From positions 1 through 50,072 of IMG/VR virus record IMGVR_UViG_3300031673_000078: a stretch of 50,072 nt of DNA. The stretch is one strand, 5' to 3'. Positions 1-50,072 of the stretch are shown here, piece by piece (position 1 is the stretch's first letter; every line of letters starts with the position of its first letter). Both the position numbers and the translations under genes were made by a program. Source of the DNA: a virus. A model generated the notes under the pieces. That model did not search any database, was not told the DNA's origin, and was given only the letters and a program-made list of their open reading frames with translations.

Positions 1-700
1 TCTCACTGGCAACTTCCTGAAGCAAGTCTTCAAATGTCTCATCACCGCCAGCCTCCTCGTCCATAATCAAATCTTTAATAACTTCAAGCGTCGGTCTGAG
101 CGGATACTCATCCCTGCTCATCGGAGCAAAGATGTCTTTGGCTTCCTCTACTTCATCCAGTCCTTCGCCATCCCAGATCCTTGCGTAGTCGATGTACTCC
201 TGTTCAGTTATAGGTTCCTGCTTATCTCCATCAAGTTCAGCACTGGCTTGGCCACTCTGATAATCCGTATTTTCGACATCACTCGCATCGACGTATCCTT
301 CATAGATCTGCTCCTTCGCATCCTCTTCATCCCTTGCGATGATGCCGTAGAATGTCCTGTAGCCAGTCTCAGTAAAATCCTCCTTCCCCATATACCTCTT
401 CAGCTTCAACTGCTTAACCTTCTCGACTTTGCCCTGAAGAGCAATGCGCTGCTTCTCTTCCTCCGCAGCTTGAGCAGCAGCAACTTCTTCTTCAGGCATC
501 GGCTTGAAGATGTCTTCGGCTTCGTTCTTGTTCTCGTGATGCTTCTTGTAAACCTTCCTGTCCTTCTTGGCTTTGTCCTTTGCCTTCTGCGAGTCCTTGC
601 CCTTTGCAAATACATCTGGCGTATCTCTCTGGAAGAGCATCCCAGGAGTATCAGCCTTCAAGTTGATTGCTTCCTTAACCGCATTTAAAAGTTCAAGCAT
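1..700 (-). CDS. Charged hypothetical protein, partial at its C-terminus (runs off the left edge)
   Basis: Open frame of 233 codons with no stop before the window edge. Its ATG at 700 overlaps the TGA of the gene before it (ATGA), which fixes the start. The product is very acidic and basic, with Lys-rich (residues about 30-50) and Glu-rich stretches and probable coiled coil. It carries the motif DIFKPM (positions 497-514) and a variant DIFAPM (119-136); the same motif opens the protein at 3861-4175. It lies directly downstream of the portal block, so a structural, scaffold or capsid-maturation role is possible, but I recognise no domain. Confidence 0.8.
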   Translation of the reverse strand, partial: MLELLNAVKEAINLKADTPGMLFQRDTPDVFAKGKDSQKAKDKAKKDRKVYKKHHENKNEAEDIFKPMPEEEVAAAQAAEEEKQRIALQGKVEKVKQLKLKRYMGKEDFTETGYRTFYGIIARDEEDAKEQIYEGYVDASDVENTDYQSGQASAELDGDKQEPITEQEYIDYARIWDGEGLDEVEEAKDIFAPMSRDEYPLRPTLEVIKDLIMDEEAGGDETFEDLLQEVASE

Positions 701-984
701 CACAGCAACTTCCCCATCAGTCCGTCCAGCATACTCATCGAAGACGATTCAATCACTTGCTTCCTGATTGCATCCCTGTTGTCTTTAGGCTGCTCGGACT
801 TCTTCTTGATCACTTGTTCCAGTAAAGAATCACCCGACTGCTTAATGGATGAGGCCAGCTCAGAGCTATTTACATCTCTGCTTTCACTTTCAACAACGGC
901 CTCTGTCTCATACGAAGAAGGAGCCTTCGCCTTCGATTTGAGAGTCATCTCGATCACTTGAGCTCTGAGCTGGTCTTGATCCAT
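700..984 (-). CDS. Hypothetical protein, 94 aa
   Basis: Small, highly charged protein starting MDQDQLRAQVIEM. It contains two similar segments, an early QLRAQVIEM and a later AIRKQVIES, suggesting a short internal repeat around the QVIE core. No transmembrane segment or cysteine pair is visible. It starts immediately before the stop of the upstream membrane protein and ends in an ATGA overlap with the partial gene to its left, so it is translated in one operon with the portal. Function unknown. Confidence 0.75.
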   Translation of the reverse strand: MDQDQLRAQVIEMTLKSKAKAPSSYETEAVVESESRDVNSSELASSIKQSGDSLLEQVIKKKSEQPKDNRDAIRKQVIESSSMSMLDGLMGKLL

Positions 985-1410
985 TTACTTCTTCACTCCA
1001 CAATTTATATGAGCGATGTCGGTGATTGCGTGAGTCACCATATTGGCAACTACAATCACACAACCAACCCACAAACAGGTGGCAATCAACTCGGCTGGCA
1101 ATCCAAATTCAATTGCAACGATTGCAAGAGCAGGGGCGACAAAAGCATATCCCAAGCCCATCTTCAATTTCTTTGATTTAATCATTATTTTCTCCTTTGG
1201 TTCACTTCTGCTTGATAAGATATTAAAGCCAACTTTCTTAACGTTGCTGACTTCAAGGTCTGCTTCGATACACTCACCGTTCTCAAGTTCCTGTTCAATG
1301 AGAGGAACCATCCCATCATAGCAACACATCCAAAACATCTTGTGACTTGGATGCAATGTGCAAATAGCTAAGTGCACTTGTCTCTCTACCCAAACATGGA
1401 TCTTTCCCAT
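985..1410 (-). CDS. Small membrane protein with possible internal start, 141 aa
   Basis: The ATG at 1410 lies three bases after the portal stop codon. Residues 1-75 are soluble and Cys/His-containing. Residues from about 85 on contain two hydrophobic segments separated by a short polar turn, a two-pass membrane layout. An in-frame ATG at 1185 (MIKSKKLK...) is preceded by a strong AAAGGAG site with good spacing, so a 66-aa membrane-only product may also be made. A two-TM phage protein could relate to lysis, but nothing specific supports that. Confidence 0.7.
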   Translation of the reverse strand: MGKIHVWVERQVHLAICTLHPSHKMFWMCCYDGMVPLIEQELENGECIEADLEVSNVKKVGFNILSSRSEPKEKIMIKSKKLKMGLGYAFVAPALAIVAIEFGLPAELIATCLWVGCVIVVANMVTHAITDIAHINCGVKK

Positions 1411-1413
1411 TTA

Positions 1414-3201
1414 TCACTTCGCTCCATCATCCTTAACTTTAATTTCAAGTTTTTCATACTTGGCTCGCCACACTGCTTCAGAGATAGCTTCCCCAAACTT
1501 ATCTCCAGGGAGGAACGAATACAAATCACTTGAGGCATCCAGATTCTTCCTCGGCATCTTCTCCTCGATCTTCTGCTTCGATTCAAGAGGAGGCAGTGGA
1601 GCAGGTGCGCCAGCAGGTACTTCTGGCTGTGCACTCGGTGTACTCCCGACTTCGCCACCCATCGGAACATTCCCTGCTGGGCCATCCATCTTATCGCCGA
1701 TCTTCCTGGAGAGCTTGTCGAGCTCAAGGTCGTTGAGCTTCAAGAGCTTCTTGTTGAAGTAATCCAGCAGCTTGTTCCTGTCGATTGTTGGATCCCCATA
1801 CTCCAGGATCAACTTCACGAGCTTATCAACCACATCAGCACCCTTGTCGAGTGCTTCCCTCAGCTCAATCTCTTCTGCTGTTGAGGTCTCTGCCATATTG
1901 ATCTCGAACATCTTTACGTCAGGATTCATGTTCATGTATGCCAGATGAATCTGACACATCCTCTTAATGCCCTCGATGACTGCTCTCTGGAGTCGTCTGG
2001 CTGATCTAGCGAACCTGATATCCATTTGTTCAGCAGAGGACTTCCCCAAAGAAGCAGGCATCTCATCGACGTATCCACCAAGCAACTGAAGCGGAACACG
2101 GAGGGCAATGGCAAGCTGGTTCCTTAACTCCTCGATGTCTGCAATCCACTTGATATCTACCTCACCACCCAGCTTCTCAACGGCAACGTCATTCACGTTG
2201 TCGGAGAAAACTGGGATGATGATGTCTTCGTTCGGAGCCAGCTCCCAAGTCTTATCTGAAAAGAACGGAGAGTTCTTCGATGTATCCATTGACCGTGCTC
2301 TCTTCAGCATCGTCTTGTATTGTTCAACCAACGTCGAGACTGCCTCCATATTCGAGCCAGTCACCTTAACTTTATAAAGGTATTTAAGAGTCCCACGACT
2401 CAACCTAGCAAGCATAATCGAATCCTCTGCCAGCCTCAGCCTCTTGTAGATCGGGAGGCCATTGAGTGCAATCGAGGTTCCGTACTTCGCCGTCAACTGC
2501 TTCGTCTCTGGAACCATAATCGTAATGGTTCGGTACTCCGTATACATTGGATCGTCATACAGAGGTCTCTTCTTCTTCACACCAAGAAGACGAAAGTGAA
2601 CCACTTCCCAGGGTGCAATCATCTTGGCCTGCTGCACGTCCGAGGTGGAGCCAAGAGGTGTGTTGTAGAACCCAATCAAGCGACCTTCATAGTCCACTCT
2701 TGAGATATTGATTGGATGGTCGTCGTCGTTGATGGATACAATCCCAACCCCAGGCTTCGCATTGATGCGGATAAACATATCCCCGTAGGTTGCTGTCGTG
2801 TATGCCCAGTCAAAGATCCTCTCCTCCAGATTGATGATGTCAAAGAGCCTCTCAAGCTGACTCTGATACTCCCTGGACTTCGATGAGATCCACACGGTTG
2901 CGTTCTGAACTCTGTCGTATGCGGTAGCGACCTCTGCATAGAACTCCATCGCTGCTGCCATAATCGGATGAGTGAGTGCTCTGTCTGTCTCCCGATAAAT
3001 GTTCGACCGCTCGTAATTGATTAGGGTTTGATGACTCATCAAGGACTGAAGATCCCCGAAGATCATTCCAATCTTGGAAAGCTGATCCTGTTGTTCCACC
3101 GTCAGCTTTTGATTCGTTGCAGCCTGTACTACGTTTGTTACGGGAACATCGGATGGATACCCGATTATTTTTTGAAGTAAAACTTGGAAGGCGTTCGCCA
3201 T
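1414..3201 (-). CDS. Portal protein, T4 gp20-like, 595 aa
   Basis: The portal forms the dodecameric channel at the capsid vertex through which DNA is packaged and to which the tail joins. Length, the early segment IMAAAMEFYAEVA, the PWEVVHFRLL segment about one third in, and the mid-protein loop with LGGYVDEMPASLGKSS fit the gp20 family of myovirus portals. The C-terminus is a Pro/Ala-rich linker followed by a charged tail. The start is supported by a GGGGAGG site four bases beyond a tiny leader ORF whose last codons contain that site. The terminase genes lie about 10 kb away on the same strand. Confidence 0.88.
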   Translation of the reverse strand: MANAFQVLLQKIIGYPSDVPVTNVVQAATNQKLTVEQQDQLSKIGMIFGDLQSLMSHQTLINYERSNIYRETDRALTHPIMAAAMEFYAEVATAYDRVQNATVWISSKSREYQSQLERLFDIINLEERIFDWAYTTATYGDMFIRINAKPGVGIVSINDDDHPINISRVDYEGRLIGFYNTPLGSTSDVQQAKMIAPWEVVHFRLLGVKKKRPLYDDPMYTEYRTITIMVPETKQLTAKYGTSIALNGLPIYKRLRLAEDSIMLARLSRGTLKYLYKVKVTGSNMEAVSTLVEQYKTMLKRARSMDTSKNSPFFSDKTWELAPNEDIIIPVFSDNVNDVAVEKLGGEVDIKWIADIEELRNQLAIALRVPLQLLGGYVDEMPASLGKSSAEQMDIRFARSARRLQRAVIEGIKRMCQIHLAYMNMNPDVKMFEINMAETSTAEEIELREALDKGADVVDKLVKLILEYGDPTIDRNKLLDYFNKKLLKLNDLELDKLSRKIGDKMDGPAGNVPMGGEVGSTPSAQPEVPAGAPAPLPPLESKQKIEEKMPRKNLDASSDLYSFLPGDKFGEAISEAVWRAKYEKLEIKVKDDGAK

Positions 3202-3205
3202 TAGC

Positions 3206-3250
3206 TTATCCTCCCCTATGTGTGTCTGAAAGTTTTAAAGCGTTAGCCAT
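3206..3250 (-). CDS. Possible 14-aa leader minigene before the portal (MANALKLSDTHRGG)
   Basis: ATG at 3250 follows an AAAAAGGATAT site. The TAA at 3206-3208 lies four bases before the portal ATG, and the portal ribosome binding site (GGGGAGG) forms the last sense codons of this ORF. Translation of the minigene would therefore control access to the portal start. Its first four residues, MANA, are the same as those of the portal. It is too short for homology evidence, so this is an inference from arrangement. Confidence 0.35.
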   Translation of the reverse strand: MANALKLSDTHRGG

Positions 3251-3365
3251 TTTCTATATCCTTTTTGATGGTGAAAAAAGCTAGGGTTAATTCAGAGAGG
3301 GACTTCGGGACTGAGGGGCTTCGGTGCTTAGAATTGTATCCTACTGCCATAAAAGGATTTGCCAT
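3243..3365 (-). CDS. Possible 40-aa protein upstream of the portal
   Basis: The ORF begins MANPFMAVGYNSKHRS and ends DIENG; its TAA lies inside the start region of the 14-aa minigene (8-base overlap). Composition is protein-like, but the ribosome binding site is weak (GAAGAGACGGT before the ATG). Its start MANPF resembles MANAL and MANAF of the two ORFs that follow, with different synonymous codons. No function recognised. An alternative reading is untranslated leader RNA of the portal transcript. Confidence 0.4.
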   Translation of the reverse strand: MANPFMAVGYNSKHRSPSVPKSLSELTLAFFTIKKDIENG

Positions 3366-3398
3366 ACCGTCTCTTCACCGTCCCGTTATGCCAATCCT

Positions 3399-3473
3399 CT
3401 TCCTTTATTTGGGGGAAGCGGAAAAGCAAGTGTCTTTTCCTGCACATTCCGAGGCAAAACCATACTGTGCCTC
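3399..3473 (-). other. Three consecutive short inverted repeats in the portal leader
   Basis: Arms are CTTCC/GGAAG (3399-3403 with 3414-3418), GAAAAG/CTTTTC (3421-3426 with 3434-3439) and GAGGCA/TGCCTC (3451-3456 with 3468-3473). They sit in the 384-base interval before the portal, downstream of a possible promoter. None has a U-run, so they look like RNA structure in the 5' leader rather than an intrinsic terminator. Confidence 0.4.
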
Positions 3474-3520
3474 TGTATAAGAAATACATCCATTCTCTTT
3501 AATTTTTTTGCAACCTGTGT

Positions 3521-3549
3521 ACTTTATTGTGGATAAGGTGGGTTGTCAG
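3521..3549 (-). promoter_or_regulatory. Candidate sigma70-like promoter for the portal block
   Basis: Reading the minus strand, CTGACA (3544-3549) is followed after 17 bases by TAAAGT (3521-3526). The -35 matches five of six consensus bases, the -10 four of six. It lies just after the stop of the zinc protein at 3586 and heads the only long untranslated leader in this part of the genome. Moderate support only. Confidence 0.4.
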
Positions 3550-3585
3550 TAACTCTTCTACTGCACTTGTATGGTAGGTTTCTTA

Positions 3586-3858
3586 CTACTCTTCCTCTGC
3601 TGTAGGCATATCGGGATACAGGATCTCGAAGCACCTGGAGCAGATATGTAATTCCTCTGCTAATATGGGGTGATACTTCGTTACAGCTATCTTGAATTTG
3701 AAGGCTCCATCACTCATTAGAAAGACTGGGTTGTCCTCCGTATCCTCCTTCGGAACCACGTTGTAGTATCCTATCTCCTCCATACCATCTCCGTCACCTA
3801 CAAAGAATGGTTGGGGTTCCTGCTTGCAGATGTCACATATACTTGAGTGTTCGTCCAT
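3586..3858 (-). CDS. Zinc-ribbon-like hypothetical protein, 90 aa
   Basis: Two CxxC knuckles (CDIC near residue 8 and CSRC near residue 76) probably bind one zinc ion. Between them are an acidic segment and a beta-rich stretch. The start is set at ATG 3858 because it follows GAGAGGATAG and lies just after the TAG of the upstream gene; an upstream in-frame start would overlap that gene. Function unknown. It is the last gene before the possible portal promoter. Confidence 0.72.
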   Translation of the reverse strand: MDEHSSICDICKQEPQPFFVGDGDGMEEIGYYNVVPKEDTEDNPVFLMSDGAFKFKIAVTKYHPILAEELHICSRCFEILYPDMPTAEEE

Positions 3859-3860
3859 TT

Positions 3861-4175
3861 CTATCCTCTCATCAACAGCCTGGTTGGGGGTTCTCCATCT
3901 GGATCTGGTGGCGGTATGGGATTCCTTATCCACGCATCAACAGTGAAGCCTCTGCCACTGAAATCGAAGTCCTGGGCTTGCCTCGCTGTCCTGTTTTCTG
4001 CTGGTTCAGCGAGCTGCCTTATCTGCTCTGGATTGAGTGCCGTGCTCCACACAGTAAGATCTGATATGTGGCCGTCGAAGTGCATTGAGTGCTCCCCGAA
4101 CTTCTCATCAGATGGAAACTCTTTTTTAAACCTTTCAATAAGAGCTGGATCCATAGGCTTAAAGATGTCGCTCAT
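3861..4175 (-). CDS. LamG/concanavalin-like fragment protein, 104 aa
   Basis: Starts MSDIFKPMDP, sharing DIFKPM with the partial gene at the left edge. Two segments recall LamG-type beta-sandwich proteins: HISDLTVWSTALNPEQIRQL (about 36-55), like the closing strand and helix of that fold, and GRGFTVDAWIR, like its early strand. Here the order is reversed relative to the usual domain, and the protein is about half a domain long. It may be a rearranged decoration or carbohydrate-binding module. GAGGATCT precedes the ATG. Confidence 0.6.
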   Translation of the reverse strand: MSDIFKPMDPALIERFKKEFPSDEKFGEHSMHFDGHISDLTVWSTALNPEQIRQLAEPAENRTARQAQDFDFSGRGFTVDAWIRNPIPPPDPDGEPPTRLLMRG

Positions 4176-4303
4176 AGATCCTCATTCCTGCTACAAGGAA
4201 GACACATCAGAGTACACCCGATCATCACCTTCGCTACCCTCTTGCAGCCTTTATTTTCGCAGTGCTTTTTACCGTTCTTTTTTCGCTGCCTTTTACGCTT
4301 CAC
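4172..4303 (-). CDS. Small basic zinc-finger-like protein, 43 aa, GTG start
   Basis: GTG at 4303 follows GGGAGGAAAG and overlaps the end of the upstream gene by 11 bases. The TGA at 4172-4174 overlaps the next ATG (ATGA arrangement). The N-terminus is Lys/Arg-rich (MKRKRQRKKNGKK). CENKGC is followed by a CLPC knuckle, which would suit a small zinc site. Overlaps at both ends and the cysteine pattern argue that this is a gene. Nucleic-acid binding is an inference. Confidence 0.6.
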   Translation of the reverse strand: MKRKRQRKKNGKKHCENKGCKRVAKVMIGCTLMCLPCSRNEDL

Positions 4304-4484
4304 CTTTCCTCCCTGTCTGTTCTATCCCTTCCCTGATGATCCTCTCCATCAGCTCAACCTGCTCTCTGGAGCCCTCCATCTCAAAACTCAATCTGCTTGA
4401 TACCTGATTCTTTTCCCCTTGCGGAGCGAGTCGATATTCCCCTTCTCCCTCGTGTACTACTTCCAGCTTCAGTATTGATTTCAT
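4293..4484 (-). CDS. Hypothetical protein, 63 aa
   Basis: Begins MKSILKLEVVHEGEG, with alternating hydrophobic strands and a Glu-rich helix near the C-terminus (EQVELMERIIREGIEQ). AGGAAG lies six bases before the ATG. Its first 104 bases overlap the 3' end of the gene at 4381-4842 in another frame. Both frames look protein-like in the overlap, though the upstream protein's last 25 residues are unusually Ser/Arg/Gly-rich, so this frame may be the better-conserved one. Function unknown. Confidence 0.65.
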   Translation of the reverse strand: MKSILKLEVVHEGEGEYRLAPQGEKNQVSSRLSFEMEGSREQVELMERIIREGIEQTGRKGEA

Positions 4485-4842
4485 CCTCCACTTCCTTTCT
4501 GATTTTCTCCCCCACTTTTGCTGGGAGTAAATCAATGCAATCCTCTGCGAGTTTGAGCTTGTCCTTGAGGGCATCGTTATCTAGACACAACCCCACAATA
4601 TCAGTTTCTCTCTCGCTCAGCTTGGAGCGGAGGGCGGTGAGTTCCTTCTCATATCCATCAGCTATAACAACAGCGTCATAGGCTTTGACTTCGTTCTTCA
4701 ACCGCTCAACCTCCCGCTTATACCCATCGATGGCTGTGGAGATAGTTTTGACAACTTCAAAGGTTTCTTCGTAATTCTCATAAAAAGAACCCTTCAATAT
4801 CTTCTTCGCTTCTTCCTCACTCGCTTTCCTGATCTCGTCCAT
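4381..4842 (-). CDS. Coiled-coil hypothetical protein, 153 aa
   Basis: Starts MDEIRKASEEEAKK from ATG 4842, preceded by GGAGGCATAGACCT. The same 25-bp start module occurs before the gene at 5351. The central part (about residues 25-115) is a long charged helix with heptad-like spacing, consistent with coiled coil. The last quarter (GSSTRGRRGISTRSARGKES) is low-complexity and overlaps the next gene by about 100 bases. Function unknown. Confidence 0.7.
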   Translation of the reverse strand: MDEIRKASEEEAKKILKGSFYENYEETFEVVKTISTAIDGYKREVERLKNEVKAYDAVVIADGYEKELTALRSKLSERETDIVGLCLDNDALKDKLKLAEDCIDLLPAKVGEKIRKEVEDEINTEAGSSTRGRRGISTRSARGKESGIKQIEF

Positions 4843-4856
4843 AGGTCTATGCCTCC
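4832..4856 (-). repeat. 25-bp translation-start module, copy A
   Basis: Identical over 25 bp to 5341-5365. It covers GGAGG, a TAG trinucleotide, the spacer and the first codons ATGGACGAGAT. In both copies it supplies the ribosome binding site and the residues MDEI of the following gene. Confidence 0.85.
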
Positions 4857-4871
4857 ATATGTGGTTTAGAA

Positions 4872-4997
4872 TTATGCCTTCGGCCTCCCACAATGGAGAC
4901 AAGTTTGCCACCGAATAATTTTCTTTTCTTCCCAATCCCATAATGGACTCCATCCGTAATCATGCAATCCTATAAAACAAAGAATCTTTTTAATCAT
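4872..4997 (-). CDS. Small zinc-knuckle phage protein, 41 aa
   Basis: MIKKILCFIGLHDYGW at the N-terminus and CLHCG near the C-terminus give a one-zinc layout. It resembles a class of short phage proteins that begin with a CxxGLH-type segment and end in a Cys knuckle. ATG 4997 overlaps the end of the upstream small gene and follows GGGGGG. Such proteins are usually unannotated; function unknown. Confidence 0.65.
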   Translation of the reverse strand: MIKKILCFIGLHDYGWSPLWDWEEKKIIRWQTCLHCGRPKA

Positions 4998-5139
4998 GCA
5001 TCCCCCCATGTCTTAGGTTGCCCTTAATATTCTCCTTGTGTTTTTTAAGGTATTCAATCACTCTGTCATTGAAGTCGTTTTTAGGTAGTAACTGGATTCT
5101 TTCAATTTTATCATCCACTTGTTGGGTTAGTGTTCTCAT
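4990..5139 (-). CDS. Hypothetical protein, 49 aa
   Basis: ATG at 5139 overlaps the TGA of the gene at 5136 (ATGA) and the ORF runs to TAA at 4990-4992, overlapping the next start. Sequence begins MRTLTQQVDDKIERIQLL and is mostly helical and charged, ending RHGGMHD. The overlaps at both ends are the main evidence. Function unknown. Confidence 0.6.
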   Translation of the reverse strand: MRTLTQQVDDKIERIQLLPKNDFNDRVIEYLKKHKENIKGNLRHGGMHD

Positions 5140-5351
5140 GACTCCCTCCGCTGTTTGTAGGTTTTGAGGGCTTCTTCAGCCTCCCACCTAGCATCATCAT
5201 CATAGGGATAGGCTTTCGTCCAGTTCTCCAACGCCCTCGCCAGTTCATCAGACAGGGAGCGTTCAGCGGTGAGTTCGTCACGCAATATCTCCGCTTCATC
5301 TCTTGAAACAAAACTGCCGTCAGTTCGTGCCTCTTTCCTTATCTCGTCCAT
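5136..5351 (-). CDS. Charged helical hypothetical protein, 71 aa
   Basis: Start MDEIRKEARTDG is set at 5351, right after the TAG of the upstream gene and behind GGAGGCATAGACCT. The N-terminus matches that of the protein at 4381-4842 (MDEIRK), and the DNA around both starts is identical for 25 bp. The rest is a single long helix rich in Glu, Arg and Ala (ILRDELTAERSLSDELARAL). Function unknown. Confidence 0.7.
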   Translation of the reverse strand: MDEIRKEARTDGSFVSRDEAEILRDELTAERSLSDELARALENWTKAYPYDDDARWEAEEALKTYKQRRES

Positions 5352-5365
5352 AGGTCTATGCCTCC
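5341..5365 (-). repeat. 25-bp translation-start module, copy B
   Basis: Second copy of the module at 4832-4856. Here the TAG inside it is the real stop codon of the upstream gene (5356-5358), which suggests this is the original context and copy A the derived one. Confidence 0.85.
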
Positions 5366-5571
5366 CCCAACTTGCGTTCATCCTCACGCCCCTGCTCCCA
5401 TGCTTTCTTGAGGGCGGAGGCAACCTCCTTCTCAAAGGTTTTAACATAACCAGTATCGTGAGATACCAACATATGGGTTTTTATTAACTCATGCTTTACT
5501 GCCCATGTTACAAACTCCTCCGCATCCCTCTCCCAATCCCTATGTCTCTGCTGATCTTCAACATCGTTCAT
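5356..5571 (-). CDS. Hypothetical protein, 71 aa
   Basis: Starts MNDVEDQQRHRDWERD and is acidic and helical, with no cysteine. ATG 5571 overlaps the TGA of the upstream gene (ATGA). The TAG lies four bases before the next start. Function unknown. Confidence 0.68.
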   Translation of the reverse strand: MNDVEDQQRHRDWERDAEEFVTWAVKHELIKTHMLVSHDTGYVKTFEKEVASALKKAWEQGREDERKLGEA

Positions 5572-5921
5572 ATCCCGACCTCCCTCAAAGTCGTCCTGGG
5601 ATCTTCACTAAGCCCCATCCCATAAACTCCGCCTTCCTTTACCTCAGTAGCAATGAAAAACCTCCGCCCATTCCTCGCTGCTTGACGGACAGTGTAGGCC
5701 AGAAGGAAGGCTTTATGAGGCAACCCTGCTATATTAACCCCAGGCTTTAAGTCGTGTACCCACTGGAAAACACCCCCCAACTGCTCATCAAGTTCCCTGC
5801 TAAAGCAAGTCACTCTTCCCTCTTGAATGCCACGGATCAGCTCCTGAAGCATCTCTGTGCGCTCAACAGAATCCATCTTATCGATCTCAATCGGATATAT
5901 CTTTTCATCGTGATCCGTCAT
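5568..5921 (-). CDS. Hypothetical protein, 117 aa
   Basis: Start set to ATG 5921 (MTDHDEKIYPIEID) because it overlaps the upstream TGA; an in-frame ATG 21 bases earlier is possible. The first half is acidic and helical. The second half (AGLPHKAFLLAYTVRQAARN, then a strand-rich GRRFFIATEVKEGGVYGMGL) looks like a small alpha/beta fold. No catalytic motif recognised. Confidence 0.68.
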   Translation of the reverse strand: MTDHDEKIYPIEIDKMDSVERTEMLQELIRGIQEGRVTCFSRELDEQLGGVFQWVHDLKPGVNIAGLPHKAFLLAYTVRQAARNGRRFFIATEVKEGGVYGMGLSEDPRTTLREVGI

Positions 5922-6157
5922 TTCTTCACGTCCCTTGTCCATAGAGTAAGGAACGCCTGCGCTGCGTGATTCGAGACAGCGTGGATATTGGCCTTCCCTA
6001 TCGTTGTATACGGATTCACCTTCCTGATCTCATCCTGAAAGCACACCGCTATGTTCGCCTTGTATGCCAGCCAAAGATCCTCATCCTTCACGAGGGCTTT
6101 GGTCAGGGTCTTCACTGCCTTCTTTACCTTCCTCTTCTCTAACCACTTAGTGAACAT
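5918..6157 (-). CDS. Hypothetical protein, 79 aa
   Basis: Basic N-terminal helix (MFTKWLEKRKVKKAVKTLTK) followed by two more predicted helices around a single Cys. It overlaps the previous gene by 19 bases and ends in an ATGA overlap with the next. Helical proteins of this size are common in early or middle phage regions; no function recognised. Confidence 0.7.
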   Translation of the reverse strand: MFTKWLEKRKVKKAVKTLTKALVKDEDLWLAYKANIAVCFQDEIRKVNPYTTIGKANIHAVSNHAAQAFLTLWTRDVKK

Positions 6158-6378
6158 TTCTTCCTCCTTCTCATCTGATCCTCAATGAATTCAGCAATGT
6201 CTTTAAGACAGGTCGGTTCATAGACTGTGCCTTCATACGGGAAGAAAGCATACTTGCGCCATCTACCAAACCACTTGATCTCACCCAGCTTCTCCTGCGA
6301 TTCCCTTGCTGTAACAATCCAAGCATTCGTCTTCAATCCTTCTTTGACCAACACGAAGTAAATCCATTTAGATTCCAT
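6139..6378 (-). CDS. Hypothetical phage protein with LGEIKWFGRWRKYAFFP motif, 79 aa
   Basis: Start MESKWIYF (ATG 6378) lies nine bases after GAGG; two other in-frame ATGs lie upstream. The core motif LGEIKWFGRWRKYAFFP followed by CLKDIAEFIEDQ near the C-terminus matches a widespread family of short phage proteins of unknown function that I recognise by this pattern. It is probably a small alpha/beta protein. Confidence 0.72.
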   Translation of the reverse strand: MESKWIYFVLVKEGLKTNAWIVTARESQEKLGEIKWFGRWRKYAFFPYEGTVYEPTCLKDIAEFIEDQMRRRKKCSLSG

Positions 6379-6637
6379 AGAGTTCATCCTCGCAGCTTGA
6401 GCACTTGAAGCCTCTCTTATCAAATCGATTCATAAACTCATTGAGCTTATCGGACACTACCTGACGAACCTGGCCATAACTCCTGACTTCCCCGTTCTCA
6501 TCTTTGTTCCAGGGATTCACTGTATTGGAATAAGTGAATGCCCTCTTCCTTCTCTTCCCACACGAAATACACTTCCCACTTCGCTCCGCTCTCAGCTTCG
6601 CTTCTTCAAACCTGGTTGTTATTGTTTGGCCAAACAT
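6368..6637 (-). CDS. Zinc-finger hypothetical protein, 89 aa
   Basis: CISCGKRRKRAFTYSNTVNP near residue 25 and CSSC near the C-terminus form a probable four-Cys zinc site. The segment AFTYSNTVNPWNKDENG resembles a known small phage family with the same knuckle layout. ATG 6637 follows AGGAGGAGCA and overlaps the upstream gene, so the longer in-frame ORF is not used. Function unknown. Confidence 0.72.
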   Translation of the reverse strand: MFGQTITTRFEEAKLRAERSGKCISCGKRRKRAFTYSNTVNPWNKDENGEVRSYGQVRQVVSDKLNEFMNRFDKRGFKCSSCEDELYGI

Positions 6638-6816
6638 TGCTCCTCCTTCTGGACTCCCATCCAATGATAAAACTGCTTTGTTGTCATCAAGCAAACCCTG
6701 GTCATCTCCTCCATCTGCTTATCTCGACACCTTTGATTACACACGAAGTCACCATCGCAAGAGATCACTATCCCACCCATCTCAATTTCTCTCTTGCAAT
6801 AGCAGCACTTCGTCAC
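6619..6816 (-). CDS. Zinc-finger protein, 65 aa, GTG start
   Basis: CCYC near the N-terminus, then a single C and a CNQRC, spaced as in small treble-clef or FYVE-like phage zinc fingers (CYCKREIEMGGIVISCDGDF). GTG 6816 follows GAGGATGATCT and overlaps the upstream TGA (GTGA), supporting the non-ATG start. Function unknown; a host-factor interaction is a guess. Confidence 0.7.
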   Translation of the reverse strand: MTKCCYCKREIEMGGIVISCDGDFVCNQRCRDKQMEEMTRVCLMTTKQFYHWMGVQKEEQCLAKQ

Positions 6817-6956
6817 AGATCATCCTCATTGAAGTACCCGAACGGGGTAATGTTGCACCACATATCAATGCAACATATCCCGATGATCATCGGGATAAAA
6901 CAAACCACAATGATCGGGGCGAGAAAAATCTTATAGGTCAGTTCAATCTTAGACAT
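6813..6956 (-). CDS. Single-pass membrane peptide, 47 aa
   Basis: ATG 6956 to TGA 6813-6815, the latter overlapping the next GTG start. Short polar N-terminus (MSKIELTYK), then a strongly hydrophobic stretch of about 21 residues (IFLAPIIVVCFIPMIIGICC), then a polar tail with two more cysteines. This is a typical small membrane protein. Its coding sequence contains two adjacent inverted repeats at 6851-6897. Function unknown. Confidence 0.62.
   Translation of the reverse strand: MSKIELTYKIFLAPIIVVCFIPMIIGICCIDMWCNITPFGYFNEDDL
6851..6897. repeat. Adjacent inverted repeats, including a perfect 22-bp palindrome
   Basis: TGTTGCA (6851-6857) pairs with TGCAACA (6869-6875). It is followed without a gap by a perfect 22-bp palindrome at 6876-6897 whose centre is CCCGATGATCATCGGG. 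Both lie inside the membrane-peptide gene. Possible roles are operator, recombination site or mRNA structure. Confidence 0.8.
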
Positions 6957-7332
6957 CCTTCTTTTTTTCTTTTCCATCCTTCACTCCTTCTGTTTCCGCT
7001 GGCTCCAATGGAAACATCGGTAAGCTCTCGACCATCACGTTCCTATCGTCGATGTAAAGATGAGCGAATGGTTTCACTGATTTACTCTGTCCGAACGCTG
7101 AGTTCTTTATCTCTCGAACATCGTCGTTGACTGCATCTGGAATGAGGCCGTGATCCAAACACCAATCAATCGCCTCACTCAAGTGATCTCCTGCCCTACA
7201 GGTGAAAAGAATAAACTTATGGCCGTATGCTTTTGCATCCTTAATGAACTCCACCGTCTTCACAATGGGTTCACCTATCGCAGGAAACTTATGCTCAACG
7301 AGAGTACCGTCAAAATCACAGGCAATTATCAT
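6949..7332 (-). CDS. HAD-superfamily phosphatase, 127 aa
   Basis: HAD enzymes hydrolyse phosphoesters through an aspartyl-phosphate. Motif I is at the N-terminus (IIACDFDGTLV, nucleophile Asp at residue 6). A motif II-like threonine lies in ILFTCRAGD, and IDDRN near residue 92 is a motif IV-type acidic pair. The fold has only a minimal cap. Phage HADs of this size are often polynucleotide or nucleotide phosphatases; the substrate here is unknown. ATG 7332 overlaps the upstream stop. Confidence 0.8.
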   Translation of the reverse strand: MIIACDFDGTLVEHKFPAIGEPIVKTVEFIKDAKAYGHKFILFTCRAGDHLSEAIDWCLDHGLIPDAVNDDVREIKNSAFGQSKSVKPFAHLYIDDRNVMVESLPMFPLEPAETEGVKDGKEKKKDV

Positions 7333-7571
7333 CTCGCTCCTTCTGGATTTGCCATCCTCGGTGGGAAGTCATCATCATCCAGATCAAACTTAGATGTCTC
7401 TTTGAAGTCTCCACACCAGTCATCATACTTGGTTACTGGAAATCTGGGGCTACCGCTACCAGGGCGAGGGGCATTCTTCCTGCAATGCCCTTCGTGCTCG
7501 CCCCGAATATTGGCAGGATCCCAGTAAGTACACGCACTGCATCTCGCATCCTTCAAGGGATTCTCTTCCAT
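7329..7571 (-). CDS. Cys-rich hypothetical phage protein, 80 aa
   Basis: Pattern CSACTYWDPA near residue 11, a single C near residue 30 (HCRKNAP) and WCGDF near residue 53. This spacing of four cysteines with the CRKNAP and DDWCGDF motifs matches a family of small phage and bacterial zinc proteins of unknown function that I recognise by pattern. The C-terminus is acidic. ATGA overlap with the HAD gene suggests co-translation. Confidence 0.72.
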   Translation of the reverse strand: MEENPLKDARCSACTYWDPANIRGEHEGHCRKNAPRPGSGSPRFPVTKYDDWCGDFKETSKFDLDDDDFPPRMANPEGAR

Positions 7572-7582
7572 CGCTCACCCCT

Positions 7583-7729
7583 CTACTTCATCTTGCGGAT
7601 GAGCTTGTAAAACTCTCCTGCGAAGAGAGTGTTGATTACCTTGAGAACCTCTGATATCTGGGCAATAGAGATCTCTTTCTTCTTGCCTTCGAGCTTGGCT
7701 ACCTTCTTTGCAAAGTCTGTAATCTTCAT
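7583..7729 (-). CDS. Small helical protein, 48 aa
   Basis: ATG 7729 is preceded by an ideal AGGAGGAAGTT site. The product begins MKITDFAKKVAKLEGKK and contains ISIAQISEVLKVINTLFAGE, a compact helical unit ending FYKLIRKMK. Peptides with this IAQISEVLKVIN-type core are common in tailed phages, with unknown function. TAG at 7583 is 12 bases before the next start. Confidence 0.68.
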   Translation of the reverse strand: MKITDFAKKVAKLEGKKKEISIAQISEVLKVINTLFAGEFYKLIRKMK

Positions 7730-7770
7730 AACTTCCTCCTTTTATTGGGTTTATATCAAATACTAAAATG

Positions 7771-7793
7771 TCCTAATTGATACTAAATTAGGA
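7771..7793 (-). terminator. Hairpin after the vWA gene
   Basis: Arms TCCTAATT (7771-7778) and AATTAGGA (7786-7793), 8 bp, one base beyond the stop codon. Only a short T-rich stretch (CATTTTAG) follows, so it is either a weak intrinsic terminator or a 3'-end stabilising hairpin. Confidence 0.45.
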
Positions 7794-7794
7794 G

Positions 7795-8490
7795 TTACGC
7801 TTTCGAGGAGACAGCCAACCCCTGCTCCATCTCTTCCTTTTCGTCGTCAAAGAACCCAACTGAGGCTTTGCCGACCTCTGCGCTTGAGCAGTATGCCGTC
7901 GTTGCCCGTGCAAGATTCCCGAAGACTTTCTTGGTTTTCTTCTGGTCGTAGTTCACCACGTTGGACATATTCATTCCCAGCTTCATCCCAACCTCATAAG
8001 AATCCTGGTTGGCTCCCAGGTAAACGAATGTCCAGCCGTCCTTCTCTTTCTTCTTAATGAGATCGAAGATCTTGTCCCTGGTGTATTCCTTTGAACAATT
8101 TTCTTCCCCGTCAGTCATAATCACGACAAGGACATTCTTGTTCTTTAACCAAGTCGGAGACTCTTCGTAACAGATTGTCTTTCCAATGGCATCGTAAAGC
8201 GGAGTCATTCCATCTGGCCTGTATGTTTGATCCGTCAACTTCTTGACTACCTTAATGTCCTTTTTGTTAAAAGTGAACTTCGTCCCGATTGAATTGAATC
8301 TTGTCAGGGTAAAAAGAATCTTTCCCTTCTCCCTATCCTTCTTCAGAGTATCAAGATATTCATTGAACCCTGAGATCGTCGCACCCTTCACGCAAGACAT
8401 CGAGGCTGTCTCGTCGAGAATGAATTTCACAAGCGTTGTCTTTCTCCTATTGCTTACTGCTTTCTTCTGCTTCTGCTTTGCTAGTTCCAT
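7795..8490 (-). CDS. von Willebrand factor A domain protein, 231 aa
   Basis: vWA domains bind a divalent metal through the MIDAS and mediate protein-protein contacts. The first MIDAS element is a variant, DETASM (in FILDETASMSC), with Thr in place of the usual first Ser. DGMTPLYDAIG supplies the threonine and VIMTDGEENCS the aspartate. The C-terminal 60 residues are outside the domain. ATG 8490 follows AGGAGGATAAG. It has its own 3' hairpin, so it may end a transcript. Its partner is unknown; no AAA+ MoxR gene is adjacent. Confidence 0.8.
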   Translation of the reverse strand: MELAKQKQKKAVSNRRKTTLVKFILDETASMSCVKGATISGFNEYLDTLKKDREKGKILFTLTRFNSIGTKFTFNKKDIKVVKKLTDQTYRPDGMTPLYDAIGKTICYEESPTWLKNKNVLVVIMTDGEENCSKEYTRDKIFDLIKKKEKDGWTFVYLGANQDSYEVGMKLGMNMSNVVNYDQKKTKKVFGNLARATTAYCSSAEVGKASVGFFDDEKEEMEQGLAVSSKA

Positions 8491-8503
8491 CTTATCCTCC
8501 TGA

Positions 8504-8740
8504 TTAAGTCTTCTGTTTAATTTTCCCGTCACACCAATCAGCTAAATCAATTAACCCGAACAAATCTCCTCGAACGTGTCCATATCCATCGATGTAACCA
8601 ACCCATTCATCCTTCATCAATTCATCTCCGTCCCCTGTCTTAATCCTCCCCTTCTCATCATAAAGAAATCCCTCGTCATCAACCTTCAACTCCAGAGTTT
8701 TCAATATGAAATCCTTAACGTTTTCATCAAACGTAATCAT
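8504..8740 (-). CDS. Acidic hypothetical protein, 78 aa
   Basis: Start MITFDENVKDFIL at 8740 follows GAGGGAAG at normal spacing; several ATGs upstream in frame lie within the previous gene. The protein is acidic with a repeated Gly-Asp pattern (GDGDELMKDEWVGYIDGYGHVRGD) and ends DGKIKQKT. Function unknown. Confidence 0.62.
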   Translation of the reverse strand: MITFDENVKDFILKTLELKVDDEGFLYDEKGRIKTGDGDELMKDEWVGYIDGYGHVRGDLFGLIDLADWCDGKIKQKT

Positions 8741-8759
8741 TGGCTTCCCTCGTATCATT

Positions 8760-9308
8760 TTAACTGTCACCGTCATTAACATTACCATTCAAAAGAAACT
8801 CATCAAGTGCCATCCAGATCTTTGGATACTTGAATGGCAAATGGAAGTAAGTCAGCATCTCCAGCTTTGCTTTCCACTTCGGCCAGCCCTGAATCACAAT
8901 CCGATAAACCGCACAAAAGTATCCAGTCCTGTCTGCTCCGCCCTGGCATCTCACAAGGAACGGACGATCCTTATCGATGGCGATCCCTCTCATAAACTCA
9001 ATCATCTCTCTCGTCATATTAACCGTCGGCCCCTTCGTCCCACTGAAGTAATCCCAGATCTTAATCACCTTCAGCTCACCCGAATCAATCAATGGCTGGA
9101 TGTCCTCATCATACCTATCCTCAAGATTGATCATTGTCTTAAGACCGTAGTTATTCATCAGGTATCGAATGAAATATCCCGAAGGCCAGCGACACCGCAT
9201 CAAGCGTGGCCATTGATCGTTGTAATCCACCACTCCAAAATTAAACCAAATCCTTTTGAAATGTGGATACAGCACTTCCCAATTCCACCACTTATTGAAT
9301 CTCCCCAT
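8760..9308 (-). CDS. Protein-tyrosine/dual-specificity-like phosphatase, 182 aa
   Basis: The CX5R signature is complete: RCQGGADRTG with nucleophile Cys121 and phosphate-binding Arg127, followed by a helix as in the cysteine-phosphatase fold. The preceding part (LKTMINLEDRYDEDIQP) fits the typical first strand and helix, and residues about 84-90 (IWDYFSG) could supply the general-acid Asp. Such enzymes dephosphorylate phosphotyrosine, RNA caps or phosphoinositides. In a phage, host-protein or RNA 5'-end targets are conceivable but not shown. It overlaps the gene before it by 17 bases. Confidence 0.82.
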   Translation of the reverse strand: MGRFNKWWNWEVLYPHFKRIWFNFGVVDYNDQWPRLMRCRWPSGYFIRYLMNNYGLKTMINLEDRYDEDIQPLIDSGELKVIKIWDYFSGTKGPTVNMTREMIEFMRGIAIDKDRPFLVRCQGGADRTGYFCAVYRIVIQGWPKWKAKLEMLTYFHLPFKYPKIWMALDEFLLNGNVNDGDS

Positions 9309-9588
9309 CTTTCATCACCAATCCTTTCCCCCTGCATCTAGGGCACGGGACAACCTTATGTTTCTCTTCGTCAAAGAGCATCTGTCTCCTGAGCTTAAGC
9401 ATCTCGACAATGCCATCGGCATCCTCACCAAGAAGCTCACTGGCTCTTATCTTCACTTCCCCCTGATCCTTCAGCTTGCCCTCGTTGACTTCGTGGTCAA
9501 TCTTCATCCCCGAATTCATTCCACAAGTCCAGATCATATTAAAGACCTGATCTGTAAAGGTGCAATACTCAGGAATCTCTGGATTCAT
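9292..9588 (-). CDS. Hypothetical protein with C-terminal zinc knuckle, 98 aa
   Basis: Mostly helical; near the end is CPRCRGKG, the CxxCxGxG motif known from DnaJ-type zinc centres. Only one such motif is present, plus a lone Cys pair earlier (C9, C22), so the metal site would be partial. ATGA overlap with the upstream gene. Function unknown. Confidence 0.7.
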   Translation of the reverse strand: MNPEIPEYCTFTDQVFNMIWTCGMNSGMKIDHEVNEGKLKDQGEVKIRASELLGEDADGIVEMLKLRRQMLFDEEKHKVVPCPRCRGKGLVMKDGEIQ

Positions 9589-9899
9589 TTCGCACCTCGA
9601 AATCCAAAACTCAACTGGCCTGTATCAACCATCCTCTTCCGTTCCTTCTTCGTGATCTTCTTCTCACCCTTCTTCGCTGTCTTCCACGCCTTCTTCAGAA
9701 GGTTAGGCATCAGGTGAAGCTGCTCAAACATATCGCACAGGCTACTCAAACACCAGGGGCAGAAGTCCACTGGCAGCATCCCCATCTCTCCACTGATCCC
9801 ACCTTCAGCTTCGATATCAAAATCAGATGAACAGATAGCACACTTCCTGATACCATCAAAGACTGGCTCTGGCGGATTCTCTTTTTTCTTTTTCTTCAT
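9585..9899 (-). CDS. Zinc-ribbon hypothetical protein, 104 aa
   Basis: CAIC (about residue 20) and CPWC (about residue 47) form a classical two-knuckle zinc site flanked by a Lys-rich N-terminus (MKKKKKENPP) and a very basic C-terminus (KKGEKKITKKERKR). GAAGAGG precedes the ATG. The basic tails suggest nucleic acid binding, by inference. Its first 44 bases overlap the end of the nuclease-like gene upstream. Confidence 0.7.
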   Translation of the reverse strand: MKKKKKENPPEPVFDGIRKCAICSSDFDIEAEGGISGEMGMLPVDFCPWCLSSLCDMFEQLHLMPNLLKKAWKTAKKGEKKITKKERKRMVDTGQLSFGFRGAK

Positions 9900-10374
9900 C
9901 TTGAAACCTCTTCTGTAAAATTCCTATAATCTTTGACGACATCCTCATACACAACTTCTTCCGCAGCCTGTCGCTATAGCCGTCGTGAAGTGATCTCGCT
10001 GTCCTCCTGATCAGGATCGAGCCACCATACGGATTGTTCTCTGAGCATTGGATCACACCGTATTTCGGATTGATTTTCTCAACCCACTTGATTGCCTCGT
10101 CGACAAGATCCTCTGGGACACAGATAGAGAACTTGTTAGGAATCCTGTCTGTCCTTTTGAAATTCTGATAGGCGTTGTGCTTGAACTTCTTAGTCTCGTT
10201 GACCGTCAGGTCGTACTTAGATATCTTAATCTCAATCTCGTGAATCTCTTTGCCATTGTCCACCAGCACATCCGCATTGCCACCGTACACCCACGCTTCA
10301 TCGATAGCGAAGCACTGCCTGCGGAATCTGTAATAGCACATCAACGCCGTCTTAATTACTTCTGACTTCTTCAT
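9856..10374 (-). CDS. PD-(D/E)XK nuclease-like protein, 172 aa
   Basis: Start MKKSEVIKTALM at 10374 behind GGTGGAAGG; the longer frame upstream is an overlap with the neighbour. The segment CFAIDEAWVYGGNADVLV, then EIHEIEIKISKYDL, places Asp and ExK residues on adjacent strands as in PD-(D/E)XK nucleases and MmcB-like repair proteins. This suggests a metal-dependent DNase or a derivative, but the catalytic assignment is inference. The C-terminal basic helix overlaps the next gene. Confidence 0.68.
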   Translation of the reverse strand: MKKSEVIKTALMCYYRFRRQCFAIDEAWVYGGNADVLVDNGKEIHEIEIKISKYDLTVNETKKFKHNAYQNFKRTDRIPNKFSICVPEDLVDEAIKWVEKINPKYGVIQCSENNPYGGSILIRRTARSLHDGYSDRLRKKLCMRMSSKIIGILQKRFQDEEKEKRESARASL

Positions 10375-10546
10375 CCTTCCACCATATCTTGCACCGCCTA
10401 CAGATGTTCTTGGGGTACTTGTAATTAGCCCACCACGGGCTGTTCTGGGAATACCAGTCAAACCATCTGTGCCAGAGATTGCACCAGCTCCACCACTTCG
10501 GCTTTCTGTTCTCCCACTTCTTTTCAAGTTCAATCCATCTAGCCAT
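10352..10546 (-). CDS. Trp-rich zinc protein, 64 aa
   Basis: Sequence MARWIELEKKWENRKPKWWSW has many tryptophans, and ICRRCKIWW near the C-terminus is a CxxC knuckle paired with an earlier Cys. The start is odd: ATG 10546 lies only seven bases after the U-run of a strong terminator and lacks a Shine-Dalgarno site. A GTG at 10591 is in frame but would place the terminator inside the gene. Function unknown. Confidence 0.58.
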   Translation of the reverse strand: MARWIELEKKWENRKPKWWSWCNLWHRWFDWYSQNSPWWANYKYPKNICRRCKIWWKDEEVRSN

Positions 10547-10552
10547 AGACAC

Positions 10553-10581
10553 AAAAAGGGAGAGCCGTTTCCAGCTCTCCC
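10553..10581 (-). terminator. Intrinsic terminator after the SprT-like gene
   Basis: Perfect 8-bp stem GGGAGAGC/GCTCTCCC (10574-10581 with 10558-10565 on the plus strand) with an 8-base loop, followed on the minus strand by TTTTT (10557-10553). Located 20 bases downstream of the stop at 10601. A textbook rho-independent terminator. Confidence 0.88.
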
Positions 10582-10600
10582 TTATCCTCACCAGATTGCT

Positions 10601-10993
10601 TTAGTTCTTCGGAAGCCACCGCTTGGCCCAGGTGTAGCTTTGCTTCAAAGCCTTCTTGAATGTCTTGCGGTGTCCACCCTTCCCGTATTTGAAATACTCC
10701 AGGTGATGTGCAAACTCGTGAACCACAGTCCCCAGGTTCGACACCTTCCCCAGTTTGATATAACCCTTCGCCAACTTCCGCCGACCTCCAAGAGGCACCC
10801 ATCCATATGAATACACTGGATGGTAGCAGCCTGCTCCGCCTCGGCGGAACGACTGCCTCACTTCTGCTGGCGGAGTCTTGAAGTGCCTGACCATCTTCTT
10901 TATGTACTTCTCCTGCTCCATCCTGTTGACCTCGATCTCTCGATACTGAGGCCAAGTCTCCTGTTCCCAGGAATATGTCTTGTAAGCTGGCAT
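10601..10993 (-). CDS. SprT-like zinc metallopeptidase domain protein, 130 aa
   Basis: Carries HEFAHHLEYFKYGKGGH near residues 90-106: an HExxH zinc site with a downstream His about ten residues later, as in SprT/Spartan-type peptidases that act on DNA-bound proteins. The following helix (FKKALKQSYTWAKRW) fits. It lacks a clear C-terminal zinc ribbon. AAGGGAGGTACGAG precedes the ATG and a strong terminator follows, so it ends a transcript with the gene at 11006. Confidence 0.78.
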   Translation of the reverse strand: MPAYKTYSWEQETWPQYREIEVNRMEQEKYIKKMVRHFKTPPAEVRQSFRRGGAGCYHPVYSYGWVPLGGRRKLAKGYIKLGKVSNLGTVVHEFAHHLEYFKYGKGGHRKTFKKALKQSYTWAKRWLPKN

Positions 10994-11005
10994 CTCGTAC
11001 CTCCC

Positions 11006-11206
11006 TTATATCCTGGTTACTTTTATGGTTTCGCCTTTGCCGATCTTGACCTCGTACATCCGTAAGATCTTGTCGCCAAGCGTCACCACAATAGTACCAA
11101 GCGGTTGAGATACGAACTTCATCTTCACATTCTTGCCTCCGCTTACAGAGACGTTGCACTTCACTGTCTTCTTCATCTTGAAGTTTGCTACTGGGTTTGT
11201 TGCCAT
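11006..11206 (-). CDS. Small beta-rich protein, 66 aa
   Basis: Starts MATNPVANFKMKKTVKCNV; GGAGG lies six bases before ATG 11206, favouring this over the ATG two codons earlier. The sequence alternates hydrophobic and basic residues, consistent with a small beta barrel. First gene after an extended -10 promoter, and followed by the SprT-like gene 12 bases on. Function unknown. Confidence 0.68.
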   Translation of the reverse strand: MATNPVANFKMKKTVKCNVSVSGGKNVKMKFVSQPLGTIVVTLGDKILRMYEVKIGKGETIKVTRI

Positions 11207-11262
11207 ATCCATCCTCCATCTTCGTTTTGATATTCAACCGAACCATTTCGATTGATGTGTAT

Positions 11263-11271
11263 ATTATATCA
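11263..11271 (-). promoter_or_regulatory. Extended -10 promoter
   Basis: On the minus strand the sequence TGATATAAT gives a perfect TATAAT (11263-11268) with the TGn extension. No good -35 is visible, as is usual for extended -10 promoters. It lies about 57 bases before the ATG at 11206. The other roughly 200 bases of the interval 11207-11467 contain only A/T-rich sequence and no convincing gene. Confidence 0.6.
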
Positions 11272-11467
11272 AATGAAGATTCTGCATATTGTCGTAAGTC
11301 CTTTAAACTCGTCGGGATTACGTCAATCTTCCGAGGAGAAAATAGTTCTTGGTGGCACTTTTTTGGTGTAATTTTGACCGAGAACATTGGAGTTACATCA
11401 ACCCTTTACCTTAGAAAAAAAAGTTTTCGACAATACAAAAAACAAAATATGACAATTCATCAACCCA

Positions 11468-11701
11468 TCAAAATCCCTTCATATCCATATCGCAGAATGG
11501 ACAGTGATGTGTCACCAAAGTTCCTCCGTAAACCATTCTTTTTGTAGGTTCCTGGAACTGACCACCACACGTCGGGCATTTATAATTAAACCGTGTCTCC
11601 GTGTAGGTTTCGTTCTGGCAATCAAAACACATCCCTGTCCTCTGCGAATCACCATCGCCTGTCGTAAATTGCATTCCGCACTTCAGACACTGGTTAAACA
11701 T
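11468..11701 (-). CDS. Multi-knuckle zinc protein, 77 aa
   Basis: Four CxxC motifs in 77 residues: CLKC at 5-8, CFDC at about 25, CPTC at about 42 and CPFC at about 68, enough for two zinc ribbons. ATG 11701 overlaps the upstream TAA (TAATG). Function unknown; double zinc ribbons of this sort often bind nucleic acid or RNA polymerase. Confidence 0.74.
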   Translation of the reverse strand: MFNQCLKCGMQFTTGDGDSQRTGMCFDCQNETYTETRFNYKCPTCGGQFQEPTKRMVYGGTLVTHHCPFCDMDMKGF

Positions 11702-11787
11702 TACTCAGTTTCCTTCTGTCTTTCCGCTAAACAGTTGTGATCATCTTCAACCCAACTACAGCAGAATTCGCAATACCATCCACTCAT
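11701..11787 (-). CDS. Tiny Cys/Trp protein, 28 aa
   Basis: ATG 11787 overlaps the TGA of the methyltransferase (ATGA) and its TAA overlaps the next ATG (TAATG). Sequence starts MSGWYCEFCCSWVEDDHNC, a CxxCC and HxC combination able to bind zinc. The two overlaps are the main support. Confidence 0.55.
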   Translation of the reverse strand: MSGWYCEFCCSWVEDDHNCLAERQKETE

Positions 11788-12410
11788 TTCATATCCTCTG
11801 GCTTCCAATCCATCGGAGCCTTTTCAATATGAACAATGATGTCATCCACCACATTCGTCATATACTTCAGAGCGAACTGCAGCGGAAAATAAACTGACTG
11901 TCCAGCAACCGATGGCCAGTTCGGAACTGTCTTGCCCTCGAACGCCATCTTGTTCTGAGCAATGAACTCCTGATTCGGATAGAACTCAAAGTTGATCTTG
12001 AAGTTCGTATGAATCCCGTAATGATCCAAGCCGTTGATCTCTCGCCAGTGTCTCAGGTAATAGAGAAATGCGTTCTCCGAGATTGCTTTGAGATGCGTTG
12101 GATCTTGCCAGCACCTGACTGAGTTGTAATAGGGAGCGATGATCTTTCCCTTGCCACCCATCTTCAAGATGCGGTGAACCTCCGTCATAAACTTAATCAG
12201 GTCGGGAACGTGTTCAATAACGTGGCTTACAAATATTTCATCCACCGACTCATCCTCGAACGGCCACGGAAACTTCCACAAATCGTGGACAATATCCACT
12301 CCTGGCATCTTAACAATATCGACTCCAGTAAACCCAGGCTGCTTCCTCTGACCACACCCCAAATCCAATCTAACCAATTCTTTAACTTTCTTCTTCACCT
12401 TCTTCTTCAT
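11784..12410 (-). CDS. Class I SAM-dependent methyltransferase, 208 aa
   Basis: Motif I is clear near the N-terminus: VRLDLGCGQRKQPGFTGVDI, with the Gly loop and an acidic residue after strand 2 (VDIV). SVDEIFVSHVIEHVPD and LKMGGKGKIIAP match motifs IV-VI of methyltransferase-11-type enzymes. The substrate is unknown; there is no DNA-methylase NPPY/DPPY motif, so a small molecule, protein or sugar target is more likely. ATG 12410 follows GGAGGATAGG. Confidence 0.82.
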   Translation of the reverse strand: MKKKVKKKVKELVRLDLGCGQRKQPGFTGVDIVKMPGVDIVHDLWKFPWPFEDESVDEIFVSHVIEHVPDLIKFMTEVHRILKMGGKGKIIAPYYNSVRCWQDPTHLKAISENAFLYYLRHWREINGLDHYGIHTNFKINFEFYPNQEFIAQNKMAFEGKTVPNWPSVAGQSVYFPLQFALKYMTNVVDDIIVHIEKAPMDWKPEDMK

Positions 12411-12420
12411 CCTATCCTCC

Positions 12421-12690
12421 TTACGCTGGTTCGACTGGTTGTGCTGGTGCCTCCATCTGAGGGTCAGCTTTCTTCTTCGATTTGATTTGCTTTTTCTCAA
12501 GAACATCATATGTCTGAAGCAGCTTTGGTATATCGCCAGATGACATCGACTTGAGATAGGTCTTGTGTTCATCACACACATCCGCAGTCAGCTTGACTGA
12601 GTGACGGTAAAATGAATTGGATGATCTTCCCACCGACTTCGTGAGCTTCCCACCGTTAGCGAAACAAATATCACAGACTCGAATTAACAT
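12421..12690 (-). CDS. Zinc-finger protein, 89 aa
   Basis: N-terminal CDIC (residues 6-9) and later CDEH (about residue 39) make a C2-CH zinc site like those of small phage and mycobacterial proteins starting with CDICFA. The tail is Lys- then Pro/Ala-rich. GAGGAGGAAACCAAA precedes the ATG, and the first bases overlap the sigma-factor gene. It may act with the sigma factor, by context only. Confidence 0.7.
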   Translation of the reverse strand: MLIRVCDICFANGGKLTKSVGRSSNSFYRHSVKLTADVCDEHKTYLKSMSSGDIPKLLQTYDVLEKKQIKSKKKADPQMEAPAQPVEPA

Positions 12691-13400
12691 TTTGGTTTCC
12701 TCCTCTCTCTTAATTTACTTGAACAATAAATTGGTTCTTTATAATTCAAATCACCTATTGCTACAATTCTCTTCATCTTCAAAACGGCAACTTTAATTCG
12801 ATTGGAGATAGAACATTGTTTAACACCTTCTTTCCTGGCGAGCTCTGCCGTCGTCATCTCACCGTAAATACTTTGTCTTATAGTGTTGTACTCCAGTCGA
12901 GTAATAATCCCTCTCTTCAAGAACTCATCCAAATCGAACATCACATAGGGGCTGACCTTAAACTCAACTTCCAGCCCCTTGACAAGCCTTCCGCAATCCT
13001 CAATATCCACAAGCTCGTTCTTGTGTTCCTTGCTCAGGTATCTGTAAGCCTGCTTAATCGCTGCAATAATATACGAAGAGATGATCGCTGGAATCTTATT
13101 GGGATCTTCGTTTGGATTAACCTTCTTCACTGCATCATGCAGGCCAACGATAGCGGTGTGATAGATGTCGTTGATCTCCACCTTCTCCATAAACTTATAC
13201 CGTCTCCTAAGTTGCCTGACCAATCTCACAACCAGGTTGTCTACACAAAAGAGAACCATCTCAAAATCCTGGCTCTTCCCAGTCTTATGGTATTTATCAA
13301 TGAGCTGCTTGACGTGGCTGTTGAGGTAAAAATTCTTCCTCTGAAACTTCTGCCTCTGCTTGGCTGTTGACCATTCCTTTTTAATCGGCTTCTTCTTCAT
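12684..13400 (-). CDS. Phage sigma factor, gp55-like, 238 aa
   Basis: Sigma factors direct RNA polymerase to promoters. A region-2-like helix set (INDIYHTAIVGLHDAVKKVN through SSYIIAAIKQAYRYLSKE, about residues 75-125) is followed by a region-4-like helix-turn-helix (TTAELARKEGVKQCSISNRI, about 188-207). Overall length matches T4 gp55-type late sigma factors. It overlaps the terminase by ATGA and is followed by small zinc proteins. Late-gene activation is a reasonable inference. Confidence 0.75.
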   Translation of the reverse strand: MKKKPIKKEWSTAKQRQKFQRKNFYLNSHVKQLIDKYHKTGKSQDFEMVLFCVDNLVVRLVRQLRRRYKFMEKVEINDIYHTAIVGLHDAVKKVNPNEDPNKIPAIISSYIIAAIKQAYRYLSKEHKNELVDIEDCGRLVKGLEVEFKVSPYVMFDLDEFLKRGIITRLEYNTIRQSIYGEMTTAELARKEGVKQCSISNRIKVAVLKMKRIVAIGDLNYKEPIYCSSKLRERRKPKC

Positions 13401-15376
13401 TGGGAAAACTTCCTCATTATTTCAATCTGCTTCTTGGTATCAATATCTGCAGTCGTCCCAAGAACCTTCTTATCTTTATCTCTTCCGACATTCATAAACC
13501 AAAACGGATCCTTTTGCTGCTCAGGTTCATCAGTAAACTTCTTCATTATCCTAACTGCGTCCTCAGTATCAATCGCTTCTCCACCCATCAGAAGAGCACT
13601 CATCACAGATCCAGCCACTGCATCAGCTAAGTCCTTACTGCCCTTGAGCACGACATCTTTCAAACTACCGTCATTCAGGAACTCAATATCCTTCACCATA
13701 TTCGGATGATCAATCTTCTGCGTGTTCCTGTCGTACTCCAAATGTTTCAATTCAAAGTGAAGGAACTCATGCTTATGACATACCCATCGCTTCTCAAACA
13801 CAAGGTTCCTGAAGTTCATATACGGCTTGATGTCCTTATCCACTGACAAGTAATCCGCATTGATGCCAGCCTTCGAGAGGATCTGAATCGTATCCTCGGA
13901 TGCCAATCTCAAATCGATTGTAAACTTGGCAATGTTAAACCCAATCTGATTAAGATCTAGGATCATCTTCCTAACCTTATGAATCGGGATCTTATCGTGA
14001 GACCTTGCCTTAATCCTCATCACCCACTCTGTCTCAATAATCGGAGCCTTCTGCTGAATAACCGTGCCGTCTTCCTTCTCCACGTTGGTCATCGCCCACC
14101 CATTGATATAGGAGCAGGCCAGACCTAAAGCATCGGTAGTAAATGCTATATCACAATGAATGTATCGCTGTTCACTCTTGTGCTTCCGCATCTTCGTAAA
14201 GTCCAGATAGCTGACGAAATGAACATCATCTTCCAGCCCGACCTCGATTGTAGGATACCTGACTGGATCTTCCTTAGCTGCGTCATAGCATTCATTGAGG
14301 AATCTCTCTGACGGAAACAACTTGGATTTCCTAATACCACCAACAGATCGGCCAGCGATATCTCTCAGAGCTCCAACGATATCTCTCTCAAAGTAATCCT
14401 TGTACTCCACTGGGATATCAATGATCTCGAATCCTTCTTTCCTCGCCTTATCTACTTCCTCTGGACGGTTAATGATCTCAGGGGTATTGTATTGATCCCC
14501 AACCTTCACCTGAAACTTCACACCGCTGTAGTTGTGACTGGGCTTGGCATCATAAAGGGCAACGTCTGCGACATAGATTCGACCATACTCTTTCTCTTTC
14601 TCAACGAATGTTTCAATGAAAGACATCTCATCCTGCTTGGATGACACAAGGAAGAACTTTGCCATCGTGTGTCCCTTAATAACGAAACGAGATTCAAAAC
14701 GACGAACGGTTGCTTCATAGGCTTTGATGATGCGGATCTTCTGTTTCTCTGATTCAATCGGTGAATCCACTTCATCCATCACGGCACAGATAACGTGCTC
14801 TCCAACGTTACCAAATCCTCTGGCGTATGGAGAAGCCAGCGTATAGCTGAACAAGGGGAGGTCAACTTCCTGGGCAAGTCTCCCCTTTATGATACCACCG
14901 TTCTCCAGGAACCACGGAGAGCGTAGGAGAAGCGTCTGCAGCATTTGGAATCCTCTTGACTCAGATAGGGATTTGGTGAGGTTGAAGAAGGTGACGTTCA
15001 TCTTACCAGACGGCGACAACTGAAACTGTGACCAGGGATCTTTCAAACACATCACCCGATACATCACATAGGCTGTGCCCAGGTATGACGTGAACGTCTT
15101 CCCTGTTCCGATTGATCCCGTCAGAACCACAAGAAACTTATCGTCCTTACGAAACATCTCGATGAGATGATGATCCCAAATCTTATAAATCATCTTCCCA
15201 TTACCAGTCGATGCGCCAAGATATCTTGGATCGGAAATGAACTGCTTAATACTGACTGGCTTCTCACGATAATATGTCTTGTGAAATTCTCCGAGATAAG
15301 AGTTTATGTATTCCTTTTCAGCCTTTGTCAGTGGTTTCTTCAGTGGGCTGTCCAGGTTTTCCAGATTTATTTCCAT
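13397..15376 (-). CDS. Terminase large subunit, 659 aa
   Basis: The packaging motor pumps DNA into the capsid and cuts it. Walker A is LTGSIGTGKT (87-94), Walker B with catalytic Glu is AVMDEVDS (199-205), and a coupling motif with LVSSKQDE follows. The C-terminal RNase H-like nuclease shows Asp residues in HCDIAFTTDALGLA, in KFTIDLRLASED and in GSKDLADAVAGS. Length is normal for the family. AAAGGAAA precedes the ATG, which lies within the end of the upstream gene. Confidence 0.9.
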   Translation of the reverse strand: MEINLENLDSPLKKPLTKAEKEYINSYLGEFHKTYYREKPVSIKQFISDPRYLGASTGNGKMIYKIWDHHLIEMFRKDDKFLVVLTGSIGTGKTFTSYLGTAYVMYRVMCLKDPWSQFQLSPSGKMNVTFFNLTKSLSESRGFQMLQTLLLRSPWFLENGGIIKGRLAQEVDLPLFSYTLASPYARGFGNVGEHVICAVMDEVDSPIESEKQKIRIIKAYEATVRRFESRFVIKGHTMAKFFLVSSKQDEMSFIETFVEKEKEYGRIYVADVALYDAKPSHNYSGVKFQVKVGDQYNTPEIINRPEEVDKARKEGFEIIDIPVEYKDYFERDIVGALRDIAGRSVGGIRKSKLFPSERFLNECYDAAKEDPVRYPTIEVGLEDDVHFVSYLDFTKMRKHKSEQRYIHCDIAFTTDALGLACSYINGWAMTNVEKEDGTVIQQKAPIIETEWVMRIKARSHDKIPIHKVRKMILDLNQIGFNIAKFTIDLRLASEDTIQILSKAGINADYLSVDKDIKPYMNFRNLVFEKRWVCHKHEFLHFELKHLEYDRNTQKIDHPNMVKDIEFLNDGSLKDVVLKGSKDLADAVAGSVMSALLMGGEAIDTEDAVRIMKKFTDEPEQQKDPFWFMNVGRDKDKKVLGTTADIDTKKQIEIMRKFSQ

Positions 15377-16079
15377 TCAACTTTTCCTTTAATTGTTCGT
15401 CATCGAGAAGTCTATACTCAAGTTTCTTAATGACTCTCTCCGCATCCATTGGATCAAGCTGCCCAAACTCCTGAAAGATTTCTTTCCGATCTCCACTCTT
15501 GTCGGTAACAATTAAAACATTTGGCTTATACGCAGTGAATCCTCCTGGGGGTGGTGCTACTGGCAATGCCTCTCCTGCCTTTGCCACGAATCCAAGTTTG
15601 GTCGCAGCGTCAATAATGGCGAGAAACTCATCGAGTCTCTGTTTACATATCTTTAATTCCAGTTCAGCAATCATTGGCCGATCCCAAACCTTCGTGTAAC
15701 ATCCTTTCCTACATAAAAGACAAAACACTTTCTCCGTGATCTCCTCTTGTTGCTTATCCTTCTGACCTGGAGCGGTAGCTTTCACTGGAGAATCACAGCA
15801 CATAGAAACATCAAGCTGGTCACGCCCCATCATCCTACCGAGAATGTCGTTGTATTGTCTGAGATTTGCACGATGATAGAACGTGATGTTCTTGTAGATG
15901 TTCCAAGCAACTGCATCTCTATAGCCGTCGAACTTGAGCTTGAGACAATCCGTAACTCTTCGGATGTATCCAAGATCGTACTTCGTCTCTCTCTGAACCT
16001 TCAGGAGATCGCCACCGTGACGCTCCCAGGACTCTTGAATCTTCTCGTGAATCACAAACTTATCTAACGAATCATTCAT
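15318..16079 (-). CDS. Candidate small terminase subunit, 253 aa
   Basis: It lies immediately upstream of the large subunit, overlapping it by 59 bases. Residues about 12-42 (ESWERHGGDLLKVQRETKYDLGYIRRV) look like an HTH of the kind used by small terminases to recognise the packaging site. The middle has a CLLC-type knuckle (about residue 119) that could bind zinc, and the tail is Pro/Gly/Thr-rich. The assignment rests on position plus the HTH-like region. Confidence 0.55.
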   Translation of the reverse strand: MNDSLDKFVIHEKIQESWERHGGDLLKVQRETKYDLGYIRRVTDCLKLKFDGYRDAVAWNIYKNITFYHRANLRQYNDILGRMMGRDQLDVSMCCDSPVKATAPGQKDKQQEEITEKVFCLLCRKGCYTKVWDRPMIAELELKICKQRLDEFLAIIDAATKLGFVAKAGEALPVAPPPGGFTAYKPNVLIVTDKSGDRKEIFQEFGQLDPMDAERVIKKLEYRLLDDEQLKEKLNGNKSGKPGQPTEETTDKG

Positions 16080-16100
16080 ATCATTTCCCCGAAAAAAGAC

Positions 16101-16131
16101 AAAAAGCCTCGGATGGGTAGTCCGAGGCTTT
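16101..16131 (-). terminator. Strong intrinsic terminator
   Basis: An 11-bp perfect stem AAAGCCTCGGA/TCCGAGGCTTT (16103-16113 with 16121-16131) around a 7-base loop. On the minus strand it runs into TTTTTGTC and a second T-run. It ends the transcript of the gene at 16194 and separates it from the terminase operon. Confidence 0.88.
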
Positions 16132-16177
16132 GGTTGTCTTCGTAATACGCTTCATTAACATAATCAATCTTTGGTTG

Positions 16178-16196
16178 TGATTAACTATGTTAATCA
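16178..16196. repeat. Inverted repeat TGATTAAC-3-GTTAATCA
   Basis: Perfect 8-bp arms (16178-16185 and 16189-16196) around the stop codon of the gene at 16194. A related half-site with TTAACATAATC occurs about 25 bases away. Possible operator, or hairpin in the 3' untranslated RNA. Confidence 0.6.
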
Positions 16197-16526
16197 GGCA
16201 GTTTTGTTTATGTCATCAATAAGAGACTCCACTCTTTGGAGAAGTCGATTTGGAACCATCTGAGACTCACGGCAGCATTTACGGAGGAACCCTGCATCCG
16301 TATCTTCAAGCAAAACTTCTTCAGACTTCGCCTTCACTGCTTCATCCATCACTCCAACGATTCGATAATATTGATTCCTCTCATCCTGCTTCAATCCGTT
16401 TCTGGAGTAAGCATGGATGATATTATGAATCACGACAGAGACAAGTTCCTGCGGTGAGCGTTGTGCATCCTGCGGTGGAAGATCAAGACCTTCAAGATCA
16501 ACTGTGAACTTTAATGTTTTTGACAT
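16194..16526 (-). CDS. Hypothetical protein, 110 aa
   Basis: Acidic, mostly helical protein starting MSKTLKFTVDLEGL behind AAGGAGAAGGCA. A segment like IIHAYSRNGLKQDERNQYYR may pack as a helical pair. Two adjacent cysteines (KCCRES) in the second half. Last gene before the strong terminator. Function unknown. Confidence 0.72.
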   Translation of the reverse strand: MSKTLKFTVDLEGLDLPPQDAQRSPQELVSVVIHNIIHAYSRNGLKQDERNQYYRIVGVMDEAVKAKSEEVLLEDTDAGFLRKCCRESQMVPNRLLQRVESLIDDINKTA

Positions 16527-16550
16527 TGCCTTCTCCTTATTGGTTTGTTG

Positions 16551-17039
16551 TTAGTCTTCTACGATTGCTCTTACATCTTTTTCCCCCATCATCTTTACGA
16601 TATGCCTTCCCCCGTCAGAGCCAATCAAATGCCTCTCCCAGGGAACCGTCTTATCATAAATGACTCTTTGCCCAGGCTTCAGGAACGTGGGGTAAAACCG
16701 TCCCTTTGGACACCAGTAACCTTCCCCAACTTCGAGGACGGTTCCAACTTCTTTATCAAGCTGCATCGTATCTCTCACGAAATCAGGAAGATGAAGAACA
16801 CCCTTCAACTTATCCTCAACTCGATCCTGATAAAGAAACACAACGTCTCGAACTCCACGAATCGAGAAGTGAAGATTCCCACAAAGCATACACTTGAATG
16901 GAATATCATACTTCTCTAAAAGCTCAACCATCTCTTTGTTGCAGGATTCATACGAGTTCGTTCCTTCTCTCCCCGAATAAACCTGCACATAACCACCACA
17001 CACTTCGCACTTATGAATCTCTCTGCCATCAGCTTCCAT
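16551..17039 (-). CDS. GroES/Cpn10-like protein with N-terminal zinc finger, 162 aa
   Basis: Residues 10-55 carry two knuckles, CEVCGG and CMLCG. The C-terminal half reads like a Cpn10 barrel: GTVLEVGEGYW, then LKPGQRVIYDKTVPW, HIVKMMGEKDVRAIVED at the end, matching the family order of a G-V-gly loop, a GDxVLY-type strand and a final DVLAI strand. Co-chaperonins cap the GroEL cage; phage versions help fold capsid protein. The zinc module is unusual for this family. ATG 17039 follows GGAGGGAGCTGAG. Confidence 0.66.
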   Translation of the reverse strand: MEADGREIHKCEVCGGYVQVYSGREGTNSYESCNKEMVELLEKYDIPFKCMLCGNLHFSIRGVRDVVFLYQDRVEDKLKGVLHLPDFVRDTMQLDKEVGTVLEVGEGYWCPKGRFYPTFLKPGQRVIYDKTVPWERHLIGSDGGRHIVKMMGEKDVRAIVED

Positions 17040-17040
17040 C

Positions 17041-17406
17041 TCAGCTCCCTCCATCTAATATGATCTCAAGATAAAATGTGAAGTCACAATAATCACACAT
17101 CTTTTTCATATGACCCGTGTGATTTGCGTGACCGCCATACTCTTTGCAAACTGAACACTCAGCCTCAGCACACAGATCCTTCGGGAAAAAACCCTGGGCA
17201 AAGTCGTGGGAGAATGCCATCGCCTTCATCTTCATCGGAGTCAAGGTCAGAAGGAAAGCCTCAATGTAAGCACACTTCGCCTCCAAAACCATCTTCTCAA
17301 GTTTGGAATGGTTCTCTGGAAAATAACGCTTATTCCAATCCTCAAGATCGAACCCACCTTCAATGGCTTTTCTAATTGCATTTTCCCACACAACTTTATG
17401 CTCCAT
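17041..17406 (-). CDS. Cys/His-rich hypothetical protein, 121 aa
   Basis: N-terminus MEHKVVWENAIRKAIEGG is helical. The middle has a repeated-methionine segment, and the C-terminal third carries C-x5-CxxC, HxxH and CDYC in tight spacing, suggesting a zinc cluster. FSHDFAQGFF is a motif I have seen in a small phage family. Start chosen at 17406 behind GAGGAGG; the ORF extends six codons upstream. Function unknown. Confidence 0.7.
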   Translation of the reverse strand: MEHKVVWENAIRKAIEGGFDLEDWNKRYFPENHSKLEKMVLEAKCAYIEAFLLTLTPMKMKAMAFSHDFAQGFFPKDLCAEAECSVCKEYGGHANHTGHMKKMCDYCDFTFYLEIILDGGS

Positions 17407-17596
17407 CTGTTTTTTCCTCCTCATTCACTTCAAGGAAATTCAGGATTTCTTTCTCGGCTGCAGCAATCGGACTTTGATTCCCAACAACCTTCCTAACCTC
17501 CCTGAATTCATTCGCAAGCTCTTGCTTGTCAATCAGCCCAGCTTTGACCAGTGCCTTCGCCAATGCAAGATTAAACGCTACTAAGATCGATGTCAT
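17396..17596 (-). CDS. Small helical protein, 66 aa
   Basis: Starts MTSILVAFNLALAKALVKAG, an amphipathic helix, then an acidic C-terminus (NEEEKTDG). ATG 17596 overlaps the upstream TGA (ATGA). Overlaps the next gene by 11 bases. Function unknown. Confidence 0.68.
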   Translation of the reverse strand: MTSILVAFNLALAKALVKAGLIDKQELANEFREVRKVVGNQSPIAAAEKEILNFLEVNEEEKTDGA

Positions 17597-18366
17597 TTCT
17601 CCTCCTTCTTTGGAAGGACATCTGGAAGCTCGTAGGTCTTATTGAGCTTCAGATCCTTCTTACTTAAAGACAATTTCTTAACAATATCCTGAAAGCGGAG
17701 ATCATCGAACTCATCTTCCCAGTCACACACGAAATAATACTTATCACAGTCGTCGATCCTGCCGAAGCAAATTGGATCCTTCTCCCTCTCGACTCGTTCC
17801 TTCTTGGTCTCAAGGACACTCTGTTGCTTGATATCCAGATGCACAATGACATAGCTATCGAAGAGCTTCCTCTCCATTGCGCTTTTGATTTTTGCTGCTG
17901 GTTTCTCTGGAATGATTCGAGCGAAGTTTTTAATCGGGGTAATCTTGAGGTCTCCTTTGATCTGGTAACGAAACTTATTCAGGATATCCTCAGTGACAAA
18001 CATATTGTATCCACAGGCCCACATCGCTGACTCTCTGGCTATCGTGTAATACTGGCGAATACATTCATCCGAAAGTGCTTCCTGGCCGAGCTTGGAGTAT
18101 TTCTCAGAGAGTTCTTCGAGCTTGCTCAACCGCTCTTTGAACTTCATTCGCTCCACCATCTTCATCTTGCTCTTCACATACTTGAAGTAAAGCCTGGGAT
18201 GAATGCCTTCCTTCGTCTTCTTCTCAACTCCATCAATACCAACGTGAGGAGTCTCAACACTCCACGATCTCATCGAATGCCAGCCAGATGTAGAAGCTGT
18301 TCCGCCATCATCCTGGAGGTTGTACTGCACTCGGTAAATCTGATCGCCTGTTGCTCCGTCAACCAT
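17593..18366 (-). CDS. Hypothetical protein, 257 aa
   Basis: One of the larger genes here with no recognised domain. It begins MVDGATGDQIYRVQYNLQDD behind GGGGAGG at good spacing. A central helical stretch (residues about 80-120) is followed by an acidic alpha/beta part with repeated aromatic residues (DKYYFVCDWEDEFDD). No nuclease, ATPase or HTH motif is evident. It lies in the same block as the GroES-like protein. Confidence 0.7.
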   Translation of the reverse strand: MVDGATGDQIYRVQYNLQDDGGTASTSGWHSMRSWSVETPHVGIDGVEKKTKEGIHPRLYFKYVKSKMKMVERMKFKERLSKLEELSEKYSKLGQEALSDECIRQYYTIARESAMWACGYNMFVTEDILNKFRYQIKGDLKITPIKNFARIIPEKPAAKIKSAMERKLFDSYVIVHLDIKQQSVLETKKERVEREKDPICFGRIDDCDKYYFVCDWEDEFDDLRFQDIVKKLSLSKKDLKLNKTYELPDVLPKKEEK

Positions 18367-18368
18367 AA

Positions 18369-18641
18369 TTACCTCCCCTTCTTGTCTTTGAGTTCATAAA
18401 GACCAAGACGAGACTTTGGTATCATAAAGAACTTTGTCCCGTCAAAAAGAGCCTTCGTTTCTTTCTTTGAACGATTTGAGATGTTCTCATCCCCCAGGAA
18501 GCATTGAACGGCATTGTAATATGCCTTCTCAACCTCAGCCAGCTCCTGAACCATCTGGAACCGCTTGTGCCACAGATTTTCCACGCTCATTTTACCTATC
18601 CCTCCCATCTTAACTGTCGTTCTTATTCTCGGTTTCTCCAT
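18369..18641 (-). CDS. Hypothetical protein, 90 aa
   Basis: ATG 18641 follows AAGGAGGATGGG, preferred to an upstream in-frame start. The N-terminus is basic with a Gly-rich turn (MEKPRIRTTVKMGGIGKM), then a helix with LAEVEKAYYNAVQCFLG. Function unknown. Confidence 0.68.
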   Translation of the reverse strand: MEKPRIRTTVKMGGIGKMSVENLWHKRFQMVQELAEVEKAYYNAVQCFLGDENISNRSKKETKALFDGTKFFMIPKSRLGLYELKDKKGR

Positions 18642-18675
18642 CCCATCCTCCTTAAAATACAACTATGGATTGTAT

Positions 18676-18996
18676 TTAGCTACCCAATATCAATGGTTTA
18701 ATAAAGTGAAAGAACAACTGAACAGAAAAGACCAGCCAACAAATCAGCATTGTCCAAACCCTCCACAGCTTCACCTTCTTCTGCACTTCGATACGAATGT
18801 TCTGAGATACTGTTTTGTCGGTGAAGATTTTACTGAGCAGCTCCCCGATCAACACCGAAGCCAAAACAATCATCCAGAAATAACTGATGAAGTTATCTGC
18901 CATACCCCAGGTAACAACGATCATAACAGTGGGAAGGACGAATAAAGCTGCAGCACAGGTCAACCCGTCAATGATGGTTCTTACGATCTTGTTCAT
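18676..18996 (-). CDS. Membrane protein with three to four TM segments, 106 aa
   Basis: Hydrophobic segments around residues 8-30, 38-58 and 80-100, with positively charged loops (KKVKLWR). AAGGAG precedes the ATG, which is the first start codon after the 512-base structured interval. Phage membrane proteins of this sort may be holins, superinfection proteins or transport modifiers; no specific signature seen. Confidence 0.68.
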   Translation of the reverse strand: MNKIVRTIIDGLTCAAALFVLPTVMIVVTWGMADNFISYFWMIVLASVLIGELLSKIFTDKTVSQNIRIEVQKKVKLWRVWTMLICWLVFSVQLFFHFIKPLILGS

Positions 18997-19508
18997 ATGT
19001 TCTCCTTATTGTTATGTTCTTTGAAAGTTCCCCCACATCAGGAAGCCTGAAAAGTTCTGAATGGAAAATAGAAAACGCAACTTGCTCCAGGTCATTCTCG
19101 TCAGCATTACGCCGTTGAGTTACATCCTTACTATCTTGGATCTTTCTGTCTTGAGGCGAGTAACCTTACTTCCTTAAAATCTTAATGCTTTAGCCTTGAA
19201 AGGTTAATGGTCTCATAGACCAGATTCGAGATTTCAAGTCTCGTCTGATATAGCAATGTAAATTCCCGAAGGAATTGTTGTCTGAATAACGAATCAGTGT
19301 CGTCTACTTTTGCTCAGTTTTAGTATCTCTGCGTGTGAAACTTTTTCAAAGAACAATAATTGGTAGGGACATTTAACGATGCTGCCCCATTATCGAAGGT
19401 TGTTTGAGTACGATGTAAAGTCAGCAGATGTGCACTCCACACTCCCTTGTCGCACCCCTTCCTGTCAGTTTGGCACCCGATTCCTTAACGGGTTGGACAC
19501 TCTTTGGG
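18997..19508 (-). ncRNA. 512-nt non-coding interval with many hairpins: candidate structured RNA
   Basis: No ORF of useful size is present, yet the minus strand is rich in inverted repeats: ACCCG/CGGGT (19475-19493), AATTCC-TTCG-GGAATT with a UUCG tetraloop (19261-19276), CGAGA/TCTCG (about 19227-19243), GGTCT/AGACC (about 19210-19222), ATCC/GGAT nested in GTTAC/GTAAC (about 19120-19165), and TCAGG/CCTGA near the 3' end. In a genome where genes overlap, such a gap suggests function. It may be a stand-alone RNA or the leader of the membrane-protein gene. Confidence 0.5.
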
Positions 19509-20036
19509 TTAGTCAACCAACGAAGTAATTGCGTTCACTACCTCAAGTGTTGAATCAATAACCCCAACTTCGGAGCGGTAAAGCTCCACGTTCTTATCCC
19601 TGGTCACGGGATCATAATAGCGTCTGATCTTGACCTCCTGCTTCTCCCCCGTGCTGGTAGGAACAGTCCCTTCCCTCAGCCCACGGTCTCCAATCCCAGC
19701 CCACATCTGTCTCTCCAGCTCGGAAAGATCCCGACGGCGGTGAATCCATTCTGCAATGGACTTCGTGACCTGGACATCTCCCAACCGAATAGCTACTTCC
19801 GTAACCAGATTGGTCTTCTGGATCGAGATACGCAGTTCCAGAATCTTCTTCAGAATGTCACTGTGAGCTTGAATCCACTCACTGATCTGTTCCTTCTGCC
19901 TATCACCATAGACAGCGGTTTCGTGCGATTGATCCGCACAATAGGTCGCAACCTTCTTACGAATATCCGAAGCCTTGATTTGAAGATCCTTGATCTGTTT
20001 CATCGCTTCGATTAACTTTACTTTTCTAAGTTCCAT
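19509..20036 (-). CDS. Hypothetical coiled-coil protein, DIP1984-like, 175 aa
   Basis: N-terminal helical region (MELRKVKLIEAMKQIKDLQI) and later LRISIQKTNLVTEVAIRLGD resemble DIP1984/septicolysin-family proteins, which have the same helix, paired TN and basic-helix order. The C-terminal part contains RRYYDP and a strand-rich end. The family has no assigned biochemical role. Sits just upstream of the non-coding interval; its ATG is one base after the RuvC stop. Confidence 0.6.
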   Translation of the reverse strand: MELRKVKLIEAMKQIKDLQIKASDIRKKVATYCADQSHETAVYGDRQKEQISEWIQAHSDILKKILELRISIQKTNLVTEVAIRLGDVQVTKSIAEWIHRRRDLSELERQMWAGIGDRGLREGTVPTSTGEKQEVKIRRYYDPVTRDKNVELYRSEVGVIDSTLEVVNAITSLVD

Positions 20037-20037
20037 C

Positions 20038-20496
20038 TTATGCTCCTTTAGTGTTTATTCTTTTTCCGTATTCAGCCAAAAGTATTGAATCGGAATATTC
20101 CCATTCTTTCTTCTTTGTTGGATTCCAATTCGGAAACATCCTTCTTGCCACAAGATAAGAACGTTCCTTCCCTTCACCAGGGGCACCAAGCAACATAACC
20201 TTTGTCCAAGTTCTGGAGTGCACAACTTGGTAAGGAATCTTTGTCGCAGCCAATGCCATCAACCACATCCCGTATCCTTTTCCGAATGTAAACATCGAAA
20301 CGACTCCCTGCTTCGGCATTGCCTGGGCTCTCTCGATCAGGCAGAAAGAATCATCTTTGTATCGATTCAAAAGATCAAACATCCCAGTAGCATCATATTC
20401 ATCATTACAGATAGGCGTAGGATAGACAGTGACAATCCCATTATCTATAACGGAAACAGAACCTTTCTTCCCTGGATCAATCCCTATGAATAACAT
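20038..20496 (-). CDS. RuvC-like Holliday junction resolvase, 152 aa
   Basis: RNase H-fold resolvases cut four-way DNA junctions. The first catalytic Asp is in FIGIDPGKKGS, Glu in LIERAQAMPKQG, and the C-terminal acidic site in YSDSILLAEYG. The middle segment (MFTFGKGYGMWLMAL) is typical of the phage/RuvC-like group. Placed directly beside the SbcDC-type gene, consistent with recombination or resolving branched DNA before packaging. Confidence 0.82.
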   Translation of the reverse strand: MLFIGIDPGKKGSVSVIDNGIVTVYPTPICNDEYDATGMFDLLNRYKDDSFCLIERAQAMPKQGVVSMFTFGKGYGMWLMALAATKIPYQVVHSRTWTKVMLLGAPGEGKERSYLVARRMFPNWNPTKKKEWEYSDSILLAEYGKRINTKGA

Positions 20497-20555
20497 AATG
20501 CACCTGGATTCTTTAGTCGTTCAACAGCTTCCATTCCGCAAAACACACACTTCAT
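20484..20555 (-). CDS. Possible 23-aa zinc peptide
   Basis: MKCVFCGMEAVERLKNPGAL, containing CVFC and one more Cys, with the ATG overlapping the upstream TGA (TGATG) and 13 bases overlapping RuvC. This arrangement matches the other small genes here. It may be a truncated form of a longer zinc finger. Low confidence because of length. Confidence 0.38.
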   Translation of the reverse strand: MKCVFCGMEAVERLKNPGALCYS

Positions 20556-21067
20556 CACTTATTCCTCCCGAACACGAAGTTGTCGATACTAAAGAAGTTC
20601 GGCAAGCTCGTCGTGAGAATATTAAGATCCAGAAAATTTACAATCGGCGGAGCGAAGCGTCCGTCAAATCTCCACCCCGATACGAGGATGCGCTTTGCAT
20701 CAGACTCGTCTACAATTTCCTTTACGATAACCATTTTCTTCTTAATCCACTTCGGCTTCGCTGTCCCATCATCCTTGACCAAAAAGGAATCAGCCTTCTC
20801 CCCCTTGTCATCAAACACTGCGATGCTATCCTGGGATACCATCGACAACCCGAAGTATGCGTCTTTATCAAACTTCTCATCAACAACTTCCAGCACTCTG
20901 TTCTTCACCCAGCCATTCCAATCCGTTGGAATTTGAAATGCTGTCTTCCCACTATCGTAGGAATCGATGGCAAAGTCAGATATTCCTGTCTCCAACGCCA
21001 CATCTTCGATATCGGAATCTTTTCCACGAACAATGATTTCGATATACTGCGGTTTAATAATCACCAT
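20555..21067 (-). CDS. Hypothetical protein, 170 aa
   Basis: Start MVIIKPQYIEIIVRG at 21067, in TGATG overlap with the SbcDC gene. Acidic first half, Lys-rich middle (AKPKWIKKKMVIVKEIV), then WRFDGRFAPPIVNF. No cysteine pairs. Placed between the nuclease subunits and the resolvase, so a role in DNA processing is plausible but no motif supports it. Confidence 0.65.
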   Translation of the reverse strand: MVIIKPQYIEIIVRGKDSDIEDVALETGISDFAIDSYDSGKTAFQIPTDWNGWVKNRVLEVVDEKFDKDAYFGLSMVSQDSIAVFDDKGEKADSFLVKDDGTAKPKWIKKKMVIVKEIVDESDAKRILVSGWRFDGRFAPPIVNFLDLNILTTSLPNFFSIDNFVFGRNK

Positions 21068-24060
21068 CACACACTCCTGTCTTGAGCCATACTCTTTTCA
21101 TCTATTGAATTTAGTTGAGAAACACCATTGCGTCTCACAATCCTCATCGAATAACCTGCGTAACTCGCAAGCTCTGATGTATGAGAAATTACCAGGATAC
21201 ATTTCTTATGTCCCTCCCGATAAAGAATCGTCCCAATCGTTTCCTCCGCAAGCCTGTCGAGATACGAAAAGATCTCATCGAAAATTATAACCCCAAGCAA
21301 GCCATCGGTAATGTTAAATCTTTGGGACACCCACTCATTCAAGGCAAGACACAATGAAACATCAACCCGTCTTTTCTCTCCTCCAGACAAACTTTTGTAG
21401 TTCACTGTATAGCCGTCCAAAGCAATATCCATACTAAGTTTATTCCGTTCCTCCCCAGACTTCAACACGGATGTCGGAGACATCGTAATCGACATCTCGC
21501 CTGAACTGATCTCGGAAAGATACCCATTCGCAATGCTGTTGAACTGATTACAGAACCTGTCAATCAACAAGGATTTGATTCCCTTCGGGGAGAATGCGTT
21601 CTTCCAGAACTCAGCGGAACTAACAAACAACTTCATCTCATCAATCATCTTGTTCGTCTGCTCAACCTTTTCATTAAGCTGCCTAATCGCAACCTCATAA
21701 TCCCCAATGGAATCCTCAACATCGGCAATCCATTTTTCATACTTCTCGATATTAGCCTCGTGATCCTGAATCGACTTCAGATAACTATCGATGATGTTTC
21801 TAAGCCGAGCCCTTTCAATTTCCTGCTCATTGGCTTTCTTCTGGAGATCGTCAATCTTCTTTGACAAAATCCTAATATCAGACTTCCGTTCCTTCATAAA
21901 ATTTCCAAGCTCAATGCACTCATTAACTGTGCCCTTGTGCTTCTTATCTGAATCTTCCTGCTCTTCTCGGAGCTTGTCTTCCTTAACGGTAAGCTCCTGG
22001 ATTAAGGTTGCAATCTCCGTGATCTTCGCTTCCTCATCCGCAACGAACTTCTCCGTATTATCCTCGGTCACTGTGGAGCCACAGTAATCGCAAACCTCTC
22101 CAGCCGTCAAACTTTTGAATCTATCGATTCTTCTCTTCGATTCATTGACAACTTTCTGGTGACCCTTAATCTCTGATTGAGCTGCGGTTCGCTTTGAGAC
22201 GAACTCATAGTATTCTTTCTCCTGCGCTCTCGCCATCTCCTCTTTGCTTTCCCTCTTAGACTCAGCGACTTGCAGCTCTTTCTCAACTTCTCCAAGTTCA
22301 ACCCTCGCTTCATCAAGCTCTCCCTTTACAGAAACAGACTTAGCCTCAACAATCTCTCTTTCCTTAACCTCGATCTCTTCCCGAATTTTGCTGGTCTTCA
22401 CTCCGACCTCAACAATCTCCTGGCGGTAACTTGAAACCCTTCTCTCACAATCGCCAATCTTCTCCCTCTGGAGTTCCTTCTTGTTGGCGATCTTCTGAAG
22501 ATTTGATTCCTCGACAGCGACAGCATCATTCTTCTTTTTGATGTCGTCACTGCAGATCTCATAAAGAGCATCGTACTTATCAAATCCCAAAAGATCAGTA
22601 ATAAGATTATTCCTGCTGGCATCTCCGAGTCCAGTCAGCGTCAGGATTTCTTCCTGCGAGAAATAGCAGGATGCCATAAACAAAGTCTTACCGAACCCAA
22701 GCACCTGATCCTCCAGGATCTTCTGCCTGTCAGCCTGCCTGAGCCCCAGGGTGAGCTCGTGGCCTTTCCCATCACTGTCCATATCCTCAACAACCAATCC
22801 CTTCGATCTGGTTCGATTGATGAAGTAAGTAACGTTCTCTTCCTTCAGCGTAACTGTCACGCTGCAGTCCTTTTCTCCCCTGCGGATCACATCATCCCCA
22901 GTCAGCCCCTTCGTGGTTTCCCCGAAGAGAGCCCACAGGATTGCATCGCCAGTCATCGTGGTCTTGCCTGCACCATTGCTGTCAAAAACATCTGACTCTC
23001 CAGACACCAGGACAAATCCAGAACCCTTCTTCAATTCATAGTGAGCCTCACCCACTGATCCAAAATCCTTTACCTCGACAGTCTTGATGCGTCCGTCCGT
23101 AACCTTAATCGTTCTCTCCGTGAATGCACCCAGCCTCTCCCGAATATATTCCAGATGATAATCTGGGGCTTCAGAAATCTTTGCCCACTCCTCAACAGTC
23201 CCAGCCAAATCGGAAGACTTAATGCGCTCCTCATAATACTTCGGAGTAACAACCGTGACTGCGTTCGGAGCTTCCGACTTCTTATCTGCATTCAAAATTC
23301 GATAGTAATTCTTATCATCCTTCACACCCGACGCATCATCAACAGTAATAAACTTCGGAGCATTGATCTCCACAAACTTCATATCATTTCGGAATGTATC
23401 AACAATGAAGACCCCTCTGTCTCCGCTGTCTGAAAAAGTCAAATGAAGCGGTGGCCCAATCACCCAGCAGTTATCGGCCAGCTTCTGCTTCTGATGAATG
23501 TGGCCGAAGAAGACAAACCGATTGTCTCTGGCAAGATCTCTCCAGCTCACACCTTTTTCAAATGTGTAATCGCCATACTTGCAGCCTTCAGGAACATCGT
23601 GAACAACAACAATATCGTTGCCAGTCAAAGCCACTGGAGGCCAATTACCCAGACACCCAAAGTCCACTCCTGCAATTTTGACGTTATGATTCTGAATAAG
23701 CTCTGGGCCTTTCATTTCTTCCCAGTATCTTTTCTGGAAGTAATCGATTGAGCTCTCATACCATTTCGGTGCTTCACGATTGAGTACATCGTGATTGCCT
23801 CCGACAGAATAAATCGGGACACACCAGTCAGTAAATTTGCTGTGAATGAAATTTATTACTTCAACAGGAATCTCGCCAACCTTGTGAGCCAGATCTCCGC
23901 CGTTAATTACGAAATCAATCTTCTCAGTGACGATAAGAGAACCGATTTCATCCATTACATCGAGCTGTTCCTTAAGACGCTTGGGAAGCCCAGTCTTTGC
24001 ATCCGTGCCGAACTTCCTCCATAGATGCAAGTGTAGATCAGAAAATATTAAACCACGCAT
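21067..24060 (-). CDS. SbcD-SbcC (gp47-gp46) fusion nuclease, 997 aa
   Basis: The Mre11/Rad50-type nuclease resects DNA ends for recombination. The N-terminal third is SbcD-like: IFSDLHLHLW, NGGDLAH, VGGNHDV, VVHDVPEG and FFGHIHQ, the phosphoesterase motifs in order. From about residue 330 it becomes SbcC-like: Walker A in SNGAGKTTMTG (about 362), a long coiled coil with a CDYC zinc hook near residue 655, signature SLSGGEKRRVD (about 890), Walker B in VIIFDEIFSYLD. In most organisms these are two proteins; here one continuous frame joins them. It overlaps both neighbours. Confidence 0.92.
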   Translation of the reverse strand: MRGLIFSDLHLHLWRKFGTDAKTGLPKRLKEQLDVMDEIGSLIVTEKIDFVINGGDLAHKVGEIPVEVINFIHSKFTDWCVPIYSVGGNHDVLNREAPKWYESSIDYFQKRYWEEMKGPELIQNHNVKIAGVDFGCLGNWPPVALTGNDIVVVHDVPEGCKYGDYTFEKGVSWRDLARDNRFVFFGHIHQKQKLADNCWVIGPPLHLTFSDSGDRGVFIVDTFRNDMKFVEINAPKFITVDDASGVKDDKNYYRILNADKKSEAPNAVTVVTPKYYEERIKSSDLAGTVEEWAKISEAPDYHLEYIRERLGAFTERTIKVTDGRIKTVEVKDFGSVGEAHYELKKGSGFVLVSGESDVFDSNGAGKTTMTGDAILWALFGETTKGLTGDDVIRRGEKDCSVTVTLKEENVTYFINRTRSKGLVVEDMDSDGKGHELTLGLRQADRQKILEDQVLGFGKTLFMASCYFSQEEILTLTGLGDASRNNLITDLLGFDKYDALYEICSDDIKKKNDAVAVEESNLQKIANKKELQREKIGDCERRVSSYRQEIVEVGVKTSKIREEIEVKEREIVEAKSVSVKGELDEARVELGEVEKELQVAESKRESKEEMARAQEKEYYEFVSKRTAAQSEIKGHQKVVNESKRRIDRFKSLTAGEVCDYCGSTVTEDNTEKFVADEEAKITEIATLIQELTVKEDKLREEQEDSDKKHKGTVNECIELGNFMKERKSDIRILSKKIDDLQKKANEQEIERARLRNIIDSYLKSIQDHEANIEKYEKWIADVEDSIGDYEVAIRQLNEKVEQTNKMIDEMKLFVSSAEFWKNAFSPKGIKSLLIDRFCNQFNSIANGYLSEISSGEMSITMSPTSVLKSGEERNKLSMDIALDGYTVNYKSLSGGEKRRVDVSLCLALNEWVSQRFNITDGLLGVIIFDEIFSYLDRLAEETIGTILYREGHKKCILVISHTSELASYAGYSMRIVRRNGVSQLNSIDEKSMAQDRSV

Positions 24061-24584
24061 TATGATCTCCTCAATTGATAGGTTGAATACTTCTTCGCTA
24101 GATATCGGAGCTTCCTGATCCTCTTATAAAATTTACCCTGGCTGATTTCATCGGCGTAATAAATTTTGTAAACCTGGAACAGGCTCTTCTCTGTGTTGGC
24201 ACTGATCACTTCGACCAGCTCTGCGGTGATTTGATCGATGCGCTTCAAGATCGCAACAAACTCATTGAGGAAAATCTTGTCCTGCAGAATCTTCAACTCA
24301 TCTCTCGAAAAGTATCCCTGATAAAACTCTTCGGCTCTCTCTTCCCTTTTCTTATCCCTGACGGATCGCTTCAGCGTATTCTGATAGAGGGACGCAATCA
24401 GATATCCACGAGTGTCTTTGATCTTCTTCTCACGATGAATGAGTTCAAGATACATCAGCTCTTGAAGAATGTCCTCGACTGATTGCTTGAAGTGAATTGC
24501 GATTGCTCGTGCTTTGTTAATGAGGGAATACGAGTGTGGAAACTGCGAAGAATCAACTGTAATACCTTCAATCATCTTAACCAT
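24060..24584 (-). CDS. ECF-sigma-like helical protein, 174 aa
   Basis: Residues about 36-80 (SVEDILQELMYLELIHREKK, then TRGYLIASLYQNTLKRSVRD) follow the spacing of sigma region 2: a DLxQE-type helix, then the RxWL-xxxN-basic helix. A C-terminal segment (EISQGKFYKRIRKLRYLAKK) resembles the region-4 recognition helix. Similarity is pattern-based. It would be a second sigma-like gene besides that at 12684. TAATG overlap links it to the SbcDC gene; TAGGAGG precedes the start. Confidence 0.5.
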   Translation of the reverse strand: MVKMIEGITVDSSQFPHSYSLINKARAIAIHFKQSVEDILQELMYLELIHREKKIKDTRGYLIASLYQNTLKRSVRDKKREERAEEFYQGYFSRDELKILQDKIFLNEFVAILKRIDQITAELVEVISANTEKSLFQVYKIYYADEISQGKFYKRIRKLRYLAKKYSTYQLRRS

Positions 24585-24670
24585 CTTAACCTCCTATATC
24601 CATCCAAAGAAAAAAGTGTTTTCTTAGGGGACAATTTACTCCATTGTTTGTAAAAGGTAAAGCGAAAAAA

Positions 24671-24922
24671 CTACAAAACCACCATCAATTTTACGGACTC
24701 TTTACTCCGTGCACGTTTGATCTCGATCCCGTTGTACCGCTGACCATCCAAATGAATCGGGCGGATCAAATACGTCTTGTTTTTTGTCTTGAGTTGAACC
24801 CTGGTCTTGAGATCCTTGACCCGAATAACTCGTTTCATATCGGAATACATCCTGGCAAGCGGAGACAGCTTCTCTGCGTGATGCCGTGCCCTCGCTACCA
24901 TTTCTACTTTATTTCGACTCAT
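24671..24922 (-). CDS. Basic hypothetical protein, 83 aa
   Basis: Lys/Arg-rich throughout (MSRNKVEMVARARHHAEKLS) with a beta-like second half (TYLIRPIHLDGQRYNGIEIK). AAGGAGGATAT precedes the ATG. A weak hairpin with AAGAAAA/TTTTCTT arms lies near 24609-24627 in the 86-base gap that follows. Possibly nucleic-acid binding; function unknown. Confidence 0.62.
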   Translation of the reverse strand: MSRNKVEMVARARHHAEKLSPLARMYSDMKRVIRVKDLKTRVQLKTKNKTYLIRPIHLDGQRYNGIEIKRARSKESVKLMVVL

Positions 24923-24934
24923 ATATCCTCCTTG

Positions 24935-25300
24935 TTATCCCTGGGATTTGTTTGTTTGATTTATCTCTTGCAAATAGGATCTACATTTATTGCATAATTC
25001 AATCCAAATTCCGCCTCTCCTTCCGCTTCTAGCTTTTAATCTAACCCACTTATGCACTGTTGAGTAACCATCACAATTTGCATTTGAACATTTTTTTGCT
25101 TTCCCAATCCTGCTTATAATTACCCTGTTGACTGCTTCCTTTGATGCGTTTTCGCCTTTAAATTGGCTGTTTCTTTCTCCAACCAATGTTCTCATATGTT
25201 TTGTGTGACAATCTCTACATCGCCACTTTCCGTGCCTGCTTAGTATTTCTCCGCAATCAATACATCCTCTGCCAGATGGGTGCAATCTTCTTTTATTCAC
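24935..25300 (-). CDS. HNH-like or zinc-ribbon protein, 121 aa, GTG start
   Basis: GTG 25300 overlaps the upstream TGA (GTGA) behind GGGGGG. Four Cys pairs: CIDC, CRDC, CSNANC and CNKC. The second half (KKCSNANCDGYSTVHKWVRL...WIELCNKC) has the layout of HNH homing endonucleases of phages, with one likely catalytic His in VHKW. The usual HH/N triad is incomplete, so it may be inactive or a DNA-binding relative. A free-standing homing endonuclease is my best guess. Confidence 0.58.
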   Translation of the reverse strand: MNKRRLHPSGRGCIDCGEILSRHGKWRCRDCHTKHMRTLVGERNSQFKGENASKEAVNRVIISRIGKAKKCSNANCDGYSTVHKWVRLKARSGRRGGIWIELCNKCRSYLQEINQTNKSQG

Positions 25301-25689
25301 ACATCCCCCCAAACAGAGTCATAGCTTTGCTCAAAAAGTTTATGAAGAAAGGTTCCCTCGTCCAGGAATTCACTGGTTAGCCACTCCACATACGAAGGGT
25401 CACTTTCTACAATTTCAGTTATTGTTTTACCCTTGTACTTACCCCACTTCATCCGATAAATATCAGGATCAAAAACAGCCTTCTCCTTGTTGCTGCTGGT
25501 CTGCTTATCACCGAATGGCTTCTGTGAAATGCACTCATAGATCCTGCGCTCGATGTGCTCAAAATGAATGCTCTGCTTCCTGGCCATCTTCCCAGCGAAG
25601 GCGAGAGCGTTCTGCGACTCACCTTCCTGTGCGCCTTTGTCCAGGCCCAGCCTCAAAAGTTGAATGACTTTATCGACATCTTCCGTCAC
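25297..25689 (-). CDS. DUF2786-DUF3820-like protein, 130 aa
   Basis: N-terminal helices (KVIQLLRLGLDKGAQEGESQ, then ALAFAGKMARK) resemble DUF2786. The C-terminal MKWGKYKGKTITEIVESDPS with YVEWL matches DUF3820, a module often found beside exonuclease X-type nucleases. Start GTG 25689 overlaps the preceding TGA (GTGA); a GTG ten codons upstream is also in frame. Likely DNA metabolism; mechanism unknown. Confidence 0.65.
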   Translation of the reverse strand: MTEDVDKVIQLLRLGLDKGAQEGESQNALAFAGKMARKQSIHFEHIERRIYECISQKPFGDKQTSSNKEKAVFDPDIYRMKWGKYKGKTITEIVESDPSYVEWLTSEFLDEGTFLHKLFEQSYDSVWGDV

Positions 25690-25892
25690 GTCTTTACCCT
25701 CTGCCCACAGGTCTTGCACAGCCTGCCCTTATTTGTCAGGTCTCCATAGAGCTTCTTGGCGATCTGATATTCCCTACGGATAATACGATTGGTCTTCGAT
25801 ACCTTAGCGTTCTTCATAACGTATTCAAAAAGAAGATCAGTAATCATCTTCTTCTGAACATTCCCAATCCTCATTAAAATTTTATTCCCCAT
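25686..25892 (-). CDS. Small protein with C-terminal CxxC, 68 aa
   Basis: Helical, basic; ends LCKTCGQRVKT. The long helix (QIAKKLYGDLTNKGR) before a CxxC suggests a partial zinc ribbon or nucleic-acid-binding stub. GAGGTGAAAG precedes the ATG. Function unknown. Confidence 0.65.
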   Translation of the reverse strand: MGNKILMRIGNVQKKMITDLLFEYVMKNAKVSKTNRIIRREYQIAKKLYGDLTNKGRLCKTCGQRVKT

Positions 25893-26061
25893 CTTTCACC
25901 TCGATATCCAAAATTTTAATATCATCCTTTTTAGCAAACTTACGCTTCCAGATCCTACGAGCTTTACTCTTAGCTTTTTCAAGTGAAGTGCAATGCACAA
26001 GAATCTTCTCTGCAGGAACCGCTGCAATCGTTATTTCATATTCAATTCTTTGAGAAGCCAT
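25882..26061 (-). CDS. Hypothetical protein, 59 aa
   Basis: Start MASQRIEYEITIAAVPAEK at 26061 behind GGAGATGGGCT; the upstream extension overlaps the previous gene. Pattern strand-strand-helix-strand with a basic helix (KAKSKARRIWKRK). Function unknown. Confidence 0.66.
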   Translation of the reverse strand: MASQRIEYEITIAAVPAEKILVHCTSLEKAKSKARRIWKRKFAKKDDIKILDIEVKDGE

Positions 26062-26266
26062 AGCCCATCTCCTGTTCACCCTGAAGACCATCCAGACCCA
26101 ATGTAAGCCCTGAATCTTTAAGCCCAAGTTCCTTGCAAACTGACTCCAGGTACTGAATCATATACTTCACATAGGCCACAAGAAAATCGTGCCCTTCAAG
26201 AGTGAATTGTTTTTCCCCATCCTTAACAGCTTTAGCATAATGAACCTTCAACATTAAAAGTGTCAT
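26042..26266 (-). CDS. Hypothetical protein, 74 aa
   Basis: ATG 26266 overlaps the TGA of the peptidase gene. Contains FLVAYVKYMIQYLESVCKEL, an amphipathic helix, and ends in a Gly-rich tail. No recognised motif. Confidence 0.65.
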   Translation of the reverse strand: MTLLMLKVHYAKAVKDGEKQFTLEGHDFLVAYVKYMIQYLESVCKELGLKDSGLTLGLDGLQGEQEMGYGFSKN

Positions 26267-26925
26267 TGATCTCCTCCATTCATCTTAATAATACGCAACG
26301 TCGTTGAAAAAACTTTATTCATAACCTCATCCTGAATCAGATCAAACCGCCCGTCATTGCAACCACGGTGCTGGGCATTGAATATGTCCCTGATCAAATT
26401 CTTGGAACTCGATCCAGTAAGCATCAAAATATTCGGGACTCCGAAATCCTTCAGAATATAACTGTCAGAAAAAGGAATCCCTTTGTAATACTCCATCTTC
26501 TCCTTACCAATTTTAATCTTTCCTCTTGGGCCATACGCTTCATAAAAAATCTTGTTCCCAAGTCCTACGACATCCAGGTTGATTGCGAAGCGTATCTCAG
26601 AAGACTTCTCCAGATACAGATTGCACCCACGTCCTCCACGCTCTTCACCATCCGTAAAGACAAACTCCACGTTATCTGAAACAACATCCTGCAGCTCAAG
26701 AAGAGTCACCACTCCCGTGGAGTTATCGTTGAATCCTTTAGAACCAGGGAAGACATCGTGGTGGGCCATAACAACAATCTTATTCTTCTGATTTTTCGCT
26801 GGGATAATGATGTTGGAGATGTCATCACGCTCTTGGAAGAAGTAATCACGCTTAATGAGGGAACAGATCTTGCCGATCCGACCACTCTTGGTGCTGTCCA
26901 CGATCTTCAGGATATCGTTCTTCAT
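26263..26925 (-). CDS. M28-like zinc peptidase, 220 aa
   Basis: Family M28/M42-like aminopeptidases use two zinc ions. Ligands appear in order: AHHD (His55, Asp57), GFNDNSTG (bridging Asp67), FTDGEERGG (catalytic Glu94 and ligand Glu95), INLDVVG (Asp118) and a final His in NAQHRGCND. The set is complete, so the enzyme is probably active. It is shorter than cellular M28 peptidases and has no signal peptide, suggesting a cytoplasmic role in the infected cell. Substrate unknown. Confidence 0.8.
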   Translation of the reverse strand: MKNDILKIVDSTKSGRIGKICSLIKRDYFFQERDDISNIIIPAKNQKNKIVVMAHHDVFPGSKGFNDNSTGVVTLLELQDVVSDNVEFVFTDGEERGGRGCNLYLEKSSEIRFAINLDVVGLGNKIFYEAYGPRGKIKIGKEKMEYYKGIPFSDSYILKDFGVPNILMLTGSSSKNLIRDIFNAQHRGCNDGRFDLIQDEVMNKVFSTTLRIIKMNGGDQ

Positions 26926-27116
26926 CCGAACTTCCTCCTGAGATCGAGGGACAGCTTATGGTTCCTACGAATCTTCTCCTGACACCACGCCATAAGCTGA
27001 CGCATAGTCTTATTCTGCTCCGCAAGATTCCCCTGGAGACTATTCACGTTCTCCAGCATCGCCTTGCGCTTCTCCTCATCCATCTTATCCATCGCCTCAC
27101 AAATCTTTGCATCCAT
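26922..27116 (-). CDS. Coiled-coil small protein, 64 aa
   Basis: All-helical with a heptad-like pattern (MLENVNSLQGNLAEQNKTMR) and a basic C-terminus. ATGA overlap with the peptidase gene suggests coupled translation. Possibly an oligomerising accessory; function unknown. Confidence 0.66.
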   Translation of the reverse strand: MDAKICEAMDKMDEEKRKAMLENVNSLQGNLAEQNKTMRQLMAWCQEKIRRNHKLSLDLRRKFG

Positions 27117-27119
27117 CTC

Positions 27120-27338
27120 TTACTCCCAGGTGTAATATTCTTTCTTCTCAGGAACGGTGATCATCTCTTCCACATTGCCACCACAGACGTTACATTCGCA
27201 TTGATTGCAGGGGTAGAACGCCCTGCCACACTCAACGCAATACTGATAGCCTGCGTGAGAAATACGGCGGTGGAACTTCTGAAAAAACTCCGTGGTGAAA
27301 ACATCTATGTGTCTTGAAAACCCTTGAATTTTATCCAT
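27120..27338 (-). CDS. Zinc-ribbon protein, 72 aa
   Basis: CVEC, CNQCEC and CNVCGG within about 25 residues (centre YCVECGRAFYPCNQCECNVC) give at least one complete zinc site. ATG 27338 follows GGAGGAAACTAAG, preferred to upstream in-frame ATGs. Function unknown. Confidence 0.7.
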   Translation of the reverse strand: MDKIQGFSRHIDVFTTEFFQKFHRRISHAGYQYCVECGRAFYPCNQCECNVCGGNVEEMITVPEKKEYYTWE

Positions 27339-27357
27339 CTTAGTTTCCTCCATTTTA

Positions 27358-27414
27358 CTGACGGCCTCGTCAGGCACCGCATCCACGGTACTATGGGGGC
27401 CGTGAAGCCCCCAT
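27358..27414 (-). terminator. Two hairpins after the DUF932 gene
   Basis: ATGGGGGC/GCCCCCAT (27393-27400 with 27407-27414; 8 bp, very GC-rich) and CTGACG/CGTCAG (27358-27363 with 27368-27373). They fill the 83-base gap between the DUF932 stop and the next gene. There is no U-run, so rather than a canonical terminator this is a partial terminator or RNA-processing region that would reduce expression of the following genes. Confidence 0.5.
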
Positions 27415-27421
27415 TTCGGCC

Positions 27422-28582
27422 TTAGAACTGCATTGTCATTAACTTACCTGCAGCCCGATCCAAAATCACACGAGAGTCCGTGAATTTGGTTTTCTGGCTG
27501 ACTTCCGTAAGACCATTCACAAAGCCCCACAAGGAGCGAGGAGAGCCATAACGCTGTGCAACTTCAGCAGCATCGTGAGCATCTTCCAAGTTGTCCCTGG
27601 TAATCGGCAGGCGAGCCTTCTGGATCTTGGCGAACACTGCATCAATCGCCTCGTCCTTCGTCCCACCAAACTCGATTGAACGAGCTGCCTTAATTCTGGC
27701 TTCGGTCTCAGAAACGGAGTCGTTCGCATACTTCAGAAGCTCCATTTTGATACCACCAAATGCACGATCATCAGCGGAACCAACGTGCTTAATGCGAAGC
27801 TCTTGAACCTCACGAGCATTCCACACGATGTGATTGCCACAAATGGTGTCGTACAAGAACACCATCAAGCCAAAGCTGGACGCTCCGACTTCGGAGTTCC
27901 ACATAAAAAAGCCCCGACCCAATCCATGACCACTTCCATCATCAACCTGATTCTCCTCATTGACCAAAAACATAAACATATCGTGGTCGCTGGCATACAA
28001 TCCAGCAGGAGAAATCGTGTCTCCGATGTTGACCGAAAGACCATTCTTGCGGAGCTTCAGCATATCCGCTTCGGTCGCAATCCGAGTGCGCTCACCTGCA
28101 ACTCCAGCAGGTCTCGCAGGCGGAACAACCCAGCCCTTCGGAAGCTGCTCAATCGTTCGCTGAACAATATCTGCATTCCAGATCCGCTTGTATTTATCGG
28201 ATGTGAAAGAGCGAAGCATCAGGCTTCCATTTTTGTGAAACAGCAATTTTGAATCACTTTCTTTGATCGTGTTTTGCAGACCGTTGTTGATGTTGGTTGC
28301 AGCAAGAGAGGCAGGAAGCTGACGCAGATACGAAGCAGGCGCACCGACACGCTGACAAAGCTGTCCGAAACTCCAGTTCGTGAGTCTTGCAGGAATATTC
28401 TTTTTGCCAGACACAATAACTTCACCACCATCCGCTCTTGCTGTTAAATCCGTAAGCTCCATCGTTGCTTCCACTGCTGAATTCTTATAGCCCACACACG
28501 CTTGGTGCATTTCTTCAAGGTTCCAAAAACGTTCGTCTGCAGGTCTTGTTGCCCATTGATTGCTCGCTTTGAATAGATCCAT
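27422..28582 (-). CDS. DUF932 phage protein, 386 aa
   Basis: Begins MDLFKASNQWATRP and carries the DUF932 hallmarks: WSFGQLCQRVGAPASYLRQL, RSFTSDKYKRIWNAD, and GFFMWNSEVGASSFGL followed by CGNHIVW. DUF932 proteins are frequent on plasmids and in large phages; their role is not established. This copy has its own strong promoter, a leader ORF and an embedded terminator-like structure, implying controlled high expression. ATG 28582 follows GGAGGGTACTAAG. Confidence 0.85.
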   Translation of the reverse strand: MDLFKASNQWATRPADERFWNLEEMHQACVGYKNSAVEATMELTDLTARADGGEVIVSGKKNIPARLTNWSFGQLCQRVGAPASYLRQLPASLAATNINNGLQNTIKESDSKLLFHKNGSLMLRSFTSDKYKRIWNADIVQRTIEQLPKGWVVPPARPAGVAGERTRIATEADMLKLRKNGLSVNIGDTISPAGLYASDHDMFMFLVNEENQVDDGSGHGLGRGFFMWNSEVGASSFGLMVFLYDTICGNHIVWNAREVQELRIKHVGSADDRAFGGIKMELLKYANDSVSETEARIKAARSIEFGGTKDEAIDAVFAKIQKARLPITRDNLEDAHDAAEVAQRYGSPRSLWGFVNGLTEVSQKTKFTDSRVILDRAAGKLMTMQF

Positions 28583-28583
28583 C

Positions 28584-28724
28584 TTAGTACCCTCCATTTG
28601 GGTTGTTTTGGTTTTCCGCAGTCCATCCATAAACACAAAAAGCCATCGTCTCAGTCCCTGCGGTTGCAGACTGAAATAATGGCTGTCTTCTTTCACTCAC
28701 TAATTTTTCCATCCCATCTTCCAT
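28584..28724 (-). CDS. Leader ORF before DUF932, 46 aa
   Basis: ATG 28724 follows GGAGATTAAG; the TAA lies one base before the DUF932 start. It encodes MEDGMEKLVSERRQPLFQSA and continues to a Gly-Gly-Tyr end. The hairpin at 28637-28684 lies inside it, so ribosomes translating this ORF would disrupt the structure. A leader peptide or small real protein; I recognise no homologue. Confidence 0.45.
   Translation of the reverse strand: MEDGMEKLVSERRQPLFQSATAGTETMAFCVYGWTAENQNNPNGGY
28637..28684 (-). promoter_or_regulatory. Terminator-like attenuator in the DUF932 leader
   Basis: Nested arms: AGCCAT/ATGGCT (28641-28646 with 28679-28684), TCAGTC/GACTGA (28651-28656 with 28669-28674) and CTGC/GCAG (28658-28661 with 28666-28669). 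On the minus strand the outer arm ends directly in TTTTTG. This is the structure of an intrinsic terminator placed between a strong promoter and its gene, the classic attenuator position. Confidence 0.65.
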
Positions 28725-28761
28725 CTTAATCTCCGTTTGCTACCCATCTAAAAACAACCCC

Positions 28762-28789
28762 ATTATAGTCATCCCCAGCCCCCTGTCAA
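28762..28789 (-). promoter_or_regulatory. Near-consensus sigma70 promoter for DUF932
   Basis: Minus strand: TTGACA (28784-28789), 16-base G-rich spacer, TATAAT (28762-28767). Both hexamers match consensus perfectly. It fires about 180 bases upstream of the DUF932 ATG. It suggests immediate-early use by host RNA polymerase. Confidence 0.88.
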
Positions 28790-28797
28790 CACTATTT

Positions 28798-28818
28798 TTC
28801 AGTAAGTTTTTTACTGAA
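28798..28818 (-). repeat. Hairpin and tandem repeat after recA
   Basis: TTCAGTAA/TTACTGAA arms (28798-28805 with 28811-28818) lie between the recA stop and the DUF932 promoter. A 13-bp unit TTACTGAATGATC is repeated once with one change (28811-28823 and 28824-28836), the second copy covering the recA stop. No U-run follows. Could be an operator for the promoter next to it. Confidence 0.55.
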
Positions 28819-28823
28819 TGATC

Positions 28824-29816
28824 TTACTGAACGATCAGGTTCTTGAGGATCTCCAGATTCAGGTCTGCAGCCCGAAATTTGGCCCCTTTGGGGTCTTCGT
28901 ACCAGCCTCCCTTTTGCCTTAATAAACCATCCTCTACGAGGCAATCCACCACCCCTGACATCTCATCGATCCCCTGGTCAAAGATGATGTCCAGAACACA
29001 CTTCCCGAAGGGTGCAGCGATCTTATTCTTCTTCGCCAAAGCCTTCGTTTTAATGCCAACAATCCTCTCTGTTCCCTTGCCTTTTATTTTCTCGCTCTGA
29101 GTCAAATCCAACCGAACCGAGCTCATAAAAGGAATCGCTTTTCCGCCTGGAGTTGTCTTCGCATTCCCATACGCCCCGATATTTGCAATGACGTGATTAG
29201 CAATCAAATAGAGAACGTCGTATTGAGAAACAACTCTCTTCGCAACCATCCTAATGCCTGCACGGAGCTTCTTTGCCTTCGACATATCATCACGCTCAAA
29301 CTCAACCTTTTGTTCGTGAACTGTTGACAGCATCGCAACGGAATCAAGAGCCACCAGGAACTTCGCTTCTGGATCGCTCTCCAGAATGTACGGGATCAAT
29401 CCCTGCTTTTTCTTCTTATCTTCCTCACCCTTCATTCCTAAAAAGATTTTCCCGAAATGTTCCTCGACGGTTTCACTTCCGAGAAGAATCAATCGAGCCA
29501 CATCAATGCCAACAATCTTTGCCATGTGCTCCGTAAAAACATCTTCGGAGTCATCCAGAATCACATAGGCGTGTTCACCATATTGCTTTTGAAAATTCGC
29601 CATCGCTGCATAAATCAAAAGAGACTTCCCCGTACTCGGATCTCCAAAAAATTCCACGATCCTTCCGCACGGATAACCCTTCATATATTCACCCGACATC
29701 ACTTTGTTGAGTGCATAACTTCCAGAATGAACCCACGCAGGAACCTCTGCACCAGTTCCCAGCTTTACGTCATCATATTGATCAGTCAAATCTTCAAAAA
29801 TACTTTTCTTCGCCAT
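28824..29816 (-). CDS. RecA/UvsX recombinase, 330 aa
   Basis: Strand-exchange ATPase. Walker A is EFFGDPSTGKS (58-65), the Glu-like switch lies in ILDDSEDVF, Walker B in VALDSVAML and the polymerisation/DNA-binding loop region in TPGGKAIPF. Length is nearer to RecA/UvsX phage types than to Rad51. Start MAKKSIFEDL behind AAGGAGAATAAG; a 12-codon extension upstream overlaps the previous gene. It ends the gp32-UvsY-like block, matching a T4-style recombination-replication set. Confidence 0.9.
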   Translation of the reverse strand: MAKKSIFEDLTDQYDDVKLGTGAEVPAWVHSGSYALNKVMSGEYMKGYPCGRIVEFFGDPSTGKSLLIYAAMANFQKQYGEHAYVILDDSEDVFTEHMAKIVGIDVARLILLGSETVEEHFGKIFLGMKGEEDKKKKQGLIPYILESDPEAKFLVALDSVAMLSTVHEQKVEFERDDMSKAKKLRAGIRMVAKRVVSQYDVLYLIANHVIANIGAYGNAKTTPGGKAIPFMSSVRLDLTQSEKIKGKGTERIVGIKTKALAKKNKIAAPFGKCVLDIIFDQGIDEMSGVVDCLVEDGLLRQKGGWYEDPKGAKFRAADLNLEILKNLIVQ

Positions 29817-29817
29817 C

Positions 29818-30057
29818 TTATTCTCCTTTCCCCTCTTCCTCGAAATCATCACTAATGCACATTATCGGCAAACCAGCGTCACGAAAAAGCTGATAAGCAT
29901 TATTCACAAAATCAATGAATTGATCCTTATTCTTCTTTTCAAGATTCAAATCCAATGGCATCGCAACCCCAATTTGATCCTCAAAAACATTCTTGGATTT
30001 CTTTATCGATGTGGAACCAACGTCTTCCATCTCGATTGTAATTTTTACTTTTGTCAT
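29818..30057 (-). CDS. Hypothetical protein, 79 aa
   Basis: Starts MTKVKITIEMEDVGSTSIKK, beta-rich then a helix (FIDFVNNAYQLFRDAGLP) and an acidic tail. AAAGGAGAAATTAAG precedes the ATG. It sits between SSB and RecA with no recognised motif; a recombination accessory role is a contextual guess. Confidence 0.68.
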   Translation of the reverse strand: MTKVKITIEMEDVGSTSIKKSKNVFEDQIGVAMPLDLNLEKKNKDQFIDFVNNAYQLFRDAGLPIMCISDDFEEEGKGE

Positions 30058-30082
30058 CTTAATTTCTCCTTTAGATAAAGTT

Positions 30083-30143
30083 GCCGAGGCTGGGTTCAGT
30101 CCGAAATGGAGTAACGGACTTGGATGGTGAGCCCAGCCTCGGC
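30083..30143 (-). terminator. Large hairpin after the ssDNA-binding protein gene
   Basis: Perfect 12-bp outer stem GCCGAGGCTGGG/CCCAGCCTCGGC (30083-30094 with 30132-30143), enclosing an inner stem AGTCCG/CGGACT (30098-30103 with 30115-30120). It lies eight bases beyond the SSB stop. No U-run follows, so it may be a 3'-protecting or RNase-processed structure giving SSB mRNA extra stability. Confidence 0.6.
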
Positions 30144-30151
30144 GTTGCAGC

Positions 30152-31054
30152 TTATTTCAAAAACTCGACCTTGCACTCCTCTTTCACAGGACAAGCAATA
30201 CATTTCTCGTTACGGCTCGAATACAACTTGGAGAAGCATTCAGGTTTGCCATCAGCTCCAACAGTATTCTGCTTCTCTTCAACTTTGGCAGCAACCTCTG
30301 TCGCTACTTCAGTCTGAGAAGGAACCGATTCTGTCCCAGGAACTTCCGCTCCGCCTTCGGTATCCAGTTCCCCAGACCCGTAATCAGTATTCCCCTCCAA
30401 CGATGCCTTGATCTCTTCATAAGACTTAATCGCAGGAATCGTGGATTCAATTTTGGAAAGCTGTTCCTTCCAATTCTTCGGCAGCTTCGCAATAATCGAA
30501 GTTCTTTCAGGATCAGGCTCGACCTTGTAATCCGTCCTGCTTGCATCTCCGCTAGGAGGAATGGTCTTGATAATGGACAAGTTACGTCCAGTCTCAAGAT
30601 CCAAAGGATCGCCCCACTTCTCGTTGCACCACTGGGTAACTCCCTCGTAAATCTTCGGGCCACATTCAAGAATCTGGATGCCCTTCGCAATGGTTTCCTC
30701 GTTCTTCAGATCGATGACGTTGATGAGATATCTCTTGCGAATGCCAATGTCAGAAGCAAGCGATTGATCCCTCGGATCACCCTTCTTCAAAATCCCGATC
30801 AATTCACAGACAGGACAACGATTCTTTCGATTCGCTGTCTTCGGACAAATCACAGCTTCCTTCGATCCTTCGGGGCCGACATTGAAATGAATCAAATACG
30901 AATAGGCGAGATCATCAACCGTGTCCGTAAAATACTTCAACGTATGCGGAAGAACACGAATTGGGTTATCGCCTGTTGCTGGCTTCCAGCGATCCCCCCG
31001 TTCCTTGCCCTTATTGTCCATCCTCTCTTTAACTTTCTTTACATCTAATCCCAT
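30152..31054 (-). CDS. gp32-like ssDNA-binding protein, 300 aa
   Basis: T4 gp32 coats single-stranded DNA. The N-terminal half has the fold-typical order: RWKPATGDNPIRVLPH, then AYSYLIHFNVG, and a zinc loop ICPKTANRKNRCPVC as in gp32-type proteins. Unlike gp32, the acidic linker is followed by a second Cys cluster at the C-terminus (CFSKLYSSRNEKCIAC...CKVEF), a possible extra zinc finger for protein contacts. GGGAGGAGAACACA precedes the ATG. Confidence 0.75.
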   Translation of the reverse strand: MGLDVKKVKERMDNKGKERGDRWKPATGDNPIRVLPHTLKYFTDTVDDLAYSYLIHFNVGPEGSKEAVICPKTANRKNRCPVCELIGILKKGDPRDQSLASDIGIRKRYLINVIDLKNEETIAKGIQILECGPKIYEGVTQWCNEKWGDPLDLETGRNLSIIKTIPPSGDASRTDYKVEPDPERTSIIAKLPKNWKEQLSKIESTIPAIKSYEEIKASLEGNTDYGSGELDTEGGAEVPGTESVPSQTEVATEVAAKVEEKQNTVGADGKPECFSKLYSSRNEKCIACPVKEECKVEFLK

Positions 31055-31071
31055 TGTGTTCTCCTCCCTGC

Positions 31072-31266
31072 CTAATCCAGGCAGAATTTAATCATTTGGC
31101 GAATCAGCTCCTGCTTCGATACATTGTGCCTCTTCGCCATTTTGGTTAATTGAATGTCAGTAACCTCATCAACGTGAATAGGGGTTTTTATAAACTTAGG
31201 TTTGTCGGGCTTAGACGGCTTAAAAACTTTTGACTTACCCTTCAGCTCGACTTTGTTCGTTATCAT
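31072..31266 (-). CDS. Ribbon-helix-helix DNA-binding protein, 64 aa
   Basis: The C-terminal part IHVDEVTDIQLTKMAKRHNV with SKQELIRQMIKF shows the RHH (CopG/Arc-like) strand-helix-helix arrangement; the basic N-terminus would extend along DNA. RHH dimers repress promoters. It is encoded just after the gene block started by the repeated promoter motif, so it could be a regulator of that motif. Target unproven. Confidence 0.65.
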   Translation of the reverse strand: MITNKVELKGKSKVFKPSKPDKPKFIKTPIHVDEVTDIQLTKMAKRHNVSKQELIRQMIKFCLD

Positions 31267-31269
31267 TTT

Positions 31270-31743
31270 CTATTCCTTACCATCAAATCCGTAATCCCCT
31301 GACGAATGTTCCTTACGAATGTTGGCTGATAACTGAATCAACATATCTCTTCTGTGATCCAAAGAACTGGAGATCGACTTCAAAGTATTCAACTGTTTTC
31401 TAATCCCAGTGAATTTTTCTTGAACCCCAATATAATCTGGATCAGTCAAAACAAGACTATTGATCCTAGCTTCCGTTGATTTCACTTTTGCCATTTCATC
31501 CTGCTCTCGGTATCTGAGATAAAGACGAGCATAAACTCGCTCCTTTTGATCTTTCAGATCCTCAGAGGTTGCAATCGCTTCAGCAAGAACCACACCAAAC
31601 CAAGAAACAATCCCTGGCTGATTTGAAAGATCTCCATCCAAATCACTCACGTTAATCCCAACTACTTCCTGAAGCCTGCCCGACCATTTAAGATCGTTTA
31701 CTTTGATGTCTACTGCTGCATTGAACTGATTCATATCTGTCAT
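31270..31743 (-). CDS. Candidate UvsY-like recombination mediator, 157 aa
   Basis: Start MTDMNQFNAAVDIKVN at 31743 after TAGGAG. The second half is helical: STEARINSLVLTDPDYIGVQ, then a helix ending DHRRDMLIQLSANIRKE. T4 UvsY loads UvsX onto gp32-coated DNA and has the same size, helical content and spacing of a short loop then two helices. The gene sits between the SSB-like and RecA-like genes, which supports this, but no strong motif exists for the family. Confidence 0.5.
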   Translation of the reverse strand: MTDMNQFNAAVDIKVNDLKWSGRLQEVVGINVSDLDGDLSNQPGIVSWFGVVLAEAIATSEDLKDQKERVYARLYLRYREQDEMAKVKSTEARINSLVLTDPDYIGVQEKFTGIRKQLNTLKSISSSLDHRRDMLIQLSANIRKEHSSGDYGFDGKE

Positions 31744-31744
31744 C

Positions 31745-32008
31745 TCAAAATCTCCTATCGAACTTCTTTCTTTTGGGTTTAGGTTTGGGCTTAAGCCTAC
31801 CGCCTTTTCCTCCCTCGCCATACTTCAAGACTTCAATCTGCTTAACGATTTCAGATGCCTTCTTCTTGCCAGCATCAATCTGATCCATCAAAGGCTTGAT
31901 TTCTTTGGCTCTAGCGGTAAAGATCTCCTTTCTTTTGGCTTCAAGAGAACGTGTCTCACCCCTAATTTTACCCAGGGACTCTTTCAATTCTCCCACTGCT
32001 TTATCCAT
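31745..32008 (-). CDS. Coiled-coil protein with basic tail, 87 aa
   Basis: A long charged helix (residues 1-65, e.g. ARAKEIKPLMDQIDAGKKKA) is followed by a Lys/Pro/Arg-rich tail (PKPKPKRKKFDRRF). First gene after promoter motif P1. The basic tail suggests DNA or RNA contact. Function unknown. Confidence 0.66.
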   Translation of the reverse strand: MDKAVGELKESLGKIRGETRSLEAKRKEIFTARAKEIKPLMDQIDAGKKKASEIVKQIEVLKYGEGGKGGRLKPKPKPKRKKFDRRF

Positions 32009-32024
32009 CTCATCCTCCTCTATC

Positions 32025-32064
32025 CACTATAACGATCCCACCTAAGCATTTTTTTACATTTTTT
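32025..32064 (-). promoter_or_regulatory. Repeated promoter-like motif, copy P1
   Basis: Minus strand shows ATGTAAAAAAATGC, then GGTGGGATCGTTATAGTG. The 3' part (TATAGT) can serve as a -10. It lies 17 bases before the ATG at 32008 and just after the DnaE stop. Shared with P2 and P3. Confidence 0.75.
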
Positions 32065-32066
32065 CT

Positions 32067-35000
32067 TTAGAAAATCTCGATTCCGTCCAGAGATCCACGA
32101 CCAGAAACCCTGGCTTTTACAACCATCCCAGGCACATAAACGATGCCCTTTTGTAAGTCCCTGGTATAAAAGGACTTGCCATCACGGAAAACCATCCTCA
32201 CAAAAGCCTGACCATCCTTAACCCGATACGCAGCACTCGTCAACACCCCGACATAATTACCCCATCTATCTGCCGTCTTCAGTTTCTGAGCAATCACCCT
32301 GCATTTCCTGGTCGACTCACCGCTGACATACTCGAAGATAGGATTGGTTTTATCGGGATCTTCAAGGTCAATAATGCCATCCAAATAGAGCTTCTGGATG
32401 TCTGGCACCGTGTGGCCTTTAAGAATGCAGGGAAACTTCTTCTTCTCCAGAAGCCTCTTGTAAAAAGTACACATCTCTGGCGGAACCTGAACGTGGATGT
32501 GTCCTCCACCCTCGTCATAAACGTCCATATAGGCGTATTTCCGCTCAAGCAACCCCTCCACAAATAGCGGTTCCCTGTCCTCCAGACCCTCCTGCTTGAA
32601 CGTAATCGATGACACGGCACCCTTAATCCAGACCTCATTGCTATACCCAGCAAACGTCAGATCATTGATCTTCTGATACATCGGCTTCTTCCCAAACGGA
32701 TCCTTAAAATAGGTCGAAATGTGCTTTTCTGCATAAAAATCCAAAACCTCGTTTTGCATTAAAGCGAGCTCTTTTGGGGTATATTCAGGCGATTTTTGCG
32801 GAATTTCCGTTAATTTTGCCTTTAATTTGCAGATTTCATCGATATTCTCTATCGCCCACTTCCGAGATGGAATGAACTCATCCATCGCCCCAGCCTGGAC
32901 AAGAACCTTAATCACCCCCTTATTTACCGCTTTAAGGATGTCCTGGAGCGTCTGATACGGCCTCCCAGCGATGATCTTGGTCACGGCTGCATCTCCGATC
33001 CCTTTTACTGATTTAAGCCCACAGAAGATCGTTTTAGCCCCTACATCCACGTTGTAGCCTGCTTTTGAGTGATTCACATCAGGCGGAACCACATTGACCC
33101 CCATTTCCCGTGCATTTGCCACATAAACCCTGGCTTGCTCTGGGTCTCCTTCCCTGTCCAGAAGGACGCTAAAAAAGACCTCTGGATGGTAAGTTTTGAT
33201 CCAAGCCATCGTGTAGGACAGGATGGAATAAGTGCAGGAATGAGCCTTGTTGAACCCGTAGGAGTTGTGAGAGACGAAACCATTTGCAATAAAATTTCTA
33301 GGCTCATCAAGCATTTCTACATCGTAAGTCTCCCTCAGACCTACCGCCTTGATCTCTGCAATTCTTTCGTTCTGAGTCGGATATCCAATCACCCAGGGAT
33401 TGTTTTTAGACTGAATCCTATGACACTTCCTACAAAGAAGCATCGTATTCTCATCAGAATTATCTAAGTGACTTTCATCAATATGATGCAATTCAATAAA
33501 CTTATCTGAGCCACAAAGTTGACATTTCCCAAGATATTTTCTAACAAGTTTTTTCTTTTGAAAAATCTCTTCATTCGTAAATCCAACTCCCTTCTTAAAT
33601 CTGGGAGAAGGTTGATTGTGAGACCCAGATCCAAATCCTTCTCCGTAAAATTTAGATGGTTTTACAAGATTAGATGTTCTTATCCAATTTCCAACCGACA
33701 TATCTTTAACCATCGTCCACTCTCCATCCACCAAAAAACGATGATCCGCAGATGCTCTTATCCATTTATTAAAATCTGTCCTAATAAAAAACACTTCTTT
33801 CCGACCTGTCTTCCAGATTCTTTTTATTTTATTGTTTCTAACAAATCCATCCTCAGACATCGAATGAACACTAAGCCCTCTCATCTTAAAATTGTGAGCT
33901 TCCTGATATTCAAACGCATCTTTGAGCAAAATCTCCTTCCTTTTGTGTTGATTAGCAGAAGCCCTATAAAGAACCACATCTCCAGTCAAGCATCCGAAAC
34001 GAGTTGTCTTGTCAAAGGTATCATCAGCAAGTTCCTGACTCATCCCCAGGGTCTCTGTTGCGTGTGCCACAAACTCCTGCCTCATCTCCGCAAAAATAGA
34101 TTCACCCATCGACTTCGAGATGGCTTTCCTGAGCTTCTCACACACCGCCCAGGAAAACCCACCGATCTTGTTGAAGAGCTGCATCACCTGTTCCTGATAC
34201 ACGATCACACCAAAGGTATTCTTCGTGATCTCCTCAACCGCTGGATGCAGGTATCCAATGTCCTGGATGCCGATCTTCCTCTGCTGATATGTCGCTGCAA
34301 GACCTGAACGAAGTGGGCCTGGACGAAACAACGCCGAAGCATCCACCAAAGTTTTGAAGTCTGTGCAATCGAGATCCCCGACATATTTCGAGAGACCGCT
34401 GGACTCAAACTGGAACACCCCAGAGGTATTCCCGTTCCTAAAAATCTGCTCAAAAACTTTTTCATCATTCCATTTCTCTGGGATCTTCTCACCCGTCATT
34501 GCAAGGCATCGGGAAACAATATCCAAAGACTTCAGACCCAGGACATCCAACTTCACAATCCCGATCTCTTCAAGGGCTCTCTTCTCCCAGCCTGTCACGA
34601 TCTCACCATTCACCCGATAAACTGGAACATATTTTCTGATTGGATCTCGTGTGATGATGACTCCTGCAGCGTGTCGTGTATTGGTTCGGATGCGCCCCTC
34701 AATCCCAACACAGACTTCCGCAGCTTCTGGATATCTCAGTTTGAATTGCTGCCCCTGCTCAAACCCCTCGAATGCGTCTGAAAGAGTCAATTCGTTTCGA
34801 TCCTCACCTGCCAGCTTCGGAACAATGAGACCAGCGACTCGTTCAATGGATCCTCGATCCACATCATAAATCCTGCCGATATCCCGAATCGTTCCTTTGC
34901 CGTGAAGTTTGGTGAAGGCAATGATCCCACATACCCGATCCTCACCGTACTTCTCGATCAGCTTCTTGATCAACTTGTCTCTTCCGCTGTCCTGGAAGTC

Positions 35001-36878
35001 CATATCGATATCTGGAAGATCCTTACGATCCTCTGAAATGAATCGATCAAACAATAAATCGTGCTCGATTGGATCTGCTTTATGAAACCCAAGCAAAAAT
35101 GCCACAAGCGATCCACCGACTGATCCTCGACCAGGCCCATACATCACACCCAGTTCTTTGGCTGTTTTAATAATGTCATACACCATCAAGAAGTATGCGT
35201 CGTATCCTCTTGAAAGCATCCGCTCCATCTCCATTGCTAACCGATTGGAATACCGTGGATCACTTTTAAAAGGACGTTTTTCAAACTCACTCATTACGAG
35301 ATTCTGAAATGTCTCTTTGGAGTTTTTGAAGTACGGCATCGTGTCTGAGGACTTGAACCTCTCGATCCTGAACGTGCACTTATCCGCAATCGCAAGAGAG
35401 TTCTCAAACATCTCCTCGACCTCATCGTTTTGAAATCCCATCTTCTGCATAATTGCGGAAAGAAGATGATCCTCCATCAGGTAATAGGTGTTGCCCGTAT
35501 ACCCGACCTTCGCATCATTGATCTTCTTACGCTTGTTGATGGCAAGCACTGCGTTGTGAATCTTCTGATCGTTCTCGCAGGAATAGTGACAATCCAATGA
35601 AACAGTCACAGGAATCCCCAGGTTCTTGGCAATCTGATAAACGATCTTCTGCGACTCCTTGAACCCTGGAATAACGTGATGAGGCATCATCTCAACGTAA
35701 TAATCTTCCCCAAATTCCATCTGAAAAAGCTGGGCATATTGCGTTGCCTTCCCCATCTCAGACTTTAAGACGTGGTGCATCAAGAACCCATCCATACATC
35801 CAGACAGAATCAACAGCCCTTCCTTCCTCTCAAGCAAGTGCTTCAAAAGAATTCTCGGCTTATAATAAAATCCTTCAGTGCTGGCAATCCACATCAGCTC
35901 AAGCAAGTTCTTCCAGCCAGTCTGATTCTTGGCGTAAATCGTAATGTGATGCCGATGAAACTTTTCCTTCTTCTCTTCCTCGGCAACCTCTTTGTCCTCG
36001 TCCCCTCGCTTCTCCTTCTTCTCTTTCTTAGGAAACTCCTCGGCATCGTAGATATACATCTCAACACCCAGCAGTGACTTCAGCTTCAGCTCCTCCAGAT
36101 CCTTCTGGAAATAAAATGTTCCATTCAAATGGCCGTGATCACTGACCCCTGCTCCCAGGAACCCTTTCTCTGAGAGCACCTTCGCTAATTCTTTCGTTCG
36201 ATTCGCTCCATCACCGATGGAATACTCCGTGTGCATATGAAGAGGGAAGTATCTCTGCTTCTTCTTAATCTCCACAGGCTCCTCTTGCTCTACCACCTCA
36301 GCCTCAAAATTCATTCGGATCTCTGGCTGCTGCTCTGCGGTCTCTCTGAGGATCTCAACTGCCTGAGAGAAATCATCGATTCCTCTGTCGAGTTCGTTCT
36401 TCTCTGAATAAAATCTTGGATGGTAAATCGATGTGGTTGGAATACCCTGGAACTTGAATGGTCTGAGGAATGCGTCTTTAGCTTTCTTCCCCAGGACTCC
36501 GTAACAAGCACCATCCCCCAGCGTAATTATAAACTTCGGTTTTACTTTTTCGATAACCCAGTCCGTGAGGAAGTTGAAATAATCCAGCTCTTCCTCAGTA
36601 GGCTTTCGGATCTCCCCATTCGGTGGAAACGGAATCAATGGGCAGACATTGACAACTCCGAATGAAGTAATATTTTTACTGAACAGCCACTCATTAAGAA
36701 TATCTCCAGACTCTCCAATAAACGGTTTCCCAATCTCGTTCGCTTCTTTATTCGGGACTCCACCGACAATCAAGAACTCTGGATTTTCATCGCCACGATA
36801 AAATACAATCTTCTTATCGGGCTCGTAAAGTGGACTTTCTTTAATGATGGATTCGAGTTTAGAATTTAACTGCAGCAT
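32067..36878 (-). CDS. dnaE: DNA polymerase III alpha with N-terminal UDG-like domain and intein, 1603 aa
   Basis: Family C replicative polymerase. Residues 1-180 form a uracil-DNA-glycosylase-like domain: VGGVPNKEANEIGKPFIGES, a VVNVCPL strand and HPRFYS. The PHP domain starts about 212 (LHMHTEYSIGDG) and keeps its metal ligands (SDHGHL, SLDCHYS). The polymerase core shows PGRGSVGGSLV, catalytic PDIDMDF (622-628), RHAAGVIIT and KLDVLGLKSLD. An intein occupies residues 963-1205, before YGFNKAHS. The C-terminus ends in an OB-like fold. Without the intein the protein is about 1360 aa, somewhat longer than typical DnaE because of the UDG part. No epsilon-type exonuclease motif is visible; the PHP domain may proofread. 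Confidence 0.92.
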   Translation of the reverse strand: MLQLNSKLESIIKESPLYEPDKKIVFYRGDENPEFLIVGGVPNKEANEIGKPFIGESGDILNEWLFSKNITSFGVVNVCPLIPFPPNGEIRKPTEEELDYFNFLTDWVIEKVKPKFIITLGDGACYGVLGKKAKDAFLRPFKFQGIPTTSIYHPRFYSEKNELDRGIDDFSQAVEILRETAEQQPEIRMNFEAEVVEQEEPVEIKKKQRYFPLHMHTEYSIGDGANRTKELAKVLSEKGFLGAGVSDHGHLNGTFYFQKDLEELKLKSLLGVEMYIYDAEEFPKKEKKEKRGDEDKEVAEEEKKEKFHRHHITIYAKNQTGWKNLLELMWIASTEGFYYKPRILLKHLLERKEGLLILSGCMDGFLMHHVLKSEMGKATQYAQLFQMEFGEDYYVEMMPHHVIPGFKESQKIVYQIAKNLGIPVTVSLDCHYSCENDQKIHNAVLAINKRKKINDAKVGYTGNTYYLMEDHLLSAIMQKMGFQNDEVEEMFENSLAIADKCTFRIERFKSSDTMPYFKNSKETFQNLVMSEFEKRPFKSDPRYSNRLAMEMERMLSRGYDAYFLMVYDIIKTAKELGVMYGPGRGSVGGSLVAFLLGFHKADPIEHDLLFDRFISEDRKDLPDIDMDFQDSGRDKLIKKLIEKYGEDRVCGIIAFTKLHGKGTIRDIGRIYDVDRGSIERVAGLIVPKLAGEDRNELTLSDAFEGFEQGQQFKLRYPEAAEVCVGIEGRIRTNTRHAAGVIITRDPIRKYVPVYRVNGEIVTGWEKRALEEIGIVKLDVLGLKSLDIVSRCLAMTGEKIPEKWNDEKVFEQIFRNGNTSGVFQFESSGLSKYVGDLDCTDFKTLVDASALFRPGPLRSGLAATYQQRKIGIQDIGYLHPAVEEITKNTFGVIVYQEQVMQLFNKIGGFSWAVCEKLRKAISKSMGESIFAEMRQEFVAHATETLGMSQELADDTFDKTTRFGCLTGDVVLYRASANQHKRKEILLKDAFEYQEAHNFKMRGLSVHSMSEDGFVRNNKIKRIWKTGRKEVFFIRTDFNKWIRASADHRFLVDGEWTMVKDMSVGNWIRTSNLVKPSKFYGEGFGSGSHNQPSPRFKKGVGFTNEEIFQKKKLVRKYLGKCQLCGSDKFIELHHIDESHLDNSDENTMLLCRKCHRIQSKNNPWVIGYPTQNERIAEIKAVGLRETYDVEMLDEPRNFIANGFVSHNSYGFNKAHSCTYSILSYTMAWIKTYHPEVFFSVLLDREGDPEQARVYVANAREMGVNVVPPDVNHSKAGYNVDVGAKTIFCGLKSVKGIGDAAVTKIIAGRPYQTLQDILKAVNKGVIKVLVQAGAMDEFIPSRKWAIENIDEICKLKAKLTEIPQKSPEYTPKELALMQNEVLDFYAEKHISTYFKDPFGKKPMYQKINDLTFAGYSNEVWIKGAVSSITFKQEGLEDREPLFVEGLLERKYAYMDVYDEGGGHIHVQVPPEMCTFYKRLLEKKKFPCILKGHTVPDIQKLYLDGIIDLEDPDKTNPIFEYVSGESTRKCRVIAQKLKTADRWGNYVGVLTSAAYRVKDGQAFVRMVFRDGKSFYTRDLQKGIVYVPGMVVKARVSGRGSLDGIEIF
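33264..33992 (-). other. HNH intein inside DnaE, 243 aa (DnaE residues 963-1205)
   Basis: Block A begins CLTGDVVLYRASANQ, block B is ASADHRFLVDGEW, block F is YDVEMLDEPRNFIANG and the end is VSHN followed by Ser, matching a splicing intein with Cys first and Asn last. Between blocks B and F lies an HNH nuclease: CQLCGSDKFIELHHIDESH with CRKCH, a homing endonuclease instead of the more usual LAGLIDADG. It sits beside the highly conserved YGFNKxH motif, two residues from the cyanobacterial split DnaE intein site. All splicing residues look intact. Confidence 0.9.
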
Positions 36879-37185
36879 CGAATTTCTCCACCCCTAAGAG
36901 ATCATCTTCAGTAAGAACCAGGAGTTCCTCCCCATCTATAATAATCGGAGTTCCTGCTTCCCTGAGATACAAAACGATCTCTCCAACTTTTGCGGAAGAA
37001 TAGATCTGCCGTCCATCCTTCGCTTTCCAACCTGTTCCAATAACCAGCACTTCCCCTCTGTCTTGACGCTGTTGCATCACTGAGGGGATCACAATTCCAC
37101 CCACTGTTTCCCCAGCAGGATCACACGGCCTCACAAGAACCTTATTCCTCAACACCTTCAGTTTCATCGTCTTCTTCATCTCCAT
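36859..37185 (-). CDS. GroES-like co-chaperonin, 108 aa
   Basis: Reads like a Cpn10 subunit: LKVLRNKVLVRPCDPAGETV, GGIVIPSVMQ (mobile-loop region), RGEVLVIGTGW, VGEIVLYLREAG, and a final EELLVLTEDDLLGV. ATG 37185 follows GCGGAGG. It overlaps the polymerase start by 20 bases and the upstream membrane-protein gene. A second Cpn10-like protein occurs at 16551. It may modify the host GroEL cage for folding capsid or replisome proteins. Confidence 0.84.
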   Translation of the reverse strand: MEMKKTMKLKVLRNKVLVRPCDPAGETVGGIVIPSVMQQRQDRGEVLVIGTGWKAKDGRQIYSSAKVGEIVLYLREAGTPIIIDGEELLVLTEDDLLGVEKFDAAVKF

Positions 37186-37582
37186 ATATTCCTCCGCTTT
37201 TCCAATCTTCTTCATCAATAAACTCTTCGATTTTTTCACGCATATAATCCAGCTCCTGTCTCTGTCTAAAAATCACCGCCTGGTGATTCCTCATAACGCT
37301 ACCGAAAGACTGAACCATGTTGTTCCCAACATTATCAATCTTCCTAAGCGTCATTGTAATGTTCACAGCCAGGAACAATCCAAAGAAAACAAAACAAACT
37401 GCAAAGCCACCTACCTGCCCCAAATATTTAAAGGACAGGGAGACAACGAATGCTACGGAAAAAGATAAAAACATCCCGTTCCATATAAGAGCCAACATTT
37501 CCGAAGAAGGGACGTTTAGGGTAAACTTGTCCCTTCGATTTTCCGTGCCAGTCTCTTTTTTGTTCTCTCCTCCATCGCCCAT
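37142..37582 (-). CDS. Membrane protein with acidic tail, 146 aa
   Basis: Two hydrophobic segments (residues about 30-50 and 56-80, e.g. GFAVCFVFFGLFLAVNITM) then a helical domain and a strongly acidic C-terminus (GDEEDDETEGVEE). The start follows AGAGGAAG. It overlaps genes on both sides. Function unknown. Confidence 0.68.
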   Translation of the reverse strand: MGDGGENKKETGTENRRDKFTLNVPSSEMLALIWNGMFLSFSVAFVVSLSFKYLGQVGGFAVCFVFFGLFLAVNITMTLRKIDNVGNNMVQSFGSVMRNHQAVIFRQRQELDYMREKIEEFIDEEDWKSGGIYGDEEDDETEGVEE

Positions 37583-37896
37583 AACGCTTCCTCTAGCTTC
37601 GTGATTGTGATTGAATTGTAACGGTTCCGATATTTCCCGTTCTCCTGAATGTCGTTTAGGAATACGATTCGGTCAATCAAAATACGAAGAACCTCGTCAC
37701 ATTGTACCCCATTTACTCCACATTCCTTAGTCGGGCCTTTCTGGAACTTAATCCGCTGCCGTTCCTTCACACCACATTCAATCTCATACTCGTGTCCCTC
37801 GTCAAGAACGATAACGAATGGGCCACCAGCCTGTCTCGGTGGAATCACCCTCTCTTCTTTAGGCTGCATCCCCGACGGTTCTTTTTCATCAGTCAT
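37516..37896 (-). CDS. Possible Acb2/Tad1-domain cyclic-nucleotide sponge, 126 aa
   Basis: The C-terminal half (IKFQKGPTKECGVNGVQCDE with RNRYNSITITKLEEALWAMEERTKKR and ending KIEGT) follows a recurring phage pattern with a conserved GVNGV segment and an alpha-helical LTKLEEAL hairpin. This is like proteins I associate with the Acb2/Tad1 domain, which bind cyclic dinucleotides or gcADPR and block CBASS or Thoeris. The N-terminal 40 residues add a proline-rich lead. The assignment is pattern-based and should be treated as a hypothesis. Confidence 0.5.
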   Translation of the reverse strand: MTDEKEPSGMQPKEERVIPPRQAGGPFVIVLDEGHEYEIECGVKERQRIKFQKGPTKECGVNGVQCDEVLRILIDRIVFLNDIQENGKYRNRYNSITITKLEEALWAMEERTKKRLARKIEGTSLP

Positions 37897-37911
37897 AACA
37901 TCCTCCTTTAG

Positions 37912-39393
37912 TTAAATAACTTCGATTGAAAATCCTTCCTTTTTGTAGATTTTCAATCGTTCTCTGCTGTGCTTCTCCAAATACTTCCCGTCGGAATCAT
38001 AGAAATCTAAAATATGAACGACGTTCTCGCCGTCTTTCTTTCTGAGTCCACGACCGATCCTTTGAAGAATTTGTCTCCTGCTCTTCTTTCCTCCTACCAG
38101 AAACAGCATCTGAATTCTGTTGATGTCGATACCCTCATCAATAATGTTGGTCGAAATCAAAACCCTGAGCTTGCCATTCCTGAACCTGTCCAGGCTTCCT
38201 TCCCTGGTCTCGCTATCCCCGTGGATGAAGGCAACATTATTCTTCTCCTTCTCCCACAAAAGATCATAAAGAATTCTCCCGTGATCCAGGTAATCGATCA
38301 CGATAAGGCATTGCTTGTCTTTATATTCTCCACATACTTCCTGGACAACGATCCCGTTCCTCTCTTTGTTGTTAATGATATTGCTTCGGATCACCATCTG
38401 ATAAACAGGCTTATAAAGCTCTTGCCTCATCCTCCAGTCTGGCTCCTCATCTTTCTGGAGCTTACCTTCCTTGATGAACCTAGCTTTGACCTCTTCAACC
38501 AGTGCTGCATAATTGATGTGATGCGTAATCCTATGGACGAAAATGCTGGGCTCCGCAGAGATCCCCTGCTCAATCAGCTCCTTGTTGGAGATATTAAAAA
38601 CGACATCACCGATATACATCCTGGTCTGCCAGCCATCATACGAACTCTCTTCCTGAATCGTCCCAGAGAATCCATACCGATAAGTGGCCTTACTTCTTCT
38701 GAGAACCTTCTGAAATGATTCCGACTGCCCATGATGAGCTTCGTCGATCATCACGGCATTGCTCGAATCAAACATCTCAGTAATCTCATCATCGGTGTCT
38801 AGCCTGTTGACCAGCGTGAGAATCATTGCGATGTTAATCTTTGGATCGATGTCACAATAATCTGAGGTAACGGTTCCGACATTCATCCCCGTCTGATCCA
38901 TCACCATCTCCCGAAGCTGGACTAGGATCTCTTTCCTGTGGATCAAAATAAGAACCTTCTCGTCCTTCAGGATTTTGCAGAGACCCGAAATAATCGCAGA
39001 CTTCCCTGCATTCGTTGCTGCCTGAATCAAGCAATTCTTATTCTCAAATCCAGAAAAAATTGCTTCCTTCTGATAATCCCTGAGCTTCAGCCCAATCAAT
39101 GTCGGCATCTCAAACTTAATCGAATTGATCCTGCGTCTGTCATCAAGGTCTTTGTCATTGAGATTAAAGAGCTTCATCGCCCGACTCAAGAATCCAATCG
39201 GAACCATTCCGTTAGGAATCACACCATTCTTCCATCCCATAAAACATTTCTTCCCATCCCACTTCTTCGACTTGAATAAATGCGTATATCTCGCCCCAGG
39301 AACATCAATCGTAAGCATCTTCCTAAGCTCCGTTCTTTGATAAAAGTTGTCATAGACAACCTCAAAAAATGACGGATAAATAATTATCTTCAT
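37912..39393 (-). CDS. UvsW-like SF2 helicase, 493 aa
   Basis: Superfamily 2 ATPase: Walker A in QAATNAGKS (126-132), DEAH box in VMIDEAHHGQSES (about 216), motif III SGT (YGFSGT), motif V in ISTNIIDEGIDI and motif VI QRIGRGLRK. The N-terminal domain (residues 1-100) matches the small fold preceding the helicase in T4 UvsW. UvsW-type enzymes unwind D-loops and R-loops and restart replication. ATG 39393 overlaps the primase stop. Confidence 0.88.
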   Translation of the reverse strand: MKIIIYPSFFEVVYDNFYQRTELRKMLTIDVPGARYTHLFKSKKWDGKKCFMGWKNGVIPNGMVPIGFLSRAMKLFNLNDKDLDDRRRINSIKFEMPTLIGLKLRDYQKEAIFSGFENKNCLIQAATNAGKSAIISGLCKILKDEKVLILIHRKEILVQLREMVMDQTGMNVGTVTSDYCDIDPKINIAMILTLVNRLDTDDEITEMFDSSNAVMIDEAHHGQSESFQKVLRRSKATYRYGFSGTIQEESSYDGWQTRMYIGDVVFNISNKELIEQGISAEPSIFVHRITHHINYAALVEEVKARFIKEGKLQKDEEPDWRMRQELYKPVYQMVIRSNIINNKERNGIVVQEVCGEYKDKQCLIVIDYLDHGRILYDLLWEKEKNNVAFIHGDSETREGSLDRFRNGKLRVLISTNIIDEGIDINRIQMLFLVGGKKSRRQILQRIGRGLRKKDGENVVHILDFYDSDGKYLEKHSRERLKIYKKEGFSIEVI

Positions 39394-40247
39394 CGTCTCA
39401 TCCTCCCCTTGACGTAGCCAAGCAATCCGACATCACCAATAACCCCACAAGAAGCAACATCCCCATCTCCAATGAATAAAGAGCTCACCTTATCTTCCCC
39501 CAGAATCTCTTTCAGTTGTGTTTCAAATTTCACCTGCTTCTTTGCCATATCACTATCCAGGCACAGCTTCACTGAATACTTCATCGTCCTTAAATAAGCC
39601 ATCATCCCATCCGAAAGACTACTGCCCATCAACATTATCACCATATTCCCAGTATCCTTATTCACTGTAATTCCATCAAAGACACCTTCAACAATCCAAA
39701 CTCGACTGGTATCTCCGTCATACTTTAAAATCTTATTCGACTTCGGCACTGCTGCGTGAAGATACTTCGGCTTCACTCCCTTGAAAATCCCTCTCGCATT
39801 CCAAAAAATCAGCTTTCCTGCGAGATCATAAAATGGGAAAAGAATTCGTTTCTTTGGCTCCCACCACTTAATGTTGTATCGATCCACATCAGCTTCAGTA
39901 ATCCTGCGAGTGGAAAGATATTTCAAGATAATCTCTTTATTCTTCGAGTCCTTGATTTCCATAAGTCCCTCTGGGGTGGGAAGAACCCCAGGCTCCTCAT
40001 CCACTGGTGCAGACTTGCTGAAACGAATATCAAAATCGAAATTAAGATTAAGGTCACGAAAAAGACGAACAACGCTGCCACCAATATCACAAGCCCAATC
40101 GTGAAACATACCTTTGTCAAGATTGACTCCAAAATTCCACCGATCATTCTTGCAGTACGGGCAAGTCCTGAAAACAACCTCATTCCTCTCCTCCTTGTAG
40201 GATCCCAATTCATCAGCCAGCTTCTGGATGATCTGTTCCCTACTCAT
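39390..40247 (-). CDS. DnaG-like primase, 285 aa
   Basis: N-terminal zinc domain CPYCKNDRWNFGVNLDKGMF with C-x6-G-type end (WACDIGG). The toprim domain has the catalytic Glu in WIVEGVFDGITV and the Asp pair in LCLDSDMAKK. It is shorter than bacterial DnaG, lacking a C-terminal helicase-binding domain of normal size. Overlapping neighbours are the helicase genes, as expected for a primosome operon. Confidence 0.84.
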   Translation of the reverse strand: MSREQIIQKLADELGSYKEERNEVVFRTCPYCKNDRWNFGVNLDKGMFHDWACDIGGSVVRLFRDLNLNFDFDIRFSKSAPVDEEPGVLPTPEGLMEIKDSKNKEIILKYLSTRRITEADVDRYNIKWWEPKKRILFPFYDLAGKLIFWNARGIFKGVKPKYLHAAVPKSNKILKYDGDTSRVWIVEGVFDGITVNKDTGNMVIMLMGSSLSDGMMAYLRTMKYSVKLCLDSDMAKKQVKFETQLKEILGEDKVSSLFIGDGDVASCGVIGDVGLLGYVKGRMRR

Positions 40248-41542
40248 TTGATCCAGCCGTTCTTCTGTGCAAAGGTCAGATCACAAAGAGTCATCAGATC
40301 CAAGTCACAGAAGAGCTCAACCTCAGCACCCTTGTAATAATCACGATTCTTTACGATAGCAATCCGCATCCTCTTCGCATCCAATTCATCAGGTGTCTGA
40401 TTCAGAGAAAGAACCACGTCACTGGATTGAACCTTACCGAATGATTCCCCGATATCCTCAGCCCCGACCAGCACCTTCTTCGATGACTTTCTGTTGGACT
40501 GAGTTGCGGTCACAATCGGAATCGACATCTGCATCGGAATCTCTCGGAGATCATCCACAATCAAACGCCAATATGAAAATCCCTCCTGAGTTCTAATCGA
40601 CTTCTTCCTGCTTATCATCAGATCCAAATGGTCAACGATAATCACCCTCGGAACAAATCCCTCACTGATCTCCATCCTCAACAATTCACCCCTGAGATCG
40701 TCCACGCTGCAAGTGTTTGCAGGCGTATAAAGCACCTTCGCCCTGGATTTATGCAGTGAAAAGAATTTTCCAACCCATCGAATAATTTCTTTCTCATTCC
40801 TCTCCGTCAGGTAATCTTTGTTTTTGTAAAGAATCCTACGATAAAGCCTGCGGAGAATATCCTGAATGGACATCTCCATTGAAAGATAAAGCACGTCGGC
40901 ACCCTGTGCCAAAAACCCATACATCATATTGATCAGGAATGCCGTCTTTCCTCTACCTGACGGAGCAACCACACAGGTCAGCTCCTTGATACCGACACCA
41001 CCGAACAGCATCTGATCCAGCCCTGAAATCCTCGTCGGAACCTTCTCCGTAAATCGATGCCTGACAAAATAAACATTCTCTTCGGCATTCTCTGCATCCA
41101 CCGATTTGAACTGAGAAACATCTCCTGCATTCAGGGAAGTAAAAAGAAGATCCTTCAACTTCCCAACGAGCTTCTTTGAATCCTGGGTATCGAAGGACTC
41201 CGCAATATCAACGATCCCTTTCTTGATTTCACCCTTCGCTATGTCTTCCCCCAGGAAATTCTTTAAAACTTCGGGATCAATATCATTCTGGGGAGCTCCG
41301 TAGATCTCGTTGACGAACTTTTTGTAATCCGCAATATACTTCTGCTCATCCTCAGAGAGCCTGTCAAAATATAAAAGTAATTCCTCACGCTTCGGAACCC
41401 TTGAATATTCCCCGAAGAAGCCACCTATCAATCCCAGGATGTTTCTATCGATTTTCTCAAGAGCCTTCTTCTCCATCAAATTTCTGACTTCGATGTAGAA
41501 ACCCGTAGAGCCAACTATCTTCGCAAAAATCTTCTTTATCAT
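40244..41542 (-). CDS. DnaB-like replicative helicase, 432 aa
   Basis: RecA-fold hexameric helicase: Walker A is VVAPSGRGKTAF (193-200), H1a-type SMEMSIQDILRRLYRR, Walker B in VIIVDHLDLM, a TATQSNR sensor, arginine-finger region near AEDIGESFGKVQSS. The N-terminal 165 residues are the all-helical collar. ATGA overlaps on both sides place it in one operon with primase and loader. Confidence 0.9.
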   Translation of the reverse strand: MIKKIFAKIVGSTGFYIEVRNLMEKKALEKIDRNILGLIGGFFGEYSRVPKREELLLYFDRLSEDEQKYIADYKKFVNEIYGAPQNDIDPEVLKNFLGEDIAKGEIKKGIVDIAESFDTQDSKKLVGKLKDLLFTSLNAGDVSQFKSVDAENAEENVYFVRHRFTEKVPTRISGLDQMLFGGVGIKELTCVVAPSGRGKTAFLINMMYGFLAQGADVLYLSMEMSIQDILRRLYRRILYKNKDYLTERNEKEIIRWVGKFFSLHKSRAKVLYTPANTCSVDDLRGELLRMEISEGFVPRVIIVDHLDLMISRKKSIRTQEGFSYWRLIVDDLREIPMQMSIPIVTATQSNRKSSKKVLVGAEDIGESFGKVQSSDVVLSLNQTPDELDAKRMRIAIVKNRDYYKGAEVELFCDLDLMTLCDLTFAQKNGWIK

Positions 41543-42150
41543 TTGCTGCGCCGAAAATCCTGTTTGGGAAAATCAATAAAATCTCCAGTTGATTCAATTC
41601 GAGATGCCACATACTCCCCAAAAGCAGAGCGAATCATCCGCTTCAATTCAGAGGAAGAAAAATTAGTCGTAGAAACGAGAACCCTTTTGTTTTCAAATCG
41701 ATCCAGAAGAATATCCTTCAGAACCTGAAACTCCATCTTCACGGGATCAACAATCTTCTCGCTCTTGCTAATGTCATCCATAAAAAGAAATCTCGGAGTA
41801 AGGTACGGAAGCAGACCAATCCTCGTAGAGTGCGTCTGCTGAAAGCCTTCGATGATTTCGGTGATGAGGGAAAGGAATTGAATATAAACGGCAAAGTTGG
41901 AGCCCATCACCCCTTTATCCTTCGCCACCCGTGCCCTAAATAAACCAACCAGAAAATGGGTTTTCCCACTACCTGGTGATCCACACAAGAATAAATATCG
42001 CTGCTCAAACTTGTCGTTAATTATCTGATCTGCAGCCGTCAATAGCTTTTGAAATAACTTCTCGTCGTACCGTGCTTCAAAATTATGTAAATGCGAGTCG
42101 TAATGATCAGGCTGAACACCAGTCAAAACAGGAACGCTTTCAAAATTCAT
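41539..42150 (-). CDS. DnaC-like helicase loader, AAA+ ATPase, 203 aa
   Basis: Walker A CGSPGSGKTH (57-64), Walker B RFLFMDDIS (120-127), sensor-1 Thr/Asn in VLVSTTNFS, and Arg residues near the end (VASRIESTGDFIDF). The size and order match DnaC/DnaI loaders that place DnaB on ssDNA. It starts MNFESVPVLT at 42150 in ATGA overlap with the gene before it. Confidence 0.84.
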   Translation of the reverse strand: MNFESVPVLTGVQPDHYDSHLHNFEARYDEKLFQKLLTAADQIINDKFEQRYLFLCGSPGSGKTHFLVGLFRARVAKDKGVMGSNFAVYIQFLSLITEIIEGFQQTHSTRIGLLPYLTPRFLFMDDISKSEKIVDPVKMEFQVLKDILLDRFENKRVLVSTTNFSSSELKRMIRSAFGEYVASRIESTGDFIDFPKQDFRRSK

Positions 42151-42332
42151 CCCTTCCCCACGTTCCACAATCTCTCCCTTCCCGTTAATCTTCGATACTG
42201 ATCGCTGTTCTGCTCAAAATGCTGGCACCCGTTATCGAAGCACCCATTCCTTTCAAGAACCCTCCGCTCAACATCGAAGTCGTGAAGACGGCAGTACCCA
42301 AAGTACCGCCGTCTCCGCTTCTTCTTTTTCAT
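42147..42332 (-). CDS. Small basic Cys protein, 61 aa
   Basis: MKKKKRRRRYFGYCRLHDFD with C, H and later CFDNGC gives a possible small zinc site. TAATG overlap with the upstream gene and ATGA overlap with the loader gene support it. Function unknown. Confidence 0.6.
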   Translation of the reverse strand: MKKKKRRRRYFGYCRLHDFDVERRVLERNGCFDNGCQHFEQNSDQYRRLTGRERLWNVGKG

Positions 42333-42748
42333 TATTTGAACGAAATCTTATAGTCAATCGCCACATTGACTTTCTTGAATACGGTAATGCTTCCAAGAAT
42401 CAGACTAGCTTGAATAAAGCTCCTGACCTCTTCCTCGGTCTCGAATCCCTTGACTCCGCCATTCTTGATGTAAACAAGATAATTCGATTTCTCAAGAATC
42501 TTCTCCGTCTTATGCTGTCCTTTCGGAGATGAAGTCTGAATTCCCATATCGGAAGTCATTTTGTGAAACCGCTGATACAACGCAGAAGGCCCACACTTGC
42601 GACCAAACTTCTCAAGACAATACTTCGTCATATTTTCATCTTCAATCTGTCTGAGAGTCGGTCTGCCACCGTGATCCTGAATCACCTTCTTCGACCAAGC
42701 TACTTCCGCTGGTGTCAGCGGAGCAAACTTCAGTAATCTCTTCGCCAT
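42332..42748 (-). CDS. Hypothetical protein with HTH-like N-terminus, 138 aa
   Basis: Starts MAKRLLKFAPLTPAEVAWSK; the first half (GGRPTLRQIEDENMTKYCLEKFG) looks like a winged or homeodomain-like helix unit. The C-terminal half is a small alpha/beta unit (YLVYIKNGGVKGFETEEEVR). In a replication operon this may be an origin- or ssDNA-binding factor, by position only. AGGAGG precedes the start. Confidence 0.6.
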   Translation of the reverse strand: MAKRLLKFAPLTPAEVAWSKKVIQDHGGRPTLRQIEDENMTKYCLEKFGRKCGPSALYQRFHKMTSDMGIQTSSPKGQHKTEKILEKSNYLVYIKNGGVKGFETEEEVRSFIQASLILGSITVFKKVNVAIDYKISFK

Positions 42749-42773
42749 CTTCTTTGTCCTCCTTCCTTCCATC

Positions 42774-43199
42774 CTATTTTTTTCTAAATGAATCTACGAC
42801 CAGCATCTTGGGTTTGAATTCGAGCTTCATCCCCTCAAACATCTTGAAATTCAATTTCCTAAGAGCCTTGTAAACGTGCTGTCCGTTCGCAATGACTCCA
42901 AACCCCATCGAGAAACGCATCCGTGTTTCATAGGCTGCGTGTTCCGCTTTCTCTTCCAGGGTGTATCCGCCCTTCGTTGTGTAGATCCATCTATCGAATC
43001 CCTCAACGCCGTTACGGAAATTCTCCCTAGCTTGTGCGATGGCCTTCCGAACCTTGTCTCTCGGAATATCCATCTCTTCGGCCAAAACGCTCATGGAAAG
43101 AATACCTCCACTCTCCATCGTATCCAGCAACAGCTCCGCCTCACTTGTCCTCTTCACGACGGAACCGTTTTTCCTTTTTTGAAGTTGCTTACTTTTCAT
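42774..43199 (-). CDS. HTH protein, 141 aa
   Basis: Residues about 30-60 (GGILSMSVLAEEMDIPRDKV then RKAIAQARENF) are a clear winged-helix or HTH pattern. The C-terminal half is strand-rich. It may be a transcriptional regulator or initiator. ATGA overlap with the gene at 43196. Confidence 0.64.
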   Translation of the reverse strand: MKSKQLQKRKNGSVVKRTSEAELLLDTMESGGILSMSVLAEEMDIPRDKVRKAIAQARENFRNGVEGFDRWIYTTKGGYTLEEKAEHAAYETRMRFSMGFGVIANGQHVYKALRKLNFKMFEGMKLEFKPKMLVVDSFRKK

Positions 43200-43597
43200 C
43201 GCTTGTCCTCCAAGACTTTCTGGAAAAGGCCAGCGTCTCGGATGCCAAACACTGCTTTTTGAACGATGTCCTTCTTATCCTGCGGAAGAGCTTTGAAGTT
43301 GAGCTTGTTAGCTTCTTCTTTGACCCTGATGAGCAATATCACCAAATTCATCAAATCGAGACTACCCTTGAGTGCTTTCTTAACCTCTCGGATATTCTTC
43401 TTCTCTTCTTCGGTTAAGGGACTAACCCTTCTTTTGGGTCGCTTCGCCTTCTCGGATATCGATACCTTAACGCCCTTTTTGGTGACATTAAGAAGAATCT
43501 TGTCGTCGCCAACATACGACTTGTATTTGGCTTCGTCAGAGACCTTTTCCACCTTCGTTTTCAACAATCTTGCCAAACCCTCTAGCTTTGCATTCAT
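43196..43597 (-). CDS. Basic hypothetical protein, 133 aa
   Basis: First gene after promoter motif P2; ATG 43597 lies nine bases after AAGGAGG. Lys-rich, with an N-terminal coiled segment and a central KRPKRRVSPLTEEEKKN stretch. Mostly helical. No recognised motif, but basic proteins at the head of a replication operon often bind DNA. Confidence 0.66.
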   Translation of the reverse strand: MNAKLEGLARLLKTKVEKVSDEAKYKSYVGDDKILLNVTKKGVKVSISEKAKRPKRRVSPLTEEEKKNIREVKKALKGSLDLMNLVILLIRVKEEANKLNFKALPQDKKDIVQKAVFGIRDAGLFQKVLEDKR

Positions 43598-43628
43598 CTT
43601 ATCCATCCTCCTTTTTTTACTCCTTCTT

Positions 43629-43666
43629 CACTATAACGATCCCACCTACCCGTTTTTTTACATTTT
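43629..43666 (-). promoter_or_regulatory. Repeated promoter-like motif, copy P2
   Basis: Minus strand ATGTAAAAAAACGG then GGTGGGATCGTTATAGTG. It is identical to P1 over the GGTGGGATCGTTATAGTG part. Located between the gene at 43671 and the ATG at 43597. Confidence 0.75.
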
Positions 43667-43670
43667 ATTT

Positions 43671-44039
43671 TTAATCCAGCCCGTCTTCGTTTCCTCTAGG
43701 ATTATGCGGAACAGCATATTCCTCCTGGGATTGCTGCCCAACAAACTCCTTCCCAGACTCTTCGTTGACATAATACCAATAGCGATGCCACGGATTGGCC
43801 CCTGGGAACTTCGATGGAACAACCTCCGTCTGAAACGGCTGCATATCTTTTGTGATGGTATAAACCTTCCCCTCCATCACGATCTCAATACGAACTGCTT
43901 TGCTGAGATATGCTTTAGCCTGATCAGAGATGCTAAAGGAAAAATTCCCCTTCTTGCTTTTGATCGGCCTCCGAAGTTTTGTTCGTAAAAAATCCCTACC
44001 ACATTCCCAATCTTCACCACGCAATGTTATGACTTGCAT
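43671..44039 (-). CDS. Hypothetical protein, 122 aa
   Basis: Begins MQVITLRGEDWECGRDFLRT and is beta-rich in the middle (VRIEIVMEGKVYTITKDM), with a Trp/Tyr-rich segment (WHRYWYYVNEESG). The TAA of the upstream gene directly precedes its ATG. No recognised domain. Confidence 0.66.
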   Translation of the reverse strand: MQVITLRGEDWECGRDFLRTKLRRPIKSKKGNFSFSISDQAKAYLSKAVRIEIVMEGKVYTITKDMQPFQTEVVPSKFPGANPWHRYWYYVNEESGKEFVGQQSQEEYAVPHNPRGNEDGLD

Positions 44040-44510
44040 TTATCCCTCCTCAGAAAGAATCATTTCCTTGACTGTATTAAGGAAAATCCTCTTGAGTTCA
44101 TTGCCATACCCAAACCGCTTCTGGTTGATTTCAATGGACTTCAGGATGTCCCCATCAGCGTGTCTCCTGGTGGCTGCTCTCCAGTCGCAAATCATCTCAA
44201 TCAGGTCAAACAAACTCATCCCCAGGATGCCGTTAGAACTGAATTCTGGATGATGTGAATTGTTGGCGTAATGGTGATCCAGGGCTGGCTTCATCTGCGC
44301 CAGGAACCCTTTGTATTCCTCCGACCCATAAGTGCTGCCCTTCAGCTTCGGAGTGAATTCCACGAAGGTATCGACCTCGATATCCGACATCTTCGATGCG
44401 TCGTGTTTCTCTGCCCGATCAGCTATGTTGTTAATGACTCCCAGAAGTTCCTTGCGAACCTCACCGATGTGTTCCTTCGTCTGCAGTATTGTTATCTCTT
44501 TTTCATTCAT
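44040..44510 (-). CDS. DUF5662-like phage protein, 156 aa
   Basis: Characteristic order of motifs: EKHDASKMSDIEVD, then KPALDHHYANNSHHPEFS, LFDLIEMICDWRAAT, RHADGDILKSI and RFGYG. The HxxSK and HHxxNSHHPE histidines could bind metal, as in HD-type hydrolases; the family function is unassigned. GGAGCAATCTG precedes the ATG. Confidence 0.78.
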   Translation of the reverse strand: MNEKEITILQTKEHIGEVRKELLGVINNIADRAEKHDASKMSDIEVDTFVEFTPKLKGSTYGSEEYKGFLAQMKPALDHHYANNSHHPEFSSNGILGMSLFDLIEMICDWRAATRRHADGDILKSIEINQKRFGYGNELKRIFLNTVKEMILSEEG

Positions 44511-44522
44511 CAGATTGCTCCT

Positions 44523-44792
44523 TCACTCATAAAAACTCTTGAGTTGAATTTGTTCAATTTTGTGAGTGGCCTGAATATCAACGTGATGACAAATAATCTT
44601 GTCGATCTCAGATACCTTCCACGGTCTATATTTCTTTAATGCACCATTGCATAAAGAAAAGGCTTTGTTCTGTGAAAATTTCTTAGCATCTTTGAGATCG
44701 CAGGTGTATCCGTTGCTGTCGGTTCTCCACCAAAGAAGACAATTCCCGACAACCCCACGCTCAATATTCTCGACGTAATACTGCTCGCTCAT
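44523..44792 (-). CDS. Small phage protein with VGNCLLWW motif, 89 aa
   Basis: MSEQYYVENIERGVVGNCLL, WW, then DSNGYTCDLKDAKKF and a basic C-terminal half. The YYVxN...VGNxLLWW...GYTxDL pattern occurs in many phage genomes with no known function. ATGA overlap with the membrane gene above. Confidence 0.7.
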   Translation of the reverse strand: MSEQYYVENIERGVVGNCLLWWRTDSNGYTCDLKDAKKFSQNKAFSLCNGALKKYRPWKVSEIDKIICHHVDIQATHKIEQIQLKSFYE

Positions 44793-44920
44793 AACATTCT
44801 CGCCATCACAAAAACAATAAACGCCAGGGCTACAAGAAACGCCAGGGCTACAAGCGTGACCCCAATGATTACAAAAACCTGCGCTGCTGGATGAAGTACC
44901 GCTATCGCTTCAAGCATCAT
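44789..44920 (-). CDS. Single-pass membrane peptide, 43 aa
   Basis: MMLEAIAVLHPAAQVFVIIG plus a strongly hydrophobic C-terminal stretch; almost the whole protein is one long transmembrane segment. The ATG overlaps the phosphoesterase stop (ATGA). The long in-frame extension upstream is shadow. Function unknown. Confidence 0.6.
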   Translation of the reverse strand: MMLEAIAVLHPAAQVFVIIGVTLVALAFLVALAFIVFVMARML

Positions 44921-45423
44921 ATCGCCCCTCTTGCTACCAGTGTAAGAACTGTGTCGAGCAGGACAGGCTGGAAATCCCACACATCCACCCCGACGTTTAC
45001 GATTGTTGTTTTGACATCCAGGCGTGTCTTCAACCGAACCTGCCATCGCTCGTGAATATGCCCACACAAATTCAATGGATGTTCCATCGACGCATACAAG
45101 GGATCGTGACCAAGCCTGATTCTCATACCGCCATACTCAATACTCACTGTTTGCGGTCTGTGCTTAAAAAACGTCTGTCTATCGTGATTGCCAATCACCC
45201 AGATAAATTCTCCTGGAAGATCGACAAGATAATGCTCTGGGTTCTTGTAAAAGCAAAAGTCACCCAGAAAATAAACCAAGTCATCCTTGCCAACAACTGC
45301 CCTGAAGTTATCCAGAATAGCCTTGTCCATCGCCTCCACGCTATCGAAAGGACGGCTGCAATACTTGATGATTTTCTTGTGCCCCAGATGCCAATCTGAA
45401 GTCACCCAAATTTTCCTACTCAT
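44917..45423 (-). CDS. Calcineurin-like metallophosphoesterase, 168 aa
   Basis: Motifs of the fold in order: IWVTSDWHLGHKK, DLVYFLGDFCFY, VIGNHDRQTF, IRLGHDPLY and CGHIHERW. All metal-ligand residues are present, so a phosphodiesterase or phosphatase activity is likely. Small phage members may act on nucleotides or RNA. Start MSRKIW behind a G-rich site; the longer ORF overlaps the upstream peptide. Confidence 0.86.
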   Translation of the reverse strand: MSRKIWVTSDWHLGHKKIIKYCSRPFDSVEAMDKAILDNFRAVVGKDDLVYFLGDFCFYKNPEHYLVDLPGEFIWVIGNHDRQTFFKHRPQTVSIEYGGMRIRLGHDPLYASMEHPLNLCGHIHERWQVRLKTRLDVKTTIVNVGVDVWDFQPVLLDTVLTLVARGAI

Positions 45424-45560
45424 CCACCCCCCCAGAACATCCTCCTTAACAATCCCCAAAACCCATCATAAACCCAAAGAGCCTTGTAGGATCCAAATTG
45501 ACACTTAGGGCATTCCACCCCAATTAAAAACAAATGCTTACACCTTGCACAAACTCGCAT
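45420..45560 (-). CDS. Small zinc protein, 46 aa
   Basis: CARC and CPKC knuckles in MRVCARCKHLFLIGVECPKC give a compact zinc site, followed by a Trp/Gly-rich tail. ATG 45560 overlaps the upstream TGA (TGATG) and its own TGA overlaps the phosphoesterase ATG (ATGA). Convincing by arrangement; function unknown. Confidence 0.64.
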   Translation of the reverse strand: MRVCARCKHLFLIGVECPKCQFGSYKALWVYDGFWGLLRRMFWGGG

Positions 45561-46273
45561 CAGTCAATCCGCATCAATGCTTCAAGTTCGTTAATCTCTT
45601 CCTTCGAGAGTCCACCCTTCTGACCCTCTGGAGCATCTGCATCGAAACCTTCACCCTTCTTGAAGAGCTCGATTATTTTAACCCTGTATTCGTCATCCCG
45701 TTCCTGCCAGTCGATGAAAAGCTCAAGCACCTGCCTGGGCTTCGCCCAATATCCCTTACCGATGTATTTGATGACTCGATAAGTCGAACTGATTGGACAG
45801 TGGATGTTTTTCAATCGAAGAATTTTCTGCTTCTCATCCTCGATGAAATCTTCATCCACAAGACATTCGGTTGGAGACTGAATCCCAGCCCTCACGATTG
45901 AGAAATCAAAATTGTCCAGGATAAGCGACATTTCTCCGAGGGTTACGACTCTGCCTTCTTGGGTGGGTTTGATGAGCTGAACTGGGGGACAAGCCAGCCA
46001 CTTGATTGCTTCATGCTTCTTAAGGGTCAATGAGATATCGTTCTCATGCTTAATCTCAAAACCTTCCGAAACAAAGTATTCTTTCAATCCTTCATATGCT
46101 TCTACCTTCAAAGGGAAAACATCGATGTCCCCTGCCGTAACTGGCTTGCTGTTTTGCGATGCACAATATCTTGCATAGCCACCGCAAATGATTCCTTCTC
46201 TAGCTGTAACTGCTTCATACAGCTCCTTGATTTCAGTGAAACCTCTCAACAAAGGTACTGTAACGTATGCCAT
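45560..46273 (-). CDS. Nucleotidyltransferase-like protein, 237 aa
   Basis: Contains ICGGYARYCASQ followed by AGDIDVFPL, the GG/GS...DxD layout of DNA polymerase beta-type nucleotidyltransferases. The two Asp (DID) would bind Mg. The rest includes a C-terminal helical part. It is shorter than tRNA-nucleotidyltransferases and lacks the tRNA-binding domain, so the substrate is unknown; AMP or UMP transfer to a protein or small RNA is possible. Start MAYVTVPLLRG at 46273. Confidence 0.68.
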   Translation of the reverse strand: MAYVTVPLLRGFTEIKELYEAVTAREGIICGGYARYCASQNSKPVTAGDIDVFPLKVEAYEGLKEYFVSEGFEIKHENDISLTLKKHEAIKWLACPPVQLIKPTQEGRVVTLGEMSLILDNFDFSIVRAGIQSPTECLVDEDFIEDEKQKILRLKNIHCPISSTYRVIKYIGKGYWAKPRQVLELFIDWQERDDEYRVKIIELFKKGEGFDADAPEGQKGGLSKEEINELEALMRID

Positions 46274-46308
46274 CTTCTTCACCATCCTTTTTGAATTTCA
46301 ATTCTCAA

Positions 46309-46515
46309 TCAACTAAGTTTTAAACCATTCACCCAAACAGAAAGAGTGAAGTCCTTCGGTGGCCGTAGACACCTTTTCCCATCCACATAGAATTCCAGTT
46401 CACCGTCCCGTCCGACAAGACTCAGGAAATTCCACCCGTGATTCTTGTAGAACGGGACAACGTGAACCAAATCCCCGTATAAACTCTGATATGCTTGCCT
46501 ATCAGCTAAACCCAT
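46309..46515 (-). CDS. Hypothetical protein, 68 aa
   Basis: Start at 46515 (MGLADRQAYQSL) is favoured by TAATG overlap with the upstream stop. Contains a Gly/Asp-rich turn and WVNGLKLS at the end, strand-rich. A longer ORF upstream with CVICG would overlap the membrane gene by 88 bases; that start cannot be excluded. Confidence 0.58.
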   Translation of the reverse strand: MGLADRQAYQSLYGDLVHVVPFYKNHGWNFLSLVGRDGELEFYVDGKRCLRPPKDFTLSVWVNGLKLS

Positions 46516-47084
46516 TAAACACCAGCCCTCTGGATCAGCATTGCTATCGGAACCGCAGATGACGCACCAAAACAGAACTCCACCAGCTTCCATACGAACC
46601 AATTTCTTGTTTTGGGTAAATTACTAAGCGTCCCCGTAATCCCGTAAACAACACACGGCACTAACGAGATCAAAACCGCTGTCATAATCATCCCCATCGG
46701 AATACCCATCGTAATACAGGCAATTCCGTTCAAGTAGCCCAGCACCCATATCCAGACCCAATTGAGCCAGGAATCGTGCACTGAGTCCCCTATCAGCGTG
46801 AATGGCAGCGTCTTCAGGATCATATAGGCTCCAACTATTGCCAGGATCCACCAACTCCACCCCACAAAGAAATAGAACGCTGCTGCTGCAATGACTGGCG
46901 GTATGAATCTCCCGATGAACTTCCACCAGGTTCCGCCGATCATTCTGAAGAGCCCGAAGATCGGAACGATAAACCAAACCTCTTCTACAACGGGCTTGAC
47001 CCACCAAATCGAAATCAGAAATGCTGCACAAGCAAATCCGAATACCGATGCGATGATTTTCTTAATTGCTTTTGTATCAATCAT
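46515..47084 (-). CDS. Polytopic membrane protein, 189 aa
   Basis: At least five hydrophobic segments, e.g. SVFGFACAAFLISIWW, then VIAAAAFYFFVGWSWWILAI and GIPMGMIMTAVLISLVPCV. Trp-rich interface residues. GAGGCTAAGA precedes the ATG. Possible superinfection-exclusion, holin or unknown membrane function; nothing decisive. Confidence 0.7.
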   Translation of the reverse strand: MIDTKAIKKIIASVFGFACAAFLISIWWVKPVVEEVWFIVPIFGLFRMIGGTWWKFIGRFIPPVIAAAAFYFFVGWSWWILAIVGAYMILKTLPFTLIGDSVHDSWLNWVWIWVLGYLNGIACITMGIPMGMIMTAVLISLVPCVVYGITGTLSNLPKTRNWFVWKLVEFCFGASSAVPIAMLIQRAGV

Positions 47085-47361
47085 TCTTAGCCTCTACTTT
47101 CTCTGGAGTATTGATGTTGTGGGTGAGATTTTTCAGGAAATCTTCTAATGGCATCCAGTTGTTTCGATCCACTTTTAATAATTTGAAACTACATTTCTTG
47201 TGAACAACTTCAAATCCACTGAGACACTTGGCATCGAATTCAACATTTGCTTTCTCAATACCCAAAATATTCTCCCCACAAATATCACAAATAGCTATCG
47301 GACAAAATGATCCGCCAGCCTCTGGATAAATATCTTTTCTGTATTTAATCGTTAATCCCAT
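47077..47361 (-). CDS. Zinc-site hypothetical protein, 94 aa
   Basis: CPIAICDICGENI near residue 20 plus a later HKKC suggest a treble-clef zinc site. Start MGLTIKYRKDI at 47361 behind AGGGAGGC; the longer ORF upstream overlaps another gene. Function unknown. Confidence 0.66.
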   Translation of the reverse strand: MGLTIKYRKDIYPEAGGSFCPIAICDICGENILGIEKANVEFDAKCLSGFEVVHKKCSFKLLKVDRNNWMPLEDFLKNLTHNINTPEKVEAKND

Positions 47362-47539
47362 TTTTAGCCTCCCTTTTTTGTCGCCTGACTTCAGGGAGCC
47401 CGTCTTTGTAAGCCCTGCCAGCCTTGCGTTTGAATTTACCTGCTTGCCTCGGAGTCGCAGGAATCCCTGCTGCCTCACAGCACTTTTTGAAGTGATTATC
47501 TTCCGCAGCAAATTTACGATTTGTCATTCCGTCGCTCAT
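47345..47539 (-). CDS. Basic small protein, 64 aa
   Basis: Lys/Arg-rich (FKRKAGRAYKDGLPEVRRQK) with CC near residue 20. AAGGAG precedes ATG 47539. Overlaps the next gene by 17 bases. It may bind nucleic acid. Function unknown. Confidence 0.65.
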   Translation of the reverse strand: MSDGMTNRKFAAEDNHFKKCCEAAGIPATPRQAGKFKRKAGRAYKDGLPEVRRQKREAKNGIND

Positions 47540-47556
47540 AAAATCTCCTTAAAAAT

Positions 47557-47907
47557 TCAGCCAAAGTGTGAAAAAATTTCCTTTATTTTCTTATCTTTGC
47601 CCCACATTCTCGTATAGCCCAAAATCATTGATTCAATTACCTTAAACTTATCTTTAGTGGACAATACACGACAAGTATTCCAGGTGCCCCCCAATGCGTA
47701 TGCAGAAAAAATTAGGGACGAAATCATAAGAGTAATCGCTCTTTTTTCAGCCATCTGTATCACTTCCATCTCACCCAAATCTTCCGCTGCTATATTGGCC
47801 AACTTATCCCTGTGAGAATTGATCACTGCAGATAAATCCTTTTCAAACTCGTTAAGAGCTGCGGAATATAAAACCTGCAAATACATTGGATCAGGTTGTT
47901 CTTCCAT
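47557..47907 (-). CDS. Hypothetical protein, 116 aa
   Basis: Helical, with one moderately hydrophobic helix (ITLMISSLIFSAYALGG) that may be membrane-associated. Its ATG is one base after the HNH stop codon, so both are translated together. No motif recognised. Confidence 0.64.
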   Translation of the reverse strand: MEEQPDPMYLQVLYSAALNEFEKDLSAVINSHRDKLANIAAEDLGEMEVIQMAEKRAITLMISSLIFSAYALGGTWNTCRVLSTKDKFKVIESMILGYTRMWGKDKKIKEIFSHFG

Positions 47908-47908
47908 C

Positions 47909-48343
47909 TCACACCATCCTCTTTATTGGAGCTCCAGACAAATGACTAATTTTTGTTATCGCTCCTTCGCAATCCAAACACAACCCAATTAAATTATCTT
48001 TTCCTACATTTGGTTTCTTGCTGTTCCGCCCTTTCCCATCCAAATGAACCAGTGCAAAATCCCTGCCATATTTAATTCTGTGCTGATCCCTTCCCAATCC
48101 GCAGTGCAAACAAACATTCCCTTGCCTCTTCATCACCAATTCACGATTGCCACCGTGACGAACCTTATCGACGTGCTTACGCTTGTAGGCTTGCTGAAGA
48201 TGCCGATTCCTCTTCTTCCATTCCCGATTTATTTCATTCCTACATTCCTTACACGGCTGCTTGTATCCCCTTTTCCGATCCAAGCAAAAATCTTCTGTAC
48301 TTTTCACCTGATCACATTTACTGCACACATCTGTTTCAGTCAT
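47909..48343 (-). CDS. HNH endonuclease with N-terminal zinc ribbon, 144 aa
   Basis: MTETDVCSKCDQVKSTEDFC then CKECR is the zinc ribbon seen before many HNH homing nucleases. The HNH part reads CLHCG..., LVHLDGKGRNS, then KDNLIGLCLDCEG, with the H and N of the HNH signature; the first His is followed by Leu-Asp. Probably a free-standing homing endonuclease. Start at 48343 chosen by overlap with the upstream stop. Confidence 0.78.
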   Translation of the reverse strand: MTETDVCSKCDQVKSTEDFCLDRKRGYKQPCKECRNEINREWKKRNRHLQQAYKRKHVDKVRHGGNRELVMKRQGNVCLHCGLGRDQHRIKYGRDFALVHLDGKGRNSKKPNVGKDNLIGLCLDCEGAITKISHLSGAPIKRMV

Positions 48344-48569
48344 TTGGATATTCCCATCCTGGACAAAGTTCACTTGCTTCATCCCACGCCTTGCCAGCCA
48401 TCGTTCCCGTGAAGGGCTCATCGTCAGGCATTCCGTGCATCCTGTTGCGTGTAACAAGCGCACACAAAGGACACATTGGAGTTTGAACCATCTTGCCTTC
48501 GTGACTGTAGACCAACGGTGAAATCAGTCGATCTGGAAATTTGTTTTTGCAAACCTCACACGTTCTCAT
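48336..48569 (-). CDS. Zinc-finger protein, 77 aa
   Basis: MRTCEVCKNKFPDR at the N-terminus and CPLCALVTRNRMHG in the middle form a four-Cys zinc site. Start at 48569 is fixed by the overlapping small gene upstream, which occupies the other frame. Ends WEYPND. Function unknown. Confidence 0.68.
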   Translation of the reverse strand: MRTCEVCKNKFPDRLISPLVYSHEGKMVQTPMCPLCALVTRNRMHGMPDDEPFTGTMAGKAWDEASELCPGWEYPND

Positions 48570-48720
48570 CTGTGAACCTAAACCTTTTGAGCTGGTTGAA
48601 GAGATGACTTCCTTCAGCTCTTGTGATTCGGATTTTCTTCTCGCCAATTAACAACGCAATCCGATTTCGCTTTTTGTCTCGCTTCCGCTCTTCCCTGGTT
48701 TCCCTCACGACCTTAATCAT
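48556..48720 (-). CDS. Basic small protein, 54 aa
   Basis: ATG 48720 overlaps the upstream TGA (ATGA) and the ORF overlaps the next start by 14 bases. Starts MIKVVRETREERKRDKKR, strongly basic, with a short beta-like IALLIGEKKIRI segment. It occupies a region that could otherwise be taken as a 5' extension of the zinc-finger gene. Function unknown. Confidence 0.58.
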   Translation of the reverse strand: MIKVVRETREERKRDKKRNRIALLIGEKKIRITRAEGSHLFNQLKRFRFTDENV

Positions 48721-48926
48721 TCCAAAAAATCTCCCATCCTAATTCCTTCGTGTGCAAAATGCTCGTACCTGCGAATCTCTTTTGCGCCAAGCAATCGCTT
48801 GAGCTGCCAAACCTCACCCCTGATATCAGAACGAATAAGTTTTCCGTCGGCGATGTAAGTGTAAAGTGGAAATACATTGCAGTCGTCTTCGAGGATTGTC
48901 TCCGATTCCGTGAGCTTAAATGTCAC
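48717..48926 (-). CDS. Hypothetical protein, 69 aa, GTG start
   Basis: GTG 48926 overlaps the upstream TGA (GTGA), preferred to the longer ORF in the same frame. Sequence MTFKLTESETILEDDCNVFP is acidic first, then basic helical (VWQLKRLLGAKEIRRYEH). Function unknown. Confidence 0.58.
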   Translation of the reverse strand: MTFKLTESETILEDDCNVFPLYTYIADGKLIRSDIRGEVWQLKRLLGAKEIRRYEHFAHEGIRMGDFLE

Positions 48927-49045
48927 AGCACACCCGTGATTCGTGCTGCAAGAATCGAATGCTTTTTGCGGAGTTTGTCGATGACCTCTTTGTAGTCGGC
49001 TGGCCTGTCGTGGCATACTTTTGCGTAGAGATAAAGCTGATTCAT
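48923..49045 (-). CDS. Small helical protein, about 40 aa, start uncertain
   Basis: Begins MNQLYLYAKVCHDRP if the ATG at 49045 is used; the frame is open further upstream into the previous gene, with TTG or CTG choices near a GGAAG site. KEVIDKLRKKHSILAARI is a basic helix. Weakly supported start; the gene itself is supported by operon packing. Confidence 0.5.
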   Translation of the reverse strand: MNQLYLYAKVCHDRPADYKEVIDKLRKKHSILAARITGVL

Positions 49046-49065
49046 CGTGTAAATCAAATCTTCCG

Positions 49066-49809
49066 TCAGGCCATCACCGCCATCTTTTCTTGCCTCTTGC
49101 GCCTTGCGAATTCCTGCTCCAGAATTTCTCTTCCCCATCCTCCGAGTCTGCATTCTTCACCCAATCTTTCGTCGTCATACCCACGGACTTCCTCGCAATA
49201 CATCTCTCGAAAATTCGTGTAGTCTACGGTTTTGGTTGCGTAACCTTTCGTCGCCCGATACCACTTCGCAAGGTCACTTGATTTCACGAAATGAAAATAG
49301 CTTGCGAATTTCACAAGCCCTTTTCTCTCTCCCTGACGTGCCAAAAAATTCGGGAGAGCCACCACAAATTCTTCCCAATCCGCAATCAGCGGATACTCCG
49401 TTTTGTCAAACCTGAGAACGAATTCAAGAACCGTCATATGCGACGTATTCCGCATAAAATTCATAAACGGGAATTCCCAATTTGTCTCGGATTTGTATCT
49501 GAGCATTATCCCAATCGCCCTGGAATAGGCTTCAAAAAACTCAATCGAATCAGCAAATTTTTCTCTGGAAATGTTCTGGGGGCCGATAGCCTCAACTCGC
49601 TCCCGAATGTTTTTTAGGATTTCTGGGTAGGTCTTGCCGTGCTTGGGCTTTGCTTTGATCGTCTCACAAACCTCCAGCAGGAAGGACGTGTAGGTCACGG
49701 AATCATCGATCTCGCCAAACAGGTGCGAGATCTTTTTCTTGTTCACAGGAGTCGTAAACCCCAATTGTGGCTCGAACTTACGAAATGTCACGGTCTTCAA
49801 ATTCAGCAT
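49066..49809 (-). CDS. Hypothetical protein, 247 aa
   Basis: First gene after promoter motif P3. No domain recognised: N-terminal beta-type start (MLNLKTVTFRKFEPQLGF), a mainly helical middle with many aromatic residues (KWYRATKGYATKTVDYTNF) and a basic C-terminus. Being first in the early transcript, it may be a host-takeover protein, by position only. Confidence 0.66.
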   Translation of the reverse strand: MLNLKTVTFRKFEPQLGFTTPVNKKKISHLFGEIDDSVTYTSFLLEVCETIKAKPKHGKTYPEILKNIRERVEAIGPQNISREKFADSIEFFEAYSRAIGIMLRYKSETNWEFPFMNFMRNTSHMTVLEFVLRFDKTEYPLIADWEEFVVALPNFLARQGERKGLVKFASYFHFVKSSDLAKWYRATKGYATKTVDYTNFREMYCEEVRGYDDERLGEECRLGGWGREILEQEFARRKRQEKMAVMA

Positions 49810-49825
49810 AAGATACCCTCCCTTT

Positions 49826-49864
49826 CACCCTTAACGATCCCACCGAAGCATTTTTTTACATTTT
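49826..49864 (-). promoter_or_regulatory. Repeated promoter-like motif, copy P3
   Basis: Minus strand ATGTAAAAAAATGC, then GGTGGGATCGTTAAGGGTG. It matches P1 and P2 but the -10-like TATAGT is altered to TAAGGG, so this copy may be weaker or differently regulated. It starts 17 bases before the ATG at 49809. Confidence 0.7.
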
Positions 49865-49930
49865 TTTTTGAACTTTTTTTGCGAACCACTCCTTTTCGGG
49901 GTTTGCTGGGGATCCCTCTCTTGTTTTCTC

Positions 49931-50071
49931 TGGGAACCCTTCCCAGCGATTTTTCAAAAATGTCTCTAAAAAACAAAACCGAGTATTGGCTCCGCAGGAG
50001 CCAATCACACGAGCGAAGCGAGTGTGAAGGTGAGGGTAGTGTCTGAAGTGTCCTACGACTGCTCCGTAGGA
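49931..50071 (-). other. Hairpin cluster upstream of P3
   Basis: CTGGGAA-CCC-TTCCCAG (about 49931-49947), ATTGGCTCC/GGAGCCAAT (49985-49993 with 49997-50005), TCACAC/GTGTGA (50005-50010 with 50022-50027) and TCCTACG/CGTAGGA (50051-50057 with 50065-50071). No ORF is present from 49810 to the right edge. These may be the 3' end of an upstream transcript or a structured element. Confidence 0.5.
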
Positions 50072-50072
50072 G

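Follow-up and report, generated by a model that had tools for sequence, protein, structure and literature searches.

In the replication region of a phage genome, three gene groups are each headed by a copy of a two-block element, and diverged copies of this element precede genes in a related phage. From these sites we consider it probable, at roughly two chances in three, that the element represents a phage-specific class of promoters from which transcription of the replication-region gene groups is started. It matches neither the usual promoter of the host nor any identifiable promoter type. The DNA analyzed here, referred to as the window, is the complete IMG/VR record IMGVR_UViG_3300031673_000078 (50,072 bases), in which nearly every gene lies on the minus strand and non-coding sequence accounts for 5.9% of the length according to our own gene model. 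The record is probably a genome fragment, since its portal gene is near the left end and neither capsid nor tail proteins were recognized among the window proteins scanned.

The element and its copies in the window

The 29-base pattern TGTAAAAAAA-N6-GGTGGGATCGTTA matched the window exactly three times (32030-32058, 43634-43662 and 49832-49860), always on the minus strand, and the conserved block reaches farther upstream (AAAATGTAAAAAAA). The chance expectation for the 23 fixed bases is 2.6e-9 copies in the window. A pattern scan tolerating up to three mismatches gave no further site in the window, and a reversed control pattern had no match there. Using a weight matrix, the three sites, which were themselves among the training set, scored 45-49 bits, and the best unrelated place in the window scored -1.7. 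No other comparable recurrent word, gapped or ungapped, was found upstream of the window genes. All three copies fall inside the non-coding portion, in short intergenic gaps. These data confirm a sequence-only reading of the same DNA, which had placed three intergenic copies on the coding strand and none elsewhere in the window; hits scattered inside genes, which that reading had set against a promoter role, were not seen in the window. The common strand of the copies says little, since practically all the window genes share it.

The start codons lie 14-36 bases from the motif. Good ribosome-binding sites were present at the starts behind all three copies (32008, 43597 and 49809), as had been proposed; the start behind copy 2 shifts, however, being more likely 43597 than 43606 since the ATG at 43606 abuts GGAGG. 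The proposed grouping of the genes, with the loader, helicase, primase and polymerase in one unit and the SSB and recombinase in another, agrees with the PHROG annotation (Table 1). The element would coordinate the expression of these groups.

Table 1. Copies of the element, gene groups and neighboring signals (L017, related phage; all other positions refer to the window)
Feature	Position	Strand	Sequence or remarks
Copy 1	32026..32064	-	AAAATGTAAAAAAATGCTTAGGTGGGATCGTTATAGT; 58-base gap from DNA polymerase stop (32067) to gene 31745-32008
Copy 2	43630..43666	-	AAAATGTAAAAAAACGGGTAGGTGGGATCGTTATAGT; upstream of gene 43196-43597, head of the loader/helicase/primase/polymerase group
Copy 3	49827..49864	-	AAAATGTAAAAAAATGCTTCGGTGGGATCGTTAAGGG; upstream of gene 49066-49809; lacks TATAGT
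Relative copy	L017 ~2309-2310		GCAAAAAAAATCGTGTCGATTGAATCATTATATC; after helicase, before another gene group
Relative copy	L017 ~11275-11276		ACAAAAAAAATTGGGTCGGTTGAATCATTATAAT; between polymerase stop and next gene
Unit 1	28824..32008	-	downstream of copy 1; putative boundaries
Unit 1, genes	31745-32008, 31270-31743, 29818-30057	-	
Unit 1, gene	31072-31266	-	transcriptional-repressor PHROG match
Unit 1, SSB	30152-31054	-	
Unit 1, recombinase	28824-29816	-	UvsX/RecA-like
Unit 2	32067..43606	-	downstream of copy 2; putative boundaries
Unit 2, loader	41539-42168	-	DnaC-like
Unit 2, helicase	40244-41542	-	DnaB-like
Unit 2, primase	39390-40247	-	
Unit 2, second helicase	37912-39393	-	
Unit 2, GroES-like	36859-37239	-	
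Unit 2, DNA polymerase III alpha	32067-36878	-	
Unit 3	43671..49809	-	downstream of copy 3; HNH endonuclease-like, metallophosphoesterase, DUF5662, unknowns; putative boundaries
Intrinsic-terminator-like hairpin	49973..50005	-	ATTGGCTCCTGCGGAGCCAAT then T-rich tail; upstream of copy 3; pattern match only
Sigma-70 consensus promoter (perfect)	28762..28789	-	TTGACA-16-TATAAT; upstream of gene 27422-28696; consensus match only
Divergent sigma-70/ECF-family-like protein	12684..13400	-	238 aa; adjoins terminase gene; TIGR02937

Two neighboring signals bear on the function of the element. Since a terminator-like hairpin precedes copy 3, the gene behind this copy probably needs a promoter downstream of the hairpin. 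No terminator was found in front of copies 1 and 2, and readthrough could thus serve the genes behind them. Furthermore, the genome holds a perfect sigma-70 consensus promoter elsewhere, which argues that the motif forms a separate class. An inverted repeat (TCAGTAAG...CTTACTGA) precedes that sigma-70 promoter, and a gene for a DUF932 protein lies behind it.

We also considered an action at the RNA level. An element of the 5′ leader that controls translation or processing of transcripts started at promoters elsewhere would fit the constantly short distance between motif and start codon. However, the motif regions folded at chance level (z-scores of -1.0 to +0.7), no covariation or pairing was detected at the motif sites, and the Rfam search of the motif gave no match; these results favor a role at the DNA level. 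Moreover, the space that separates copy 3 from the terminator-like hairpin leaves little room for another promoter. An RNA leader element is therefore highly improbable.

Several other features of the window were recorded. The polymerase III alpha is a protein of 1603 aa with an N-terminus resembling uracil-DNA glycosylase and an intein that contains an HNH endonuclease. The gene 21067-24060 (minus strand) encodes a 997-aa protein in which SbcD (residues 1-308) and SbcC (283-985) are apparently fused. Two proteins are GroES/Cpn10-like, one in unit 2 and the other encoded at 16551-17039; the similarity of the latter is weak, as is that of its N-terminus to desulfoferrodoxin. A long G+C-rich hairpin (30058-30151), possibly an attenuator, separates the SSB gene from gene 29818-30057. 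About 500 bases at 18997-19508 hold no convincing gene and gave no Rfam match, and a transposase-like gene (phrog_10081, 17593-18366) is found slightly farther down the coding strand. Finally, a direct repeat of 33 bases (4824-4856 and 5333-5365) is 97% identical.

Diverged copies of the element in a related phage

One close relative, IMGVR_UViG_3300031673_014298 (12,955 bases; L008/L017), was found by the helicase search. By alignment, its polymerase, helicase and SSB are 57%, 61% and 63% identical to those of the window. It holds two copies of a diverged motif with unchanged internal spacing, each immediately before a start codon. The copy at L017:11276 occupies the same place as window copy 1, in the gap that follows the polymerase stop, and the genes behind it (homologues of 31270-31743 and of the SSB gene) are syntenic with the window. 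Weak dUTPase-like, methyltransferase and ThyX genes follow the other copy (L017 2353-5154); only in the relative is this group located between helicase and polymerase. The polymerase of the relative (L017:6049-11268) carries the Pfam domains UDG and Intein_splicing at places matching those of the window polymerase.

With a matrix built from the window copies only, the two copies of the relative took the top two ranks in L017 (16.7 and 14.2 bits), while the ten other L017 gene starts tested reached at most 5.9 bits. Four of 500 shuffles attained 16.7 bits and none held two hits of at least 14.2 bits. The similarity of these two copies to each other is 89% across 37 bases. All five sites were aligned without internal gap as AAAAAA-NN-G-NN-T-N-G-R-T-K-G-R-ATC-R-TTA, the spacing being equal in both genomes and the A-run slid by one base in the relative as compared to the window. 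The copies agree within each genome, and the positions that distinguish one genome from the other are the same for all of them. Sites that are read by a single trans-acting factor in each phage would be expected to behave in this way. The motif-model search of related phages, which the sequence-only reading had suggested, thus yielded two copies before gene groups and brings the number of sites to five in two partial genomes.

The motif was not found in more distant relatives of the polymerase or helicase (L006, L007, L009-L012 and L023-L038; the scan did not extend to the helicase set L119-L197). Single pattern hits in the viral contigs L004, L005, L013-L016 and L018, the surroundings of which were briefly inspected, look like chance. 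A scan of genome contigs gave no close relative, its matches being apparent bacterial chromosomal DnaE genes at around 30% identity, and BLAST of copy 1 against phages returned nothing. The pattern-based search reaches close relatives only, and the two carriers, the window and L017, are both incomplete genomes.

How the element may be read

We infer the promoter role of the element, as well as the start position, the reading factor and the timing of its action. According to the promoter reading, a trans-acting specificity factor would recognize the A-tract ((T)AAAAAAA), the fixed spacing and the GRTKGRATCRTTA block, and RNA polymerase would start just past this block, before reaching the ribosome-binding site. 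Most likely, this factor would be made by the phage, either as an activator or as an alternative sigma on the host RNA polymerase, for which 12684-13400 is the candidate.

The element had first been described as promoter-like, and this description stands: it heads three gene groups, is conserved in place in the relative and is distinct from the sigma-70 consensus. The reported lack of TTGACA was verified, since an A-run occupies the position 16-18 bases from the -10 in every copy and the consensus scan lists no copy. What became doubtful is the use of TATAGT as a -10 with a start seven bases farther on. The hexamers at this position in the five copies are TATAGT, TATAGT, TTAAGG, TATATC and TATAAT; copies 1 and 2 do contain TATAGT as claimed, but copy 3 keeps the 23 core bases without the hexamer. 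Moreover, a start seven bases past the hexamer at L017:2310 would leave a leader of four bases and cut off the ribosome-binding site AAAGGA. The gene start assigned there seems correct, since residue 9 is the first of a dinucleotide-binding-like motif (VIGGGISG). If transcription began near the end of the block, each of the five leaders would retain its ribosome-binding site, which is an argument drawn from five sites.

Several of these features would be accounted for by a host sigma-70 promoter with a standard -10 (TATAGT or TATAAT) and an activator covering both the -35 and the spacer, on the model of the T4 middle promoters that depend on MotA with AsiA. TATA follows the block in four of the five copies, with TATAAT at L017:11276, and 17-18 bases lie between TATA and the end of the upstream A-run, which is where the -35 would sit. 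The host evidently reads sigma-70 promoters, given the perfect consensus in the genome. In T4, too, a phage element replaces the -35 and the genes served are those of replication and recombination (PMC2988021). The MotA box has the consensus (a/t)3TGCTTtA, 11-13 bases from the -10 (PMC2988021), and copies 1 and 3 approach it with ATGCTT around 11 bases before the -10 position. However, TGCTT is missing from copy 2 and from both copies of the relative, and the most conserved part is the spacer beside TATA, not only the region at -30; the A-tract is a further difference. Copy 3 has TTAAGG, whereas an excellent -10 is a requirement of almost every T4 middle promoter (PMC2988021), and the short leader at L017:2310 also speaks against this explanation. 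MotA and AsiA were not named in the PHROG and Pfam scans of window proteins tried, the record being incomplete. Overall, we regard sigma-70 with an activator as unlikely.

The long, rigid motif would also suit a promoter that an RNA polymerase of the phage itself, single-subunit of the T7/SP6 type or of another kind, recognizes and from which it starts at the G behind TTATA. A G is found at the supposed start in all three window copies and, with a start there, no leader would lose any part of its ribosome-binding site, but the relative has A and T at this position and the motif is longer than T7-type promoters. PF00940 (T7-type) had no match in the incomplete window record, although the positive controls were silent as well. 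We hold this explanation to be quite improbable. Still less probability attaches to operators or stoperators like those of mycobacteriophage L5, where transcription is blocked by a bound phage repressor. The L5 stoperators are asymmetric 13-base intergenic sites tied to lysogeny (PMC9283540), and in the window element, likewise, a block of some 13 bases is asymmetric and lies in short gaps between genes, in a single orientation to transcription. Yet L5 has more than twenty copies (PMC9283540) and the 50-kb window three, a second conserved block, the A-tract, lies at a fixed spacing, and no integrase or other lysogeny genes were identified among the window proteins scanned. Such a site would also be unneeded directly after a terminator, as at copy 3.

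Other known systems were compared with the element. Promoters of the sigma-28 type have the form TAAA-N15-GCCGATAA. The window element, TAAA-N15-GATCGTTA, has the identical geometry, but its -10 block matches at around 3 of 8 positions and the relative reads CAAA or AAAA. In phiEco32 and 7-11, promoters are read by a phage-encoded sigma, and the 7-11 motif was found from the genome sequence alone (PMC4331800). As in these phages, the window carries several intergenic copies unlike host promoters and encodes a sigma-like protein; their core (TAATGTATA, TGATGT) is short, however, whereas the window element consists of two blocks of 10 and 13 bases at fixed spacing, and the sequences are unrelated. 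Since the MotA box is not common to all copies and one good -10 is missing, since the phiEco32 and 7-11 motifs are unrelated, and since the L5 sites are numerous, we judge the element to be a phage-specific promoter class outside every named class.

Candidate readers and implications

The sigma-like protein encoded at 12684-13400 matched TIGR02937 with an E-value of 3.4e-8 over profile positions 11-163 of 165, at 33.3 bits, which is below the curated 42.9. The match to PF04542 was weak, Sigma70_r4 was not found in the Pfam search, and no relatives were detected in the phage collection. From its sequence, this protein is a plausible candidate reader of this or another promoter class, and it offers a concrete candidate where the sequence-only reading had considered a phage-modified polymerase or an activator. 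The position of its gene beside the terminase gene suggests a role in late-gene expression rather than in the control of replication genes. Two other candidate DNA-binding proteins, 42774-43199 and 31072-31266, gave weak PHROG hits. As sigma-like candidates, 24060-24584 and 42774-43199 were rejected: their PHROG hits were weak, and their single-sequence structure models (pLDDT 52 and 47) are too poor to carry any weight. The fold search with 24060-24584 was meaningless. A more specific proposal, that a highly diverged phage sigma (12684-13400) would read the A-tract in place of the -35 and GRTKGRATCRTTA in place of the spacer and -10, in a sequence co-diverging with its reader from phage to phage, would define a new promoter class in an uncultured phage lineage; we put it forward tentatively and consider it rather doubtful.

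Phage-specific promoters are seldom recoverable from uncultured phages. If the reader were a mere activator on host sigma-70, the element would be an ordinary variation on the T4 middle promoters. As a phage-specific promoter class, the element in two related genomes would provide a cognate pair of motif versions together with a candidate reader, so that promoter specificity and its drift become testable. The motif also helps to assign the gene groups of this lineage to transcription units, and it may be used for linking further contigs to the lineage.
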